A model generated the notes under the pieces. It saw only the letters and a list, made by a program, of their open reading frames with translations. It had not been told where the DNA came from and ran no database searches. From NCBI GenBank assembly GCA_017506865.1, contig JAFCMP010000212.1, forward strand, positions 248,001 through 312,000: DNA of 64,000 nucleotides, in the 5' to 3' direction. Source of the DNA: Tribonema minus. Lineage: Eukaryota > Sar > Xanthophyceae > Tribonematales > Tribonemataceae. Positions 1 through 64,000 of this stretch are shown in pieces (the first letter of the stretch is position 1; every line of letters begins with the position of its first letter). The translations under genes were made by a program, and so were the position numbers.

Positions 1-2276
1 GCGACCCATTGGGGCCGCTGCTGTTCGCGCTGGCACTGCGCGGCACCATGGTGGCTGCCCGCGCCAAGTTCCCGCAACTGGCGCTTCCGGGCTACCTCGA
101 TGACCTCACCATCATGACGCCCAGCTGTGACGCGCCGGTGCTCGACCACGTTGGCCGCGCGTTCTGCTTCATACAACAGGCGCTGAGCGAGCTCAACATT
201 CAGGTCAACGTCACGAAATGCGCGGCGGTGGTGCCGGCCTCAGGCGGCGCCCGCGAGCGCGCCGCCGCCGTCTTTGCCGCCGCCAATGTCCCCGTACCAG
301 TATGTGACGACGGCATCACGCTGATGGGGGTGCCGGTCGGCACCGAGGGCTTCGTGCGCGCGCAAGTGGCGGCGACCCTTCGTGCCCCCGGCACCGACCG
401 CCTGGTTGCGGAGCTTGTGCAGATGGAGGATGTGCAGGCTGCCTTCTCCATTCTGCGTCTTGCCGTCCCCGCCCGCGCAGGGCATGTCTCGCGCAATACA
501 GCGCCATCCCTCACGCACGAGGAGCTACGGCGCTTCGACGCCATCACGCTAGCGGCCGTGGCCGCGCTGGCGCAGGAGCCATCGGCGGGTCTTACGCCGC
601 CGGCCCACCAGCGCGCGCCGGCGGCGGGTGACGATTGCCGCGGCCCGCCGGCGGTTTCGGCGGCGGCGGCGCCGCCCTCTCTGTGGGCGGCGGCAGTGGC
701 ATGGGTACGCGGCGCCGACTGGGGTGGCGAGGCCCCAGTGACGCTACCAGCACATCAGCAGGTACGCGTGCATCTGCGGCTGGGGAGTGGTGGCTTTGGC
801 GTGCTGGGCGCGGCGCCCCGTGCATGTGCCGCATTTGCTGCACGTTCCCTCGAGTGCATGGGGCCGGCACTGGCGGCATTTCCAGTGGCGGCACGCAGCC
901 GCGTCCTAGAGCATGCCCGCTATGGCTTCACCTTCACCCAGATAGCTACCTGCCTGCAGCAGCTGCGCAGCGGCAGCGATGAGGCTGCAGCGGCCCTCGC
1001 ACTGCTCCTGCCCACGGTCTGGTACCAGGACTGGCGCCAGGACGACGGCGCATGGCGGGCGCTGCGCGATCTGCTGCAACGGGCAGGCGGAGCTGCGGGG
1101 CCGGGCATGCGGACTCGCGCCGGCGCGCGCCGCGCTGCTGCGCCAGCGGTGGCGCGCGAGCCAGGCTCTGCCCAGGCCCCGCCGGCCGCCGTGCTGCCGC
1201 GGCGTCAAGCGGCGCTATCACGGGTGCTAGACGCAGCGCTCGCCGCCACGCAGCTGCGTCGGCTTGAAGCAGCAAATGCGTTGGAAGCAGTCGCGGCGTG
1301 GCGCAGCGGCGCCTCTAAGGGGGCCATGGGTTTCTTGGCGCAATTGCCGAGCACTGACCCAGCGGAGACCATGTCCCCGCCGGAATTCCGCGAGACGCTG
1401 CGGCGCCACCTGGGCGTGGAGCGCCCCGCCCCCGCTGCGGCGCGGTGCCCCAAGTGCCATAGACCAGTGGACTCGGGTGCCCACCTGCGCCGCTGCACAC
1501 AAGGGCTTAACGTCACGCGACACAACTTGCTCGCAGACGCGCTCTTTCAGATGCTCAAGCAGGTGGCCCACCTCCGCGGTCTCGACCGGGACACCCTTGC
1601 CCCCTTCCGCCGCTACGCGGCGCGCCACGGGTTCAACAAGTTCATGGACATCGTCTTTGGCAGCAACCAGGTCTGCCTTCCAGTCCCTAAAGTGCAGCCG
1701 AGCGCCGACGCGGTAGCAGCAGGCCGGTGCACTAAACTGCGCGGCGGCTTTGAAGTAGCTTGTTGCATAGACGTCACCATACGTGACAGCTCATGCCCCT
1801 CCCGCCTCCGTCAGGCTCAGGGGGGCGCGCGCGATGTGCAGCGCGTGCTTGAATCGGCTTCGCAGGAAAAGATAGACACATACGTAGTCTCAGGGGCCCT
1901 GGACCCCACTACACACACCCTATTTTCCGCAGCCTTTGACCACTTCGGCGCTATGTCACGCGACACCCAAGCGCTGCTACACGCACTCGCCGAGCAGAGC
2001 TCGCAGGGCAGCTACAATCTCGCGCAGCGCGTTGCCTTCTGGCGCCGCCGCACCTCCCTCGCGCTACAGCGCGCGCTCACACGTGTCGTGATCGACAACT
2101 GGAACGCAGTCATTGCCCCTGATGGCGACGTCAGCGCTTACCGCCGCATCGCACTGTTGCAAGTGCCGCGGCCCTCGCCGGCCAGCGCCGAACCGCCGGC
2201 TCCTCCGTAGATTTAGTTATTGCAAGCCCGATTTATCGTGCGCGCAGCCCATGCGGTCCAGGACATAATATACAAC
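1..2276 (+). mobile_element. Non-LTR retrotransposon family A, copy 1 (3' part)
   Basis: This is the 3' portion of an element whose intact copy lies at 37691-42210 on the other strand. The open frame runs to a TAG at 2208-2210 and is followed by a 66-bp 3' UTR ending in ATATACAAC. The frame starts inside the reverse transcriptase, just after the QGDPLGPLL motif, and keeps the catalytic YLDD. It then has a CPKC..H..C zinc knuckle and a restriction-like endonuclease signature (MDIVF, then CCIDVTI). At the protein level it is almost identical to the last 733 residues of the intact copy; the differences I see include M/L in FQMLKQ. The start of the element lies outside the window. Near identity of two copies implies recent movement. 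Confidence 0.88.
9..2210 (+). CDS. Reverse transcriptase / restriction-like endonuclease polyprotein, 3' part
   Basis: This is the C-terminal 733 residues of the family A pol protein. The frame is open from the window edge, so the true start is upstream. From N to C: RT palm with YLDD at about residues 29-32, a long Ala/Arg-rich linker, a C-x2-C-x8-H-x4-C zinc knuckle near residue 480, then an endonuclease core with MDIVF near 546 and CCIDVTI near 585. This order (RT, zinc knuckle, PD-(D/E)xK-like nuclease) is typical of RLE-type non-LTR retrotransposons such as the R2/NeSL-like groups. It would nick target DNA and prime reverse transcription there. The long antisense frames in this stretch are GC-driven shadows. 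Confidence 0.85.
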   Translation: MGPLLFALALRGTMVAARAKFPQLALPGYLDDLTIMTPSCDAPVLDHVGRAFCFIQQALSELNIQVNVTKCAAVVPASGGARERAAAVFAAANVPVPVCDDGITLMGVPVGTEGFVRAQVAATLRAPGTDRLVAELVQMEDVQAAFSILRLAVPARAGHVSRNTAPSLTHEELRRFDAITLAAVAALAQEPSAGLTPPAHQRAPAAGDDCRGPPAVSAAAAPPSLWAAAVAWVRGADWGGEAPVTLPAHQQVRVHLRLGSGGFGVLGAAPRACAAFAARSLECMGPALAAFPVAARSRVLEHARYGFTFTQIATCLQQLRSGSDEAAAALALLLPTVWYQDWRQDDGAWRALRDLLQRAGGAAGPGMRTRAGARRAAAPAVAREPGSAQAPPAAVLPRRQAALSRVLDAALAATQLRRLEAANALEAVAAWRSGASKGAMGFLAQLPSTDPAETMSPPEFRETLRRHLGVERPAPAAARCPKCHRPVDSGAHLRRCTQGLNVTRHNLLADALFQMLKQVAHLRGLDRDTLAPFRRYAARHGFNKFMDIVFGSNQVCLPVPKVQPSADAVAAGRCTKLRGGFEVACCIDVTIRDSSCPSRLRQAQGGARDVQRVLESASQEKIDTYVVSGALDPTTHTLFSAAFDHFGAMSRDTQALLHALAEQSSQGSYNLAQRVAFWRRRTSLALQRALTRVVIDNWNAVIAPDGDVSAYRRIALLQVPRPSPASAEPPAPP

Positions 2277-2392
2277 GCCCAGCTGTGACGCGCCGGTGCT
2301 CGACCACGTTGGCCGCGCGTTCTGCTTCATACAACAGGCGCTGAGCGAGCTCAACATTCAGGTCAACGTCACGAAATGCGCGGCGGTGGTGC
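2275..2392 (+). repeat. 118-bp exact copy of an internal piece of element A
   Basis: Directly after the element's 3' terminus lies a copy of bases 117-234 of the same element, which encode the RT segment just after YLDD. I see no mismatches. It is in the same orientation and is not present after the intact copy at 37.7 kb. It may be a second, truncated insertion, a template-switch product or an assembly join. Confidence 0.85.
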
Positions 2393-2741
2393 TACTGTAG
2401 CAGCCAAGCGCCTGTTTTCTGCTGCCACTTCAGCTGCTGCAGCGGCAGCAACGCTCGTCATGATGCGACGCTTTGCTGCTGGGCTGCAGCTGCCCACAAC
2501 AACGCAGCGCCCAGTGCAGGCACGCGTACTACTGTAGCAGCCAAGCACCACCTGTTTGCCGCTGCCACTACAGCTGCAGCGACGGCAGTGCTCATCACAC
2601 ACCCCAGCACCGCTGGAGGCCCTGCCGCGGACATGCACGGTTCATGAAACACGACGTTCGTACGTAATACGGGAGGAGGGGCAGAGAAATCATGTACACA
2701 AACTTCAACTGTAGATGAACCTGTAGATGAAGACCCCAGAG
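2393..2741. repeat. Degenerate tandem repeat beyond the bZIP stop codon
   Basis: About 137-bp repeats beginning tactgtagcagccaagc occur at 2390-2466 and 2526-2603. Both are rich in CTGCTGCCACT and resemble the serine/glycine-rich end of the neighbouring bZIP last exon. This stretch would be the 3' UTR or downstream flank of that gene. No separate gene was seen. Confidence 0.5.
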
Positions 2742-5700
2742 CTACGTTTCTTCGCTGCCACTGTTGGAGTCTGCGACGCTGCGCGCGTAGCCTCCGCCGC
2801 CGCCGCCGCCGCTGCTGCTGTCGTCGTTGCCGAGCAGCATCTGGCTGCTGGCGCCGCGCGCCACAGTGGTCTCGCTCGTGATGCCCTCTTCCGGTTGCTC
2901 GTGAACCTGCACGGGCAGGAGACAGTTCACTTGGTGCTGTGAACTCATTGACATACTGTGCACTCATTCACGTACAGCGTTTGAAGGCGTTGCATGGGTG
3001 CATGTACAGTAGTTGGAGTACAACGCGAGTGCTGCAACATTGCTGGAGGGAGGGGGCAGTACTGGTGGAGGTGTCTCGACACATGCAAGGCATACACAAG
3101 ATGTTGGCAAGTGGACAGCAAATGGGTAAGTGAAAGTCCATGGCAGGTTGCGCATATCCAGTCGTGCGTACACAACGGTAGTGTCAACGGTGCAGCGGAG
3201 GGCCATTTGTCCCGGTGATATTTTGAAGTACAATGGCAGACCTTTCGAGCTAAAGTGAAAAATAAAAGACCAGGTGTTGCCGACGTTTGTCGCAGTACGC
3301 TCATACCACACTTCAACTTCTTGTATACACCCACACTTTGAACTCCTATTCATTCAAACAGCATACGAGCCATGCTCCTCCTATGTTTTTGAAGTCGCGC
3401 AGTCATGTATGGCACTAGCAGGAGCTGAAACAGCAAGAGCGCAGCTGCGAATGGATGTGCATGCACACATGGTGCATACATGTATATACATAATCAGCTG
3501 GAGCTGGTCTACCGAACACGTGAGACCTTTCCATACTGAACACCCAAGCCTCGACTGCTAAAAAGCTTGCACACAGAAGTCTTCTTGACTACTGTGGATA
3601 TGGTGGCACTGTTTGTCTCGTGGCCGATTGCTGCAGCAGCGGCGACCACGGTTATCGGTGATGGGCATTCAACTCGACGGCTAATCACACCTTGTCACCT
3701 AGAGCTTCATTTTCATATACATGGCATCAGCGAAGTGCGCTCATTGACTGGTGCCGTACCACTTGCATCATCATAGCAAAGTGCACCCAGCGCAACAACG
3801 CGGACACCATTGCACAAGAACTGTTTGAGCAGTGCGCTTACCTGAGTCCACAGCTGGTTGAGCATGTGCATGCACGCGGCGTTGCGGCTGACCCACAGTA
3901 TGAACTTGGCGGTCTGTGATCCGCAGCGCAGAAAGGAGGGGGGGCAGGGGGGAGCGTGAACAAATGAGCAACCCAAGTGTTTGTCAACAACTGTTGAATA
4001 ATGTTTGTTGAACGAACGTGTATGCGCACGACATTGTTATTATTGTCGCGCAGGTTGGCACCTTCAATCGTGCAATGACGGATGCATTTCAACATGCAAA
4101 AGAACGAGCGAACTCTGGTCCGCTTTCAGGAGCGGAGAGTCGCAAAGTTGAAATGAGGTGCGGGGGACGGAGTTAGGTTAGGGGTAGGCATGGTGCACAG
4201 CTTAGGGTTAGGTTAGGGTTAAGGCTGGTGCATAGCGCTCATTGCACAACCAACACTGTGGGTCTGTTTTTGCAGTGCCTTTGTACTGTGCAGCAACTCG
4301 TGAAGGTGATTGAGCATGCAGACAATGACATGAACAATGGACGTTTCACAGGTGTGTACGCATGTAGGGCAATGACAAGAACTGGTGTGGGCTTGTACAC
4401 GATCAGGAGCACAGCGCAACATGTTCAAGTGTGAACCCAGAAACACGACACACCTGCATTGGCCAGTGAATGCATTGTGTTGGCACCAAATCGACATCTG
4501 TTGTATACGGTCATTGGTGGAAGGCACTTGCGGCTAACCATCCTTTGTCACCTAGAGCTCTACGATCTTTTGATTCGTTTCCATAATTGTGGCTGCTGAT
4601 ATTGTACTCTGTACCAACATTGCAGTTCATACCCAGGAGCACGACGCACCTGCATAGGCGAGAATATGCGCTGAATCTGCGCCATTTCGTCGTCCAGCGC
4701 CTCGTCTAATATTGAACTCTACACCAAAATTTAGAGTTCAACATTGAGGTTCATGGCAATAATGAACTTATACCAATAATAGATCAAAGACTTCAAGATT
4801 GAAGTTGAAGCTCAGGAACCCAACGCACCTGCGTAGGCGAGAGGATGCGCTGAATCTGCGCCACTTCATCGTCCACAGACTCGTCTGAAATTAAACTCTA
4901 TACATTAAGTACCAAGTTTCAATATTACATGTTGAAGTGCATACCCAGGAGTGCGACGCACCTGCGTGGGCGAGAGTATGCGCTGAATCTGCGCCATCTC
5001 GTCGTCCAGGGACTCGTTCTTGGTGCAGAGCAGCGAGCGTAGACCTGCCACCAGCTGGAGCGTGTTGTGCAGATCCTCGTCCATCGCCTGCAACAGCGGG
5101 TGTTTACCAGCAGCAAAATAAGTTTAGGTACCGGGTACAGGCACAGGTGACAGGCACAGACGGCGGCAGCAGCGATGAAGAGGCGCATTTACTGTTGCTG
5201 GCCGTGTGACCGCGCATACGATCGCCTGCAGCGGCAGCAGTGTTTATCAGCGGCAAAGTCCTTCTTAGGAACAGGCACAGGTGACAGGCTCAGACGGCGG
5301 CAGTGGCAGCAGCAGTATAAGAGGTGCACTTGTTTTTGTTGAGTTTGTCCACGCATACAGCGGCGTGCTGCAGCAGCAGCAGCAGCAGCAGAGTTCTTCT
5401 TAGGCACAGGTGCAGGTGACAGGCTCAGAGGGCGCCCGCGGCAGCAGCAGTAAAAAGGCGCACTTTGCTGCTGACAGTGTCGACGCATACAACCGCCTGT
5501 GTGTCGACGCATACAATCGCCTGCAGTGGCGGCCATGTGCAGCAACAGCAGGATTTTCTTAGGAGAAGGCACAGGTGACTGGCTCAGCCAGCGGCAGCGG
5601 CAGCAGCAGTATAAGAGGTGCACTTCTTGAGTGTGTCCACGCATTCGATTGCCTGCAGTGGCGGCGGTGTGCAGCAGTAGCAGCAGCATTTTCTTGGTCA

Positions 5701-8700
5701 CGGGCAGAGGTCACAGGCCCAGACGCCGGCACCGGCAGTAAAAAGGCGCACTTTGCTGCTGAGCGTGTCTTCGCATATGCGATGCGATACGGCAACCGCA
5801 AAAGAAAGGAATACACCCGTTGAGTTTTTGGGTCAGTGATTGAAGTCTACTCATCATGTCCAAGATAAGAGCCCTCAAGTTTGTAGGCGGTGCTCTGCAG
5901 TTGAGGCGCACCTGACCTGATGCTGGACGGCAGCTTCTCTCAGTTAAACGACCCACCTTGGCGGTGCTCAGCAGCGGGGAGGCGCACCGGGGCGCTGGCC
6001 ACGTTGCTGGTCAGCAGTGCACTGCACTTCACACGTGACTTAAGCTGTGTATGGCCGCCTTGATCAATGCGATGCTCAGCCAACAACGGCGCACAGCCGT
6101 GATCCGCACGGGGGCGAAGGGGGGGGCGCACCTGGGCAATGGACACCTTGCTGGCCCGCGGCCCCTCTCAGCTATTAACAGACTGAGCAATGACACCATC
6201 AGACAGTGCTCATCTCAGGGGGGGCGCACCTGAGCAATGGCCACCTTGTGGCCAGCAATGCTCTCCACGTACCACGCCACCGAAGCTATAGGAGCATTGT
6301 GTGGAAACAAATGCAGGTCAGCCGCCAACTGCGCACACTGCAGCAGTGCTCAGCTGAGGGCGTTACCTGAGCAATGGCCACCTTGCTGGCCAGCAGCTCC
6401 CCTTCGTTAGCAACACAACTGCGCAATGACAGCTTTTTCTGAAACCTTAAGACAGCGTTCAGCAACGGGGGGGCGCACCTGAGCGACGGCCACCTTGCTG
6501 GCAGCAGCTCCTGTCACTAATAAGATGAATAATTCAATACACTAAGCAATAACTGTAGAAGTGGTTGGAACGGGGCGGGCGCACCTGTGCGATGGCCACC
6601 TTGCTGGCCACCGGCTCCTCTCAGATACTTCAAGACAGATTGAGCAATGACACCATTTTTGAACCAGACTGAGCAATGACACAACTGAATAGTACTGCAC
6701 AGGGGGGCGCACCTGAGCGATGGCCACCTTGCTGGCCAGCAGCTCCTCCTGCTGCGGCGTGATCTGCAGAACGCGCACCAGCGTGTTCCACAGCGTGTCC
6801 TGCTTCAGTTTTGCGCCCATGCCCGCGGCTGCCATGAGTGCGCTTGACGAAGCGGGGTCTTGCTGCAGACGCGGCGGGAACAGGCCGCGATCGTCGTCCT
6901 GCAGTCGAGCAGTGAATGAATGAATGGTGATGAATGATTCAATGGCGATGAATGGGTGGATGGCAATACATGAATGAATGGCAATGAATGGCTGCAGGCG
7001 CGGCGGGAACAGGCCGCGGTCATCATCCTGCACGTAAAAAAAAAAGACAATAAATACAAAATCAAATTAAAAAGAGTGAATGGCGTTTAGTGGACAGTGT
7101 GACAGGACACTGTTGCTGTGATCTGCAGTGATCACTGCGCAGCTGGTATGTGCAGTGATCATGCGCAGCGCGGCGGCGACAGGCCGCGGTCGCCGTCCTG
7201 GAAACGATCGAAGAAACGAAAGGTGTGCAAGAACCTGAATGAATGAATGGCGATGAATGAATGAATGGATGGCAATTGAGTGAATGATTGGCAATGAAAT
7301 GGGTGCAGGCGCGGTGGGAACAGGCCGCGGTCGTCGTCCTGCACGGAAGAAAACAAACAGAAAACACAACAATAAATCAAATAAGAAGAATGAATGGCGT
7401 GTAGAGGGGACACCGTCAAGTGAAGCTGTTGCTGCAATGTACAGTGATCACTGCGGAACAGGCGGCGGTCGTCGTTCTAGAAACAAATGAAAAAGCGCAT
7501 GGTGTGTGCAAGAACATGAGACGCCGCGGTCGTTTCCCTTGCGCGACACTGCCACCATGCAGCCTGGTCGAGTTTTGAAGCTGTAGACCCACTCATCAGA
7601 CCCTGATCCTGACCATGATATTATAACGGTTACTGGTGGAAGGCACTTGCGGCTAACCATCCCTTATTTGTTTTCGTATGAGCTATGACAAATGACGCAG
7701 GAGGAGAGAGCACGCACCTTAGTGAGGAGAGCGTGCATGCACGTTTGCGTAAAGAGGAGCCCTGCTAACGTAGAAGCACATGATGCTGAGCACTGGTGCC
7801 CTGAGCACACCGACACAATGCTGAGCACTGAGACATTAAAGCACATCTGCAGAGCACTGATGCCCTCAGCAATGACACCAAAAAGTGAGAACTGACCACA
7901 TAGTCTTTATTGAGGAGAGAGCGCACGCACCTTAGTGAGTAGTGCGTGCATGCACGTCCGCGTGGTGGTGGTGGGCATCAGAAGCCGCTGCGAGAAACGA
8001 GCGCCGGGCACAACACACAAGGAGGCAGAAAATACAACAAGTCAGAGACCGCAGCGGTGGACTTCATCTTTGAACTTTGTGCTCTGCGCGGAAGCCGCTG
8101 CGAGGAACGGGCACCGGGTACAGCAGACACGGAAGGGAATAGCTCGTCAGTGCATCAGGCGAGGACGGAAATCAGCAGGGAACCTATGGCTGTGAGGAAC
8201 GAGCGCCAGGCAAAGCAGACATGGAAGTGTATAAAGCATGTCAGGGAGTCCAACTGGTACAGTGCATCTTGAAATCAATCGCGTGTTCTGTACTTACTGT
8301 TCTGGGCATCGGGCAGCAGGCATCAGACACAGATGTCAGCAACTTCAACCCCAAAATTTTCATCTGGAAGGATGCACTCGCAGTGTGCCACGGTGCGCAT
8401 TGCTGCTAAAACATACTGCAAGATTGACCTAACCCTAACCCTAAACCTTACCGTAACTCTAAGGAATCGTTGGCCATGGCGCAGGCGTGAACTTCCGCCA
8501 GCTGAAGCAAGAATTAGGGTCCAGAGCCTGCTGTGCCCTGATCCCCTTCGCTGTCTGCCCCAATGCCCTAAGCTCCAATAAAGAGACAGAGACGCTCGTA
8601 TGGCATGCTTACCCATGCCTACACTGCTACAGTACCATGTACCCTATCCACTGCTTTCTCCAACAACCCATCACGATGGAAAGTGGCAGCGCGATTCGGC

Positions 8701-11700
8701 ACCGCATGCTGATCACAATTACCAAACCTTGTACACAAGTGCACCTACATAGATACCCCGGCCCCTGCTGAACCTGGCTGGAACATGGCAGCGCTGATGA
8801 ATGTCATGGCAGCGCTGATGAATGTGGCAGCGCAATTCAGCTGCGTGCTGAGCACCACCCATAACTTCAACCGCAATGCATATATGCATGGATGCCCCAG
8901 CTCTTCAGTCACCTGCAACTCGCGGACGCTGGTATGTGGCAGCGCTGATTTTGTAACGCGTAGCCCACAAACTTTGTATACATACATGTATACGTACATA
9001 CCCCCTCCTCCCAACTTCACCTGCAACTCGTTGAGATGGACTACCTAGCCCACAGGTGTCATCTACATACATACGTACATATCCCCGCCCACGAACTTCG
9101 CCTGCAACTCGTCGAGATGGAATATGGCAGTGCTCGTTCTGTCCCGCCCGTGGTCCGCAAACTTCATCTACATACATATTTACATACAAACATGCATACA
9201 TACCCCCCGCCTACAAACTTCACCTGCAACTCGTCGAGATGAAATATGGCAGCGCTCGTCCTGTCCCGCCCGTAGTCCGCAAACTTGGTCTTGAGCACGT
9301 CCATCGCGGCCAGAATGTCCCCCTCCCCCGCCCCCTTGCTGACCATCTCCTGCAGCCGCTGCTTGAGGCCCGCTATTTCGTCGTCTGCTCGCGAGAGGGA
9401 GCAGGGGGGGTGGGGGGGTGACATGAGGGACGGGCGCTGCCAAATATGCACTCTGATCAGTCAAACACAGGTTATTCGCAGGGTAAGGATAGCTTGGTTA
9501 CTATCTGTCGTAGCTAGAATCAACTTGCAGCGTGCCCCCTATCGTCGTCCGCTCGAGTGAGGGAGCAAGGGGGGCTGGGGGGGGGGGGGTGAGCACTGCC
9601 AACTGTGCTATGTTCATCATGCGCAGGCGATTCGGATTGGAAAAATAGCTAGTTCATCATCTCCTGCAGCTGGTCTTGCGCCCGGCACTGTAGCGTGCCA
9701 GAGGGGGGGCTGACGACCGTTCACAAGGATGATAAATAGTCATGCCACGCACCATTCTCGTCTTTCAGACAGATGTATCGAAACATATGCAGAAGGGTGC
9801 CTTCCCTGCCCCTTGAGGCATGTGCAGAAGGGTGAAGTTCCTCCCTCCCGCCTTACAGACATGCACGCACACGCGCGCGCGCGCTCCAACCAAGGGGGCA
9901 AGCGGCGCACACTTAATGATACCTTCTCATTCGTGCGTGCATACCTACGTACCTTCCTCGCTCCCGCGCCACGGGCAGAGCCGTCACATGCACGAACAGA
10001 ATGCAAGAAAGCACGCGCAGCACACCCAACCCCAACCCTTACCCTTACCCCTGAACCTGACCCTGAACCTAGTGTTATTTCTGGCGATCAGTCGGGGCGT
10101 GGCAGTAGCCAAGCAGCTTCCCGAGCACGGCAAAGCATGCATACATACATACATTGCATGCATGCATACATACATACCTTCTCGCTCTCGCGCCTCATCC
10201 CCGATTTTGAGCTTCAGCCGCAGCTCCAGGTTGTCCGCCTCCAGGCCCGCCAATTGCCGCTGTGCGCACCCACGCCAACAACATCAGCAGTCAGCAGATG
10301 CCATAGGGTATGCATGCATGCATGCTCACAACATCAGCGCTCATCAGATGGCTAGGGCATGTATGCATGCTAGCAACATCAGTGCTCATCAGATGTCGTA
10401 GTGCGCAACCGCTGGCATCAGCGCTCATCATGTTTTGGGCAGAGGTACGTCCAGGTGTGCATCAGACACTCAGAATTGCAAAAGCAGAGTGCGCACGTAT
10501 GCGTTGGTGATCATGCGGTACCCCAGGCGGCCCGCCAGAAGAGCAGGCGGGACGAATGAATGCGTCATATTCCATGGTTTGTCTGATGTTCTGCTCTTCC
10601 AAAGGTCTGCTGTAAGGTTGTGCACATCTGGTCATACACGTCATACTACTTGCCAATGAAAGCGAAGCGATTAGTGACAGAGTACATCTGCTACAACCAA
10701 TGGGTCTGTGATCATGTTCAGGAGAAAAGTATGTGTACATGAGATCTTTCCATACTGAACACCCATGCCTCGAACGCTAAAAAGCTTGCACACAGAAGTC
10801 TTGAGACTACTGTGGATATGATGGCACTGTTCGACTCGTGACCAAATGACTGCAACAGCGGCGACCACGGTTATTGGTGGAAGGCACTTGCGGCTAACCA
10901 GTCCTTGTCACCCAGAGCTCTACGGCCTTTTGATTCGTTTCCATACATACCTGCAGCGCCTGCACGTGCTCCTTTTTCCTCCTGCGGCACTCCCGCGCGC
11001 TCATCCTGCACAGCACAGGTCAATCAGTCAATTGGCGAGAGCACGCGCTCAGCCACATGTGAGCGAGCAGCAGAAATCGGATGCTGCGTGGTGGTAATGT
11101 GCTGCTGCAAGCCTGCAAGCTGCACACGGCGCCGGCCATAAGATGGATGACGCTTTTGACGTACTCGCCAATGCACAAATCAATCAGCGAAATCATGCGG
11201 CCAGCCAAATGTGAGTGAGCAGCAGACATCGATTGCTGCGTGGTGACATAGTGCTGCTGCAGGCCTGCAAGCTGGACGTGATGTCGGGCCATGAGATGAA
11301 TGACGCATGAGTTTTGGCCCGGTTTAGCCTTTTTCCTCACAAACATCAGTGAGTTAGTCCATGCCTCATCCATCCCAGCCAAATGCAACTGGCGGAGCAT
11401 TACATATAGAGGGATGTAAAAACGTATACCTGATTGCGTGAGTGCAGCATCGGCCGCAAGGAATGCGCTGGTGTCACAAGTGCATGCACAGGCAGCAAGA
11501 AGCACAGATATCGGTGCCTGCATTCTGTGCCATACCGTCACTGATTGACACCTTGGGACAGATCACCGTCATGGAACCATCCTTGTCAGTCACGCAAAAC
11601 ACGACGTGATAGATGAATGTCGACGTTGCGGGCAGCAGTACGCTGAGTGAGACAGCATTCACAGCTCCATTACCCACCTATTCTTCTCCAGTCGCCGAAG

Positions 11701-11820
11701 CCGCTTCTCGCTCAGCGCCTGATCTGCGTTAGAATGTGCAGGCCGCTTTTGCCCAGCGTACGCCACAGCTCCCGCTGCGGCTGCGGCAGCAGCACTGGCT
11801 GCATCTGCGTATTCGTCCAT
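2742..11820 (-). CDS. bZIP transcription factor, nine exons, complete
   Basis: Exons on the minus strand, with phases that all close: 11678-11820, 10951-11005, 10178-10259, 9224-9384, 7931-7987, 6713-6898, 4962-5087, 3842-3913, 2742-2906. All introns are GT-AG. The product is 348 aa. It starts at the ATG at 11820-11818 with an Ala-rich N-terminus. The basic region (about residues 40-63) reads EKNRMSARECRRKKKEHVQ and has the N-x7-R spacing of CREB-like bZIPs. A leucine zipper follows (about 64-110). Downstream is an extended module (about 125-294) with DYGRDRTSAAIFHLDELQ, RLLMPT, SLDDEMAQIQRILSPTQ and TAKFILWVSRNAACM, which I recognise from stramenopile bZIPs. The tail is Ser/Gly-rich. It should bind DNA as a dimer in the nucleus. 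Several introns carry exon-edge ladders (listed separately). Function within the cell is unknown. Confidence 0.9.
3518..3725 (+). repeat. Dispersed short repeat DR1, copy 1
   Basis: About 205 bp starting near gagacctttccatactgaac and ending near ttttcatatacatg. Related copies are at 4508-4590, 7619-7690, 10735-10948 and 45113-45245, all in the same orientation. Copies differ in how much of the left end they keep. It looks like a short interspersed element. No protein frame was seen. Confidence 0.7.
4640..4905 (-). repeat. Donor-side copies of bZIP exon 7 end
   Basis: Two degenerate copies (about 4648-4712 and 4826-4890) repeat the 3' end of exon 7 and its GTGCG donor. They include the antisense pattern cacctgcgtaggcgagaggatg and the SLDDEMAQIQ-coding segment. 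They lie downstream of the exon in the direction of transcription. Spacing to each other and to the real junction at 4962 is about 135-180 bp. Confidence 0.8.
5100..5830 (-). repeat. Acceptor-side tandem array upstream of bZIP exon 7
   Basis: About six imperfect copies of a roughly 115-130 bp unit fill the intron before exon 7. Each contains the antisense of the exon start and acceptor (catcgcctgcag-like), then cggcagcagcag, tataagaggtgcact and gtccacgcatac. The real acceptor is at 5088. The unit ends resemble the first bases of the exon (GCGATGGACG) in degraded form. Confidence 0.75.
5880..6640 (-). repeat. Donor-side ladder of bZIP exon 6
   Basis: Six to seven copies (near 5900, 5985, 6130, 6225, 6365, 6470, 6580) repeat the last bases of exon 6 plus the donor. 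In plus orientation they read gcgcacctgagcaatggcc followed by accttgctggcc. In the coding sense this is LLASKVAIAQ followed by GTGCGC. The functional donor is taken to be the most upstream one at 6712. Several copies keep an intact GT and the preceding CAG. Confidence 0.85.
6990..7485 (-). repeat. Acceptor-side ladder of bZIP exon 6
   Basis: Four copies (about 6993-7033, 7167-7201, 7307-7345, 7455-7482) repeat the exon start QDDDRGLFPPRL with its acceptor. In plus orientation they read gcggcgggaacaggccgcgg then tcgtcgtcctgcac. The functional acceptor is the one adjoining the exon at 6898. The copies are separated by ATG/AATGAATGG-rich simple sequence. Confidence 0.85.
7700..8215 (-). repeat. 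Edge copies of bZIP exon 5
   Basis: A donor-side copy (7713-7750) repeats the antisense of MHALLTK plus the GTGCGTGC donor seen at 7931. Acceptor-side copies (about 8089-8120 and 8187-8215) repeat gaagccgctgcgaggaacg, the antisense of the acceptor and exon start at 7987. Exon 5 is only 57 bp, so both of its edges are duplicated around it. Confidence 0.75.
8430..8456. repeat. Interstitial telomere-like repeat
   Basis: Short CCCTAA-type run inside bZIP intron 4: cctaaccctaaccctaaacc. Similar runs lie at 4175-4222, 14371-14399, 34423-34455 and 34804-34830. Confidence 0.8.
8895..9150 (-). repeat. Donor-side ladder of bZIP exon 4
   Basis: Three copies (about 8905-8975, 9010-9050, 9085-9175) repeat the antisense of HLDELQ and its donor: cttcacctgcaactcgtcg then agatggaatatggcagcgct. 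One copy extends through the GRDRTSA-coding part. The real junction is at 9223/9224. Between copies lie tacatac simple repeats. Confidence 0.85.
9535..9700 (-). repeat. Acceptor-side copies of bZIP exon 4
   Basis: A copy at about 9541-9590 repeats cgtcgtccgctcgagtgagg and the following G-rich run. It mirrors the exon start and polypyrimidine/acceptor region at 9380-9420. A weaker copy near 9657-9690 repeats catctcctgcagctg from within the exon. Confidence 0.65.
10735..10948 (+). repeat. Dispersed short repeat DR1, copy 2 (near full)
   Basis: Aligns by eye with copy 1 over nearly its whole length: ctttccatactgaacaccc, then aaaagcttgcacacagaag, then gcgaccacggttattggtgg, ending ttttgattcgtttccata. 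It lies within bZIP intron 2, directly next to exon 2. Confidence 0.75.
11010..11330 (-). repeat. Acceptor-side tandem repeat before bZIP exon 2
   Basis: Two units of about 165 bp (11010-11175 and 11176-11330). Each carries caatcagtcaattggcgag-like, agcagcagaaatcggatgc and gctgctgcaagcctgcaagc segments. They repeat the intron sequence directly upstream of exon 2 in the sense of transcription. Confidence 0.7.
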
Positions 11821-12423
11821 GCCTCACTCCCGCAATCCACCGACTGCTTTACGCGCCGATGAACAAGGTTGAACCAGATGTACGGGACACCGGTGATTGC
11901 AGTTCGGTGTCAATATGCTGGCGGACCAAAATACGGAGTCCAAATGCCGTGAGAAGCCAACAATTGGTACCAGCCGCCCCGCAGGAAGGCACCGCACTCA
12001 CCCGGATTATGTTCAAGTCTGCAGTGGAAAGTCGCTTTGATCCGACGCACACCACGTAGGCGCAGTGGCTGTGGCTAATCGCTGCCGCAACAGTACGCTT
12101 TTGTCTCGTCGGACCGTCTTGCTATGTCTCTGCGGCAGTACAGGACTCTCACTCACTCTCCGCGAAGTCTCAACTTCACCTTGCTACCTAAAAGTTGAAG
12201 TTCAGCGGCTTTCGGAGGAGAAGAGCAGACTGCTGAGGGACGGCGCAGCGTTCGGGAGCCGAAGACACATTTGACGGTGAAAGTCTGCTGTGGAACCGGA
12301 GAGGGAGGTGTCCAGTCGCCTTCGTGTAGCTCCCGTCTGAGCGAAAACCGGGAGAGTCGTTTGCACAGCAAGCTGGTATCTTGCCTTGAATCCTGAAGGC
12401 TTGGCGCAAAGGCGAGCGTGATC
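11821..12423. promoter_or_regulatory. Divergent intergenic region between bZIP and EMC3
   Basis: The bZIP start codon (11820, minus) and the EMC3 start codon (12424, plus) face away from each other across 603 bp. Any core promoters and 5' UTRs of both genes would be here unless upstream non-coding exons exist. I see no clear TATA box. The role is inferred from position only. Confidence 0.45.
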
Positions 12424-15400
12424 ATGGTGCACCAACATCTCACTCTGGACCCTGCCATCAGGAACTGGTGCCTCTTTCCACTTATGGTGGTCATGATTCT
12501 GGCCAGCGTGCTTCGGCACTACGTGCCAATGCTGTTTCAGAGCGACAAGCCTGCCGATGCGGACGATCAGAAGCTCAGGTCAGTGCACCTCTTGAAGCAG
12601 TGACACATGGTGACTCATCCGAAACATAGTTGTTGTGATACTTTGGATGTGTCCTCTGAAGACAGACACTGATATCATAGATGGATAGGATACAATACCG
12701 ACCTCCGATATACACCGCTCAAACTTTGATTCAACACTGACGTCGACCTACACCGCTAAGACATGGAGGCGCCAGCCAGCAGTCACCTATGCCCACTGCG
12801 GCGTGAACAAAGGCATACCGTCACGCTACGGGCAGCAGGCCATGTCTCATTTCGGATCGCGACAGACTTCACCAGCTCTTGAGTTCTGAGGATGCCACTG
12901 CCTCAAATCAGGGTTGCTACGTGAGAGTTTCTGCGCGCTTTCGTGAGGCCCAGACACCGTGCTTCAACTTCAACAATCAGCTCAAGCTGCGTGGTTTGCT
13001 TATAATAATTGCCGGTGCATGGTTGAAGTTGCACACTTGGGGCGTACTCTAGAAGTTGTAGTTATAGGGGAGGAAAGCCCCATTTTGGAAGTGAGAGAGC
13101 ATCAGCGCCCTGTGAGTGGGGAAGTGCTTTTGTAGCCAGTTGATATCGGTGCTGGTAAGGAAGTCAGCCAATGCCTGGGAAACAGGAAGCTGGCGCGACC
13201 AACCGCCCATTTGCAGCTACTTCAATAGCACAAACATTTCAAGCTGTGGTGTCTCTACTTCAAGTACGTGTCTGACACCTCCATGTACAGTATTATCTAT
13301 AATTAAGCCCATGGGGCGAGTTCCTTATGAGTTTCCGAGCCCTGACAAAATCACGCCCCACCTTTTTTTTTCGCTCATGATAATATGCCCCCCCCCCCCC
13401 CTTTTCTAACAAGCATACGCAGCATGTATCCCCTGCGTACGTGTACTCTGCGCACTGAGTGACTCGTGCTACATCATCACATCGTGTGTGCGCATGCATG
13501 CACTGTCAGCAACATGCAGAGCAGACCGAAAGACAGCCAACAATGTAGCCAAACTCACAAAAGGCTCCCAGAAGCAGCAGCTGGCTTTCAAGAAGTCGAA
13601 TCGGTTTCAGAAGCGGCGTAGAAGCGTGCTGGCACCTCATGGGATGCTCATCACAAAAAGTAGATGAGCTAAAATGGCTCAAACATTAATGCACCCCACC
13701 CTTTTTTTCTCCATATATTTAATGGCGCCCCACCCCCCTTATTTTGCTCTCATAAAAAACGCGCCCCATGGGCTTAATTATAGATGATATGGTAGTGTGC
13801 TCTGAGGTCTTAGGGATTAGGGTTAGTCATTGGCGCATGGCCAGTTGCATTGAGTATCAATGTAGCAACCACCGTGCGGCTTCAACGCCCTCTAGATGCA
13901 TGATCTTCAACTTTGATGCATGATCTTCAACCACTTCCACTGTGTGCGTGTCATTGACCCCTTTACATGTATCTTTGTACCGTTGACATGACATATATGC
14001 CGCAAGTAGATGCCCGAGTGCGTGCAGCAAGCGTGTAGTACGTGAATGTGTTCTTTGAACACGTGTAGTTTATGTGAGCATCTGTACATATTTGTTTCGA
14101 AGATGTGTAGCCATTGACATCATACTCTGGAGTATGTGCTGCAGGCAGACACTCGAGCGCGCAGCGGGTGATAACATGCATATATTCCAACAAGCGTGCA
14201 CGTCCTCCTCAACGCTCAATGTTTACATAAATGTAAACACTTACATGCATGCACTTCAACAAAGTAGCATCTTGACGTGCCTGCAGGCATGCGTGCAGCT
14301 GCTGTCGCTATACTTACCATCATACCAAGAACAGGCCGCCATTAATCAATACGTTCCTGCCCCTCACCGCGCCCTAACCCTAACCCTAACCCTAACCCTC
14401 TCTACACAATCGCGCCTGCAGGCAGACGCTGGGGCGCGCGCTGCGAGTGCTGACATGCATACCATCATACCCACAACAGGCCATGAAACATCAATGCGTA
14501 CATGCCCCTCACCACGTAACGCTCATCGCGTCTGTGCCTGCAGGCGAACGCTGGGGCGCGCGCAGTTGCTGCTGACATACCTACCATCATAACAACAACA
14601 GGCCATCATACATCAATACGTACATGCCCCTCACCACATTACCCTCCTTTACGCATCCATGCAGGCAGACGCTGGGGCGCGCGCAGCGGCTGCTGACATG
14701 CATACATAACTACCAACAACAGGCCATCATACATCAATACGTGCATGCCCTCGCCACATAACCTTAAACGCGTTTCGCGCCTGCAGACAGACGCTGACAT
14801 GCATACATACCTACCAACATTAACCGATACATATATGCCCTCTACCTTTGATGTGTCCGTGGCTGCAGGCAGACGCTGGGGCGTGCGCAGCGACTGCGCA
14901 TGAATGGAAGGTTCCTGCACGGGGACGCGTACCGCGCACGCCGCACCTACTTCATCTCTGAAGAGAAGGCAAGTGCGGCACACGGCTATATAGTCCATGT
15001 AGCTCCATGTAAATCGCACCTACTTTATCCCCGAAGAGAAGTCAAGCGGACTCATGATAAAGTCATGATTCATGTATGTACATACATTTTTGGGCACTAT
15101 GTTGTCATGTATGCGTACCGCGCACGCCGCACTTACTTCTTATCCGAACACCTACTTGATCTCTGAAGAGAAGGCAAGTGGGCGCATTTAGTATGTAGCA
15201 CTGTAGAATTCTGTGAATTCTACTCCAAAATATCATTCTACATGTATGTATATACGCATTTGATTATCATGTGCCTCTATGCGTACCATGTATGCCATAC
15301 CTACTTCATCTCCGAAGAGAAGGCATGTACTTCAACATATCAGTGTACATGTACATATATATACATGGAAACGCATCAAAATCGTAGAGCTCCACGTGAC

Positions 15401-18400
15401 AAGGAGTTGTAAGCCGCAAGTGCCTTTCACCAATACACATTCGCGCTCAGGTTATCATGTATGCGTACCGCGCGCGCCGCACCTAATTTATCTCGGAAGA
15501 GAAGGCAAGTGGCGCATCATGATGTTTGTGAAGTAACATAGAACTCAACATCAACTTGTCATGATACATGTATACTGTATACATGTATACATTATGCTCA
15601 TAAGACTCATGTGCATGCGCAACGCTCGCGTACCGCCGCACCTACTTCATCTTCGAAGAACGGCCAGCGGGCGCGTCATCAGGGCTGTGTCGCATCATAG
15701 AAACATGCATCTACTGCTACGTATCATGATCCATGTATGTCTGTGCATACTTGTGCATTAGGTTCGGGTATGCGCATGGCGCGCCGCACCTACTTGATCT
15801 TTGAAGAAACGGCACACAGCGCATGACGGCCGTGCAACACCATACGCTACAGGAGCCCAACAAGGACACCGAGAAGGTATTAGGCAATGGCTTGAAGGGA
15901 GCTCTCAGAACCTTTTGTGAATGCTTCTTCAACTTGCACTTCCCATCACGCTGCTGCGTAACCGCTACAGGAGCCCAGCAAGGACACTGAGAAGGGGTTG
16001 GGCGATGGCATGAAGGGGGCTCTCAAGAATCCCCCAGCCGCTGACCCCACTGCGGCCATCTCCGATCCCTCCAAGATGATGGGGCCTCTGATCAACAATG
16101 TGAGAGACATTATGAGTTGATATAAGATGATGGAATCGCTGATCAACACTGTGATACATTATGAACTGTTGGCATTTGCCCTTCGTAACATAGTTTTTGG
16201 CACTTGTTATTGGTAATAGTGCGCTGCATGCACGTTCAGATGGGTACAGTCACAGGTCACAGCTGTACCCCCCAAGCTGACGGGCCCGCTGATCAACAAT
16301 TTAGAGTCTGTGCTGTCAGTTGGTGGCGCTTGCCCTCACTGCATATGCGGTAAGATGCGTTAACCATGTTGCACATGTTTACCATGTTGCACATGATCAG
16401 TATGCTTCAAGCAAAGAAACATGGAGGCATGCAGCATCATTGAATTGACGTGGAATGTTCCTCGGCGGCATACATAATCAGTATTTATGCACAGTCTGGT
16501 CACTGCAACTGCGGTGACTTTGTTTACATGTACGGGGAACAGCTTTGCATGGCCAGTAAACGAAAAGAAAATGGTTATGAGAGCATGCAGCTAAATGATT
16601 GTGGAAGGGAGGGGGAAAATCCTACTGCAGCATACAGTATGCTAGTATTTTTGCACACTCTGGTAAAAGAGTATATCATGGCTGTATCAGAAGCCAGTGT
16701 GTGTGTCAGGGTCAGTGATCACACTCTTGAGGCATGCTTGACGTACATACATACCATGCTCATGGTGGCCCTCGGGCCGCTTTCGTGGCAACCCACATAT
16801 TCATGGGAGCCTTCTCAAAGTACTGTGCGGTGTACTAGTACAGTTGTAATGCAATCAGACTACTGTAAAAGTATTCACAGCACACTGATCCATCCTTCAC
16901 GTCTCCTTGTATCCACACCTCCAGGCCGGTTTTGCGGTGACGAAAAGGCTCATGGAGCTCTCGGGCATGCATTTACGTGCGAAGTACAGTGCGGTCAACT
17001 GTTAGTGTACTGCGGTGAACTTCAATTGTTCTGCAATTTAAAGGCTTAACCCCTCCGCGCCTCCTTGCACCTACACCTGCAGGCCGGTTTCGTGGTGACC
17101 AACATGTTCATGGGAGCCTTCTCGAGCTACTTCATGGCCGGCTTTGTCATGGTGAAGGTCCCTTTCCCCCTCACCAGCCGCTTCAAGGTCATGCTCCAGC
17201 GCGGCGTTGAGATCAGCACGCTTGACCCTAGCTATGTGTCCAGTGTGAGCTGGTACATGCTGGTCATGTTTGGCATGAGGAACCTGATCATGCTAGCGCT
17301 GGGGGAGAGCGGCAGTGCTCAGGACGAGCAACGCGCAATGCAGGTATGCAGTTATTCATTTGCAATTAGTTTGCGCGTATGTAGCCCTAATCGTAGTGAT
17401 ATCAAACGCTTCATTTCTAGTTTAAGCTGCTATGTTTACATGAGGAACCTGATCATGCTGGCGCTGGGGGAGAGCGGCAGCGCTCAGGACGAGCAGCGCG
17501 CAATGCAGGTTTGTAGGTACACTTGTAATCGCTTTTGCGCTTAGACCTAATCTTAGGGTAATGGTATTCTGTTCATTACCAGTATGAGCTGCTGTGTTTG
17601 GCATGAGGAACCTGATCATGCTGGCGCTGGGGGGGAGCGGCAGCGCTCAGGACGAGCAGCGCGCAATGCAGGTTTGTAGGTACATTTGTAATCGCTGTTA
17701 CGCTTAGACCTAGTCTTAGGGTAATGGTATTCTGTTCATTACCAGTATGAGTTGCTGTGTTTGGCATGAGGAACCTGATCATGCTGGCGCTGGGGGAGAG
17801 CGGCAGCGCTCAGGACGAGCAGCGCGCAATGCAGGTATGTAGGTATTTATTGACAATCACTTTACATGTAGACCTAGTCTTTGGGCAATGGTATGCGCTT
17901 CATTACCAGTATGAGCTGCTGTGTTTGGCATGAGGAACCTGATCATGCTGGCGCTGGGGAAAGCGGCAGCGCTCAGGACGAGCAGCGCGCAATGCAGGTA
18001 TGTAGGTATTTATTTACAGTCACTTTACATGTAGACCTTGTCTTTGGGCAATGGTATGCGCTTCATTACCAGTATGAGCTGCTGTGTTTGGCATGAGGAA
18101 CCTGATCATGCTGGCGCTGGGCGAGAGCGACAGCGCTCAGGACGAGCAGCGCGCAATGCAGGTATGTAGGTATTTATTGACAATCACTTTACATGTAGAC
18201 CTAGTCTTTGGGCAATGGTATGCGCTTCATTACCAGTATGAGCTGCTGTGTGTGGCATGAGGAACCTGATCATGCTGGCGCTGGGGAGAGCGGCAGCGGT
18301 CAGGACGAGCAGCGCGCAATGCAGGTATGTAGGTACATTTGTAAACGCTACTACGCTAAGACCTAATCTTAGGGTAATGGTATTCTGTTCATTACCCAGT

Positions 18401-20412
18401 ATGAGCTGGTCATGTTCGGCGTGAGGAATCTGATCATGCTGGCGCTAGGGGAGAGCGGCAGCGCTCAGGACGAGCAGCACGCAATGCAGGTATGTAGGTA
18501 TATATTGGCTTGCAGTCAATTTACATGTAGACCTAATCCCAGGTTAACAGTTACATGTAGACCTAATCCTAGGGTAGTTGTAAGCGCTTCATGTCCAGTG
18601 ATAGCTGGTATGTTCGAATGAACAACCTGATCATGCTGGCGCTCAGAACGAGCAGCGCGCAGTGCAGGTATGTAGGTATTTATTTGTCATAGCTTACATT
18701 TACTGTAGACCTTATCCTTAGGGTTTCAATGAGCGCTTTATTTCGAGTGTGAGCTGGTAATGTCGTCATGAGGAACCTGATCATGCTGGCGCTGGGGGAG
18801 AGTGGCAGCGCTCAGGATGAGCAGCGCGCGATTGTAGGTCACAGTCAGTTTGCTTGTAGCCCTAATGGTAGGGTAATATTGAACCCTTCATTGCTAGGGC
18901 CGCATACAGGGCGCTGTGATGCTGTCCACTATCTCGCGACCTAGCACGCCGGCACTAAACACCTTTACAGCACTGTGACCTCTCCCATTTGGGAAAGTTT
19001 GGTTAGGTTAGGCCTAGCCCGGACCCTAATCTTCTACAGCATTTGCAGCTTGCACCAGCCACTGTTGCGCTGCAGACGCCAAATCCCAGCACTCGCAAGA
19101 TGTGCCAAAACAAACTGGACTTGACGAACGTCTGAACTTGCGGTTGCGAACCCGGTCTTGTGCCAGATGTGCTGACACCGGTCTTACAACATAGTATCAG
19201 GTTTGAATTGCGAAAAACGGGACCTGTATTCAAAACGGGACCCACAGGGGTGAACTCTGCAAATGGACTTCTCTCAATTGTGATGACATGGGTGTAATAG
19301 TCACGCTTAGAAGTAAATAATGGAAGAAATCTTTTTTGTTTGCGCTCAGGATCTTGAGATATACCATGTTGAACTTGGACTTGAACTTTAACTTCAACTT
19401 TGAAGTTTGGCTAATTACGGAATTTCAACTCCAAATTGAAGTTTGAAAAGTGCTCAGTGCTCATCATGGTATCCTAACCAACTTCAACACTGGTCCCTCC
19501 ACCTGATAACTTCAACATCATGTTGAAATTCAGCAGCGAACGCTGGCAGGGTTCAACCAGACTTCGCCAAAGTGGTTTGATGCTGGGTCCCGTTTTTCAA
19601 TTCAGGTCCCGTTTTTCGCAATTCAATCCTATACGCCCGGTCGTACGTGCACACCGACACACCATCCTGCGGGAGCCGATGGGTTAAACTTTCTACTACT
19701 TCTGAAGTACAACATTTTGGGGGGGTCTTATACAGTGTGGGCATTTCATACCCCCTGACTTACAGTATGCCTGGTGTCCCCATGTGTGAGCACGCATTGG
19801 CAACTGTTCCCTCACTACTATCATGTTGATCTAAGTGCATTGGCGTCGCCAAACGCAGACACCTGCGCAAATCATTACATTGAAAAGCAGTAGCACCTCG
19901 GATTACATTGAAGTACACGAGCATCGCAAGGCCACCGTCGACACCTCACGAGCGACATGGCGCTCAAGTTCTCAGCCGCTGTGCGCTGTTGTGCCGCCAT
20001 TTGACTTGCAGGCGCAGATGCGCATGCGGCCCCCCCAGTGCTGGTAACAGCAGCAGTCACCTTCAAGTACAATGTCCACAAACTGACATGATGCTGTGTT
20101 AGCAGATAACAATCAGACACTTGCAAACACAGTTGCTTGCTCGTGTCCTCAACCCTGCATGCACGCGTGCTGTGCCATTCCCCCATCAACTCGCAGGCAC
20201 AAATGGGCATGGGGGCCCCCCAGCCCATGTTTGACGCCAAGAAGGCGTTCGGGGAGGAGAGCACGATACTGGGCATCTCGCTGCACGCGTGGGCGGGCGA
20301 TAGCGTTGAGCAGAGGCTGCTGGGGGGTAGGTATCCCGTGCCCAGCCTGCTGGACATGCCCATGGACGGGTCCACAAAGGGGGGCAAGAAGAAGGGGAAG
20401 AGGGTGGAGTGA
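12424..20412 (+). CDS. EMC3: ER membrane protein complex subunit 3, five exons, complete
   Basis: Exons: 12424-12578, 14869-14968, 15971-16099, 17083-17343, 20197-20412. Phases close and give 286 aa (human EMC3 is about 261). The start is the ATG in GATCATGGTGCACC. Exon 1 gives the N-terminal membrane segment and RHYVPMLFQSDK. Exon 2 gives LRMNGRFLHGDAYRARRTYF, matching the conserved cytosolic stretch. Exon 3 gives AISDPSKMMGPLINN. Exon 4 gives the family hallmark KVPFPLTSRFKVMLQRGVE followed by VSSVSWYMLVMFGMRN. Exon 5 gives the Lys-rich C-terminus (GGKKKGKRVE). EMC3 is the Oxa1/YidC-family core of the EMC insertase, which places tail-anchored and multipass proteins in the ER membrane. Exon 2 appears to use a GC donor (GAGAAG then GCAAGT). 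Introns are full of exon-edge copies. Confidence 0.93.
13297..13783. mobile_element. MITE-like element in EMC3 intron 1
   Basis: A 487-bp segment has terminal inverted repeats of at least 22 bp: left CTATAATTAAGCCCATGGGG, and right the exact complement ending cccatgggcttaattatag. The arms continue imperfectly inward with CCCCACC/poly-T blocks at both ends. There is no coding frame for a transposase. A target duplication could not be defined clearly. Confidence 0.75.
14138..14800 (+). repeat. Acceptor-side ladder of EMC3 exon 2
   Basis: Six copies (near 14141, 14280, 14414, 14534, 14659, 14778) repeat the acceptor plus exon start: cctgcaggcagacgctgggg then cgcgcgcagcg. Each is usually followed by ctgctgacatgcatac-like sequence. 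The real junction is 14868/14869. Spacing is about 90-140 bp. Most copies retain CAG. Confidence 0.9.
14371..14399. repeat. Interstitial telomere-like repeat
   Basis: Four and a half perfect CCCTAA units within EMC3 intron 1, between two exon-edge copies. Confidence 0.85.
15005..15830 (+). repeat. Donor-side ladder of EMC3 exon 2
   Basis: About seven copies (near 15008, 15108, 15145, 15275, 15460, 15620, 15770) repeat the exon end: gcgtaccgcgcacgccgcac, ctacttcatctctgaagag, then aaggcaagtg. The real donor is at 14968/14969. Several copies keep the unusual GC donor context. Spacers are rich in ACATGTATGTA. Confidence 0.9.
15844..15912 (+). repeat. Acceptor-side copy of EMC3 exon 3
   Basis: A single degenerate copy of the exon 3 start with its acceptor (cgctacaggagcccaacaag, then gacaccgagaaggta). 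It ends before the middle of the exon. The real exon begins at 15971. This could be misread as a small coding exon. Confidence 0.85.
16125..16310 (+). repeat. Donor-side copies of EMC3 exon 3
   Basis: Two copies (about 16126-16155 and 16270-16305) repeat the exon 3 end: agatgatggaatcgctgatc and gggcccgctgatcaacaat. They correspond to KMMGPLINN at the real junction 16099/16100. Confidence 0.75.
16765..16970 (+). repeat. Acceptor-side copies of EMC3 exon 4
   Basis: Copies at about 16768-16822 and 16918-16965 repeat the exon 4 start. The first keeps ttcatgggagccttctc from the exon interior. The second keeps ctccaggccggttttgcggt, matching the acceptor region at 17076-17095. Confidence 0.8.
17400..18840 (+). 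repeat. Nine-copy donor-side array of EMC3 exon 4
   Basis: Nine copies follow the real exon end (17343). The shared block gaggaacctgatcatgctgg starts near 17278 in the exon and recurs near 17442, 17605, 17768, 17932, 18095, 18259, 18423, 18620 and 18770, a period of about 163-165 bp for the first seven. Each copy covers about 80-95 bp of exon (from about VSWYMLV or MFGMRN to DEQRAMQ), a CAG-GTATGT-like donor and about 75 bp of intron. The last two copies are the most worn. All lack a convincing acceptor immediately in front, so they are not simple exon duplications. Confidence 0.93.
20008..20045 (+). repeat. Acceptor-side copy of EMC3 exon 5
   Basis: The segment tgcaggcgcagatgcgcatg then cggcccccccag repeats the exon 5 start (GCACAAATGGGCATGGGGGC) with its acceptor. 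The real exon begins at 20197. Confidence 0.8.
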
Positions 20413-21530
20413 GGGGGGGGGAGGGGACGGGGCACGGGGGAGGGGGAGGGGGGGGTTCTTCTGCGCTGTGTGAATGATTGTGGATGCGATTTCTGCTTCA
20501 ATGAAAGTTTTTTTGGATTGTATCCTCTTGGACTAGTTGACAAAGTGCGGTTTCAGTGACAGCCTGTTTTCGTTAATTTAGAATCTGCTCCACTGGCATT
20601 GTGCTGGAATATCCTGCATTACGTGAGTCACTGTGCCACTATATCCTGCATTACGTGAGTCACTGTCCCACGGTGCCCATGATGATATAAGAAGAGTATG
20701 CCACATTCAATTCATGAATTCTGCTTTTAAATTAGATTGACTGTAAACTTCTGTGCAGCGGCTGGCAGCCAGCCATCGCCTCCATTTATGACTTTGATGT
20801 ACTGTGTAGCTTTCATGCCGTTGCTCTCCGGTGACTCTTTTAAATCAGAGAACTCAAGGATTTGACATGTACTTCTGAGACTAGTATCTTATGTTGAATG
20901 CCACCTGCTGCATGCATGCAAGACTTCAAGTTAGTGTTGTGCTGCACTTTGAAAGTTCATGCATGCTGACAGTGTTAAGAATTCAATTTCCCTCAGCAAG
21001 CGTTTGCTCCCAAGTGCCACATGGAATCAATACTTCAGGCACTGCGCCCGGGCCCCCTGAATAATATCATGTTCTAGCATATAGAGGTACAACGGAAATC
21101 AATTTGCCAAATCACTTGCATTTATTAATTAACAACGCGGCTTTGCATCGCATTCCTCAGGCTCAGGCTGGACCGCAGGCTTCCATCGGATTCCAGAGTC
21201 CTTCGTTGTGCAGAATCCGGAGTCCTTCGTTGTGCATAAGACTCCCTTAGGCTACTAGTACTACACAACACTGAACAGGCCTCACGATCATCATGATGCC
21301 TTAAGTGCGGCACTTCCCGAAATCATGTTCTCAGTTCCCGTAGTACCGTAGTGATAGCTATCATAATGCATGCATGGCATTGCCTTTTTTCCGAGAGTCT
21401 TAAGACTAACTTACAATGTGGTGCTGCGCGTACTTCATGTCAATGACATTGAAAAACTTCATGATAACCTGAATGATTTCAGATGCCATGTGCTGTTGTG
21501 CGACACTGTGACTCGGAGGGGCTGTGTACT
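20413..21530. other. Gap between EMC3 and element B
   Basis: G-rich run directly after the EMC3 stop, then a probable 3' UTR. A duplicated atatcctgcattacgtgagt lies at 20605-20660, and a short tandem repeat (gagtccttcgttgtgca) at 21199-21235. No coding region was supported. Confidence 0.6.
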
Positions 21531-21536
21531 ACGTAG

Positions 21537-23897
21537 TTGAACGTAGTGGACGCATGGCTGCGCAGGGAAGCGGGTGCAGGCGGGGCAGGGGCTCGATTCG
21601 CAGAGCGATGCGCGCGCCTGACATCTCCGAGGGCTATGTTCAGGTTACTGCGCTACTGCGTGGTGCCTCGCATGACGTACTGCCTGCGCACCATTCCCAC
21701 TACGCAGACAGCGCCAGCCGCCAAGGAGTGGGATCGGGTCACGCAGTGGGTGCTTGAGCACTCAATGGGCCTGCAGCCACCAGGGCAGAACTGGCACCAG
21801 TTTGAGCAAAGTGGGGCCCACTTCCATCTGGCAGCACACGGCCCAGCCTTACAGCAAGCGCGACTCCCAACACGGCATGGCGGCCTTGGCATTACCAGCG
21901 CCTGCGACATCGCTGATGCTGCGTATGTGGCGGGCACGTTGCAAGCGCTGCAACCAGCACTCTCTGGATGGGCGGGGGTGCTGCAGCAGGCGGCTCCTCA
22001 AGCGGCGGCAGACGACGCTGCTGAGGATGCGGCAACACAAGCGGCACCGGCAGCAGCGGCAGCAGCACCAGCAGCATCAGCAGCGGCAACTGTTACAGCG
22101 GCAGCGGCGGTTGCCAGTGGAGGCGCGACCGCTCCGGCAGCGGCAACTGCATCAGCGGCAGGCCGCGCTTATGGCGCAGCCATTCCGGCAACACACGACG
22201 CAGCTGCCGCTGGATCAGGGGCCGCGGCGGCAGCACAGGCGGCACCAGCGGCAGCAGCAGCGGCGGCGCACGGCGCACCTACTCCGGCGGCAGCAGCGGC
22301 GGCGGCAGCAGCAGCTGCTCCAGCATCAGAAGCTGCTGCAGCAGCTGCAGCACATGTTGCACCTCAAGTGGCCGCGGCGGCATCACTAACTGCAGCATCA
22401 ACAGCAGCTGCTGCCGGCATAGGCAACACAGCTGCTCCAGGCCCTACTAGGGCTGCTGCAGCACCTGCAACAGGAGCAGCGTCGGCAGGCGGCGCCGCAA
22501 TCATGCCGGCTGCGACAGCGGCAATGGCGGCGGCAGCGGCCAATGCGGCAGGTGCTGCACCAACACCTGCGGCAGCAGCAACACCACTGGCAGCAGCAGC
22601 AACGGCAGGCGGCGCAGCTGCAGCACCAGCGCACGCACCAGCGGCAGCCGTCAATGCAGGCGCTGCGCGTTCCACACCAGCAATGCTACAAGGCGCAGCA
22701 GCAGCAGAGGTGGCGCGCCTGCCCCTCATGCGGACGATCGCCACAGCTGCAGCATCCCTACGTGCAGCAACAGGTGACAAGCTGGAACATACACTGCCAC
22801 CAGCGCTAACGCCACTGCAGCAGCAACCACCTACGCAGCAGCCGCCGCTGCGGCCGACAGCAGGTAGTGGCACTGGTGCGGAGGCTGTTTGCGTACTTGA
22901 CGCCAGTGCTCTGCAGTTGCAGTGTAGCCTGAAGCGCCCCAATCAGAGTGCGCTTGCAGATGCCGTCGCTACCGAGCTTGCAGATAAGATGGAGGCGGAC
23001 CTGCAACAGCTGCCGCAGGGCACGCAACGCACGCAAGCACTTGCTCGATACCGGTCGCAGCGCCACATGCACTCGATCGGCATGGCATTCCTCAACGAGC
23101 CCATGTACTCCACAACGGCTTCGTTCGACGGCCTATCCTGGCAACTGGCCGTCAAACGCGCCATCGGAGTAGAGGAACAGACGACAGGCTGCAAGCTGTG
23201 CGGGAAGTCGCCAGGCGGCACCCTGCATGCACGGCTATGTCAAGCGCCACGCGTCAAGGCGCACGACACCATCGTCCATAATAGCGTCAAGAGGGCCACG
23301 CAGCGCATCCTGCGGCAATACCTCAAAACGGGACTGGTGGACGAGGACTACACGCCGTTTCTGGGGTCCGCCGGGCCGCCGGGGACTCGCAGGATGGACA
23401 TCGTGCTGCCTGCCGACGCCTTCCCGGTGACCGGCTACGACGACCCGACACGCCACCTACCGCTCATGGTGGACGTTACCTGCTTCGAGGCACAGGTGGC
23501 GTCGCGGGCGGCGAAGACTGCAGCAGACCCTGAGCGATGCTGCCGCGACCAGGAGGCCGCCAAGACTACCCACTATTCTGGTCATTATGATCAGAATTGC
23601 TACAAACTTGCCACTTTGGCAATAGGGTCATTTGGCAGCATCGGGGAGCAGGGGCGGAAGCTGCTGGAGGCTGTGGCGACGGAGTATGCCAGCAGGATGT
23701 CAGTGCCCGGAGGAGCGCGCCCTAAAGCTCTCAAGGGCATCGCCCTGGCGCGCTTACGCTCGGCACTGTCGGCAGCGCTCCACATGGCGTACTCTGGCCG
23801 TGTCATGACACACATGGCAGAATCCAGGGGGGGGGGGCACATGGAGGAGGATGTAGGGGGGGACCCCGAGATGCCATTTGGCGGCGGTGGCGTTTGA
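21537..23897 (+). CDS. Family B retroelement protein, C-terminal part
   Basis: About 786 codons are open. The first ATG in frame is within the first part of the frame, and translation of this truncated copy is unlikely. The N-terminal 120 residues resemble the region after an RT palm (LLRYCVVPRMTYCLRTIP, then LPTRHGGLGI). Next is a roughly 330-residue Ala-rich tract from CAG/GCG-like repeats. The C-terminus has a zinc knuckle (CKLCGKSPGGTLHARLC), then VKRATQRILRQYL, MDIVLPAD and LMVDVTCFE, which look like the restriction-like endonuclease core. It shares architecture, not close sequence, with families A and C. Confidence 0.75.
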   Translation: MNVVDAWLRREAGAGGAGARFAERCARLTSPRAMFRLLRYCVVPRMTYCLRTIPTTQTAPAAKEWDRVTQWVLEHSMGLQPPGQNWHQFEQSGAHFHLAAHGPALQQARLPTRHGGLGITSACDIADAAYVAGTLQALQPALSGWAGVLQQAAPQAAADDAAEDAATQAAPAAAAAAPAASAAATVTAAAAVASGGATAPAAATASAAGRAYGAAIPATHDAAAAGSGAAAAAQAAPAAAAAAAHGAPTPAAAAAAAAAAAPASEAAAAAAAHVAPQVAAAASLTAASTAAAAGIGNTAAPGPTRAAAAPATGAASAGGAAIMPAATAAMAAAAANAAGAAPTPAAAATPLAAAATAGGAAAAPAHAPAAAVNAGAARSTPAMLQGAAAAEVARLPLMRTIATAAASLRAATGDKLEHTLPPALTPLQQQPPTQQPPLRPTAGSGTGAEAVCVLDASALQLQCSLKRPNQSALADAVATELADKMEADLQQLPQGTQRTQALARYRSQRHMHSIGMAFLNEPMYSTTASFDGLSWQLAVKRAIGVEEQTTGCKLCGKSPGGTLHARLCQAPRVKAHDTIVHNSVKRATQRILRQYLKTGLVDEDYTPFLGSAGPPGTRRMDIVLPADAFPVTGYDDPTRHLPLMVDVTCFEAQVASRAAKTAADPERCCRDQEAAKTTHYSGHYDQNCYKLATLAIGSFGSIGEQGRKLLEAVATEYASRMSVPGGARPKALKGIALARLRSALSAALHMAYSGRVMTHMAESRGGGHMEEDVGGDPEMPFGGGGV

Positions 23898-24010
23898 GTG
23901 GGTGTCGTTGCGACACTTTCAGACTGTCATACGACATGTAGATTCCTTACAGCTAGATGCCAATCATCTGGGCTTTTTCGCGCCCTGAGCGAGAATTAAT
24001 AAAAAGTACT
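21537..24010 (+). mobile_element. Non-LTR retrotransposon family B, 5'-truncated
   Basis: The open frame 21537-23897 encodes the C-terminal part of a retroelement protein. There is no RT palm, so the copy is 5'-truncated. The 3' UTR runs to gagaattaataaaaagtac (about 24010). Family members recognised by this tail are at 36470-37310 (minus) and 57640-57830 (plus). It lies between EMC3 and the Zn2Cys6-like gene. Confidence 0.82.
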
Positions 24011-25404
24011 ACTCACCAACAGAATATCATATTATCATAGTAAGTCTAGACGGTCCTTCCGGACTCCTCGGAGTCCAGACTGAGTGTAACATGCATATGA
24101 CGATACTATTTCAAAGTTTATAATCATTCTGTGTGAAATTGCATCATGCATACTCAGTAGCTACCTACTAGTAGGCTATGTGTAGTACTATACAACAGAA
24201 TCTGAATCGGACCTTATCTAGCAAGTGCGAGCTGAGTGATCTGATGGCAGATGGACTCCGAGTCACTGTTGACCAAATTGAATGCATCACCATCATGCCA
24301 GTCACTGTGGTTCTGATGCGGCAGTATTGATTCAATTTATTTCATTGTGTACTGTGACATCGTTTTTTAAATTTATTAATTATGATAATCGCTGAGGTCG
24401 CAACTTGAACATGCCCAGATGGCGGGTAATATCCATGAACTTGCAACTTGAACCACTGGCAGAATCTACATGTGTCGTCCTGAACATACCTATAAACTTC
24501 TACATAGTAGTATTACCGATTATTAGTAATACCATGCTATTACCTTGAAGTTCGTATGTACACAATGTCATGCTATTGTTTTCATGTGAGACGACTTTAA
24601 CTTGGAACTGTGCAACCGTTGACCGTAACGGTTGCGGTTACTAACCAACCTGAAGTGCAACAAATGAATTGAACTTCAATATTGATATGCTCTACCTCAG
24701 CAAGCCAGCCACCACCACAGTATTACTTAGAAGAAATTATGGCGACTTCAACATCAATAAACTAATAGTTATGATAGTATTAGTCTATCATAATGATAGA
24801 GATACTTCAAACGTGGGCTGATTGTTGGCGGTATACCCATGTCGCTTCCGGGTTGTTCGCTTTCATGCAATTAAGTCCCCGGGGCTGCCCGCCGCCGGCA
24901 TGAAGCCTTGAGAATTGTTGGCCGGTGACAGCCGTGTCGGCCCGAGCATGTGCAGACTTACCAGCCCGCGGGGGCTTCAAGCTGCCGGTTTGCACAGGTT
25001 TGCACAGCGGTGGGAGGAGCGCTGCGACCCCCGCGCCGATCATCAATGACGCGCGTAGTTCGCTCGCTGACCTGGCACGGCGTGCTCTCAAAAGCTCACT
25101 GATTTGCCCGTCTATCGCGTGGTGGTCCATATGCGTGGTGGTCCATATGATAGCACGGCCGCACGCGTGGACGAAAAAAAAGGTGCGCGACCAAGAGCGT
25201 ACTGACGTTAAATAACTTCAACCCTGCCGACGGGTCCAGCGGTGTGCATGCCCGGCCGTGACGCGGCCAGCAGTCCCCCGTAGCAAAGCCTTAGGCTGTC
25301 GCTGGCAATCCCCCAGCAACCTTTTCGGCGCTTTACACAAACCGTACTCAAGTTGGCTTTCAAGTTAAAATTTATCGATTAAGTTAGGGTGAACAAGTAA
25401 CAAC
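24011..25404. other. AT-richer intergenic region
   Basis: Contains a short palindrome (ggactcctcggagtcc near 24060), many AACTTGAA/ACTTCAA motifs and poly(A/T) tracts. No gene was supported. A first exon of the downstream Zn2Cys6-like gene may be hidden here or in 25405-25690. Confidence 0.5.
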
Positions 25405-25686
25405 ATGGCATTGCTGCCTGAATCATACGACAGTCACTGTCAATCTCCTTGTAGCAATCAGTTTGTCAAGCAAATTTTAAAGTCGTTCTGCAAGAAGGTC
25501 GATAGTTTGTGTGAAGACAACACAGTGTCGCTTAAAGTTCGCTTCATAATAAAAAAAGTGCCCTCAGACTGGAATCTGCATCATATGAAGCCTGGTGTTG
25601 ATATTTGCATAGGGTGCGGAACCCGCAAAGGTCACGCCGTCGGAATGTTATTCTGGAAACCACGCACGATCATCATGATGTCCCTG
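25405..25686 (+). CDS. Unassigned short ORF, possible upstream exon
   Basis: An ATG-started frame of 94 codons precedes the Zn2Cys6-like exon by about 250 bp. It contains CIGCGTRK followed by a possible donor (AAAG then GTCACG). C-x2-C at this point would supply the first two cysteines of a Zn2Cys6 cluster. However, the splice phase (1) does not match the next exon (2), so the join fails by one base as I read it. It could be a separate gene, a decayed exon, or chance. Confidence 0.3.
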
Positions 25687-25933
25687 TAACCGGTGGTCGA
25701 CCTTCAAGCTGCATTTGCGCTTCAAGAAGTTCTGAAACTGCAGTTACAGCTCGATCACGTGAGACCGTCCTCGCACTGCAACTGGAGCGGCACCAAGCAC
25801 GACCTGCAGACTGAGTTCTGCAACTATCACTTCTGACGCATGAATTTAGAGTCAGCATCATCATCAGCGTCATGATCATCATGATGTCATTATGATCAAA
25901 ACATCCATGCAACTTCAACCCTCCCCCCTGCAG

Positions 25934-28900
25934 GAAGCGGCGATGCACTGGCACAAACCACTGCGACCTCTGCGCCACCAGGGGGAAGGTGTGCAAGTAC
26001 AGCATGTGCGGCAAGCGCGGCCCCAAGCCCAAATCCACGGACACGACGGCGACAACCGCCGCTGCCGCCGCCGCTGCCAACGACGCAGTCGCCAACGACG
26101 GCAGCAGCAGCAGCGGCAGCCGCAGCGCGCCCGCCAAAAACGCGACGGCGCTGGTGCGCAAGCGGCGGCGGCGGCAGCAGCCTGAGCGCCCAGCAGGTGC
26201 TGCCGCCGCCGCCGCCGCTACAGCTGCTGTGGCGGCGGCGGCGGCAGCGCTCACGCTGCCCGACCACCCGCGGCTGCACACGGGCCAGGTGCTTCAAGTT
26301 GGCCTGCAGGAGCTGCGCTACCTGCAGAACTACCTGCTCGCGTTCTCCGCCACGGGCGTCGCACTGGAGGCCGACGTGCAGCGCGCCGCCATGCACCCCA
26401 TGACGCACGGCAACGGCGACGCTGACGGCGTCGGAAGCGCTGGCGGCGGCAGCAGCGGCGCGCTGTCAAGAACGGCAGCAGCAGCGGCGGCCGCGCGCAG
26501 GGGGGCGGGGGGGGCGCGGGCCAACTTGTAGGCCCGAGGCAGCGGCCACGCTGCGTCAGCCATCACGTGGGCCGCAAATAAGAGCATGATGTGGCTGGCG
26601 GTGGCGTCGGGCGCGGCGATGAGCGCGCCGGTGCGGCAGGAGGAGGTGGCGGCGTACATGGCGTGCGCGTACGCGGCGCTGGACGGGTGCGGCGAGGAGC
26701 CCGTGCTGCCGCTGCTGCGCGCATACGTCATGATGGCAATCACGCACGCCATGCTGGAGGACTACGCCGGGTGAGGTTTGAGCGCTGCACCCACAGTGAC
26801 TGCTGCTGAGCACTGCGGCTCTTGGCGCTGCTGCAGTGCACGCTTACATTGTGACGTCACGTTTGAGCGCTGCCGCAGCGTCCATCGCTGCGGAGCACTC
26901 AGGCTGCTGCTGTAACAGTTGATCATGATGCTGCTACATCATCAAGCCGGTGTCGCACGCCAACTTGGAGTATTATGCCGGGTGAGTTGAGCGCTGCGAC
27001 CTCACTTGGTGCTGCCGAGCGCTGTCGCGACGCTGCCGCAACGGCTGCTCAACTTGAGGTTCAAGTTGTAGCGCTTTCTGATGCACCACCTCTTGCTTGC
27101 GAGCAGCCATCACTGACAGGCATTCACTGATTCAAAAATTAGTGATCGTAATGATGATAGGGCGCCTGGAGGTGGCCAACTTCAAGTTGAGACTAATAGT
27201 ACTACATACTATATAGAACCTCAAGTTGCATCTGATGCGAACACCGTCTTGTATTTCACCAGGCTGAGCCTTGTCGGCACCTGGTCCACACACTAGACGT
27301 GAAATTGCTGAGTGCATTCTGAATGTGAAAATACACAAGTACCATGCTGTGGCACAAACTTGAACTGCAACAGCTACTATAGTATTGGTGCATCAATAAA
27401 TATGGCATTCAATTTGCCGTTGGCCACACTGCCAGACTGAGTGGCCATCATGATGCATACAAATCTTGCCATTGCTCCAGCCTGCCTGAGCTCGTAATGA
27501 CGGGCTGCCATTGCCATGTAACCTTAGTAAGGCTTAAGCTTTAAGTTAATGATTATCATAACCTGCTAGTAGCCGTACCCTAATTTATAAGCAGCTCAAT
27601 GACCCGTATACCTGCCAGTGCTACTAGTAAGAGAACTATGTGTCATGAGCAGTAACAACCGCACTCAATAATTGCAACCCCTTTGATTCTGAGTTTTACT
27701 ATTAGTAAGTACTACCGTACTGACAGTAGTACTTCGGAATCCCCAGGCTGCAGCTGATGATCAGGCCGCATTGCGATACTATCATCTGTAAGTTGCCGAG
27801 TCCTAGCGGCCCGGGGTGCAGTCACTGAGGTGGGTTCAATTTGCACTTGACAGTAACTGTTGCTCCAAGTTGCATGTCAGAACTTCAGCGTTGAATGCAT
27901 GCGTGCCATCTCAGAGTCTATGCCACAGGCTGTTGGCCTACTACTACTAGTAGTACCTATAGTATACTATCACCGCGCAATGATTCTGCACTGAGGGCCA
28001 TGGCAGCTTCAAGTTGAACTTAAAGTTATCGCTGCACGTTCATCCAGAGTCCCTGGTCCTCACCACACCACTTCAAAGTTTGCGTACATTGCCTGACATT
28101 GTGACAATGCATGCGTGCCTGTCGCCGCTGCCCCTGTGCTGCAGGCTGTTTGCCTACTACCACCGCGCCATGAACGTGGCACGCGCCATACTGCACGCGC
28201 GCACGGCTGAGGGCCACGTCAGCAGCGCCGACGCAGGCACAGGCGTCTCAAGCGGCGACTCGGTTGTCGCCGACATCGATCATGACGCAGTTGTGGTTTT
28301 GGAGGTGCGTCACTGACAACTGCAAGTACTTCCAGTTGCAGCGCTAAAGGCCGTGTCAGCTCCGCGGGGGCCGGGCCTCAAAGGATGCCATCAGTCACTG
28401 TGATTGTGCTCAGCATTAATGATGACATGTGAGTGCTGGAGGTGCTGGTTCACAATGTCATCTGCCAGTCTTATTTCAGCTTGCATTGTTGCTGACATCT
28501 TCAAGTCTTACTTCAACTTGCATTGTTGCTCTCCTTCACACACACAGGTCCTACGCGTCAGCAGATTATTTGCCATGGCGTATGTCGAAAGCGATCGTTT
28601 TGCCGAGCGGTTCGTGCGGCACCGTCTCCTCACCACCTTCCAGCGGTAGGTGCCTCTAAATCTGTTGCAGGTGCTTACCAGTGATAAAGTAATATGCAAA
28701 GCTGAATATACATGGAAACTTGAAGTTACCATTCGTTCGCCACCGTCTCCTCACCACCTTCCAGCGGTAGGTGCCCTCTCACCCTGTTTTATACCTTTGC
28801 AATGTGCCATCTGAACATACCTGCTATCATAATGTAAGAAAGTGTCTGATTCAAGTTGGCGCAGATGAAATCATTGATACATCAACAACTTGAAGGTGGG

Positions 28901-31900
28901 GATAGGGTCAGGGTTAAAGGTACCGTAACGGTACCTTCATGCTGTGCGCTCTGTCATCATGGCTCTTGCATGATAGCATCGCAAAATGGCATGATCACCG
29001 TGATGTCAAGCGTTTATGTGTCACACGGTGTGTGTGGGGGGGGGGTACACTCAAACAAACAATACGAGCGGATACACTACAATAAGCCACCAGTGGTGTG
29101 CCAGTACTGCCAGTGCGTTCCACTTTGAGCCATTTCTATTGCATTCAGAAGGGTGAAACTAGCATGGTGCGGTTTGCACACGTTGTAGGGTGTACGTATG
29201 GACTTGTATTTATAAAGGCCCAAGGGAGGCCGGGTTGCCTATGCAATCGAAAAGCTTGCGTCAACGCAGCAGCCTAGTCTGCGCTGTGCCCTAGGAGTTT
29301 GGATACCGGCGCCGCAACACAGCCCAGCATTCGCGCTCCACGTGTGTATGCCATGACGCGCTCCGCCAACTCCCGCGCCAGCGATATGCTCAGCTCAATG
29401 TGGATCTGACGCTTAGCTAACCCGGCCTTGCGTAACACATCTGCCTTCCCCCCCCCTGAGCACAGTGCTGAGTGCATTGCCAACTCCTTAACAAAAAGGC
29501 TTGTCTGCTTGCCCAGCCGTCCGTACGACTCCTGCATGAATGGCACAAAAGCCCAAGATGACGTCAAGGTGCCGGTGTGGTGCTTGACCTTCGCGTCCTC
29601 CCCCACCCCAGCAGCATAGCCGTCCGTGTTCGAGGCATTTGTTTTGCCTGTCAGGTACGAGCTCGCTGTGGGTGCGCGCACACTTGTGTCTAGCACTATT
29701 CCCTTGTTACGGTATGCACTGCTAAAGTGCAGACACCCTGGGTCAATGACTGTGTCCGCCCGATACCCCGGTACCTTGAAGACGCTAGCGTCCTCATTGC
29801 GGACAATAGAGACATGGTGCTGTCTCAAGATGCGCTGTAGGCACCGCTTTTGGGCAGTGTGTGTCGCGTTGTGCCCCCGTATGTGCTGGCTGGGGCAGCT
29901 GATCGCATGCGTGGAGGTGGGGCTCACGTCACTGCACCGCCATGGGCACACCTCGCCCTGTATGCCCCACCCGTCTATAAAGATCGCAACCATAATCATC
30001 GTGGCTGCTGCCATACTGGACATGGGCGCCGCACCCGGGCGGTCATTGGCAGCGGGTGGCACGCTCATCCACGCCATTGCCCCGGACGCACGCTGGCTGC
30101 GCAGCTGCGCCAGGACCCGCGCGCTAGCCTGTTGGCGGCGGCGGCTGGTGTCACGCAAGTCACCAATAAGTGTAGCCTGCGTCGGCTTGCCCACGGCACC
30201 AGCCGAGGCAGCCTCTAGGTCCTCCACCAGGCAGTCCTCGTATTGACGTCGAAGAACATTTGAAAGGCCGGCTTGTAGTCCGTGCGTGAAGTGACCGCGC
30301 CGGCGGCGGGGCACTACCTTTCTGCAGATCTCGTCAGCATAGGCCTCCCAGTCGTCGTCGTCGTCCTCCTGCCCGCCGCTGCAGCTGCTTTCTTCCGCGC
30401 TAGTTTGTGTTTTAGCGGGCGTGGAAGAGGCAGCCGCGGCAGCGGCTTGAGGGCCAGGTACGGTCGCCGCCGCAGCGGCCGCCTCGGCGCCAGGCACAAT
30501 GCCGTGGGTGTGTGGGGCTGGCTCAGTGGTCCCCGTCTCCGTGACGGCAGTTGCGGCGTAGATCGCTTGCACCGCAGTGGGGAGCGTCGACGCTGCGGCC
30601 GTTGTATCCGCTGCCCACCGTAGCAACGATGCTGGGAGCTGCTCGGCCACAGCTGTGCGTGATTTTTCGCCGCCATCAGCTGTCAGCGCTCGCGTAGAGC
30701 GTCGCACGGCCTCGATGATTGGCGGCAGTCCCTGGTCCTCGCGTATTGCGCATGAGTGCTGCGCGAACCAGGTGACTGCGCCGTGTTCGTCAGTGCCGAG
30801 CCTCAGGGCCCCTGCTGCCACAGTGGCATGAATTATTGCAGGCCGCAGTGTTGTGCATGCCTGGGCCGTGTATGCGGCTGGTGCCAGTAGCCCCAAAAGC
30901 GGCATGCCCAGACCGCCTCGTCGCTCCGGCAACCGTGACGCCCGCAGTGGCACTGCGATGTCCGTGAGTTCTGGCGGGCCCAAGCGCGGCAATACCAGCA
31001 CGCTGCCACTGCTGGCTACCTCATTGTCACCAGCAGTGCAGGCGGCCAGCAGGTGTGACTTCATGACTGCCGCGGTAGCGCAGCCGTGCAGGTGCAGCAT
31101 GCGTTCAAGCGTCCATGCACAGAACCCGTCAAATGCGTGCAGCCATGTCTCACTCAAAGCCGTGTCAACGACCCGAGCTAAGAAGCCCATGCGCTTCGTC
31201 AGTGACCTGCGCAGAATGAACTGTGCTGCCTGTAGGTGATGCCGCGCCATCCCAGCTAGCTGCCACGACAATCGCCATGTCCCTGCGTCAACAAGATGCT
31301 TGCTCATGGCAGCATGCACATAGGCTGGGTGCCCTACCGGTACCCCGACCGACGTAAAGCCCTGACTGGATTCTGGCATGGTGGCGTCCACAAACGGTAT
31401 GTCAAGGGCGCGCAGGCGTGCTCTGGCCGCTTCATCAAACACTGTGCCGCGCATGGCAATGGCCAGCGACTTGTCTGGTCGAACGCGTAGGCCCCCTGCC
31501 GCAAGCCGACGGATCACCTCTGCCACCCCAGCGGCCGCTGCATCGTCGAAGTAGGCAGCTTGCAGCACGTTGAGGTCATCCAGGAAAGCGCAGTGCGGGG
31601 CTGGCGGTTCCGCTGTGCTGTGGCCGTAGGCCGGCATACTGCCGGGCGTCGCACTCACTCCATCAGGGTGTACTCTGTGGCATGCATTGGTGCTGATCAT
31701 GAGCATTCACAACTTATGTGCTACTTCAGAAGAACCCGTGCAATCTCCTTAGCGTAGAGTATCAACATCAATGCATTTGGGTGCCACAGTGTCTCTTGCA
31801 TGTCTAGCTGTGCCTAACACTCTGTAGTTGTGACACTACAAGGAAAAAGTAATACGTTGTGCAACGAGGTGTACTGCGTCGCAAAATGGCATTTTGAGTG

Positions 31901-34900
31901 AAATTCTTGACATTCAATGCCAACCAGCATCGCATTCCTTTGCGGTTGCTCAAGCACGTTGTTGTAACAACATCGCACTGCACGGGCCCGAGTATCCATG
32001 TGCCACATGCCCATATATACATATATAAGCCACATGCCAGTGGTGTTGGCCTAGCGTCACAGTCTCTCACGACTCACATAACGCGCCCCTCCCCCAGGAT
32101 TGCTCCAAACCCCGATGAATTCCAACACATAGGCCAGGGAACACCTGGCATGCTGTTCATCACTTTCAGCCCCAGCATAGAGGGCCTGCCCGATCTGCCC
32201 GCACAAGCGGCAGTGGAGGAGCAGCGACCAGGGTCTGCATCAGGGACTGCCAAGGTGAAGTTTGTGGTAACTTCAAGTTGAACTCTGGCAAATGTTGACT
32301 GGCACATATTAAGCTGCACTCGAGCAAGCGACTAGGTTCTGCGTCACGGAATGCCATGGTGACGTTTTGTGGTTACCTCGAGTTGAATTTGGGCAAATGT
32401 TGATGTGGCACGCGCTGATGTCAAGCTGCACATGAGAGAGGAGTCCGGATGATGGTTCATGGTACATCTTGTTGAAGTAGGTATCACTGCGCGCGACGCT
32501 GCCGTGTCAATCATGGTGCGCATGCGCACGGGCATCGCAGCCGTCACATTGTGACTGGCACATATCTCTCGTGCCGCTGTTACATTGTGTTACATTACCA
32601 GGGCATGGTCGGCGCTTACACACTTCACCGCGGCCTTGCTCTGCTGTGCCAAAGTTCAACTTTGAAGTAGAGCTTTGCGCCTGTGTATAGTTCATGCGGC
32701 CACCACACACAGTATTGATTCAATTTGACCTTGCCTTCATTGTGCGCATGCGCTGAATGAGCCCAACGCGCTTGACAAACTTTAACCTAGCAGCTCGCAC
32801 TTGCTCATGCAAGTATATAAATGTATTCATGTGTTAAATCACTTCCAAAGTTCTTGTTGAGTACAAGAAATGCAACGTTTTTTAACAAATGAATGTAATG
32901 TTTTTTAACAAATGAATGTAATAGTATCTACGTATAAGTGCCGTGTCCAGAGCACCACCCACTGTCACGCATTCACACCAGATAACAACCTTGCCACACT
33001 GTTGCACTTCACACACTCGCCAACGCGCCTCACAAAGTGTGGCGGCGACAACCCCCTCAACAGTGAAATGTCACTGCTCGCTGCCACATGCGCCCAATGT
33101 CGCGCAGCCAGCCTCTGTATCGCGCGCGCTGCGTGAGCTGGGACTGGCGGACACGTCGCGAACGGAGAGCCTCGTTCACGCCTCGACACAGGAGGGCACG
33201 CGCGCGCTCCCTATGGTGTTCAGCCTCGACCATCGCGTCATGCAGGTGACGGAGAGCATGTACAGTATTGCTACATGCGACGCTTCTCAAGAATGAGAGC
33301 GCAGCGCCCATTGCTGAGAGGTTCTGGTGGCTACACCATGGCAGAGACAAATCTGACAACATCTTGTCTTTGGACCGCGACCCTGACAGTTTCAGCAGTT
33401 TTCTGAAGTAGTTGCCTGCGCCCAACTGGAACTTGAAGTTCTTGTTGGGCAGCCTTAAGCATCCGATTCGCCTTGACTCACTCTCCAACTAAGTGTGTAA
33501 AGAAGTCATAATTTCTTATGAAGGAAAACGGAACATCTTAGCAGCAAGTTGAAGAGTTCACTGCCACCCTGCAGCGCCTGCAGATCCAGTGTGACAACAG
33601 CATGACGCTGTCCTTTGCGTACCTACCGTATGGTATCGTGCAGGAGCTCAACCCCAAGCCCTAACCCTACGTGATGTCATGCACAGCGAAAATGCACCAC
33701 ATGCCATTGCTGGGCTACCTTATCATGGCCCGCCAACCTGGGGTGCACTGCGCTGTATGCCGTTTCGCATACGCTCGAACAACTGCCTTCGCTTGTAGAA
33801 TGTAAAGCACTTGCATACCCTTGACCTAGCAAAGAGGCACCGGCAACACCCATGTGCTCTATGTAGTGTTCCCCCTGTCTTCCACATCTAAATTTGTCTC
33901 ACACTGCCACTGTCACTTTTGCCACCGCCGCCACCCTCCCAGGTGATGCACATTGTGAACACCACGCCATTCCTGGGCAGCCTGGCAGCAGCACGCGAAG
34001 CCGGGGCGCGCGTGCAGCGTATCGTCGCGCGTCTCGCAGCAGGCCTTGGCGGTGATTTCATGACACGACCCAGCTTCATGCAGCTGGCCCTGGGCTACAT
34101 GATCCTCTTCCTGAGGCTGCTGTGCTGCGATGAGGTGTGTGGCAGCGATCAGCACAGGCCCTAGTTAGCTCCAACCCCTTAACCCTACGTTATAGTGGTC
34201 CTTGATGATCTGGAAAAGCAGGCCTGGCCCTAGGCTGCTGGGGTTTTGGAACCCTATGATAATTGTACAACTGGAGGATGTGAAATTGAGCACGCTTTAA
34301 CGGTCGTTTTGCAGCTGCACTATAGGAATGTGCGCGACAATTCTCCACAAGGTAGAGCACACACTCTATACATGTCAATATAAATGCGTGTCCACGTCTG
34401 CGCTTTGCAGCGTGTACAGCGACTTAACCCTAACCCTAACCCGAACCCTAACCCTATGATGTAAGAGCGGGTACGTCCCGCCAGCCCCACCGCCCTTAGT
34501 ATACTGTGACCAGTCTTATATCGTTACTGGGCTTAACCAGGGTTAGGGCAAACCTAGGCTAATCCTATCCCTACCATCAGGGTTTATGGTAAACAAGTAG
34601 AGTTGGAGCACCTAGGAGTTGAAGTGGGTTTCAATGAAGCCGAAACAACCGCACAGCAGCTGTGGCTGCGGTGCCGAGCGCATGTTGTTGTTATGAGGGG
34701 GTTGCTTCTGAAGGTAATGGCACACATCTCCGCCGGTGTGCATCGACCGTGAAGCGGCTGGTGGTAGGTGGGCACGATATAGGGAAGAGCGGCCAGCCCT
34801 TGGGTTGGGGTTAGGGTTAGGGTTAGGCACCAAACCGCTCTTATATCGACCTGATCCGAGTTCAGCCATCAGACCGCTCTCATACAGTGCTCTTAATGTA

Positions 34901-37900
34901 GCTGCTGTTACAGTGGTTGAAGTTAAGCTGCTTTTACAGTTGCCGTATTCCGCAGCGCCTCAAGAGAACCTGCTGCGCCCTTGCAGCGGTTTGTTGCACT
35001 TCAGCAAGTGTGTGGCGTTGTTGACCCTACCTATACCTGCATACCCACACTGGGTGTACGCTGAAGCTGTGCTGCTTTGAATTTTGACCTAGAAAGTGTT
35101 CCCGCCACCAGTCATTCATGGTGTTCAGGCTCGTTGCGGCCTGACTTTTGAGTGCCAGCTGTGCAGTTTGGCACCCTAACCCTAACCCTAAGCGGTAGCC
35201 TTATCTCTGGTGCTGACGCAACAACCCAGTGCTGAAATCAACATCAGGCTGTCGATTGGTATTATGCTTCGCCGCAACGCGCCACATTATCGCGGTGCAG
35301 CCGAGCTCTGCTGACATCATCCACCTGCGCTCAACCCACCGGGTGCTTGCCAAATGCGATGCGCCAACCCACTGCAGGAGGGCGCAATGGAGATGCTCCT
35401 GCACCTGGTCCGCACCTTCTGCAACACTCCCGGGATGCTGCGAGTGCTATCGTGGCGCCACAATGTGAGTTCCCTCCTACTGTAGCCCCCCATTATGACT
35501 TGCTTATTTCGCCGTTGCCTTGTCATGTGGTGTTTACACCTGTGCACAGGCGTCAGAATCATTTGTTGAAATGGTGTCGTCATCAGTAGCTGGCACGGCG
35601 CACATGGTGGCCAGGCTGAGCAGTGCTGGAGCGTGCATACATACCCATGCCATTTTACGTCAACATCAGTTCTAATTCAAGTGTAACATCTTGACTTCAC
35701 CAGCGCCGCAACCAGCCTGTGGCCTTGCTCACTCTTCTGTACATGTGTGTGCCGAATCAGATTCGTTGGGCGACAGCTATGCTGGCCAGCGTTGAGAGGC
35801 ATCAGGATTGTATATCGTTGCACTTCTGCATTACTTCATCTTGAAGTATAGGCACTGGCTTCCATGCAGCCTGCTACCCTTGCCCACTCACTTGTATGCG
35901 TGTCTATACATGTAGGGCTACTGGGCTGCTACGATACTGGCCAACGGCTACCCGCACGTGTAGAGTACCTTGACCTTCCGCTCAAGTTCAACTTGAAGTA
36001 CAAGCATTGCCATCTCAAGCAACCCCTGCCCGCTCCTGTGTACACGCACGTGTGGTTTCAGGTCCACTGGGTGGCGGCGATGCTGGCCAGTGCCGACAGG
36101 CACAGTGAGTATGCCGCGCTGGCGCGCACCTACAACGGCATGCGCCTCGCAGGCGGTCGCGACGTTCTGCCAGAGGACGCGCACAGCAAGGCACAGCTGT
36201 GCTGCTGCAGGTGCCCGCAAATATGTATCACCATGCTGTGCTGTTTGTGTGATTTGACACGCACCTGTGCTGGCGCAGGCGCCTAGTGTGTGTTTTGCCC
36301 TGCTGTTCTGTGCTGTGTGATATGACGCCCGTAGACCATCAACACAGCAAGGCGCACCTGTGCTGCTGCAGGCGCCTGCAGCAGTGCTTCGCCGTGCTGT
36401 GCTCTCTGTGTGATTTGACACCAGAAGGTGTGAACCCGTGCACTCTTGAGTGCCAATGAACAGTCCATGTACTTTTTATTAATTCTCGCTCAGGGCGCGA
36501 AAAAGCCCAGATGATTGGCATCTAGCTGTAAGGAATCTACATGTCGTATGACAGTCTGAAAGTGTCGCAACGACAACCACTCAAACGCCGCCGCCGCCAA
36601 ATGGCATCTCGGGGTCCTCCCCTACGTCCTCCTCCATGTGCCCCCCCCCCCTGGATTCTGCCATATGTGTCGTGACACGGCCAGAGTACGCCATGTGGAG
36701 CGCTGCCGACAGTGCCGAGCGTAAGCGCGCCAGGGCGATGCCCTTGAGAGCTTTAGGGCGCGCTCCTCCGGGCACTGACATCCTGCTGGCATACTCCGTC
36801 GCCACAGCCTCCAGCAGCTTCCGCCCCTGCTCCCCGATGCTGCCATATGACCCTATTGCCAAAGTGGCAAGTTTGTAGCAATTCTGATCATAATGACCAG
36901 AATAGTGGGTAGTCTTGGCGGCCTCTTGGTCGCGGCAGCATCGCTCGGGGTCTGCTGCAGTCTTCGCCGCCCGCGACGCCACCTGTGCCTCGAAGCAGGC
37001 AACGTCCACCATGAGCGGTAGGTGGCGTGTCGAATCGTCGTAGTCCATGTACTTTTTAACAGTCCATGTACTTTTATTAATTCTTGCTTAGGGCGCGAAA
37101 AAGTCCAGATGAATGGTATCTAAGCTTGCTGTACGGAATCTACATGTACTTTTTATTAATTCTCGCTCAGGGCGCGAAAAAGCCCAGATGATTGGCATCT
37201 AGCTGTAAGGAATCTACATGTCGTATGACAGTCTGAAAATGTCGCAACGACAACCACTCAAACGCCGCCGCCGCCAAATGGCATCTCGGGGTCCTCCCCT
37301 CCGTCTACATGTACTTGATGGTCCCTATATACTTTCATGGGTCAGAACTTGAAGTATGCATACCGTATTGTCTACAAGAAAGCACCCCCCTCCTGAAGGA
37401 ATGGGGAGCGAGCGACCCGGAAACAGACAGCTTCTTTCGTAATGGTGCTTGAAGCAAGTTAGAGACCATCGCTCAACATTTGCTTTATTTTTTTTGTTAT
37501 ATGAAACATGTGCATCACCTCATGTTTTCTGTTGCATTGAGATCATGTTGTGCGCATGCTGCGGGATTACATCTACATTGGCATTTAGCCGTGCTGCCAC
37601 GCTTAGCACATCAACACCACCACGCCAGAAGGGTTTCTGGCCCTAACCCTAAGTAGGGCCAGACCTAACCCTCCCGCCTCAGGAAGTGAAGTTGTATATT
37701 ATGTCCTGGACCGCATGGGCTGCGCGCACGATAAATCGGGCTTGCAATAACTAAATCTACGGAGGAGCCGGCGGTTCGGCGCTGGCCGGCGAGGGCCGCG
37801 GCACTTGCAACAGTGCGATGCGGCGGTAAGCGCTGACGTCGCCATCAGGGGCAATGACTGCGTTCCAGTTGTCGATCACGACACGTGTGAGCGCGCGCTG

Positions 37901-40900
37901 TAGCGCGAGGGAGGTGCGGCGGCGCCAGAAGGCAACGCGCTGCGCGAGATTGTAGCTGCCCTGCGAGCTCTGCTCGGCGAGTGCGTGTAGCAGCGCTTGG
38001 GTGTCGCGTGACATAGCGCCGAAGTGGTCAAAGGCTGCGGAAAATAGGGTGTGTGTAGTGGGGTCCAGGGCCCCTGAGACTACGTATGTGTCTATCTTTT
38101 CCTGCGAAGCCGATTCAAGCACGCGCTGCACATCGCGCGCGCCCCCCTGAGCCTGACGGAGGCGGGAGGGGCATGAGCTGTCACGTATGGTGACGTCTAT
38201 GCAACAAGCTACTTCAAAGCCGCCGCGCAGTTTAGTGCACCGGCCTGCTGCTACCGCGTCGGCGCTCGGCTGCACTTTAGGGACTGGAAGGCAGACCTGG
38301 TTGCTGCCAAAGACGATGTCCATGAACTTGTTGAACCCGTGGCGCGCCGCGTAGCGGCGGAAGGGGGCAAGGGTGTCCCGGTCGAGACCGCGGAGGTGGG
38401 CCACCTGCTTGAGCAGCTGAAAGAGCGCGTCTGCGAGCAAGTTGTGTCGCGTGACGTTAAGCCCTTGTGTGCAGCGGCGCAGGTGGGCACCCGAGTCCAC
38501 TGGTCTATGGCACTTGGGGCACCGCGCCGCAGCGGGGGCGGGGCGCTCCACGCCCAGGTGGCGCCGCAGCGTCTCGCGGAATTCCGGCGGGGACATGGTC
38601 TCCGCTGGGTCAGTGCTCGGCAATTGCGCCAAGAAACCCATGGCCCCCTTAGAGGCGCCGCTGCGCCACGCCGCGACTGCTTCCAACGCATTTGCTGCTT
38701 CAAGCCGACGCAGCTGCGTGGCGGCGAGCGCTGCGTCTAGCACCCGTGATAGCGCCGCTTGACGCCGCGGCAGCACGGCGGCCGGCGGGGCCTGGGCAGA
38801 GCCTGGCTCGCGCGCCACCGCTGGCGCAGCAGCGCGGCGCGCGCCGGCGCGAGTCCGCATGCCCGGCCCCGCAGCTCCGCCTGCCCGTTGCAGCAGATCG
38901 CGCAGCGCCCGCCATGCGCCGTCGTCCTGGCGCCAGTCCTGGTACCAGACCGTGGGCAGGAGCAGTGCGAGGGCCGCTGCAGCCTCATCGCTGCCGCTGC
39001 GCAGCTGCTGCAGGCAGGTAGCTATCTGGGTGAAGGTGAAGCCATAGCGGGCATGCTCTAGGACGCGGCTGCGTGCCGCGACTGGAAATGCCGCCAGTGC
39101 CGGCCCCATGCACTCGAGGGAACGTGCAGCAAATGCGGCACATGCACGGGGCGCCGCGCCCAGCACGCCAAAGCCACCACTCCCCAGCCGCAGATGCACG
39201 CGTACCTGCTGATGTGCTGGTAGCGTCACTGGGGCCTCGCCACCCCAGTCGGCGCCGCGTACCCATGCCACTGCCGCCGCCCACAGAGAGGGCGGCGCCG
39301 CCGCCGCCGAAACCGCCGGCGGGCCGCGGCAATCGTCACCCGCCGCCGGCGCGCGCTGGTGGGCCGGCGGCGTAAGACCCGCCGATGGCTCCTGCGCCAG
39401 CGCGGCCACGGCCGCTAGCGTGATGGCGTCGAAGCGCCGTAGCTCCTCGTGCGTGAGGGATGGCGCTGTATTGCGCGAGACATGCCCTGCGCGGGCGGGG
39501 ACGGCAAGACGCAGAATGGAGAAGGCAGCCTGCACATCCTCCATCTGCACAAGCTCCGCAACCAGGCGGTCGGTGCCGGGGGCACGAAGGGTCGCCGCCA
39601 CTTGCGCGCGCACGAAGCCCTCGGTGCCGACCGGCACCCCCATCAGCGTGATGCCGTCGTCACATACTGGTACGGGGACATTGGCGGCGGCAAAGACGGC
39701 GGCGGCGCGCTCGCGGGCGCCGCCTGAGGCCGGCACCACCGCCGCGCATTTCGTGACGTTGACCTGAATGTTGAGCTCGCTCAGCGCCTGTTGTATGAAG
39801 CAGAACGCGCGGCCAACGTGGTCGAGCACCGGCGCGTCACAGCTGGGCGTCATGATGGTGAGGTCATCGAGGTAGCCCGGAAGCGCCAGTTGCGGGAACT
39901 TGGCGCGGGCAGCCACCATGGTGCCGCGCAGTGCCAGCGCGAACAGCAGCGGCCCCAATGGGTCGCCCTGCTGCACGCCCTGTTGGGAGAGGATGATGGC
40001 GGCGTCGGCGTGCCCATCTAGGCCAAATTGTAGCCAAGGGGCCCGGCCGGGGCCGTAGATGTGCTCGACGTAGCCGTACAGGCCAGGCAGATGCTCGGCC
40101 ACCGCGGTGAGGACTGCCGAGCGCGACAGCGCGTTGAAGGCATTACTGCCGTCAATGGCAAGGAGCACGCCGCCGCACTCATGCGTGAGCTGCGCCATGA
40201 GCGCCACTCTCTCTGCGCCCCCCCGCGCGCCGACCCCAAACTGGCCAATTGGTTCCAGCAGCGCGGAGACGCGGTCCCGGGTGTCCGTGCAGAAGGTGCG
40301 GGCGAACAGGCGGCGGATGGTGTCGCCGCACGCGATGGGGCGCGCCTTCTCGCCCACAGCGCTGAGGCGCGCGGCCGCGTGAAGGCGCCAAAAGGGGGCG
40401 GGCAGCGCGGCGGGGGTGGAGTACACCGCGGTACCCAGCCACGCCAGCAGCTCAAGGAGCCAGTCAACCGTGCGCCCCGACGTGTGCGCCGTGTGCCGGA
40501 CGCACTGCTGGAGGTGGGAGTTGCGCAGCCCAGAGGGACCGGCGGCCGAGCCAGGGTTGGCGGCGAGGATGGCCTCGCGTAGCCCGTCCGCCGTGAATGA
40601 AGCGCAGTTGAGTGGTGCCGGCGCCGCCAGCGCCGCCGCCGCCACCAAGCTGCGCGCCCGCGATGCCGCGGCATCCAGCTTCGCAGACGCATCGCCAGCT
40701 GGGTGTTTAGCCTGCAGTTTATGCAAGGTAGCAGAGTCGCGGGGGGCAGATGTGTCAGCACCCTCCGCCAGCAGCCGCGCGGCGCGCCCGACGCCGCCCG
40801 GCTGCCGCGCCGTCGCCGCCGCGCGTTCCCGCACTGCCGCCGCCGCCTCCGTCATAGACCTAGCGCGGCGCGTGCACGCACGGGCGGCGCCGCGGCGGCA

Positions 40901-43340
40901 GAAGGCCAGCGCTGTGCGCGTGAGCAGGTCCAGGTCGCCTGCCACGAAGGCCGCAAAACGGTGCGCCCGCGGCAGGGAGCCGTCGGGTACAAGCAGCAGG
41001 CACGGCAGCAGATGCAGCAGCTTGCACCATGCACCGGCTGTGGCGGACGCCTGTGCCGCTGCCTCAACCCCGTGTGCCTGCGCTACCGCCGTCTGCGCTT
41101 CCCGGAGGCCCGCCAGCGTGGCCGTCAAGGCGGCTGTGAAGTCCGAGCGGTGCTCCAGGCGAATGCGGCGGCCGACCACCAGTTGCTGCTGCAGAACATA
41201 GTCAAAGGAGAGGTCGTCAAGCGCTGCGCGCGCGGGCGAGAGCGGCGCCAGCGTCCAGAGCGGAAGCGCGCTGCGCCATGTTGGCCCTGCCGCAGCCACA
41301 GCGGCAGCTGCGCGGGCGCCGGGGCCGCGCGCGCCGCCGCTGGCTGTAGAGAGGGGGAGGATGGGGGGCAGAGGCGCGACGCGGGGCCCGTGTGGCCGCT
41401 GCGTTGCGGCCGCCCCCCGGGACTTGTACAGGTGGTCGCGCTGGTGCAATTTCGTGCGCACGCACCCTGGCTCGCCGCACGAGGCGCATGCGCAGAGTAG
41501 CAGCTCGGGTTCCACGGCGTAGTAGGTGCCCGCGCCGGCTCGGTGGAGAGTCAAACACTCATCGTCGACCGCCTGCATACGCGCGAGAAAGTCGGCAGGC
41601 ACATTCGGATGCTCGCGGCGCTGGTGATCCGCCAGCGTCGTGGCGATGCGGCGCGCCAGCGCCAGCGACGCCGACGTCTGCGCCGTGAGCGTGTTCGCCT
41701 CCCCGTTCCGGCGGAGGCGCGGTTTGGGCACTGGCACCCGAAAGAGGCAGCCAGTGTCATATAAAGGGCAGCGCGGATAGATGGCAGCTGTTGCAGGCTG
41801 AGCGGGCGCCTGCACTGCCTCAGGCTGCGCAGGGTCTATGCCCGCCGCGGCAGCCGCTGCTGCAGCAGCAGCTGCCGCAATGGCCGCCGGTGCGGCTCCC
41901 CCTGAAGTAGAGTCAGACATCATTACGGTGGATGAGGGGAGCGCCGCACCGGCGGCTTACAGGCCCGAGGCGCCGCCGCCTCCCTCCGATGCCGGCGGCT
42001 GGGCCGTCGAGGTGGAGAGGAAGCGGTCGGCGGCGGACTGACCTTGGGGCAGCCCGCGCGCGGGGCGTGCAGCGGGGGGTTCCGCCGCCGAGCCCGGCGT
42101 GCGCTCAGCAGCCGTGCGCTTGCGGCTGGCGCGGGGTGTGCCACTGTCGGACATAAGCGCGCTGCTGTCACTGGCAGGCATGGGGGGCTGCCTACTGCGC
42201 GAGGCTTGAAGTTGTATATTATGTCCTGGACCGCATGGGGGTTGAGCACACGATAATCGGGCGATAACTAAATCTACGGAGGGGCCGGCGGTTCGGCGCT
42301 GGCCGGCGAGGGCCGCGGCACTTGCAAGGCTTGAAGTTGTATCCTGGACCGCTTGAAGTTCGGTTGTGAAGTTTCGCCCCCCGCCTTCATGCAGGAGCGC
42401 TGTGCCGCTGGAAGGAGTCCTGCAGTTTGTGCCGCTGGCTCTGGTGGCTGATGGACACATGCATCTGGACCGAGCAAAAGGTACAGTCACGCTCTTGTAA
42501 CTGCAAACTGCATTGGCATGGGCGTGCATGAAAGATCATGAACAAATTAGAGCTGAGCGGATCTGCAACAGCTGCTGCTGCCTTCATCTGAGTCGCCAGT
42601 GACGCTGCTCACACTTTGCAGTGCAGCCACAGAAGGCCCATTATTTGTATGGCTAAGTCTTCTTCACACCCTGTTGGGCTGTGGACACACGGGTGGGACC
42701 TGTGTGCATTTAAATGTTTATTGCAGTGGCTAAATTTTACGCATAAGATGGTTAAAATGCTCAGAGATGGAAAGCACACCTTGAAGTGGCTGAGAAAGCG
42801 ATGGACAATTCACGAATCTCATGGAGGTGCGTCGTGACTTGATACCCCCGTGCCACATCACTCTCTCTTGTATAACTCGTGTCAATGTTGTCATACGTTT
42901 GCTGTTGTAGACTTGTCTTAGCGTTGTGATGTTGGCGGTGCATTCAAACATGATGCTGGTTCCTATACTGCCATCACGCGCGCGTGCAATCATGTGCCTC
43001 ACGCTGTTGTCGGCATTGGTCCTCTTGCTTTGGAGGCATCACATCACTATCATCACGCCAGTTCACCTGTGTCACTGGCATTTCATGGTCAGGTATGCAT
43101 TCTGGCATCACTAGCTGATGAGCTTTGAGCACTTCAAGTCCACATAGGCACTGTCGACCTAGCCCTTAGCTCAGCTGTATCAAGCTGCAACACCTTCAAT
43201 TGCCAATGCTCACTGCCAGCATCGTTCGCCCTGCCTGCAGGTTGAGGCGGGCCACGTGTGCAGTTCCTGGAGCGTGTTACCTGCGCACCCTTGTCAGCCA
43301 CACCCATGAGGATGCCAGCCGACCCACCATCAGCCCCAAG
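25934..43340 (+). CDS. Probable Zn2Cys6-type transcription factor, at least eleven exons (both ends unresolved)
   Basis: Exons with matching phases: 25934-26527, 26585-26770, 28145-28304, 28548-28645, 32098-32254, 33108-33245, 33545-33637, 33943-34134, 35378-35464, 36062-36210, 43241-43340. The first listed exon carries KRRCTGTNHCDLCATRGKVC, then KYSMCGKRGPKPK. This fits the last four cysteines of a Zn2Cys6 cluster (C-x5-C-x2-C-x6-C) and a basic tail. Ala-rich linkers follow. Later exons are helical and hydrophobic (MMWLAVASGAAM, LLRAYVMMAITHAMLEDYAG, LFAYYHRAMNVARAILHA, LALGYMILFLRLLCCDE), like the regulatory middle region of fungal-type zinc-cluster regulators. The exon with the first two cysteines was not found. 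The join to 43241 spans an intact retroelement and rests on phase only. A nuclear DNA-binding role is inferred. Confidence 0.65.
26528..26584 (+). other. Proposed 57-bp intron
   Basis: The frame meets a TAG at 26529-26531 but continues in frame afterwards. GT at 26528 and AG at 26583-26584 define a 57-bp intron. It removes the stop and joins RAN-F-MMWLAV in phase 2. It is far shorter than other introns here, so a nonsense mutation is the alternative. Confidence 0.5.
26950..27000 (+). repeat. Donor-side copy of the exon ending at 26770
   Basis: The stretch ggagtattatgccgggtgag then ttgagcgctgc repeats the exon end gaggactacgccgggtgagg and tttgagcgctgc from 26757-26785. Confidence 0.8.
27920..27955 (+). 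repeat. Acceptor-side copy of the exon starting at 28145
   Basis: The stretch ccacaggctgttggcctact repeats the acceptor and exon start (gctgcaggctgtttgcctac) found 218 bp further on. Confidence 0.75.
28733..28790 (+). repeat. Donor-side copy of the exon ending at 28645
   Basis: The stretch cgccaccgtctcctcaccac then cttccagcggtaggtgcc is an almost exact copy of 28617-28653, including the GTAGGT donor. Confidence 0.9.
29274..31706 (-). mobile_element. Non-LTR retrotransposon family C, 5'-truncated
   Basis: A minus-strand frame of 810 codons lies inside an intron of the Zn2Cys6-like gene, antisense to it. It begins late in the RT palm and retains FLDDLNVL. It then has a C-x3-C..H..C knuckle (CPWRC to HAISC) and an endonuclease-like core (YRADTVIDPG, then GIVLDTSV). 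The missing upstream RT indicates 5' truncation near 31.7 kb. The 3' end is not sharply defined (about 29230-29270). Confidence 0.8.
29274..31706 (-). CDS. Family C RT/endonuclease protein, truncated
   Basis: An intact frame of 810 codons despite 5' truncation. Domains in order: end of RT palm (FLDD near residue 42), thumb-like region with LPERRGGLGMPLLG, an acidic Ser/Asp segment near residue 450 (DDDDDWEAYADEIC), a zinc knuckle near 600, and the restriction-like endonuclease near 660-690. It is a distant relative of families A and B. Long frames on the opposite strand here are shadows. Confidence 0.75.
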   Translation of the reverse strand: MLMISTNACHRVHPDGVSATPGSMPAYGHSTAEPPAPHCAFLDDLNVLQAAYFDDAAAAGVAEVIRRLAAGGLRVRPDKSLAIAMRGTVFDEAARARLRALDIPFVDATMPESSQGFTSVGVPVGHPAYVHAAMSKHLVDAGTWRLSWQLAGMARHHLQAAQFILRRSLTKRMGFLARVVDTALSETWLHAFDGFCAWTLERMLHLHGCATAAVMKSHLLAACTAGDNEVASSGSVLVLPRLGPPELTDIAVPLRASRLPERRGGLGMPLLGLLAPAAYTAQACTTLRPAIIHATVAAGALRLGTDEHGAVTWFAQHSCAIREDQGLPPIIEAVRRSTRALTADGGEKSRTAVAEQLPASLLRWAADTTAAASTLPTAVQAIYAATAVTETGTTEPAPHTHGIVPGAEAAAAAATVPGPQAAAAAASSTPAKTQTSAEESSCSGGQEDDDDDWEAYADEICRKVVPRRRRGHFTHGLQAGLSNVLRRQYEDCLVEDLEAASAGAVGKPTQATLIGDLRDTSRRRQQASARVLAQLRSQRASGAMAWMSVPPAANDRPGAAPMSSMAAATMIMVAIFIDGWGIQGEVCPWRCSDVSPTSTHAISCPSQHIRGHNATHTAQKRCLQRILRQHHVSIVRNEDASVFKVPGYRADTVIDPGCLHFSSAYRNKGIVLDTSVRAPTASSYLTGKTNASNTDGYAAGVGEDAKVKHHTGTLTSSWAFVPFMQESYGRLGKQTSLFVKELAMHSALCSGGGKADVLRKAGLAKRQIHIELSISLARELAERVMAYTRGARMLGCVAAPVSKLLGHSAD
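32320..32390 (+). repeat. Donor-side copy of the exon ending at 32254
   Basis: The stretch gcgactaggttctgcgtcac then ggaatgccatggtgacgttt mirrors gcgaccagggtctgcatcag and ggactgccaaggtgaagttt at 32225-32264. The downstream intron sequence (gtggtaacttcaagttgaa) is also repeated. Confidence 0.85.
34423..34455. repeat. Interstitial telomere-like repeat
   Basis: Five CCCTAA units with one variant (CCCGAA), directly abutting the left end of TIR1 copy 1. Confidence 0.85.
34457..34900. mobile_element. Inverted-repeat element TIR1, copy 1, with embedded telomeric repeats
   Basis: Starts gtaagagcgggtacgtcccg and ends near agtgctcttaatgta, resembling a worn form of the copy at 45904-46734. Both contain gtgggcacgatata and caccaaac.gctcttatat. 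This copy has a GGGTTAG run (about 34804-34830) where the other has none. No coding frame. Confidence 0.6.
35753..35945 (+). repeat. Acceptor-side copies of the exon starting at 36062
   Basis: Two copies (35757-35812 and 35908-35945) repeat the exon start. The first has gctatgctggccagcgttga then gaggcatcag. The second has ctactgggctgctacgatac then tggccaacgg. They correspond to VHWVAAMLASADRH. Confidence 0.85.
36240..36425 (+). repeat. Donor-side copies of the exon ending at 36210
   Basis: A clear copy at about 36345-36378 repeats agcaaggcgcacctgtgctg then ctgcaggcgcc. The flanking intron block (gctgtgctgtttgtgtgatt then tgacac) is repeated at 36232-36262, 36305-36325 and 36396-36421. Confidence 0.85.
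36470..37310 (-). mobile_element. Cluster of nested 5'-truncated family B insertions
   Basis: Three family B 3' ends in the same orientation: a longer copy (about 36470-37055, encoding the last 155 residues), a short one (about 37056-37140) and another (about 37141-37310). Each ends ttaataaaaagtac on the minus strand. The longest copy is flanked by AAAGTACATGGA on both sides, a likely target duplication. All are antisense to the host gene. Confidence 0.82.
37757..41923 (-). CDS. Family A ORF2: reverse transcriptase with restriction-like endonuclease, 1388 aa
   Basis: Starts MMSDSTSGGAAPAA. An Ala-rich N-terminus includes Cys/His-rich CACASCGEPGCVRTKLHQRD (about residues 148-167), a possible zinc-binding segment. 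RT motifs follow: RPIACGDTIRRLFARTF, LLAIDGSNAFNALS (first catalytic Asp), QQGVQQGDPLGPLLFAL and YLDD at about 684-687. After the thumb and an Arg/Ala-rich linker come the CPKCHRPVDSGAHLRRC zinc knuckle (about 1134) and the endonuclease core MDIVF (about 1201) / CCIDVTI (about 1240). It lacks an N-terminal APE-type endonuclease. All catalytic signatures are present, so it may be active. Confidence 0.88.
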   Translation of the reverse strand: MMSDSTSGGAAPAAIAAAAAAAAAAAAGIDPAQPEAVQAPAQPATAAIYPRCPLYDTGCLFRVPVPKPRLRRNGEANTLTAQTSASLALARRIATTLADHQRREHPNVPADFLARMQAVDDECLTLHRAGAGTYYAVEPELLLCACASCGEPGCVRTKLHQRDHLYKSRGAAATQRPHGPRVAPLPPILPLSTASGGARGPGARAAAAVAAAGPTWRSALPLWTLAPLSPARAALDDLSFDYVLQQQLVVGRRIRLEHRSDFTAALTATLAGLREAQTAVAQAHGVEAAAQASATAGAWCKLLHLLPCLLLVPDGSLPRAHRFAAFVAGDLDLLTRTALAFCRRGAARACTRRARSMTEAAAAVRERAAATARQPGGVGRAARLLAEGADTSAPRDSATLHKLQAKHPAGDASAKLDAAASRARSLVAAAALAAPAPLNCASFTADGLREAILAANPGSAAGPSGLRNSHLQQCVRHTAHTSGRTVDWLLELLAWLGTAVYSTPAALPAPFWRLHAAARLSAVGEKARPIACGDTIRRLFARTFCTDTRDRVSALLEPIGQFGVGARGGAERVALMAQLTHECGGVLLAIDGSNAFNALSRSAVLTAVAEHLPGLYGYVEHIYGPGRAPWLQFGLDGHADAAIILSQQGVQQGDPLGPLLFALALRGTMVAARAKFPQLALPGYLDDLTIMTPSCDAPVLDHVGRAFCFIQQALSELNIQVNVTKCAAVVPASGGARERAAAVFAAANVPVPVCDDGITLMGVPVGTEGFVRAQVAATLRAPGTDRLVAELVQMEDVQAAFSILRLAVPARAGHVSRNTAPSLTHEELRRFDAITLAAVAALAQEPSAGLTPPAHQRAPAAGDDCRGPPAVSAAAAPPSLWAAAVAWVRGADWGGEAPVTLPAHQQVRVHLRLGSGGFGVLGAAPRACAAFAARSLECMGPALAAFPVAARSRVLEHARYGFTFTQIATCLQQLRSGSDEAAAALALLLPTVWYQDWRQDDGAWRALRDLLQRAGGAAGPGMRTRAGARRAAAPAVAREPGSAQAPPAAVLPRRQAALSRVLDAALAATQLRRLEAANALEAVAAWRSGASKGAMGFLAQLPSTDPAETMSPPEFRETLRRHLGVERPAPAAARCPKCHRPVDSGAHLRRCTQGLNVTRHNLLADALFQLLKQVAHLRGLDRDTLAPFRRYAARHGFNKFMDIVFGSNQVCLPVPKVQPSADAVAAGRCTKLRGGFEVACCIDVTIRDSSCPSRLRQAQGGARDVQRVLESASQEKIDTYVVSGALDPTTHTLFSAAFDHFGAMSRDTQALLHALAEQSSQGSYNLAQRVAFWRRRTSLALQRALTRVVIDNWNAVIAPDGDVSAYRRIALLQVPRPSPASAEPPAPP
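41957..42181 (-). CDS. Family A ORF1, 74 aa
   Basis: A small frame with an ATG 29 bp inside the element start. It begins MPASDSSALMSDSGTPRASR and continues as a basic, Ala/Pro/Arg-rich, probably disordered protein. It ends at a TAA 33 bp upstream of ORF2. Position matches ORF1 of bicistronic LINEs. No domain recognised. Confidence 0.5.
   Translation of the reverse strand: MPASDSSALMSDSGTPRASRKRTAAERTPGSAAEPPAARPARGLPQGQSAADRFLSTSTAQPPASEGGGGASGL
42211..42360 (-). mobile_element. Two 3'-end fragments of family A, head-to-tail with the intact copy
   Basis: Just upstream of the intact element (in its own direction) lie a 3' end of another copy (42211-42325: last codons, TAG, shortened 3' UTR, ATATACAAC) and a still shorter one (about 42330-42350, GCGGTCCAGGATACAAC). 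Each 3' terminus is followed directly by TTCAAG. Confidence 0.82.
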
Positions 43341-43734
43341 GTATGTATGTATGTACCTCAAGTTGTGAGGCGTTGAACTTTTCACACACCTTAGCTGTCG
43401 GTGCAATATTGTCACAAACTTCGAAGTATTTGACTTTGAGCTGCGATCTGCCTCCGTTCTGCTCATTGTAACATGCCAACCGCCACATCGTTCTTGCCAG
43501 GCGCAACTCTGAGCCACACAGTAGCGAATCGGATGTTTGCAATGCAATATGCCTGCAAATAGTGTTGTACCATAGCCAGTTGCAACAGCGTTCTTGCCCA
43601 CCTCAATTGCGCGAAGCGCATTTGTTGAAGTTGCTGCAACCTCGTAATGCACAATTGCCAGATCGTGAGGTGCATGCACGCGCCTTCAGTTGACGCGGAG
43701 CGCTGATTCAAGCGCTCGTCGCTGCATCGTGCAG

Positions 43735-43846
43735 GCGGCAACCTCAGCGCGGCCATCTGGGGCCTGCGCGCAGATACCGGGCTGGTCTTCATAGGGGCAA
43801 CGGCAGTGCTCGTCGGCAACGCTACTTCCTACCCGATATCTTGCAG
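43735..43846 (+). CDS. Candidate exon, frame ambiguous
   Basis: The segment is bounded by gtgcag and a CAG-GTGCTT donor. One frame reads SAAIWGLRADTGLVFIG; another frame (phase 2 in, phase 0 out) reads RRYRAGLHRGNGSA and would feed the exon at 45497 in phase. Neither fits the phase-0 end at 43340, so an extra exon would be needed. Listed as a candidate only. Confidence 0.3.
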
Positions 43847-45112
43847 GTGCTTGTGAAGTTTGTGTGCTTTGGCTGGGACTTGATGTAAATATGGTGCGCT
43901 TCAGTTTGCATGGCGCAAGCTGCTAGCGTACGCGGCTTCGCTGAGAACTAGCCTGTACACGAAGTGCATACTGCCGACGTCATCCTCGAAAGTATGGTTT
44001 TCAATGCACAACGTGCCTGCACGGTGTACACGAATGCTGTTGTGTGCAACTGCAGCGTACTGCAAGTGCTGTTGGACCTATTGTTTCGCACAACAGCCTG
44101 CACGTTACGCCGTCAAGTCGTACCTCAAGACATAAGGGTATGGTTTGTGAGTACTCGCAGCTTAGCATTGAAACAAAGCATAAGAATAATGGTGCATCTG
44201 AGGCCTCCGCAACCATCCCGACCGCTGTGCGATCGTCTGTGCCCATGAGCTGCTACTGTTACCTGTATGCCCTGTGTGCAGAGGGCCATCATATACGTGT
44301 GAGCTGGCGCCCGGCGGCATGAGCTACTAGTGGGGAAAAGTGTGGTTGTGCAGACGCAGCAGAGGTTCAAGGTGCGCAAAACGCTCATGCCAACCACTTC
44401 AGATACTGTTATGAAGTGGTTGATATACCAATGATCCCCCAGACCTTAAAAGTTGACGAGAAGTTGTGTATCTGTGCGCAGTAATCAGATGGCACGCGCA
44501 ACGCCTGAGATGTGACACAATTGCGTCATAGTGGAGACTGAGCACATCCACATCCTTTGCAGAAGCAGCCAAAGCTAATCACTTCAAGGCAGTTAACCTT
44601 GCCACTGGGTGATGACTGCATGCGTGAAGTGAATTTTTTCTCTAGGAGTCATGAAGCGGGCCGCATTTACGTGCCTAACCCTAATTTTCCGCAGACAAAA
44701 GGGTTGAGGTTGGTGGCGTGTACTTCTGATGATATCTTTTGTTGTTCAATTAATTCCCTCATAATTCCTTTTTGTTATGCTTTTATTTCTTAACGAACTT
44801 GGAATTATTTGCCGTTTTTTTAAATTAAGATTGCAAACCCGTCAAAAAACGAACGTGAGAAAAGTACCAAAAACAAGTATTTTTTAAAAACTGAGATTAA
44901 TAAAACAATTGTGAATATTCAAGACACTGAGCATTGCACCCAACTTTGTTGTCTATTTCAAAAATAAGTCAAATTGCCGTTCAGAAGGTAATTTTGAAAT
45001 ATTTTTAGAAGGTAATCCTTGGACAAAAAACTTGTACTGTTTACATCAAAGTCAACACAACTGTTTAACCAGAATAATAATGACCCAAATGTGTCTTATT
45101 CGAAGTTCTACT

Positions 45113-45245
45113 GTAGATATGGTGATACTGTTTGTTTCGTGGTCGATTGCTGCAGCATTGGCGACCACGGTTGTTGGTGGACGGCACTTGCGGCTAACCA
45201 TCCCTTGTCACCTAGAGCTCTACGATCTTTTGATTCGTTTTCATT
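45113..45245 (+). repeat. Dispersed short repeat DR1, left-truncated copy
   Basis: Shares tctactgtagatatggtgat, gcgaccacggttgttggtgg and ctctacgatcttttgattcg with the copies at 3.5 and 10.7 kb. It lacks their first 75 bp or so. Confidence 0.75.
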
Positions 45246-45496
45246 CATGAAAAATGCCGCACTCATAGTTTTTCATAGTTTAAAATATGGTTGCCAAAAG
45301 AGGCACAAGCTCACTAACTAGAGGTATTTGATGATGAGCTCAGCATGCTGCAGGGAAGGTGGTTGCAATATCTATCCTCGGTTGGGGTCATGCAAACATC
45401 ACGTGCCAGTCAGATACGGTTTCTCTGCTACTTTAGCTTTGGTGCTAAATTCCCCCCCTCCCCCCCCTCCTCTCCCCCCCGCGGCCCCCTTCGCAG

Positions 45497-45604
45497 GATG
45501 ACGTTGGCGACCCCCCTGGCCAACTCACCGTGAAGTTCAACATCACCATCATCAGCAAGGACAATGCGGGCGCCATCACCAGCTACGGCCAGGGCCCCGA
45601 GTAG
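45497..45604 (+). CDS. Candidate terminal exon, unknown protein
   Basis: After a long pyrimidine tract and cgcag lies a phase-0 frame of 35 codons (DDVGDPPGQLTVKFNITI, then SKDNAGAITSYGQGPE) ending in TAG at 45602-45604. The strong C-rich tract makes it a good 3' splice site. It could be the last exon of the Zn2Cys6-like gene or of a separate small gene. Confidence 0.45.
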   Translation, partial: DDVGDPPGQLTVKFNITIISKDNAGAITSYGQGPE

Positions 45605-45903
45605 TGCATTGCTGCGCTGGTGGGCATGCGCGCGGCGAGGCAAACAAGCGCAAAATAGCCGTGGCCTTGACGTGAGTACCCCTTGCCGACAAATATTTTG
45701 AACCGTAAATATGCGTGATGTGCTTTTTTGCATACTGCAAAATATGATTTCCTTGAATTCCAAATAGGAATGTACGTTTAAAGTGTGGCGCACACCACGA
45801 CCACCCGTATTGCGACCTCAACGTAAGTGAGTCTCTATATATAGCGAGTGTGTGTGTTTGTGTGTTTGTGAACGCGCGCTTGGTTGACAACAGCAAGGGC
45901 TAC

Positions 45904-46734
45904 GATATAAGAGCGGGTCTGTCCCGCCAGCCTCACAGCTCTTACACTGTGACCGCCCCTTTTGTTGTGCTGGAGCTCATGTAGGGTTAGATGAAACCCT
46001 TAGCAAATCATAACACTATCAATAGAGTTTCGAGTATTGACTAGGGTTAGTGAGCTAGGATTCAAAGTTGGCAGAGAATTACGCCGTAAGCAAGGTGCGG
46101 TTAGTACACCGCGCAGCATCACGCACCTCTTTGAGGGAGGGCACCAGCCTCAAGAGGCGCGCAGCTTAACAAAAAAGCCATTGCTCAGCACAGTTGTGGT
46201 GAGGTAAGGTCAGCACGTGTCGCCTGAGACGTGTTCATGCACTGATGCCTGAGGATCCCCGCCCCGTAGGTATGGCACCAGGTGCTTGGTGCGTTCATGT
46301 AGTACTACAAGTGGGCAGCGTTCTCAATGTGTGGCAGAAAATCGCTTGTCGTGCAGGTGCTGCAGAATCCGCAGTTGGTCAGCGCGCATGAGCAGTGCGC
46401 GTAGGCAAGCGCGCATGAGCAGTGCGCGTAGGCAAGCGCGCTGATGTTTACACTTCGACAAGTGACTCTCTCCCTGTCTGCAAGGCAGCCAGTCCCTTAA
46501 ACTTTAAAGGCGGGGGGTCACGCAATGGCAACTAGCTTGAGCAGTCACCAATACCTCAACGACACCACTGCACCGCTCAGCATCAGTGGTGAAGCAGCGA
46601 GCGGTAGGTGGGCACGATATAAGAGTGGTCAGCCCCGAGCAGCACCAAACTGCTCTTATATTAGCCAGATCCGTGTCCAGCCGACACACCGCTCTCATCC
46701 TGTGACTGCTTTCATATCGAGCGCTCTTATATTG
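45904..46734. mobile_element. Inverted-repeat element TIR1, copy 2
   Basis: About 830 bp with ATATAAGAGCG at the left and CGCTCTTATAT at the right as short terminal inverted repeats. Inside are further gctcttatat motifs and a 27-bp tandem pair (gcgcgcatgagcagtgcgcg then taggcaa, 46381-46434). No transposase frame, so it would be non-autonomous. Confidence 0.55.
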
Positions 46735-48714
46735 TAAACGTCACGGTACACGGCATGTACTTCAAGGTATGTATACGCACCGAGCGTCTACTGCAGCCCG
46801 ATGAGGCGTACAAGCGCTACCACCCGCAGCCTCAATGGGAGCGCCCCTCTACACCTCATTATACATTACATAAATATGTGCGCACGAGCGCGTCAGGCAC
46901 ACCAACTACGTATTTGGTGTCGAACTAGCTGTGTGCCCCTCCCGTGCTGTGGCACGGCCAGCGCACCCACCGTATGCATATGTCAAGTTCTAGACCCATA
47001 ATAGTATACCTACACAGCTTGTGGCCTTTCAAATACCTATCGTGTCAGCCATACCTGCCTCACTACCTACTTGCCCATCAGCATGCGCATTTCATCATAC
47101 CTACCATGACTGACCCACTACCTACAGCATGGCTTCACACCAGCCGCAGCGTTCGAGTCACTTCTGCCGACTACTCTGATTAAGCCCTGCTCTACATTCT
47201 GTACGCTCTTGCTGCGTGCAGGCGTGCCCATGGTGGCGTCAGCAGTGTCCAGGAGCTAGAACAAGCGTCACCACAGGAGCGCGCCTCATTAGTAACATGT
47301 GTGGCGCTCATGCCAGCTTGGAGGGTTGTGCCGCACACTATGAATGAGGACTTTCAGCAAATGTCTCGAGTATTTGAGCTTCTCTGAGTCAGTATTGCTT
47401 TTGTCGTTGTGGACCTGCACATGTGCACCACTCATGCTGGCTGATGGAAGTTCTTCAAGTAGCTGAGTGGCTGGGCATAGACAGGTAGTGTGAGACACAT
47501 TTTGCCTGTCATACAACGTCAAGCACATGCTGACACATCATTGACACTAACGTATTGACACTGAGAGGTTCATATCATGTGGCAACGGGCACTGGGCATC
47601 GCATGATGGGTGGCGTGGGGTGCGTTGCCAGATATGTGATGTCAAGTGCTTGCGTGCACGCCATTTACATCAAGACAATGGAGCACTGCATGCATCACGT
47701 GTGGTGTAGTGCGTATCAGTATCTCATGAAGTGCCATGATGTGTCTGCACTGGGCATGGGCACATCTTGTCATGTGGCACTGCTGCCGTACTCAAGATGC
47801 GCAGGCAGGGTATCATGTGATGTTGCTACGGTGCCAGCACTTAGATCATGGCAGCATCATGTGAAGACCATGTGATCAGGACATTAACGCAGAACAGGCA
47901 AGTAACATCTTGGCAGCTGGGATGGACATCTTTGACAAAATTCATTGAGCAGCATGCATGAGCATTGCGGGCTGAACGCTTTGCACTTCTCAGCGGTCGA
48001 ATCCGCATACAGAGCATTGCTGTGATGTCACAATATTCCCCCCATACTCATCATGTGACTCCCATGTAACATCTCATGATGCCCTGACATCACAGAACTA
48101 CATCACTGACACCCCCGCCTGTCCACCTGTGTAATGTTGCAATGGCATGAAATGGACCTTCGCGAACAAGTAATATAAGTTGGGACTCACGCCAAACGCT
48201 CACGTGAGGCATGCCAAACGCCCACAAACGCCCACGTGACTCTCAACATACTATTATAATATAAATAACACTTGTACTTAGTCTTAGACTAGTGGCTACT
48301 AGTAGGTGAAGGTCTATTTTGAATCTTGCTCTCATATGTCTGCCAGACTAATTGTGTACAATTTTGGTATCTGTTTTTGTGAAGTAATGCTTGACGTGCC
48401 AGAGTGTTCAACTCACTCAACTCAGGGGCGTTTGGCCGCCCCACAGAATTACAAAAAAACAACATCTGATTCAATGTTGACATTGCGTAGGCATGCAAAA
48501 ATCGCGGCGAGTTGTTGCAGTGGTTGAATATGCATACCATCATGCTGTTACCTGTCCTGGATCTGTGTTGCCACGGCGCCCTGCTTTCCGCAATGCTTGA
48601 GCCGCTCTAGAAAGCTTTCTCGAAAGCCTATTGTATCGAGTTTCAACCTTCCCCAAGCCCGCAAATGGCCGCAGGGTCGGCCACAATATCAGAACACGAA
48701 CAGAAGAACGTAAT
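46735..48714. other. Unassigned region
   Basis: Frames here are short and without recognisable similarity. Low-copy repeats of cgcccacgtgac/acgctcacgtgag occur near 48195-48245. Nothing further is supported. Confidence 0.5.
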
Positions 48715-48787
48715 GGTCTCTTGGCGCAATGGACAGCGCGTCTCGCTTCGAACGAGAAGGTTGCAGGTTCGAGTCCTGCAGAGATCG
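48715..48787 (+). tRNA. tRNA-Arg(TCG)
   Basis: A 73-nt cloverleaf folds fully. The acceptor stem is GGTCTCT/AGAGATC with one G-T pair, the D stem GCGC/GCGC, and the anticodon stem TCTCG/CGAGA with loop CTTCGAA (anticodon TCG, reading CGA). The T stem is GCAGG/CCTGC with loop TTCGAGT, and the discriminator is G. No intron. A TTTAGTTTTT run directly downstream can serve as the Pol III terminator. It carries CGA-codon arginine to the ribosome. Confidence 0.96.
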
Positions 48788-49198
48788 TTTAGTTTTTCTT
48801 GCACTAATATTTTGTGGTCATGACCAGCTGGGGCTGCTTTTTTGTGTCCTGGTCAAGTGGCAAGTTGTGAAGACGTACATACATACCTGCAACATACCAT
48901 TATGTATGTAACAGGGGTGTGCTGAACATGTTAGAGTTCTCCCCAGCATATAACATCATCCATACAACACACAACAATGTAGACACGTGACACACTGACT
49001 GTGATTGGTCAAAGGTGCAATGGCATTTTTGGTGGAGGGGGAAGACCTGTTCCTAACCCCTTAATGTGGAATCCGACCTGAAGGGCCAAGTTTGGCCCGC
49101 CATTTCCCCAAAGGCCCCCCCCTTTTCTCCTCTCTCACAACCCTCCTCCCCCTACCCTTGACCCAAAAATCATAGGGAGTGGTGGGTGGGTGTTTATT
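48788..49198. other. Short gap between tRNA and split minus-strand exon
   Basis: Contains tacatac simple sequence and C-rich runs. The part next to 49199 would be the 3' UTR of the minus-strand gene. No coding region was seen. Confidence 0.5.
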
Positions 49199-49376
49199 CT
49201 ACTTGATCCCCGTCGCCTTGGCTGCTTGTTCTCGCCAGTCTCCCAAACAGCGTAAGTGAGGCTCCGGTGGGCCGTAGGCGACGTGTCCCTTAATAACGGA
49301 CTCCTTGAAGACCAAGCTGAACTTGCCACTTTTGGTTCCCCAAAAACTTTTTTTGTCAGGCCAAAACATCGCCTCC
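49199..49376 (-). pseudogene. Terminal exon of an unknown minus-strand gene, split by an LTR element
   Basis: A minus-strand frame ends in TAG at 49199-49201 and reads AMFWPDKKSFWGTKSGKF, then FKESVIKGHVAYGPPEPHL and LGDWREQAAKATG. It has normal codon-like composition and runs right up to the LTR at 49377. Beyond the other LTR (58332 on), the sequence continues the same frame (QQRQSE) back to a possible acceptor. The LTR element therefore sits inside this exon. I do not recognise the protein. Upstream exons were not identified. Unless the element is skipped, the C-terminus is lost. Confidence 0.6.
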
Positions 49377-49695
49377 TGACACGGTTTGATATATGTATCC
49401 TGCACAAATGAATCACTTCGTAGTATATGATGAGCAGTTTCTGGTATCCGGTCATACTTAAGAGTTCAGAAAGCAGAGGTTAGACATGGCTTGAGGTTCC
49501 AAAACGAACAAGTTCAAGACCTCCCATAGGGGTTTGAAGTTGGGGCCTGGAGAAGTTCAGTTGTTCTGATCACAGCAGTACTGGGAACCTTGGAGACTGA
49601 GAGACAAGCACGGAAGCTGGCCCTGATACTAGCCAAACAGACCAAATGGCTCCCCCAAGTAAGCACAGTCTCAACTATAACCACCACACGTCACA
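49377..49695 (+). repeat. Left LTR
   Basis: 319 bp, TGACACGG to CGTCACA. About seven substitutions and one indel separate it from the right LTR (my count by eye), near 2-3% divergence. Confidence 0.92.
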
Positions 49696-50450
49696 ATGGC
49701 AAACCAAGCAGTCTTACCCAACCTCGCTTCGCGAGCGGACCCGAGACGCACCTACATGCATAGTGCACGCACGGCACACGCGAATCGCGTGGTCGTGTGG
49801 GCATTCGTCTTCATTTATCGGCGGGCGTCAACGGTCCGCGAGCGAGCGCAAGCGAGCGCGCGCCGTGCGCACGCCTTCTACTTCGTGCGCGGGGAAGGCA
49901 TGGTGTTTAAAGTTCAAGTCTGTTCTGCTGTGCGCAAAACTTGAACTTTGAAACGAAACACTTGAGGCAAGGACGTCGACGCGAGCGAGGGCGCAGTGTC
50001 GGAGAAAGAAGAAGGAGCGAGGCGAGGCGCAGCATCGGCGACGGTGGCAGCAGCAGTAACAGCAGCCGCAGCGTGCAGCAGTAGCACTCAATCGGCCGTC
50101 GCATCAGAGCAGCAAGGTCGCAAGCGAAGAGGTGCTAAGAGTGGCTAGTCGTGTCCACCGCGATAGAGCAGCGTGAGCAACGGGCTTGCTGTTGACCGTG
50201 CTAGGCGGTCTATGCGAGAGACAACAGCGCAACGTGAGCAACGGACCGGGTCTGCTGTTGACAGTGCTAGGCGGTCTAGGCGGTCTGTGCGAGAAACACC
50301 CGAGCCAGTGGCACGTGAGCAACGTCTCGCTGTGCGTCGTGCTAGGCAGTCTGATGCTCGTGCGCGAGAGACACCACAGCAGCATGAGCAGCGACTTGTT
50401 GCAGAGGGTGTCCACTCGTAGACTGAACAACACATTTTGGACCAAGTTGG

Positions 50451-51110
50451 TTGAACGCGCAAAACATAATTTCATCGGTGAATGCCTCACCCGAGGACAC
50501 ATACAGTCCTGGTGATTTATCACGTGCGGACCCTCAAATTGCGCATGTGCAGTTGCTACACGGGCATCTAGCTACAGGAGGATCACCGGATGCATCCCAT
50601 GGGCTGCAATTACCTGAAGATTTGCTCGAGAGTCCTCATGTTCTAGGGTTGGCAAAGGATTTCTATGACATGACACATGACTATGACCGTTTGTATTCCT
50701 ACGAAGTCAAGTCTTGCCACGTGTGTCATGGAGCTTGGCCACAGGAGATCTATGGCGAGTGTCAGCAAGCTATGCACAAGAATGCTCCTTTCGTTCGTCC
50801 TGCAAATTTCATCTGTAGCGAATGCACAGGTCCATACAAAGCTTACGGACAGCGCACATCGAGTGCTGTTATGCCACCAGCCTTCAGCGTTCAGAATCAC
50901 ATGGTCCCTGAACCATGTCCCCCTGAACTGTCCGAGCTCACATATTTGGAATAGCTACTGCATAGTATGCATATGCTTACATTTGCCCATGGCAAATATG
51001 TATCGCCTTCCTGGCTCAGCTGGTGGACAAGAAGGTTACGCAGGGCATGTGACAGCGCTGGACAGTACCAATGCAGTGCAACAGATGGCTCAGTCTCTGC
51101 CCCACCATTT
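50451..51110 (+). pseudogene. Helitron-associated helicase N-terminal fragment
   Basis: Frames here read CHVCHGAWPQEIYGECQQ, FICSECTGPYKAYGQR, NHMVPEPCPPELSELTYLE, a stop, then after a shift MANMYRLPGSAGGQEGYAGH. The order (Cys motifs, NxMxPxPxPPEL, MSxYRLP..GYxGHV) is what I know from the DUF6570-like region of Helitron Rep/helicase proteins. No Rep or helicase domain follows, so it is a broken piece. It lies inside the LTR element. Confidence 0.6.
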
Positions 51111-52924
51111 TGCATGCATACATGAATGTGTGCCTTTTGATGCTTTGCATTGTGCTGCCGTGGCCTGCTCACTGCAGCATGCTGTGCCATACGCTCTCAA
51201 ATTGCCCGTATCCTTCACCACAAACCTCAATGCTGCCTTGCCGGTGCTTGACTGCAATGTCCTGGGTGTTGCATGCAGTGCCTGCTGATTTTGCGCTGGT
51301 GATGCATGACCTACATCAATGCCCTGCTTGATTGACCGTAGGTTATGACCTACTGACCTACACACCCAACACCATCGCCGCATTCACCATAGCTTGTTCT
51401 GCTTGGATTAGGGTTTCATAGCATGACGCCCGACGTCGAAGATCATTCCCTTGTACTATCCTCGCCTATACACACTACGCGCACCTCGCATCATCACTCT
51501 AGTTGCCCTCACTCCAATTTATTTCGCGTCAGTTATTCGTTCGTCCACAAGTAGGCACGCGCGTGATGCGGACGCGCTAGCGTTGCGTTGCCATTCGTTC
51601 TAACTAAGCGAGAGAAGAGAGAGCGAGAGAGAGAGAGAGGATACGCGGAGGATCTGTAGCGAACGGGACATACTCCGTCGTGCACGATTTCTCTGGCCCC
51701 GCAACCAGCCATTGCGCCGGTCAGACACTTTGCAGCTGTGCCCTAGCTGCGAGAGCACGCCCTCGCTCGGGTGTCCGCGTCCATGTGCAGCTGCGGTTCA
51801 CACACCCGCGCCGCTGCGCGTGGCGTCCATCGTTAGTGCTGTGCTAAAGAGATGATGAGTCTGAGTGCCAATACTTCTTGGCACGAGCAGGGTTTGCGTG
51901 GCGACAGATAATGCCCCCCCACTTTGTTTCTCAGCACCTTAAGTGGTGTAATCGACGTGCTGCAGCATGTCGTCTTGCAAGATGATGTCGGCATCTGCTC
52001 GTGCTGCCACGGTCCAGAGCGGCAGAGAATTGTGTGCAGGATGAATGCAGGAGAGCATGTCGTGATGCACGAAGAGAGAAAGAGAGAGATGAGAGAAGAG
52101 ATGAGAGAACCACACGGCTAGACAGCAGCACTAACAATTGACGTTAAACAGAGATTGCATATTGCTTTGTGCAACAACATAATGTTTGCCAATACAATGA
52201 AATGCAAACGTGACCGGGGCTGCTCGACGGTGGCTCGGAAACCCATCGGGGCAGGACCTTGACGGTCACGTGAGAGGCAGATCAGCACTCCGTGAAGGTG
52301 CTGGTTGTCAGAGGGTGCTGTTCCATGCTGGCATATGCATGGACACCAGAGCACAGCGATTCACACGATCACTTCGATGTTGAAGGGCCTCCTGTGCCCA
52401 TGCAGTCACTGACTCCCAAAAGAAGAGGAAGGGAGGTGGCGCGGCTAGGGTCGCCGCGTCGAGAAAACAGATGAAGTCAGTGTCCGCCATGGCCCCTCGA
52501 GGCTTGAGCGATGCACCAGTCGTGCGAGCGCCGAGGCTGAGCTGAGCTTTGTGCTGGCGAGCGAGTGCGTGCGAGTTGCTTTAGCCATTACGCCGAGCCC
52601 CGTCGCGCGGAGGCATGCGTGCGATGAGCAGTTGTTGTGTACCATGCTTGCGCCGTCGCCACTGAGCACTGCCACTAGATTGGCACGCTAGTAGGCGGCG
52701 ACATTGAGCTGAGCGATGCAATGAGCACCGAGTTGCGATGAGTTCAGAGAGACACCAGACACAGTTGTATGATAGTATGATAGTATGACAGTCTGATAAT
52801 CGTTCGCGGCCACGTCGCCTGACACGAGATTCTGCTGTTGGCGCTGTTACTGCGGCACAGGCTCCGGACCTTTGCGCGCCTGTTGGCAGCGCTGGGCCAG
52901 AGGCAGCACGGCGCGTGACGCATG

Positions 52925-53562
52925 CATCCGTATGCTGCGACATCGGTGGCTAGGACGAGGGTTTGAGACGGGCAAGTTTGGCGGGCCTTGCGGTGGACAC
53001 TAGACTTGCCGGTGACAAGTGTCCCCGCGTGTGTGAGGCCTACCATGAACTTCACCCTGGTAATGTGAGAGTGATGAATGCGAGTGTGATGAATGCGAGT
53101 ATGATTCAGTCACCAAGGCACTGGTGGAACTGGATCCTGACTTGACCACGATGTCCCCCCACGTGTACAGATTACGCAAACGGGTTGGGTGCCGAGGGAG
53201 AGGCAGCCCAAGTGACGGTGCACGCAGCACAGCTGATTGTGAGGGCGAAGCTGCGCTGCTGCGTGCTGGAGAATGTGGTGGCCATGCTGTGCTCCAAGGC
53301 GTGGGCGCAGGCGGAGGCGGTGCTGCTGGCGCACGGCTTCAGCTTATGCGCCTGCGAGCTGAAAGGCTCAGACTATCACATAGCATGCCACAGGAAACGA
53401 GTGTTTATCCTCGTTGTCCGGACAGGATCGGCGGTTACTACCGCCAAGAAGCGGTTTGGCGCGCTGCTAAATGCAATACGCGTTACATTACCCACCTCCG
53501 TGTGTCACGTCCTGCGTTGCCCTGCGCGCTGTTTCTCTGAAACTCGCGTGTCAAGGGTGTGA
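52925..53562 (+). pseudogene. C5-cytosine DNA methyltransferase remnant inside the LTR element
   Basis: One frame reads CCDIGG, a stop (TAG), then DEGLRRASLAGLAVDT and CPRVCEAYHELHPGNV. This matches motif I (DxxxGxGG) and the following acidic/His-Pro stretch of C5-MTases. A second frame (53185-53562) has VLENVVAML (motif VI, ENV), then LLAHGFSLCACELKGSDYH and CHRKRVFILVVR (motif VIII region). The PCQ motif IV with the catalytic cysteine was not found between them. The stop, frame change and missing motif IV mean it is inactive. It sits upstream of the protease and RT remnants, so it was probably part of the element's polyprotein. Confidence 0.72.
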
Positions 53563-54439
53563 AGAGCGTGTCTGATGCCAAGCCCTGTTAGACGGAGTCC
53601 AGGGAAACCCCCTGATGATCCCTCTCAATATGTGCCTGATATGTAGCATGATGCTGGTCAAGTGCATGAAGCACGTGTGCTGTCACTGCGCGAATTGGCG
53701 GTTTTGCTCATATTTACACGTGACCTACCAGCAACGGCCACCGCAGAAGAAAAAAAAATTGTGGCTTGTGAACTGCGTTTCACATTGCAGTAGTCTAGCG
53801 CTTTTGGGCTCTGGCATATTTGATCTCCCAGCAGGTACCCCCTTTTCCAAGGGTACCCGCGTGGACCATGACCTGGACGTACCACCACCAGAGTGGATGG
53901 TCTCGAGTCAGGGAGTCAATATATGCATGTGGCAGAGCGTACCAAAGAGCAGGAGTGGATAAGGCAAATATAGCTGTCAATGCACGTGGTGACATGTGGC
54001 AGTATGCAGTCACGCATGAAATATTTATATGCTGAGTGCTGAAGGCTTGAATATAGGCCCATGGGCCGAGTCGAGCCTTAATGATGAGGCAGAGAATGAG
54101 ATTGAGATGACTATGTACGAGTCAGACGAATCATTTGACAAGTGAGTCGGACTTGAGTGAGACTACTGCAAGCTTCACCTTCAGAGGCAGCGTCATTTAA
54201 TTTACCCGAGAGCCCTGATGGAGGTGAACTTGAATTTCAGAAAGCCCCTCACGAAGTGGCGCGCAGAGAAGGGTTAGGCAACCCACGCGTTAGCGCGGTG
54301 GCTGCCATGTGTGTCATGATGAAGCCAGGGACCCCCGCAATACTGTGGACCCGGCTTCTATCAGACCTGGTGAGCAAGTTGTACTCCCCACCGGGGAGCC
54401 CAGCAAGCAATGCTTTGGCCGGCTCCTTGCACGGGTGCA

Positions 54440-54580
54440 ACGGCGCAAAGGGTTCATTGAGCATGACTTCGTGTCACTGCTTGACCCTGGGGCAGAGGCG
54501 AGCATGATGTCAAACACTAAGGCCACCAACCTCTCTGAGGGTGCAATTTGCATGCTAGAGAAGGGGGACCATACTATGTA
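54440..54580 (+). pseudogene. Retroviral-type aspartic protease remnant
   Basis: The frame contains FVSLLDPGAEASMMS, resembling the D-S/T-G-A active-site loop with P in place of S/T. It lies about 1 kb before the RT, as expected for gypsy pol order. Short and degraded. Confidence 0.45.
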
Positions 54581-55459
54581 GTACAGTGATTGAGCTAGGC
54601 AGACAATCAGGCGAGGATGACGATTCAGGGAGGGGTAACCTCTCTCGGAGATTTGGTAATGAGCTGATGAGGCACAAGTTCTACGTTGTGAACTTGCCCG
54701 TCACTACCATCTTAGAAGTGATTTCTTTGGCCAGTGCAAGACTCTGTTTAATTACGGAGAGTTGACACAGCGGGCACTGGGGCTGGAGGGGCTCACGTCG
54801 AAAGAGATGGCTATCAATTAACATTGAAGCAAGCACCGGACAGAGTAACGCGATGCAAGAGTGTTGGGCGTGCTGAGCGCCGAGGTGTCGGCCAGTACAC
54901 CACTGCCACACCGCGCGGTATGTCTGCAAGAGGGCATTATAATCCCTGCCCAGTGGGCCCCACACTGAGATGAACGTGGACGTTGCTCTGTGCCCCCCAG
55001 TTAAGGGAGTTCGCCCCTATGCTGCGGTGATACGACCAGCAACCACACAAACTACTAGTATGATGCGATGACAGGAGAGAGGGGTTAAAGCCGCGATGTC
55101 ACTTGACACGCTTGGTCTCAGCATGGTGAATTTCTCTGAGACAAGTTGGAGAAGCCATACCTGCTCAACCTGCACATATCATTGAGTTAGAGAACGCTGA
55201 GCTGCACATGTTAGAGCAACGACTCTTGCAAGTAGCAGCAGAACAGCACCCCGACAGCACATTCAAGGTAGCGGTTGCGCAGTCCCTAGGCTGAAAGAGA
55301 TTGATGACGAGAAAATTGCTGGTACTTAGGGAGTGACCAAGGTGTCAGCTGCCACGTCGGGAGACGCTCAGCGCACCTGCACTACCCAAGAATCATGCAC
55401 CGAAGAAGAATTGTGCGAGATGCTCCCTAAGTCAGGTGACTAAGAAAGATAGCAGAGGC

Positions 55460-55852
55460 TTAGGACATACTGCCAATGATTGATGACATGGTACATCAGA
55501 TGAAAGGCGCACGCTATATGTCATCAATTGACATGGCTGCAGGCTACCATCAGATACCACTGCGAGAGAGTGACAAAGTGAAGGCAGCGTTTCGCTCACC
55601 GGATGGCGGATTGTGGCAGTACACAGTTGCACCATTCGGACTGGTGAACTCGCCTGGCCAGTCTGCACAGTTCACCCGCCTGATGCACAACACCCTGGGC
55701 TCTGCCTAGTAGGCGCATGTGCAATGGTGTACATTCATGATGTGCTGATATATGACGATTCAATTGAGTCCCATACTGCACACATCAAAGATGTGCTGTC
55801 AAGGATTGGAAAGGCTGGACTGAGCATGTCTAGACATATTATGTGCCGATAG
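55460..55852 (+). pseudogene. Ty3/gypsy reverse transcriptase remnant
   Basis: The frame 55476-55709 has MSSIDMAAGYHQIPL (first catalytic Asp motif) and VAPFGLVNSPGQSAQFTRLM. After a TAG and frameshift, the next frame reads MVYIHDVLIYDDSIESHTAH. There the YxDD box has become YIHD, which loses a catalytic Asp. This RT is dead. Confidence 0.85.
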
Positions 55853-56124
55853 TTTCAAAATGAAATCAAATTGTGGGCTCAGGTGGCATACGCCCTGACC
55901 CCGACAAGGTGGAGACTGATGGCAGACATGAGCCCCCCCTTTGAGCCAGACTTCTTTTTGAAAGGTAGAGTTGACAAGAGCCTCACAACGCACTGTGCTC
56001 GGCTGCTTCAACTACTACCGGCGCTTTTGCAAGACGTCGCTAAGTTGGCTGCGCCATTAGTATGAACGACAAAGACAGATGCAGATGACACAGGCAGGAC
56101 GCCTTTGCGGCACTGAAAAATGAC

Positions 56125-56250
56125 ATGTGCTCGGCGAAGTTACCAGTGGTATCACACCCTGACTTCAACTTGCCGTTCGCAATGTACACAGACGCCTTGC
56201 AAACGGCTACGTGCGGCATACTGACGCAATACAGAGGCTGCACCTGCGGC
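56125..56250 (+). pseudogene. RNase H domain remnant
   Basis: The frame reads LPVVSHPDFNLPFAMYTDAL and then GILTQ, matching the start of gypsy RNase H (the L..PDF..PF...TDAS pattern). The rest is scrambled. Confidence 0.65.
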
Positions 56251-56924
56251 AGGCCGCAGGCGCACAGTAAATGGGAGGGAGGAAATGGAAGTAGTGCTGG
56301 TTTATTTTCAAAAAAATTAACTCTAAAAAGTCTTCATGTGTATGCCAACGCATGCATGGCTGAGGCAACAGAGGCCGATTGGGGCCTGCCTGCCCCTAGC
56401 AAGGTAGAAGAGAGAGCATGCAAGAGAGCGAGCTTTGCAGCCAGCACCATCGAGTTGCAGCTGGGGGCGCCATCCCTCCGTCGCGCGCCGATGAGTCGCC
56501 TGAGGTTGTTAGCAAGCTGCACACTCAACGAGCAGAGCCGCGGACTGATCTCACAGCGCGCTGAGGGGCACCCCCTCACGCCTGCAGCACTCAGCCGTGA
56601 GGCGCCTGCAGCACTCAGCCGTGAATATCATAGAGCTACAACAAAGAGATGCGTTTCGACAGAGCGTGCGCGCTGAGAGAGGGGACTTCACCCCAGGATG
56701 GTGAGCTACTGTAGTAGCGCTGCCCTTGATGATGAACATAGACTGGTATTGCCTAGCGAAAGCCGGACTGCTAGTGCATCTGACCACCAGCCATCCCAAA
56801 CGCGGGACTGTGCTGCGCCAACGGTATGTACCACTGGCAACAGCTTTGCGCGCTGGTGATCTACTAGAGGGCTTGCGCACGACAAATGAAAAATGCCACT
56901 GCAGGGAACGCTGGGGTTAGCGCT

Positions 56925-57430
56925 GATCATTTGCGCATCTTTGAGTGCTTGCATTGCCTCAGATGGGCAATGATGTGCGCGCCTATGTAACCAGCTGCAT
57001 AGCATGTGTGCAGCGTAAGAAAAGCGACCGCAAGGCCAAGTTGATGTTGATGTTGATGCCTAACTCGCAAGTTCCAGCGAGCGCACGCTGATCACTTCGA
57101 CCTCGCTGACGTCCAGCGAAGGGCAAATTGGACTACTCACGGAGATTGAAGCGCGTTCTGGGTTCTGTTGGCTCATGTCAAACAACAACAAAGACATGCT
57201 CATCACAGTGGTGAAATTTGGTGAGACCTATGCGGGTCAGATTGTGAGAGTGAGGAACGTCACTGGTTGGAGCCGCGGCGTACTCAAAGAGCACATGCCC
57301 CGGTTCAGCAAGTTTACGTTTCGCGTGTTGTACAATGGTCACCCCGCAAACCGCCTGACTATTGTTAGGTTGCGGCCTGACACTACGTCACTGCAGTTAC
57401 CGCAGAAGAGGCCGAGAGCTGCCCTATGTC
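56925..57430 (+). pseudogene. Integrase remnant
   Basis: Near 56950 the frame gives VRAYVTSCIACVQRKKSDRK, matching the second half of the HHCC zinc-binding domain (C-x2-C followed by a basic run). The frame at 57175-57450 may be the C-terminal part. The catalytic core could not be followed. Confidence 0.55.
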
Positions 57431-57639
57431 GAGCTGGAATCTGTTGCTGACCACCGTAGAGGGTCACGAGATGACTGGCGCCGACGAGGTGATAGACATA
57501 GAAGATTATAGAGCAGCAGAGGACTTGAACGAGAGAGAAGATGAGATTTGCATTGCACCTCAAGACGAACAGTGGTTTGTTGAGACAGTGCTTGTACGCT
57601 AGGTGGTACGATGCTTTAACCGGATGCATACCATTCTAG

Positions 57640-57831
57640 TACCCAGGGGGGGGGGCACATGGAGGAGGACGTAGGGGAGGACCCCGAGATGCCATTTGGC
57701 GGCGGCGGCGTTTGAGTGGTTGTCGTTGCGACACTTTCAGACTGTCATACGACATGTAGATTCCTTACAGCTAGATGCCAATCATCTGGGCTTTTTCGCG
57801 CCCTGAGCGAGAATTAATAAAAAGTACCCAG
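57640..57831 (+). mobile_element. Family B 3'-end fragment inserted in the LTR element
   Basis: Nearly identical to the last 190 bp or so of element B, including the G-run, GGGGVstop coding end and the ttaataaaa tail. Flanked by AGTACCCAGG on both sides, a 10-bp target duplication. It is younger than the LTR element. Confidence 0.88.
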
Positions 57832-58011
57832 GTGATCACTGTGATGAAACGTATACGGCGCACATTACGTCGAAAGTTTTCACGGGGCGCAGCGGGTTGA
57901 GGGTAGAAGTGAAGATGTGCAGTGTGCTTGTATCTCACCGTGGCGATTAACGTTGATCCCATAAGATCTTGACGATTCTCTGGGGACAGAGAAAACTCGA
58001 GAAGGGGGAGT

Positions 58012-58331
58012 TGACACGGTTTGATATATGTATCCTGCACAAATGAATCACTTCGTAGTATATGATGAACAGTTTCTGGTATCCGGTCATACTCAAGAGT
58101 TCAGAAAGCAGAGGTTAGACATGGCTTGAGGTTCCAAAGCGAACAAGTTCAAGACCTCCCATAGGGGTTTGAACTTGGGGCCTGGAGAAGTTCAGTTGTT
58201 CTGATCACAGCAGTACTGGGAAAAATTGGAGACTGAGAGACAAGCACGGAAGCTGGCCCTGATACTAGCCCAACAGACCAAATGGCTCCCCCAAGTAAGC
58301 ACAGTCTCAACTATAACCACCACACGTCACA
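58012..58331 (+). repeat. Right LTR
   Basis: 320 bp, same orientation as the left LTR. It is preceded by a purine-rich tract and followed by CTCC, the target duplication. Confidence 0.92.
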
Positions 58332-59150
58332 CTCCGACTGGCGCTGTTGCAGGTAGGTACACGTGAAGATATACCTGTTGTATCATACAGTGATTGTATC
58401 AACCAGATGTGTGTGCAGCCACGTGGATGGGCTCAGAGGGCTTTCCCTCGGCATCCACATTGTGATGATCCCTGCCAGTGTCAGCATGTGGCACACGCAG
58501 TCAGTATGCAAAGCATATGCCATTGACACACAATTGCTCGTGATGCCTCCCTTTTTCATGCGGGGGCATACTAGTTGTGTAGACCTCACGTGCTTTTGAA
58601 CGAATCCACGCTCCTCTGGGCACTGACATCCTGCTGGCATACACAGCCTCCAGCATCTTCAGCATATGTACTTTGAACATTGAAGCATCAAAATGCAGGC
58701 ATGCACCGCCCTCACATCGGCATGTATGCATGTACTACAGTATGAACGTTTAGACACATATCTTGCCACAGTGCCTTACATTCACATTGCTCTTTGAGAG
58801 ATCCCCATACAGTCCATGGGGTGCAGCGCGCCTGCTGCAAGATGCAACCACAATACCAAAGGCAGACACTCGCACCAGCACCTTGACTTACAATGTCATG
58901 AGCATGCTGTTGAAGAGCAAGCAATCAAGTTGGCCACAACAAAAGGTCTGCAATTGCTGCAGTCGTGTAATGAGACCGTTTGACGGCTGCATTGTAAACA
59001 ATCCGTTCATTACTATCACATGATGGGTAGTACTCTGATATTGTGTTGCATCCCCTTGCTTGATCAAGTAGGGTGCACCTGCTGCTGGTGGTGCACCGTG
59101 ACTCAGGCTGCAGATAGCCTAGCTGGTGTAACTCATCAAAGCCACCTGTC
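58332..59150. other. Gap with a small family B fragment
   Basis: 58332-58360 continues the split host exon. At 58605-58665 a degraded minus-strand piece of family B recurs (cactgacatcctgctggcat then acacagcctccagca). Nothing else is supported. Confidence 0.55.
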
Positions 59151-60254
59151 TTACAACTCATGAAACGATTGCGCCTTTTGTGCCCGCAGCTGCAAAAGCT
59201 CCGAATACACGTGCTGCACGGGCCTTGTTGTTTTCCCCCTCCAGTCAACTTCAAATGATTGGAGGTTACCAAGATGACGTATCCCAAAATCAGGATAATT
59301 GACAAGTGGAATGATCTTTTTCCAGTGCAGCACCCAGAAAACTTCGCTGGCTTGGGTCTCTATGTTCAGCAGCGCTGTTGCACTGCTGTTGAAAAATTGC
59401 GGACGTTCGTCACGTATGCGCAGAATTTTGTGTTGTAGTGCCATCCAACATGCCTGATGTGTCTGGCGATTATTGATGACATACCACCTTGGCGCATGAC
59501 CTGACTTGGCAGAAGGTGGGGGCAGCAGCACTACATCCAATGCTTCGGGGCCCACAGTTGTCTCCTCCCACACGACCATGTCAAGTGTAGGTGATGTGAG
59601 ATTGATCTCTTGCCTAAAGAAGCCAATCTCATACTCATCACTTAATCCCTGTGCATGCAGCCGCTGGGAATGCCGGAAATACGACATGACCTGCACTGCT
59701 GACAACAAAATGTCATCCTCCGTGTACAGAAAGAGGTCATAATTGTCTGCGTTGTCGCCAAAGCGCGCCCTGTGAGTTGCAGTGACCGGTGCGCCAGAGT
59801 CTGCTATTGCCTCATGGTACATGATGTTCAGGTTGTTTGAACTGGAGCACGTAATTTGCTGGTGCTCAAGTACCTGTGAGCATTCGTATCCACAATCTAC
59901 GTGCACGTCGACGCTGGCGCCCATTTCACATAACTGCTGCGCTGTCCTGAGCTGTGCAATGACATCGGCTGCAGTGTTTCTGGCAAACTCATAGGCAGGG
60001 CTTTCTGGACTGTATTCGCCCAGCACGTGCGACAGGCTGGCCATGGCTCCTGCTGTCGTGCGAGGCTCTTTGTACCCTGTGTAATGCGAGATGCAGTACA
60101 GGATCCGCAGTGTTAGCCCAGTTCCGCTGCCACCTGTCCCCTCTTGTGCTTGTGCCCTCATGCAGCAAAGCCAGAGTGCTCCAGCAATCGCCAGAAATAC
60201 GCGCCGCCAGATTGAGGTCACCTTCAGGCATAGCGCTACACCTGGTGCATACAT
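59151..60254 (-). CDS. Putative membrane-anchored glycosyltransferase-like protein
   Basis: A 367-aa frame from the ATG at 60254-60252 to the TAA at 59151-59153. In-frame ATGs at 60419 and 60413 would add about 53-55 residues. I prefer 60254 because a hydrophobic signal-anchor (VFLAIAGALWLCC) follows at once, as in type II Golgi enzymes. The body has LRILYCISHYTGYKEPR, NLNIMYHEAIADSGAPVT and YDLFLYTEDDILLS, an acidic motif like the DxD/EDD of nucleotide-sugar transferases. It ends with VNYPDFGIRHLGN, also typical of uncharacterised glycosyltransferase-like proteins. Substrate unknown. Apparently intronless, unlike the other host genes here. Confidence 0.6.
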   Translation of the reverse strand: MYAPGVALCLKVTSIWRRVFLAIAGALWLCCMRAQAQEGTGGSGTGLTLRILYCISHYTGYKEPRTTAGAMASLSHVLGEYSPESPAYEFARNTAADVIAQLRTAQQLCEMGASVDVHVDCGYECSQVLEHQQITCSSSNNLNIMYHEAIADSGAPVTATHRARFGDNADNYDLFLYTEDDILLSAVQVMSYFRHSQRLHAQGLSDEYEIGFFRQEINLTSPTLDMVVWEETTVGPEALDVVLLPPPSAKSGHAPRWYVINNRQTHQACWMALQHKILRIRDERPQFFNSSATALLNIETQASEVFWVLHWKKIIPLVNYPDFGIRHLGNLQSFEVDWRGKTTRPVQHVYSELLQLRAQKAQSFHEL

Positions 60255-60419
60255 CAGAAACAAAACAGGCAAACAATTTGCAGAGTCAATGCGATGGAAA
60301 ACGCAATCAGCCTCGCGAGTGTACCCAGTGTTGCATAAACAAGCGCATAGATTCGGAAGTTTGCAATCATTATGGTGCAGAAATGGTTCGAGGCAAAAAG
60401 TGTGTGCGTCCATGCGCAT

Positions 60420-61285
60420 ACACAGTAAGAAGTAGGGCGACGAGCGCAGTATCCACCCAAAATTCACTTGAAGGTTCAAAGCTCGTCATGCAGGTGTGCA
60501 TGCTCACTGGCAGCTGTGGCAGGCTGATTCAGAAGCTGACCTTGTCATTGAGCCAGCAGACTGGTTGTATACAACATGTTCTGTAAGTGCCAAGTGAAGT
60601 AGTCATGATGACGTGATCACGCTGCACAAACCTATAATAATCGCTGGTAAATAATCATCGCTGGTGCAATCTCAGACTGTCAAGTTTTGGTAGCCAAACG
60701 ACGCTATAATAATTCAATTGCATGTTACCCAGTCGCTGCATAGTATGTATCGATCATACAGTATTAGTTTGTGCGTTCCGTGCAAGTTTGACCTTCAAGG
60801 TACTACGCTGAGACCATTGTGCCAGTGCCGCGCCTCGGTGCTGACCAATAGTACTGAAATGCAGAAAGGACATCATGTGCCGCAGTGTGTGACTGTGTAC
60901 CATACCGACTGGCAGCCAGTGCGAGGCAAGCTACCACCACCAAGCTTGCAAGCTAACCCATTTCTTCACGACGATGGCTTCCTTATTTGATCCCCAATTT
61001 AGTCGCTTCATTTATCAAGGCCACTGGCAGGTGATTCAGTGCCTTGGTGTTGATTGACAATTGAATATCTCGTCAGTGCCATGTTGATCGTGCCGGCCGG
61101 CAGATAGTACTGAGTGCTGCAATGCTACATACTTCAACTTGCATAGCAAAGCTAATGCCGTCTGCATGATTATTGAACACTCGAACCGTGCGTTCAGCGA
61201 GACACGATGGAGTTGTTCGCTGCACAGTGCATGAGCACACATCTGCGTGCGACTGTCACAAAGTATGCGTGTTGTGTCTGCACAT
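60420..61285. other. Upstream flank of the glycosyltransferase-like gene
   Basis: Contains cataataatc-type simple sequence and CTTCAACTT motifs. A promoter for the minus-strand gene is expected here by position, but no motif is convincing. Confidence 0.4.
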
Positions 61286-61732
61286 AGCTGAAGGATCCGC
61301 TCCGCTCATCCGCGACCCTGAAAGCCAAGAAGCAACCGAGGCGCTTATCCAGTAGTAAAGTCTCCAGGACAGAACTGGTATTGAAGTTGGGATATGGCAT
61401 GCTGTAGCCCTATGTCAGGGGCATCTGCCGACTACTCGCTTGTTGAAGTTGATATTGATCCTGATGTGATATTGAACTTCAACGGTGATATTCAAACTTC
61501 AACTTCATGCTAACTTCAACTGTCATATCACTGCTCAACGTGCAATAGCATGGCTCCACCAATCTCAACTTCAACAACCAAGAGCTCTTCTGGTGCGTCT
61601 GAGTGAGGCCAACAACCTTCTATTATCTAACTTCAGCAGTTTGAGGGTCTTGACTGACCTCACTTTAGCATAAGTGCTCGGTTGCTTTTTGGGTTTCAGG
61701 GTCGCGGATGGGCGGAGCGGATCCTCTGAGTT
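61286..61732. repeat. Long inverted repeat, possible MITE
   Basis: The left arm (61286-61365, ggatccgctccgctcatccg then cgaccctgaaagccaagaag) is complementary to the right arm (about 61655-61732). The first 50 bp or so match well. The loop is about 290 bp. It could form a hairpin or be a small TIR element. No target duplication was clear. Confidence 0.7.
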
Positions 61733-62395
61733 GTGTTGTCAATGAGCTGCGCTTTCAGGGTCAGAATTTGGGCTGAGCAAGGCCAGCAGCGACCGGATTG
61801 CGAGTGGCGCAGAAATTTTTTGGACGTTGCAAACACAGAGGCAACTTAAAGTAGCGGTCTTCATGTTGAACCAAGCTGACAACGGCACCTGGTCCATTGG
61901 ATCCACAGAAAATGCAGAATTCACGTGATGCAGTACTACCTCAACTTGAAGATATTAGATCACAAAAGAAAAACAAGTGAGCATTGAACATTTGTCATCT
62001 CTTGAAATTCAACATTTGAGATGACAACCTCAATGTGTACAGGCTAACCTCGGCAATCTTGACTGTTTTGGTGAAGAGTTCTGGTGACGCCACAATGACT
62101 GCACAGATGATAGTGTGGCCTCAGGAATACTCCAAGAATTAGGTGCGCTGGTCGTACTTGACACCGAAATCGAGGAAAGGATGCTTTGATTGCTGCACAT
62201 TTTCTTTCAAGACTTAGTGTCATTTTTCTTATCTGCAGTTCAAGACTGCCAGTGAGTCCTTGATGTTCATGAAATATTTAAATTGTTTGAAAGCACAATC
62301 ATTATCGTCATTGGAAGCTTACACAAAATTATTACCACCGTAAATTACGTAGTACCTCTGTATTTATAAGAAGTGGGTATACGCCGTATAAGAAA

Positions 62396-62985
62396 CCCGT
62401 TTCTTGTAGCAGTTTAACAGGCATGTATTGTATGTAGGATTATTATACTAGGTTTGCTGTATAAGAAACTCCTTTCTACACGCGGTATAAGAAATACTGC
62501 GTGTAGAAAGGGGGTCCCTTACGCGACGGTATAAAAACCTCGTCCTTATGCATCAAGCAACTTGAACGCAACTTAAAAATTGTAGCAAAGCGCCAACAAC
62601 AGGCATGATGCAGCGAGCAGTACAATAGCTGGCCAATGGCAGGCCCTCGCTTGCGCTTAGCAGCAGGCTCTGGGGTTGCTGGTAGTAGCGGGTCATCTGA
62701 TTCACCATCGCTGGTGGGCGCTGCTGCTGCTGCTGCTAAACCGGCTAAACCAGCTGCACTACCACGGGCGGTATTCATTGCTCGGCCGTACTACCTCTCA
62801 CTTCCTCCACCACCGTCCCTGCTCTCAACTATGCCCAAGACCCCCACCACACCGTTTGTGACGTATGCGCGTGCACCGTACAACATGCCCGTTTCTTATA
62901 GCATTTGGACAGCCATGTATGTAAGATACTAGGTTTGATGTATAAGATACTCCCTTTCTTAAGCGCCATATAAGAAAACTGTAGT
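62396..62985. repeat. Direct repeats around a short ORF, with a 13-bp perfect hairpin
   Basis: Blocks at 62396-62500 and 62887-62985 share cccgtttctt.tagcagttt, catgtat.gta and actaggtttg.tgtataaga. At 62471-62511, CCTTTCTACACGC and GCGTGTAGAAAGG form a perfect stem with a 15-nt loop. The unit resembles a small non-autonomous element with near-terminal direct repeats. Confidence 0.55.
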
Positions 62986-64000
62986 TCTGAGGGCCTAAAA
63001 GCTGGCATTGTTAAGGAACAGGTATGATAATCTTAGGCCCCGTGATTTATAATAGTTAGTGCTGCTCTGAGTTACATAATGAATTTTGCTGGTTTACTAC
63101 ATGACATCAGGTATTCTTGAACATCGAACAACTAATGATGCCTCAGAAGGCAATTCATTGTTTTGTATTGCCTTCAAAAAGCCCGTGCAGCTCGTTATTG
63201 AGCTAGCTACGTGTGCAGACAGCAATGCCTGTGCACACGATGTTGACAATGTGCTGATGTGTCATCAACAGCAGCACACCAACAGCACACCGCCACCACC
63301 AAATTCGTCTTTGGACGGGTTGGCGCGCTGGCAGCCTTCAAGTTGTCAAAAAGCAGTTAAAGGCGCACGAAGGCACTCGCTGAGTGCTTGCTTCATGCCG
63401 GTTTGCAACAACATACATCCACTGGCCCAGGCCTTCATGGCTCAGCTCTTAGACCTCCTTTTTGCAGCATTTGCGTGTGGCCATCTCCGTCATGATAACT
63501 TTAATACCCTTAGATCTCAAGCATCAGTGCTGTAACTGATATTATTGAATATACCGTCTGCCATGAACCTTGCAGGCTACAACCACAGGACACATCAGCA
63601 CAGCCACGGTGGTAAGCATCAAAATTCCGACAGAAAATCAAGGAGCTCTACTACCCTGACTCATCCTAGACTGCTAGGGTGGTAGGAAAGAAAAAAAATC
63701 ACTGGCAAAAACATCAACAATCAGATAAATAAACACTTAATAAATATTGTTTCAACAGTATCGCAAACTGAATATATTGTGCAGTTATAGTATTGCTTAT
63801 ACCTGTTTTACCAGGTACTGCACTGGAACACCAGACATTTGCCTTCATGTTGGTGGCGCCTACTTGTAACCTCAGGCCCGAGTCTAAGTTAATACTTTGT
63901 ACCTTAACGCCTGCTGGCAGATACGCCTTGCAGATGTATTGTCGTGTTGACACCTTCTAGGGTGCATGATGTTTATCGCCGGTTGTGTTACAGTTACTGT
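62986..64000. other. Unassigned right end
   Basis: One plus-strand frame of about 144 codons (63101-63535) has no recognisable domain and compositional features of chance. No other gene is supported. Confidence 0.4.

Follow-up and report, generated by a model that had tools for sequence, protein, structure and literature searches.

How does an intron come to contain degenerate copies of the exon edges that border it? To our knowledge, sources of new intron sequence other than transposons are poorly known. The question is raised by a stretch of 64,000 nucleotides of Tribonema minus DNA (hereafter the window), in three genes of which an earlier note had described exons preceded by copies of their start with the 3' splice site, and followed by copies of their end with the 5' splice site. 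Such series of copies are hereafter named ladders, and their members rungs.

Gene models

Three gene models served as a frame:

12424..20412, plus strand: EMC3 gene, from annotated protein P0001; exons 12424-12578, 14869-14968, 15971-16099, 17083-17343, 20197-20412
2742..11820, minus strand: bZIP gene, from P0038; exons 11678-11820, 10951-11005, 10178-10259, 9224-9384, 7931-7987, 6713-6898, 4962-5087, 3842-3913, 2742-2906
25935..36210, plus strand: Zn2Cys6-like gene or pseudogene, from paralogs P0132 and P0133, borders by eye; tentative exons 25935-26770, 28145-28304, 28548-28645, 32098-32254, 33108-33245, 33943-34134, 35378-35464, 36062-36210

The five-exon EMC3 model is 100% identical to the annotated T. 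minus protein P0001 (286 aa). The guide for the nine-exon bZIP model was P0038, a transcript-derived relative 97% identical to the query used. Exon numbering in both is that of the earlier note. The Zn2Cys6-like model is weaker than these two; an in-frame stop lies within its long first exon, and a protein search returned no protein from this contig.

Exon edges have copies in adjoining introns

Briefly, exon edges were aligned by Smith-Waterman against the adjoining introns (p<0.01 per search). For bZIP and EMC3 together, 45 alignments were found on the expected side, coming from 15 of the 24 edge searches; the 24 wrong-side searches gave none (totals summed by hand from the alignment table). 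Distinct copies possibly number 43, since 15113-15148 adjoins 15149-15173, and 18618-18640 adjoins 18641-18667. The Zn2Cys6-like gene, with its tentative borders, gave 6 alignments on the expected side, at 5 of 14 edges, and 0 on the wrong side. Features are from alignment unless stated otherwise:

9658..9686, minus: acceptor-side copy of bZIP exon 4, weak (score 27)
8913..9164, minus: donor-side copies of bZIP exon 4 (9102-9164, 9021-9038, 8913-8977)
7718..7750, minus: donor-side copy of bZIP exon 5
6991..7475, minus: acceptor-side copies of bZIP exon 6 (7455-7475, 7304-7338, 7159-7197, 6991-7027)
5992..6620, minus: donor-side copies of bZIP exon 6 (6585-6620, 6479-6512, 6367-6400, 6230-6257, 6132-6167, 5992-6017)
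5137..5777, minus: repeats upstream of bZIP exon 7, unit about 132 bp, resembling acceptor-region copies with few exon bases (repeat computed; relation to exon 7 by eye)
4650..4884, minus: donor-side copies of bZIP exon 7 (4829-4884, 4650-4705)
14414..14763, plus: acceptor-side copies of EMC3 exon 2, unit 122 bp (14422-14450, 14548-14565, 14665-14693; repeat search and alignment)
15015..15807, plus: donor-side copies of EMC3 exon 2, seven alignments of which two adjoin (first 15015-15041, last 15779-15807)
15853..15907, plus: acceptor-side copy of EMC3 exon 3
16124..16300, plus: donor-side copies of EMC3 exon 3 (16124-16148, 16268-16300)
16776..16966, plus: acceptor-side copies of EMC3 exon 4 (16776-16824, 16925-16966)
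17439..18832, plus: donor-side array of EMC3 exon 4, unit 163 bp, ten alignments of which two adjoin (repeat search and alignment)
20012..20038, plus: acceptor-side copy of EMC3 exon 5
27929, 27965, 28732, 32311, 33676, 35767 (starts), plus: six edge-copy alignments in the Zn2Cys6-like gene, tentative exon borders

The exons named in the earlier note are those found here: EMC3 exons 2, 3 and 4 have copies on both sides and exon 5 on its acceptor side, bZIP exons 4-7 have copies, and so do several exons of the weaker Zn2Cys6-like model. One marginal match each was obtained for bZIP exons 3 and 8, and edge searches gave no copy at bZIP exons 1, 2 and 9 or at the EMC3 exon-1 donor. Regular tandem arrays are found at EMC3 exon 4 (period 163) and exon 2 (period 122), the remaining ladders being irregular and degenerate. 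The splice dinucleotides are largely kept (of 25 donor copies, 23 have GT or GC, and of 10 acceptor copies extending to the edge, 9 have AG), leaving behind the decoy splice sites that the earlier note had spoken of.

The same note had argued against exon duplication, rightly so: the 38 wrong-side searches in the three genes gave 0 matches. Inverted exon copies of at least 30 bits were found neither in bZIP and EMC3 nor in 29 kinase loci (see below). On the searches for wrong-side copies, inverted copies and copy locations, we rejected whole-exon duplication and inverted or dispersed insertion.

Chance was gauged with shuffled controls: the window has 107 local repeats of at least 30 bits, whereas one shuffle of each of 17 regions had 0. 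Window positions 2392-18120 recur on a second contig, C242, with 1 mismatch and 15 gap openings (99.89% identity); that contig terminates within the EMC3 exon-4 array. Given this agreement, the ladders do not appear to be an assembly artefact. The EMC3 exon-4 unit, the sole one searched genome-wide, was found only at its own locus and on C242.

Kinase loci and enrichment at exon edges

The pattern recurs on other contigs. From 131 listed matches, 34 kinase loci (41 domain exons) were chosen for split or partial domains, their sequence being still unseen. At 36 bits or more, copies were found at 18 of 82 domain edges (locus bootstrap 0.11 to 0.34) and in 12 of the 34 loci, with none on the wrong side; 22 loci had no ladder at this threshold, and none was found in a kinase intron of 1.56 kb. 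At 30 bits, 29 copies lay on the right side and one on the wrong side, a 24-base match at locus L048 that a minimum length of 25 bases removes from later counts; no wrong-side copy of at least 25 bp occurs in the 34 loci. The satellite locus L017 was dropped from the analysis. For the paralogs L028 and L029 (introns of 247 and 340 bp), a 14-base acceptor match in L029 only was too short to count.

Tandem duplication is thus not "the way" in which introns lengthen here, as had been claimed. In addition to the 22 kinase loci, 3 of the 12 bZIP and EMC3 introns are without ladder; ladders span 20 to 96% of the other nine, one of these resting on a single weak copy, so that ladder coverage per intron ranges from 0 to 96%.

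About 6% of random contig sequence lies within similar local repeats. Copies were present at 14 of 70 exon edges, versus 74 of 1200 edges of random C212 segments (0.062) and 104 of 1200 edges of segments flanking the kinase loci (0.087); the random controls exclude L018 (a 48-bp array), L010 and the remainder of C242. Copies are about three times as frequent at exon edges as at those of random segments, and about twice as frequent as at those of flank segments, a comparison of limited power on 29 loci (34 in the total sample). The flank segments themselves include ladder copies.

The consistent polarity stressed in the earlier note is real, the copies being one-sided, without being a separate clue: right and wrong polarity were counted 94 versus 20 times in random C212 segments, and 138 versus 72 times in kinase flanks. 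One-sidedness is mostly geometry, because tandem duplication across any boundary yields such polarity. What exons add to it is only the absence of inner and wrong-side copies. Of the 39 repeat blocks that the sampled regions contain, 28 had no coding segment (score of at least 12) within 350 bp; these limits are our choice, and coding prediction was not strong enough for every repeat to be assigned by junction. The duplication process is not limited to junctions, and similar repeats occur away from recognisable exons. Among 63 well-conserved repeat pairs, the period lies between 80 and 239 bp in 39, and strict contiguity was found in only 15, non-neighbouring rungs being included in this count.

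Flanks, decay and conservation of the copies

Intron flanks were duplicated together with the exon edges: 86 of 160 within-ladder spacer pairs are similar (z>4), versus 0 of 148 between-gene controls. Together with the junction-spanning copies and their recurrence on other contigs, this bears out repeated tandem duplication across splice junctions, as the earlier note had proposed. Flank homology was demonstrated for most ladders, not for every copy. Copies with 85 to 96% exon identity and no flank homology are found at L032, bZIP exon 5 and the EMC3 exon 3 acceptor.

Indels in the copies are frameshifting in 35 cases versus in-frame in 4. Counted by lineage, changes at codon positions 1, 2 and 3 number 38, 51 and 70 in the copies and 2, 1 and 19 in the exons, 20 of the 22 exon changes being synonymous. 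It follows from the frameshifts and the lineage counts that the copies are not constrained as code, and selection on them as coding sequence is rejected on these counts. Copy-lineage changes are uneven over codon positions (p=0.006); this third-position excess may come from changes of the exon between successive duplications. An excess at third positions (5.3, 6.4 and 17.9%), considered as a sign of constraint on the copies, was dropped once events were counted by lineage.

Between copies, identity is 0.904 in the exon-derived part and 0.815 in the spacer, the exon part being higher in 9 of 10 ladders (p=0.037); between real exon and copy, the exon part exceeds the spacer in 11 of 13 ladders. 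This is unexpected under plain neutral decay, and is accounted for in part by exon-based detection. Two pairs of neighbours in the EMC3 exon-4 array, c2/c3 and c5/c6, diverge by 16-20% over the intron part, against 2-3% over the exon part. The reverse trend is seen at the bZIP exon 6 acceptor (real exon versus copy), at the L033 exon start, and between L033 copies. Sharply junction-centred conservation, suggested by a comparison in which the gap between exon part and spacer was wider, was reduced to a moderate excess by gapped alignment and spacer tests.

The transcript-derived relatives P0038 and P0003 and the annotated P0001 are free of ladder sequence, and these models contain no new spliced intron or exon sequence. 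The GenBank models P0002 and P0039 (C242 contig) include ladder pieces.

Discussion

We consider it probable that the ladders are short tandem duplications that crossed splice junctions and whose inner copies decay. Short local tandem duplications, with units commonly of about 80 to 240 bp, would arise at many genome sites. Where such a duplication spans a splice junction, splicing would go on using the copy attached to the exon body, since no other keeps the reading frame intact; the other copy, made of exon edge, splice site and flank, would be stranded in the intron and then decay. Further duplications, including those of blocks already holding copies, would build the ladder and lengthen the intron. 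We infer how the duplications arose (fill-in at staggered breaks, or slippage), that T. minus itself splices past the copies, and why exon edges are enriched.

A uniform neutral duplication without junction preference, visible as ladders since exons are conserved and duplications within them purged, is possible though doubtful. It agrees with the repeats in about 6% of random sequence, the usual right polarity of random and flank segments, the blocks remote from coding segments, and the kinase-flank edges, which narrow the enrichment to two-fold. Yet a uniform simulation at 5% background puts copies at 3.7% of edges, where 18 of 82 were observed (0.062 and 0.087 in the two controls), and the EMC3 introns, 37% of which lie under exon-touching repeat families, have a fraction of 0.0 under non-touching ones, where uniform simulations predict 13 to 44%. 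We would leave some room, without favouring it, for tandem duplication combined with gene conversion, the exon part of the rungs being rewritten from the live exon and the spacers left to drift. The better conserved exon parts, including those of EMC3 copies c2/c3 and c5/c6, speak for it, but the bias is partly built in, copies being detected through their exon part, and the reverse occurs at bZIP exon 6 and L033.

An origin of the copies as short exon-edge fragments pasted into the intron (by template switching, or by repair on an RNA template), in place of tandem duplication that includes the flank, is unlikely. Copies at L032, L026 and some in bZIP and EMC3 match junctions over the exon and a few intron bases only; against this stand the homologous spacers, the whole-unit arrays at EMC3 exons 2 and 4 and at L044, and the failure to find inverted copies. 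Slightly less likely still is that selection keeps the copies for a function, be it as alternative exon ends, as recursive splice sites or as splicing decoys: the retained dinucleotides, the conserved exon part and the ladder pieces in P0002 and P0039 would fit, but not the frameshifts, the changes at all codon positions, or the transcript-derived P0038 and P0003 without any copy. Very improbable, finally, are an assembly artefact, which the contig ending within the EMC3 exon-4 array might suggest, and introner or transposon insertions; the copies are diverged, the overlapping contig agrees, and the one unit searched is private to its locus.

Beyond junction-crossing duplication and decay, Tribonema splice junctions might be hotspots of short tandem duplication, with breaks linked to transcription or splicing as a possible cause, and the live exon might rewrite the rungs by gene conversion; we hold this only tentatively. 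If so, introns would be self-extending from their own borders, the template being kept by purifying selection on the exon.

A single event of this kind has been published. For the RdRp gene of potato, Ma, Lan and Niu (2016, PMC4974935) describe a tandem duplication across an intron-exon boundary that copied the acceptor region and the start of the next exon, and an 83-bp tandem duplication inside the first intron of that gene. The likeness is a tandem duplication crossing an exon border. In potato one event gave a new intron and extra exon sequence, whereas in Tribonema the events are numerous within one gene and affect both sides of exons, the copies lie within introns already present, and no intron is added in the models used. 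The Rogers model, as set out in the same paper (Drosophila cases in PMC2891723), has introns gained by tandem duplication of AGGT-bearing exon sequence; it likewise derives intron sequence from a short tandem duplication, but here no new intron position was seen and the copied segment spans an existing junction. Fill-in by CST/Pol alpha-primase at breaks with 3' overhangs produces small tandem duplications in human and mouse cells (PMC8355091), a route that needs no mobile element. The abstract and Introduction of that paper make no link to splice junctions, and for this alga the route would be a candidate. Introners insert copies into many genes as introns (PMC9860276) and, like ladders, add sequence to genes as intron, whereas the Tribonema unit searched genome-wide belongs to one exon edge. 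No description of gene-wide junction ladders was found among titles and abstract openings, a body of literature mostly without subscription papers, nor did a term search of passages in the Chlamydomonas comparative paper PMC8226300 return such repeats.

Ladders mislead gene prediction: the GenBank models P0001 and P0002, for the same locus, disagree at and around ladder copies. They are also ordered traces of events, each rung holding a formerly exonic piece whose original is still known, so that a single genome allows the rate of duplication, the decay of the copies and selection against decoy splice sites to be followed. Many introns of this yellow-green alga are partly made from old, decaying copies of the exon edges that border them, and repeated short junction-crossing duplications would be a way for introns to grow from their own borders.

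Gene models at the bZIP and EMC3 loci

Tribonema minus belongs to the xanthophytes, in the PX clade of stramenopiles, and is akin to brown algae; its genome comprises 158 Mb in 554 contigs, and the window is positions 248001-312000 of contig C212. The EMC3 model (plus strand) has five exons, and their translation matches an annotated T. minus protein with 100% identity over 286 residues. A partial bZIP protein, used as query, retrieved two proteins: P0038, derived from a transcript of a close relative and 97% identical, and P0039, a GenBank model for the region equivalent to the bZIP locus on a second contig, C242. Guided by P0038, the bZIP gene (minus strand) has nine exons with GT at every donor, AG acceptors being imposed by the script. 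Introns range from 672 to 1625 bp in bZIP and from 983 to 2853 bp in EMC3. Other features of the window are as follows.

Features within or near the introns, and long open frames (window positions)
4510-4580, 7630-7665, 10870-10945 and 15365-15425 (reverse), all approximate: dispersed repeat of about 60-90 bp, core ggtggaaggcacttgcggctaacc, seen by eye in bZIP and EMC3 introns
8427-8462, 14372-14399 and 34425-34456: interstitial CCCTAA/TAACCC telomere-like tracts, inside or near introns
21537-23897: open frame, 786 codons
29274-31706: open frame, 810 codons, within an intron of the Zn2Cys6-like gene
37757-41956: open frame, 1399 codons

The three long frames look retroelement-like, their element type being putative.

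Exon edges are copied into adjoining introns

Exon edges, taken as at most 70 bp or half the exon, were each compared by alignment with both adjoining introns, and cut-offs came from shuffled introns. Copies are expected upstream of the exon for the acceptor side and downstream for the donor side; a series of decayed copies is called a ladder, and each copy a rung. For bZIP and EMC3 together, a hand count gives 45 alignments over 15 edges in 24 expected-side searches (two pairs adjoin, and each may represent one copy), against none in 24 wrong-side searches. The Zn2Cys6-like gene gave 6 alignments in 14 expected-side searches and none in 14 wrong-side ones. The one-sided splice-junction copies that the earlier note had described in these three genes are therefore present, and so are its decoy splice sites: of 35 copies aligned up to the edge, 25 are donor copies, of which 23 retain GT or GC, and 10 are acceptor copies, of which 9 retain AG. 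The donor of EMC3 exon 2 (14969-14970) itself has GC in place of GT, and GC persists in three copies of its ladder. At a fixed cut-off, ladders spanned 96% of EMC3 intron 2, 77% of bZIP intron 5 and 59% of EMC3 intron 4, and none of bZIP introns 1, 2 and 8.

Ladder sequence is absent from P0038 and from the transcript-derived EMC3 protein P0003 (70% identity), both from relatives, and the GenBank EMC3 model P0001 omits it. P0039 and the EMC3-locus model P0002, predicted on C242, include ladder pieces (EPNKDTEK ahead of EPSKDTEK; a second IQRILSPTQ).

An assembly artefact was rejected, since C242 also carries window 2392-18120 at 99.89% identity, breaking off within the EMC3 exon-4 array. A mobile element was rejected as well, the 163-bp unit of this array having no further occurrence in a genome search. 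No inverted exon copy was found in bZIP, EMC3 or 29 kinase loci. Below position 2392 the near-identity does not extend (window 1-2392 against C242 from 15724), and either contig may carry an insertion or misjoin there; the window side has a long open frame (3-2207). Outside the shared stretch, bZIP exons 4 and 5 recur in C242 (24318-28607) as another partial copy; their protein identity with P0038 is 98 and 100%, exon 4 has donor-side copies of its own, and the two exons are separated by about 4 kb versus 1.2 kb.

Duplication and decay of the copies

Flanking intron sequence was often duplicated together with the exon edge: spacer pairs were similar at z>4 in 86 of 160 cases within ladders and in 0 of 148 between genes. 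Changes were counted by lineage in 16 ladders of two or more copies each. In exon lineages they fell 2, 1 and 19 times at the three codon positions (20 of 22 synonymous), and in copy lineages 38, 51 and 70 times, which departs from uniform (p=0.006); indels in copies were frameshifting in 35 cases and in frame in 4. The exon is under constraint, and the copies keep no reading frame. We attribute the slight surplus of third-position changes in copies to mutations that the exon had gained between one duplication and the next. Some repeats are nested: the pair 6931-7139 / 7236-7455 in the bZIP exon-6 ladder (80% identity, seen through the C242 comparison), for example, shows that blocks of copies undergo further rounds of duplication.

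Identity between copies was 0.904 in the exon-derived part and 0.815 in the spacer, the exon part being higher in 9 of 10 ladders; some of this bias is built in, as copies are detected through their exon part. Measured in fixed windows, intron identity averaged 0.67 over the 18 real-copy pairs whose exon identity reached 0.9 or more, against about 0.89 predicted by neutral decay. The remaining excess would be explained if the live exon acted as donor in gene conversion.

Edge copies in kinase loci

Thirty-four loci were drawn from 131 Pkinase matches before their sequence was seen. In the first 29, the domain exon was compared with its flanks at 30 bits or more: all 13 upstream copies derive from the 5' half of the exon, and all but one of the 17 downstream copies from the 3' half, the odd one being a 24-base match. 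With a cut-off of 36 bits, a copy was seen at 18 of 82 edges (locus bootstrap 0.11 to 0.34), in 12 of the 34 loci, with no wrong-polarity copy in any; the pattern is therefore widespread, but not universal. One locus (L042, 272-865) has a 264-bp repeat at 96% identity whose halves are parted by 66 unrelated bases, unlike tandem copies.

Polarity and probable junction enrichment

The elementary event has been described: in potato RdRp, one tandem duplication that spanned the border of an intron and an exon is reported to have given a new intron (PMC4974935), and the junction-crossing step is common to both systems. In mammalian cells, small tandem duplications are reported to arise via fill-in at staggered breaks (PMC8355091). 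Among titles and opening lines of abstracts, we found no description of ladders at the majority of a gene's junctions.

One-sidedness, which the earlier note used to set the copies apart from exon duplication, is mostly a matter of geometry. Randomly placed, length-matched segments of the window's contig were mostly right too (94 right, 20 wrong), as were segments in kinase-locus flanks (138 to 72): this polarity results whenever a tandem duplication spans a boundary. What sets exons apart is that no internal or wrong-side copy was seen, which fits removal of such copies by selection.

Ladder-type local repeats cover about 6% of 130 kb of random sequence from that contig, and of the 39 repeat blocks present in the regions sampled, 28 lacked a coding segment scoring at least 12 within 350 bp. 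A copy was found at 14 of 70 exon edges. Of the control edges, 1200 in each set, 74 had one among random segments and 104 in the kinase-locus flanks. This last control brings enrichment down to two- to three-fold, which slightly raised our confidence in uniform neutral tandem duplication, having no junction preference, and slightly lowered it for a junction hotspot. Simulated with conserved exons and a 5% background, uniform duplication put copies at 3.7% of edges, against the 18 of 82 observed, and multi-exon simulations left 13 to 44% of intron in repeats not touching exons, against none in EMC3 and 12% in bZIP (part of which adjoins exon 7, by eye); we consider uniform duplication unlikely. 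Junction enrichment is supported but not proven, the sample being small, ages unmatched, and loci with ladders richer in repeats elsewhere (6.9% versus 1.9%). It is a tentative and rather doubtful possibility that splice junctions in T. minus are hotspots for short tandem duplication, whose rungs the live exon would rewrite by gene conversion.
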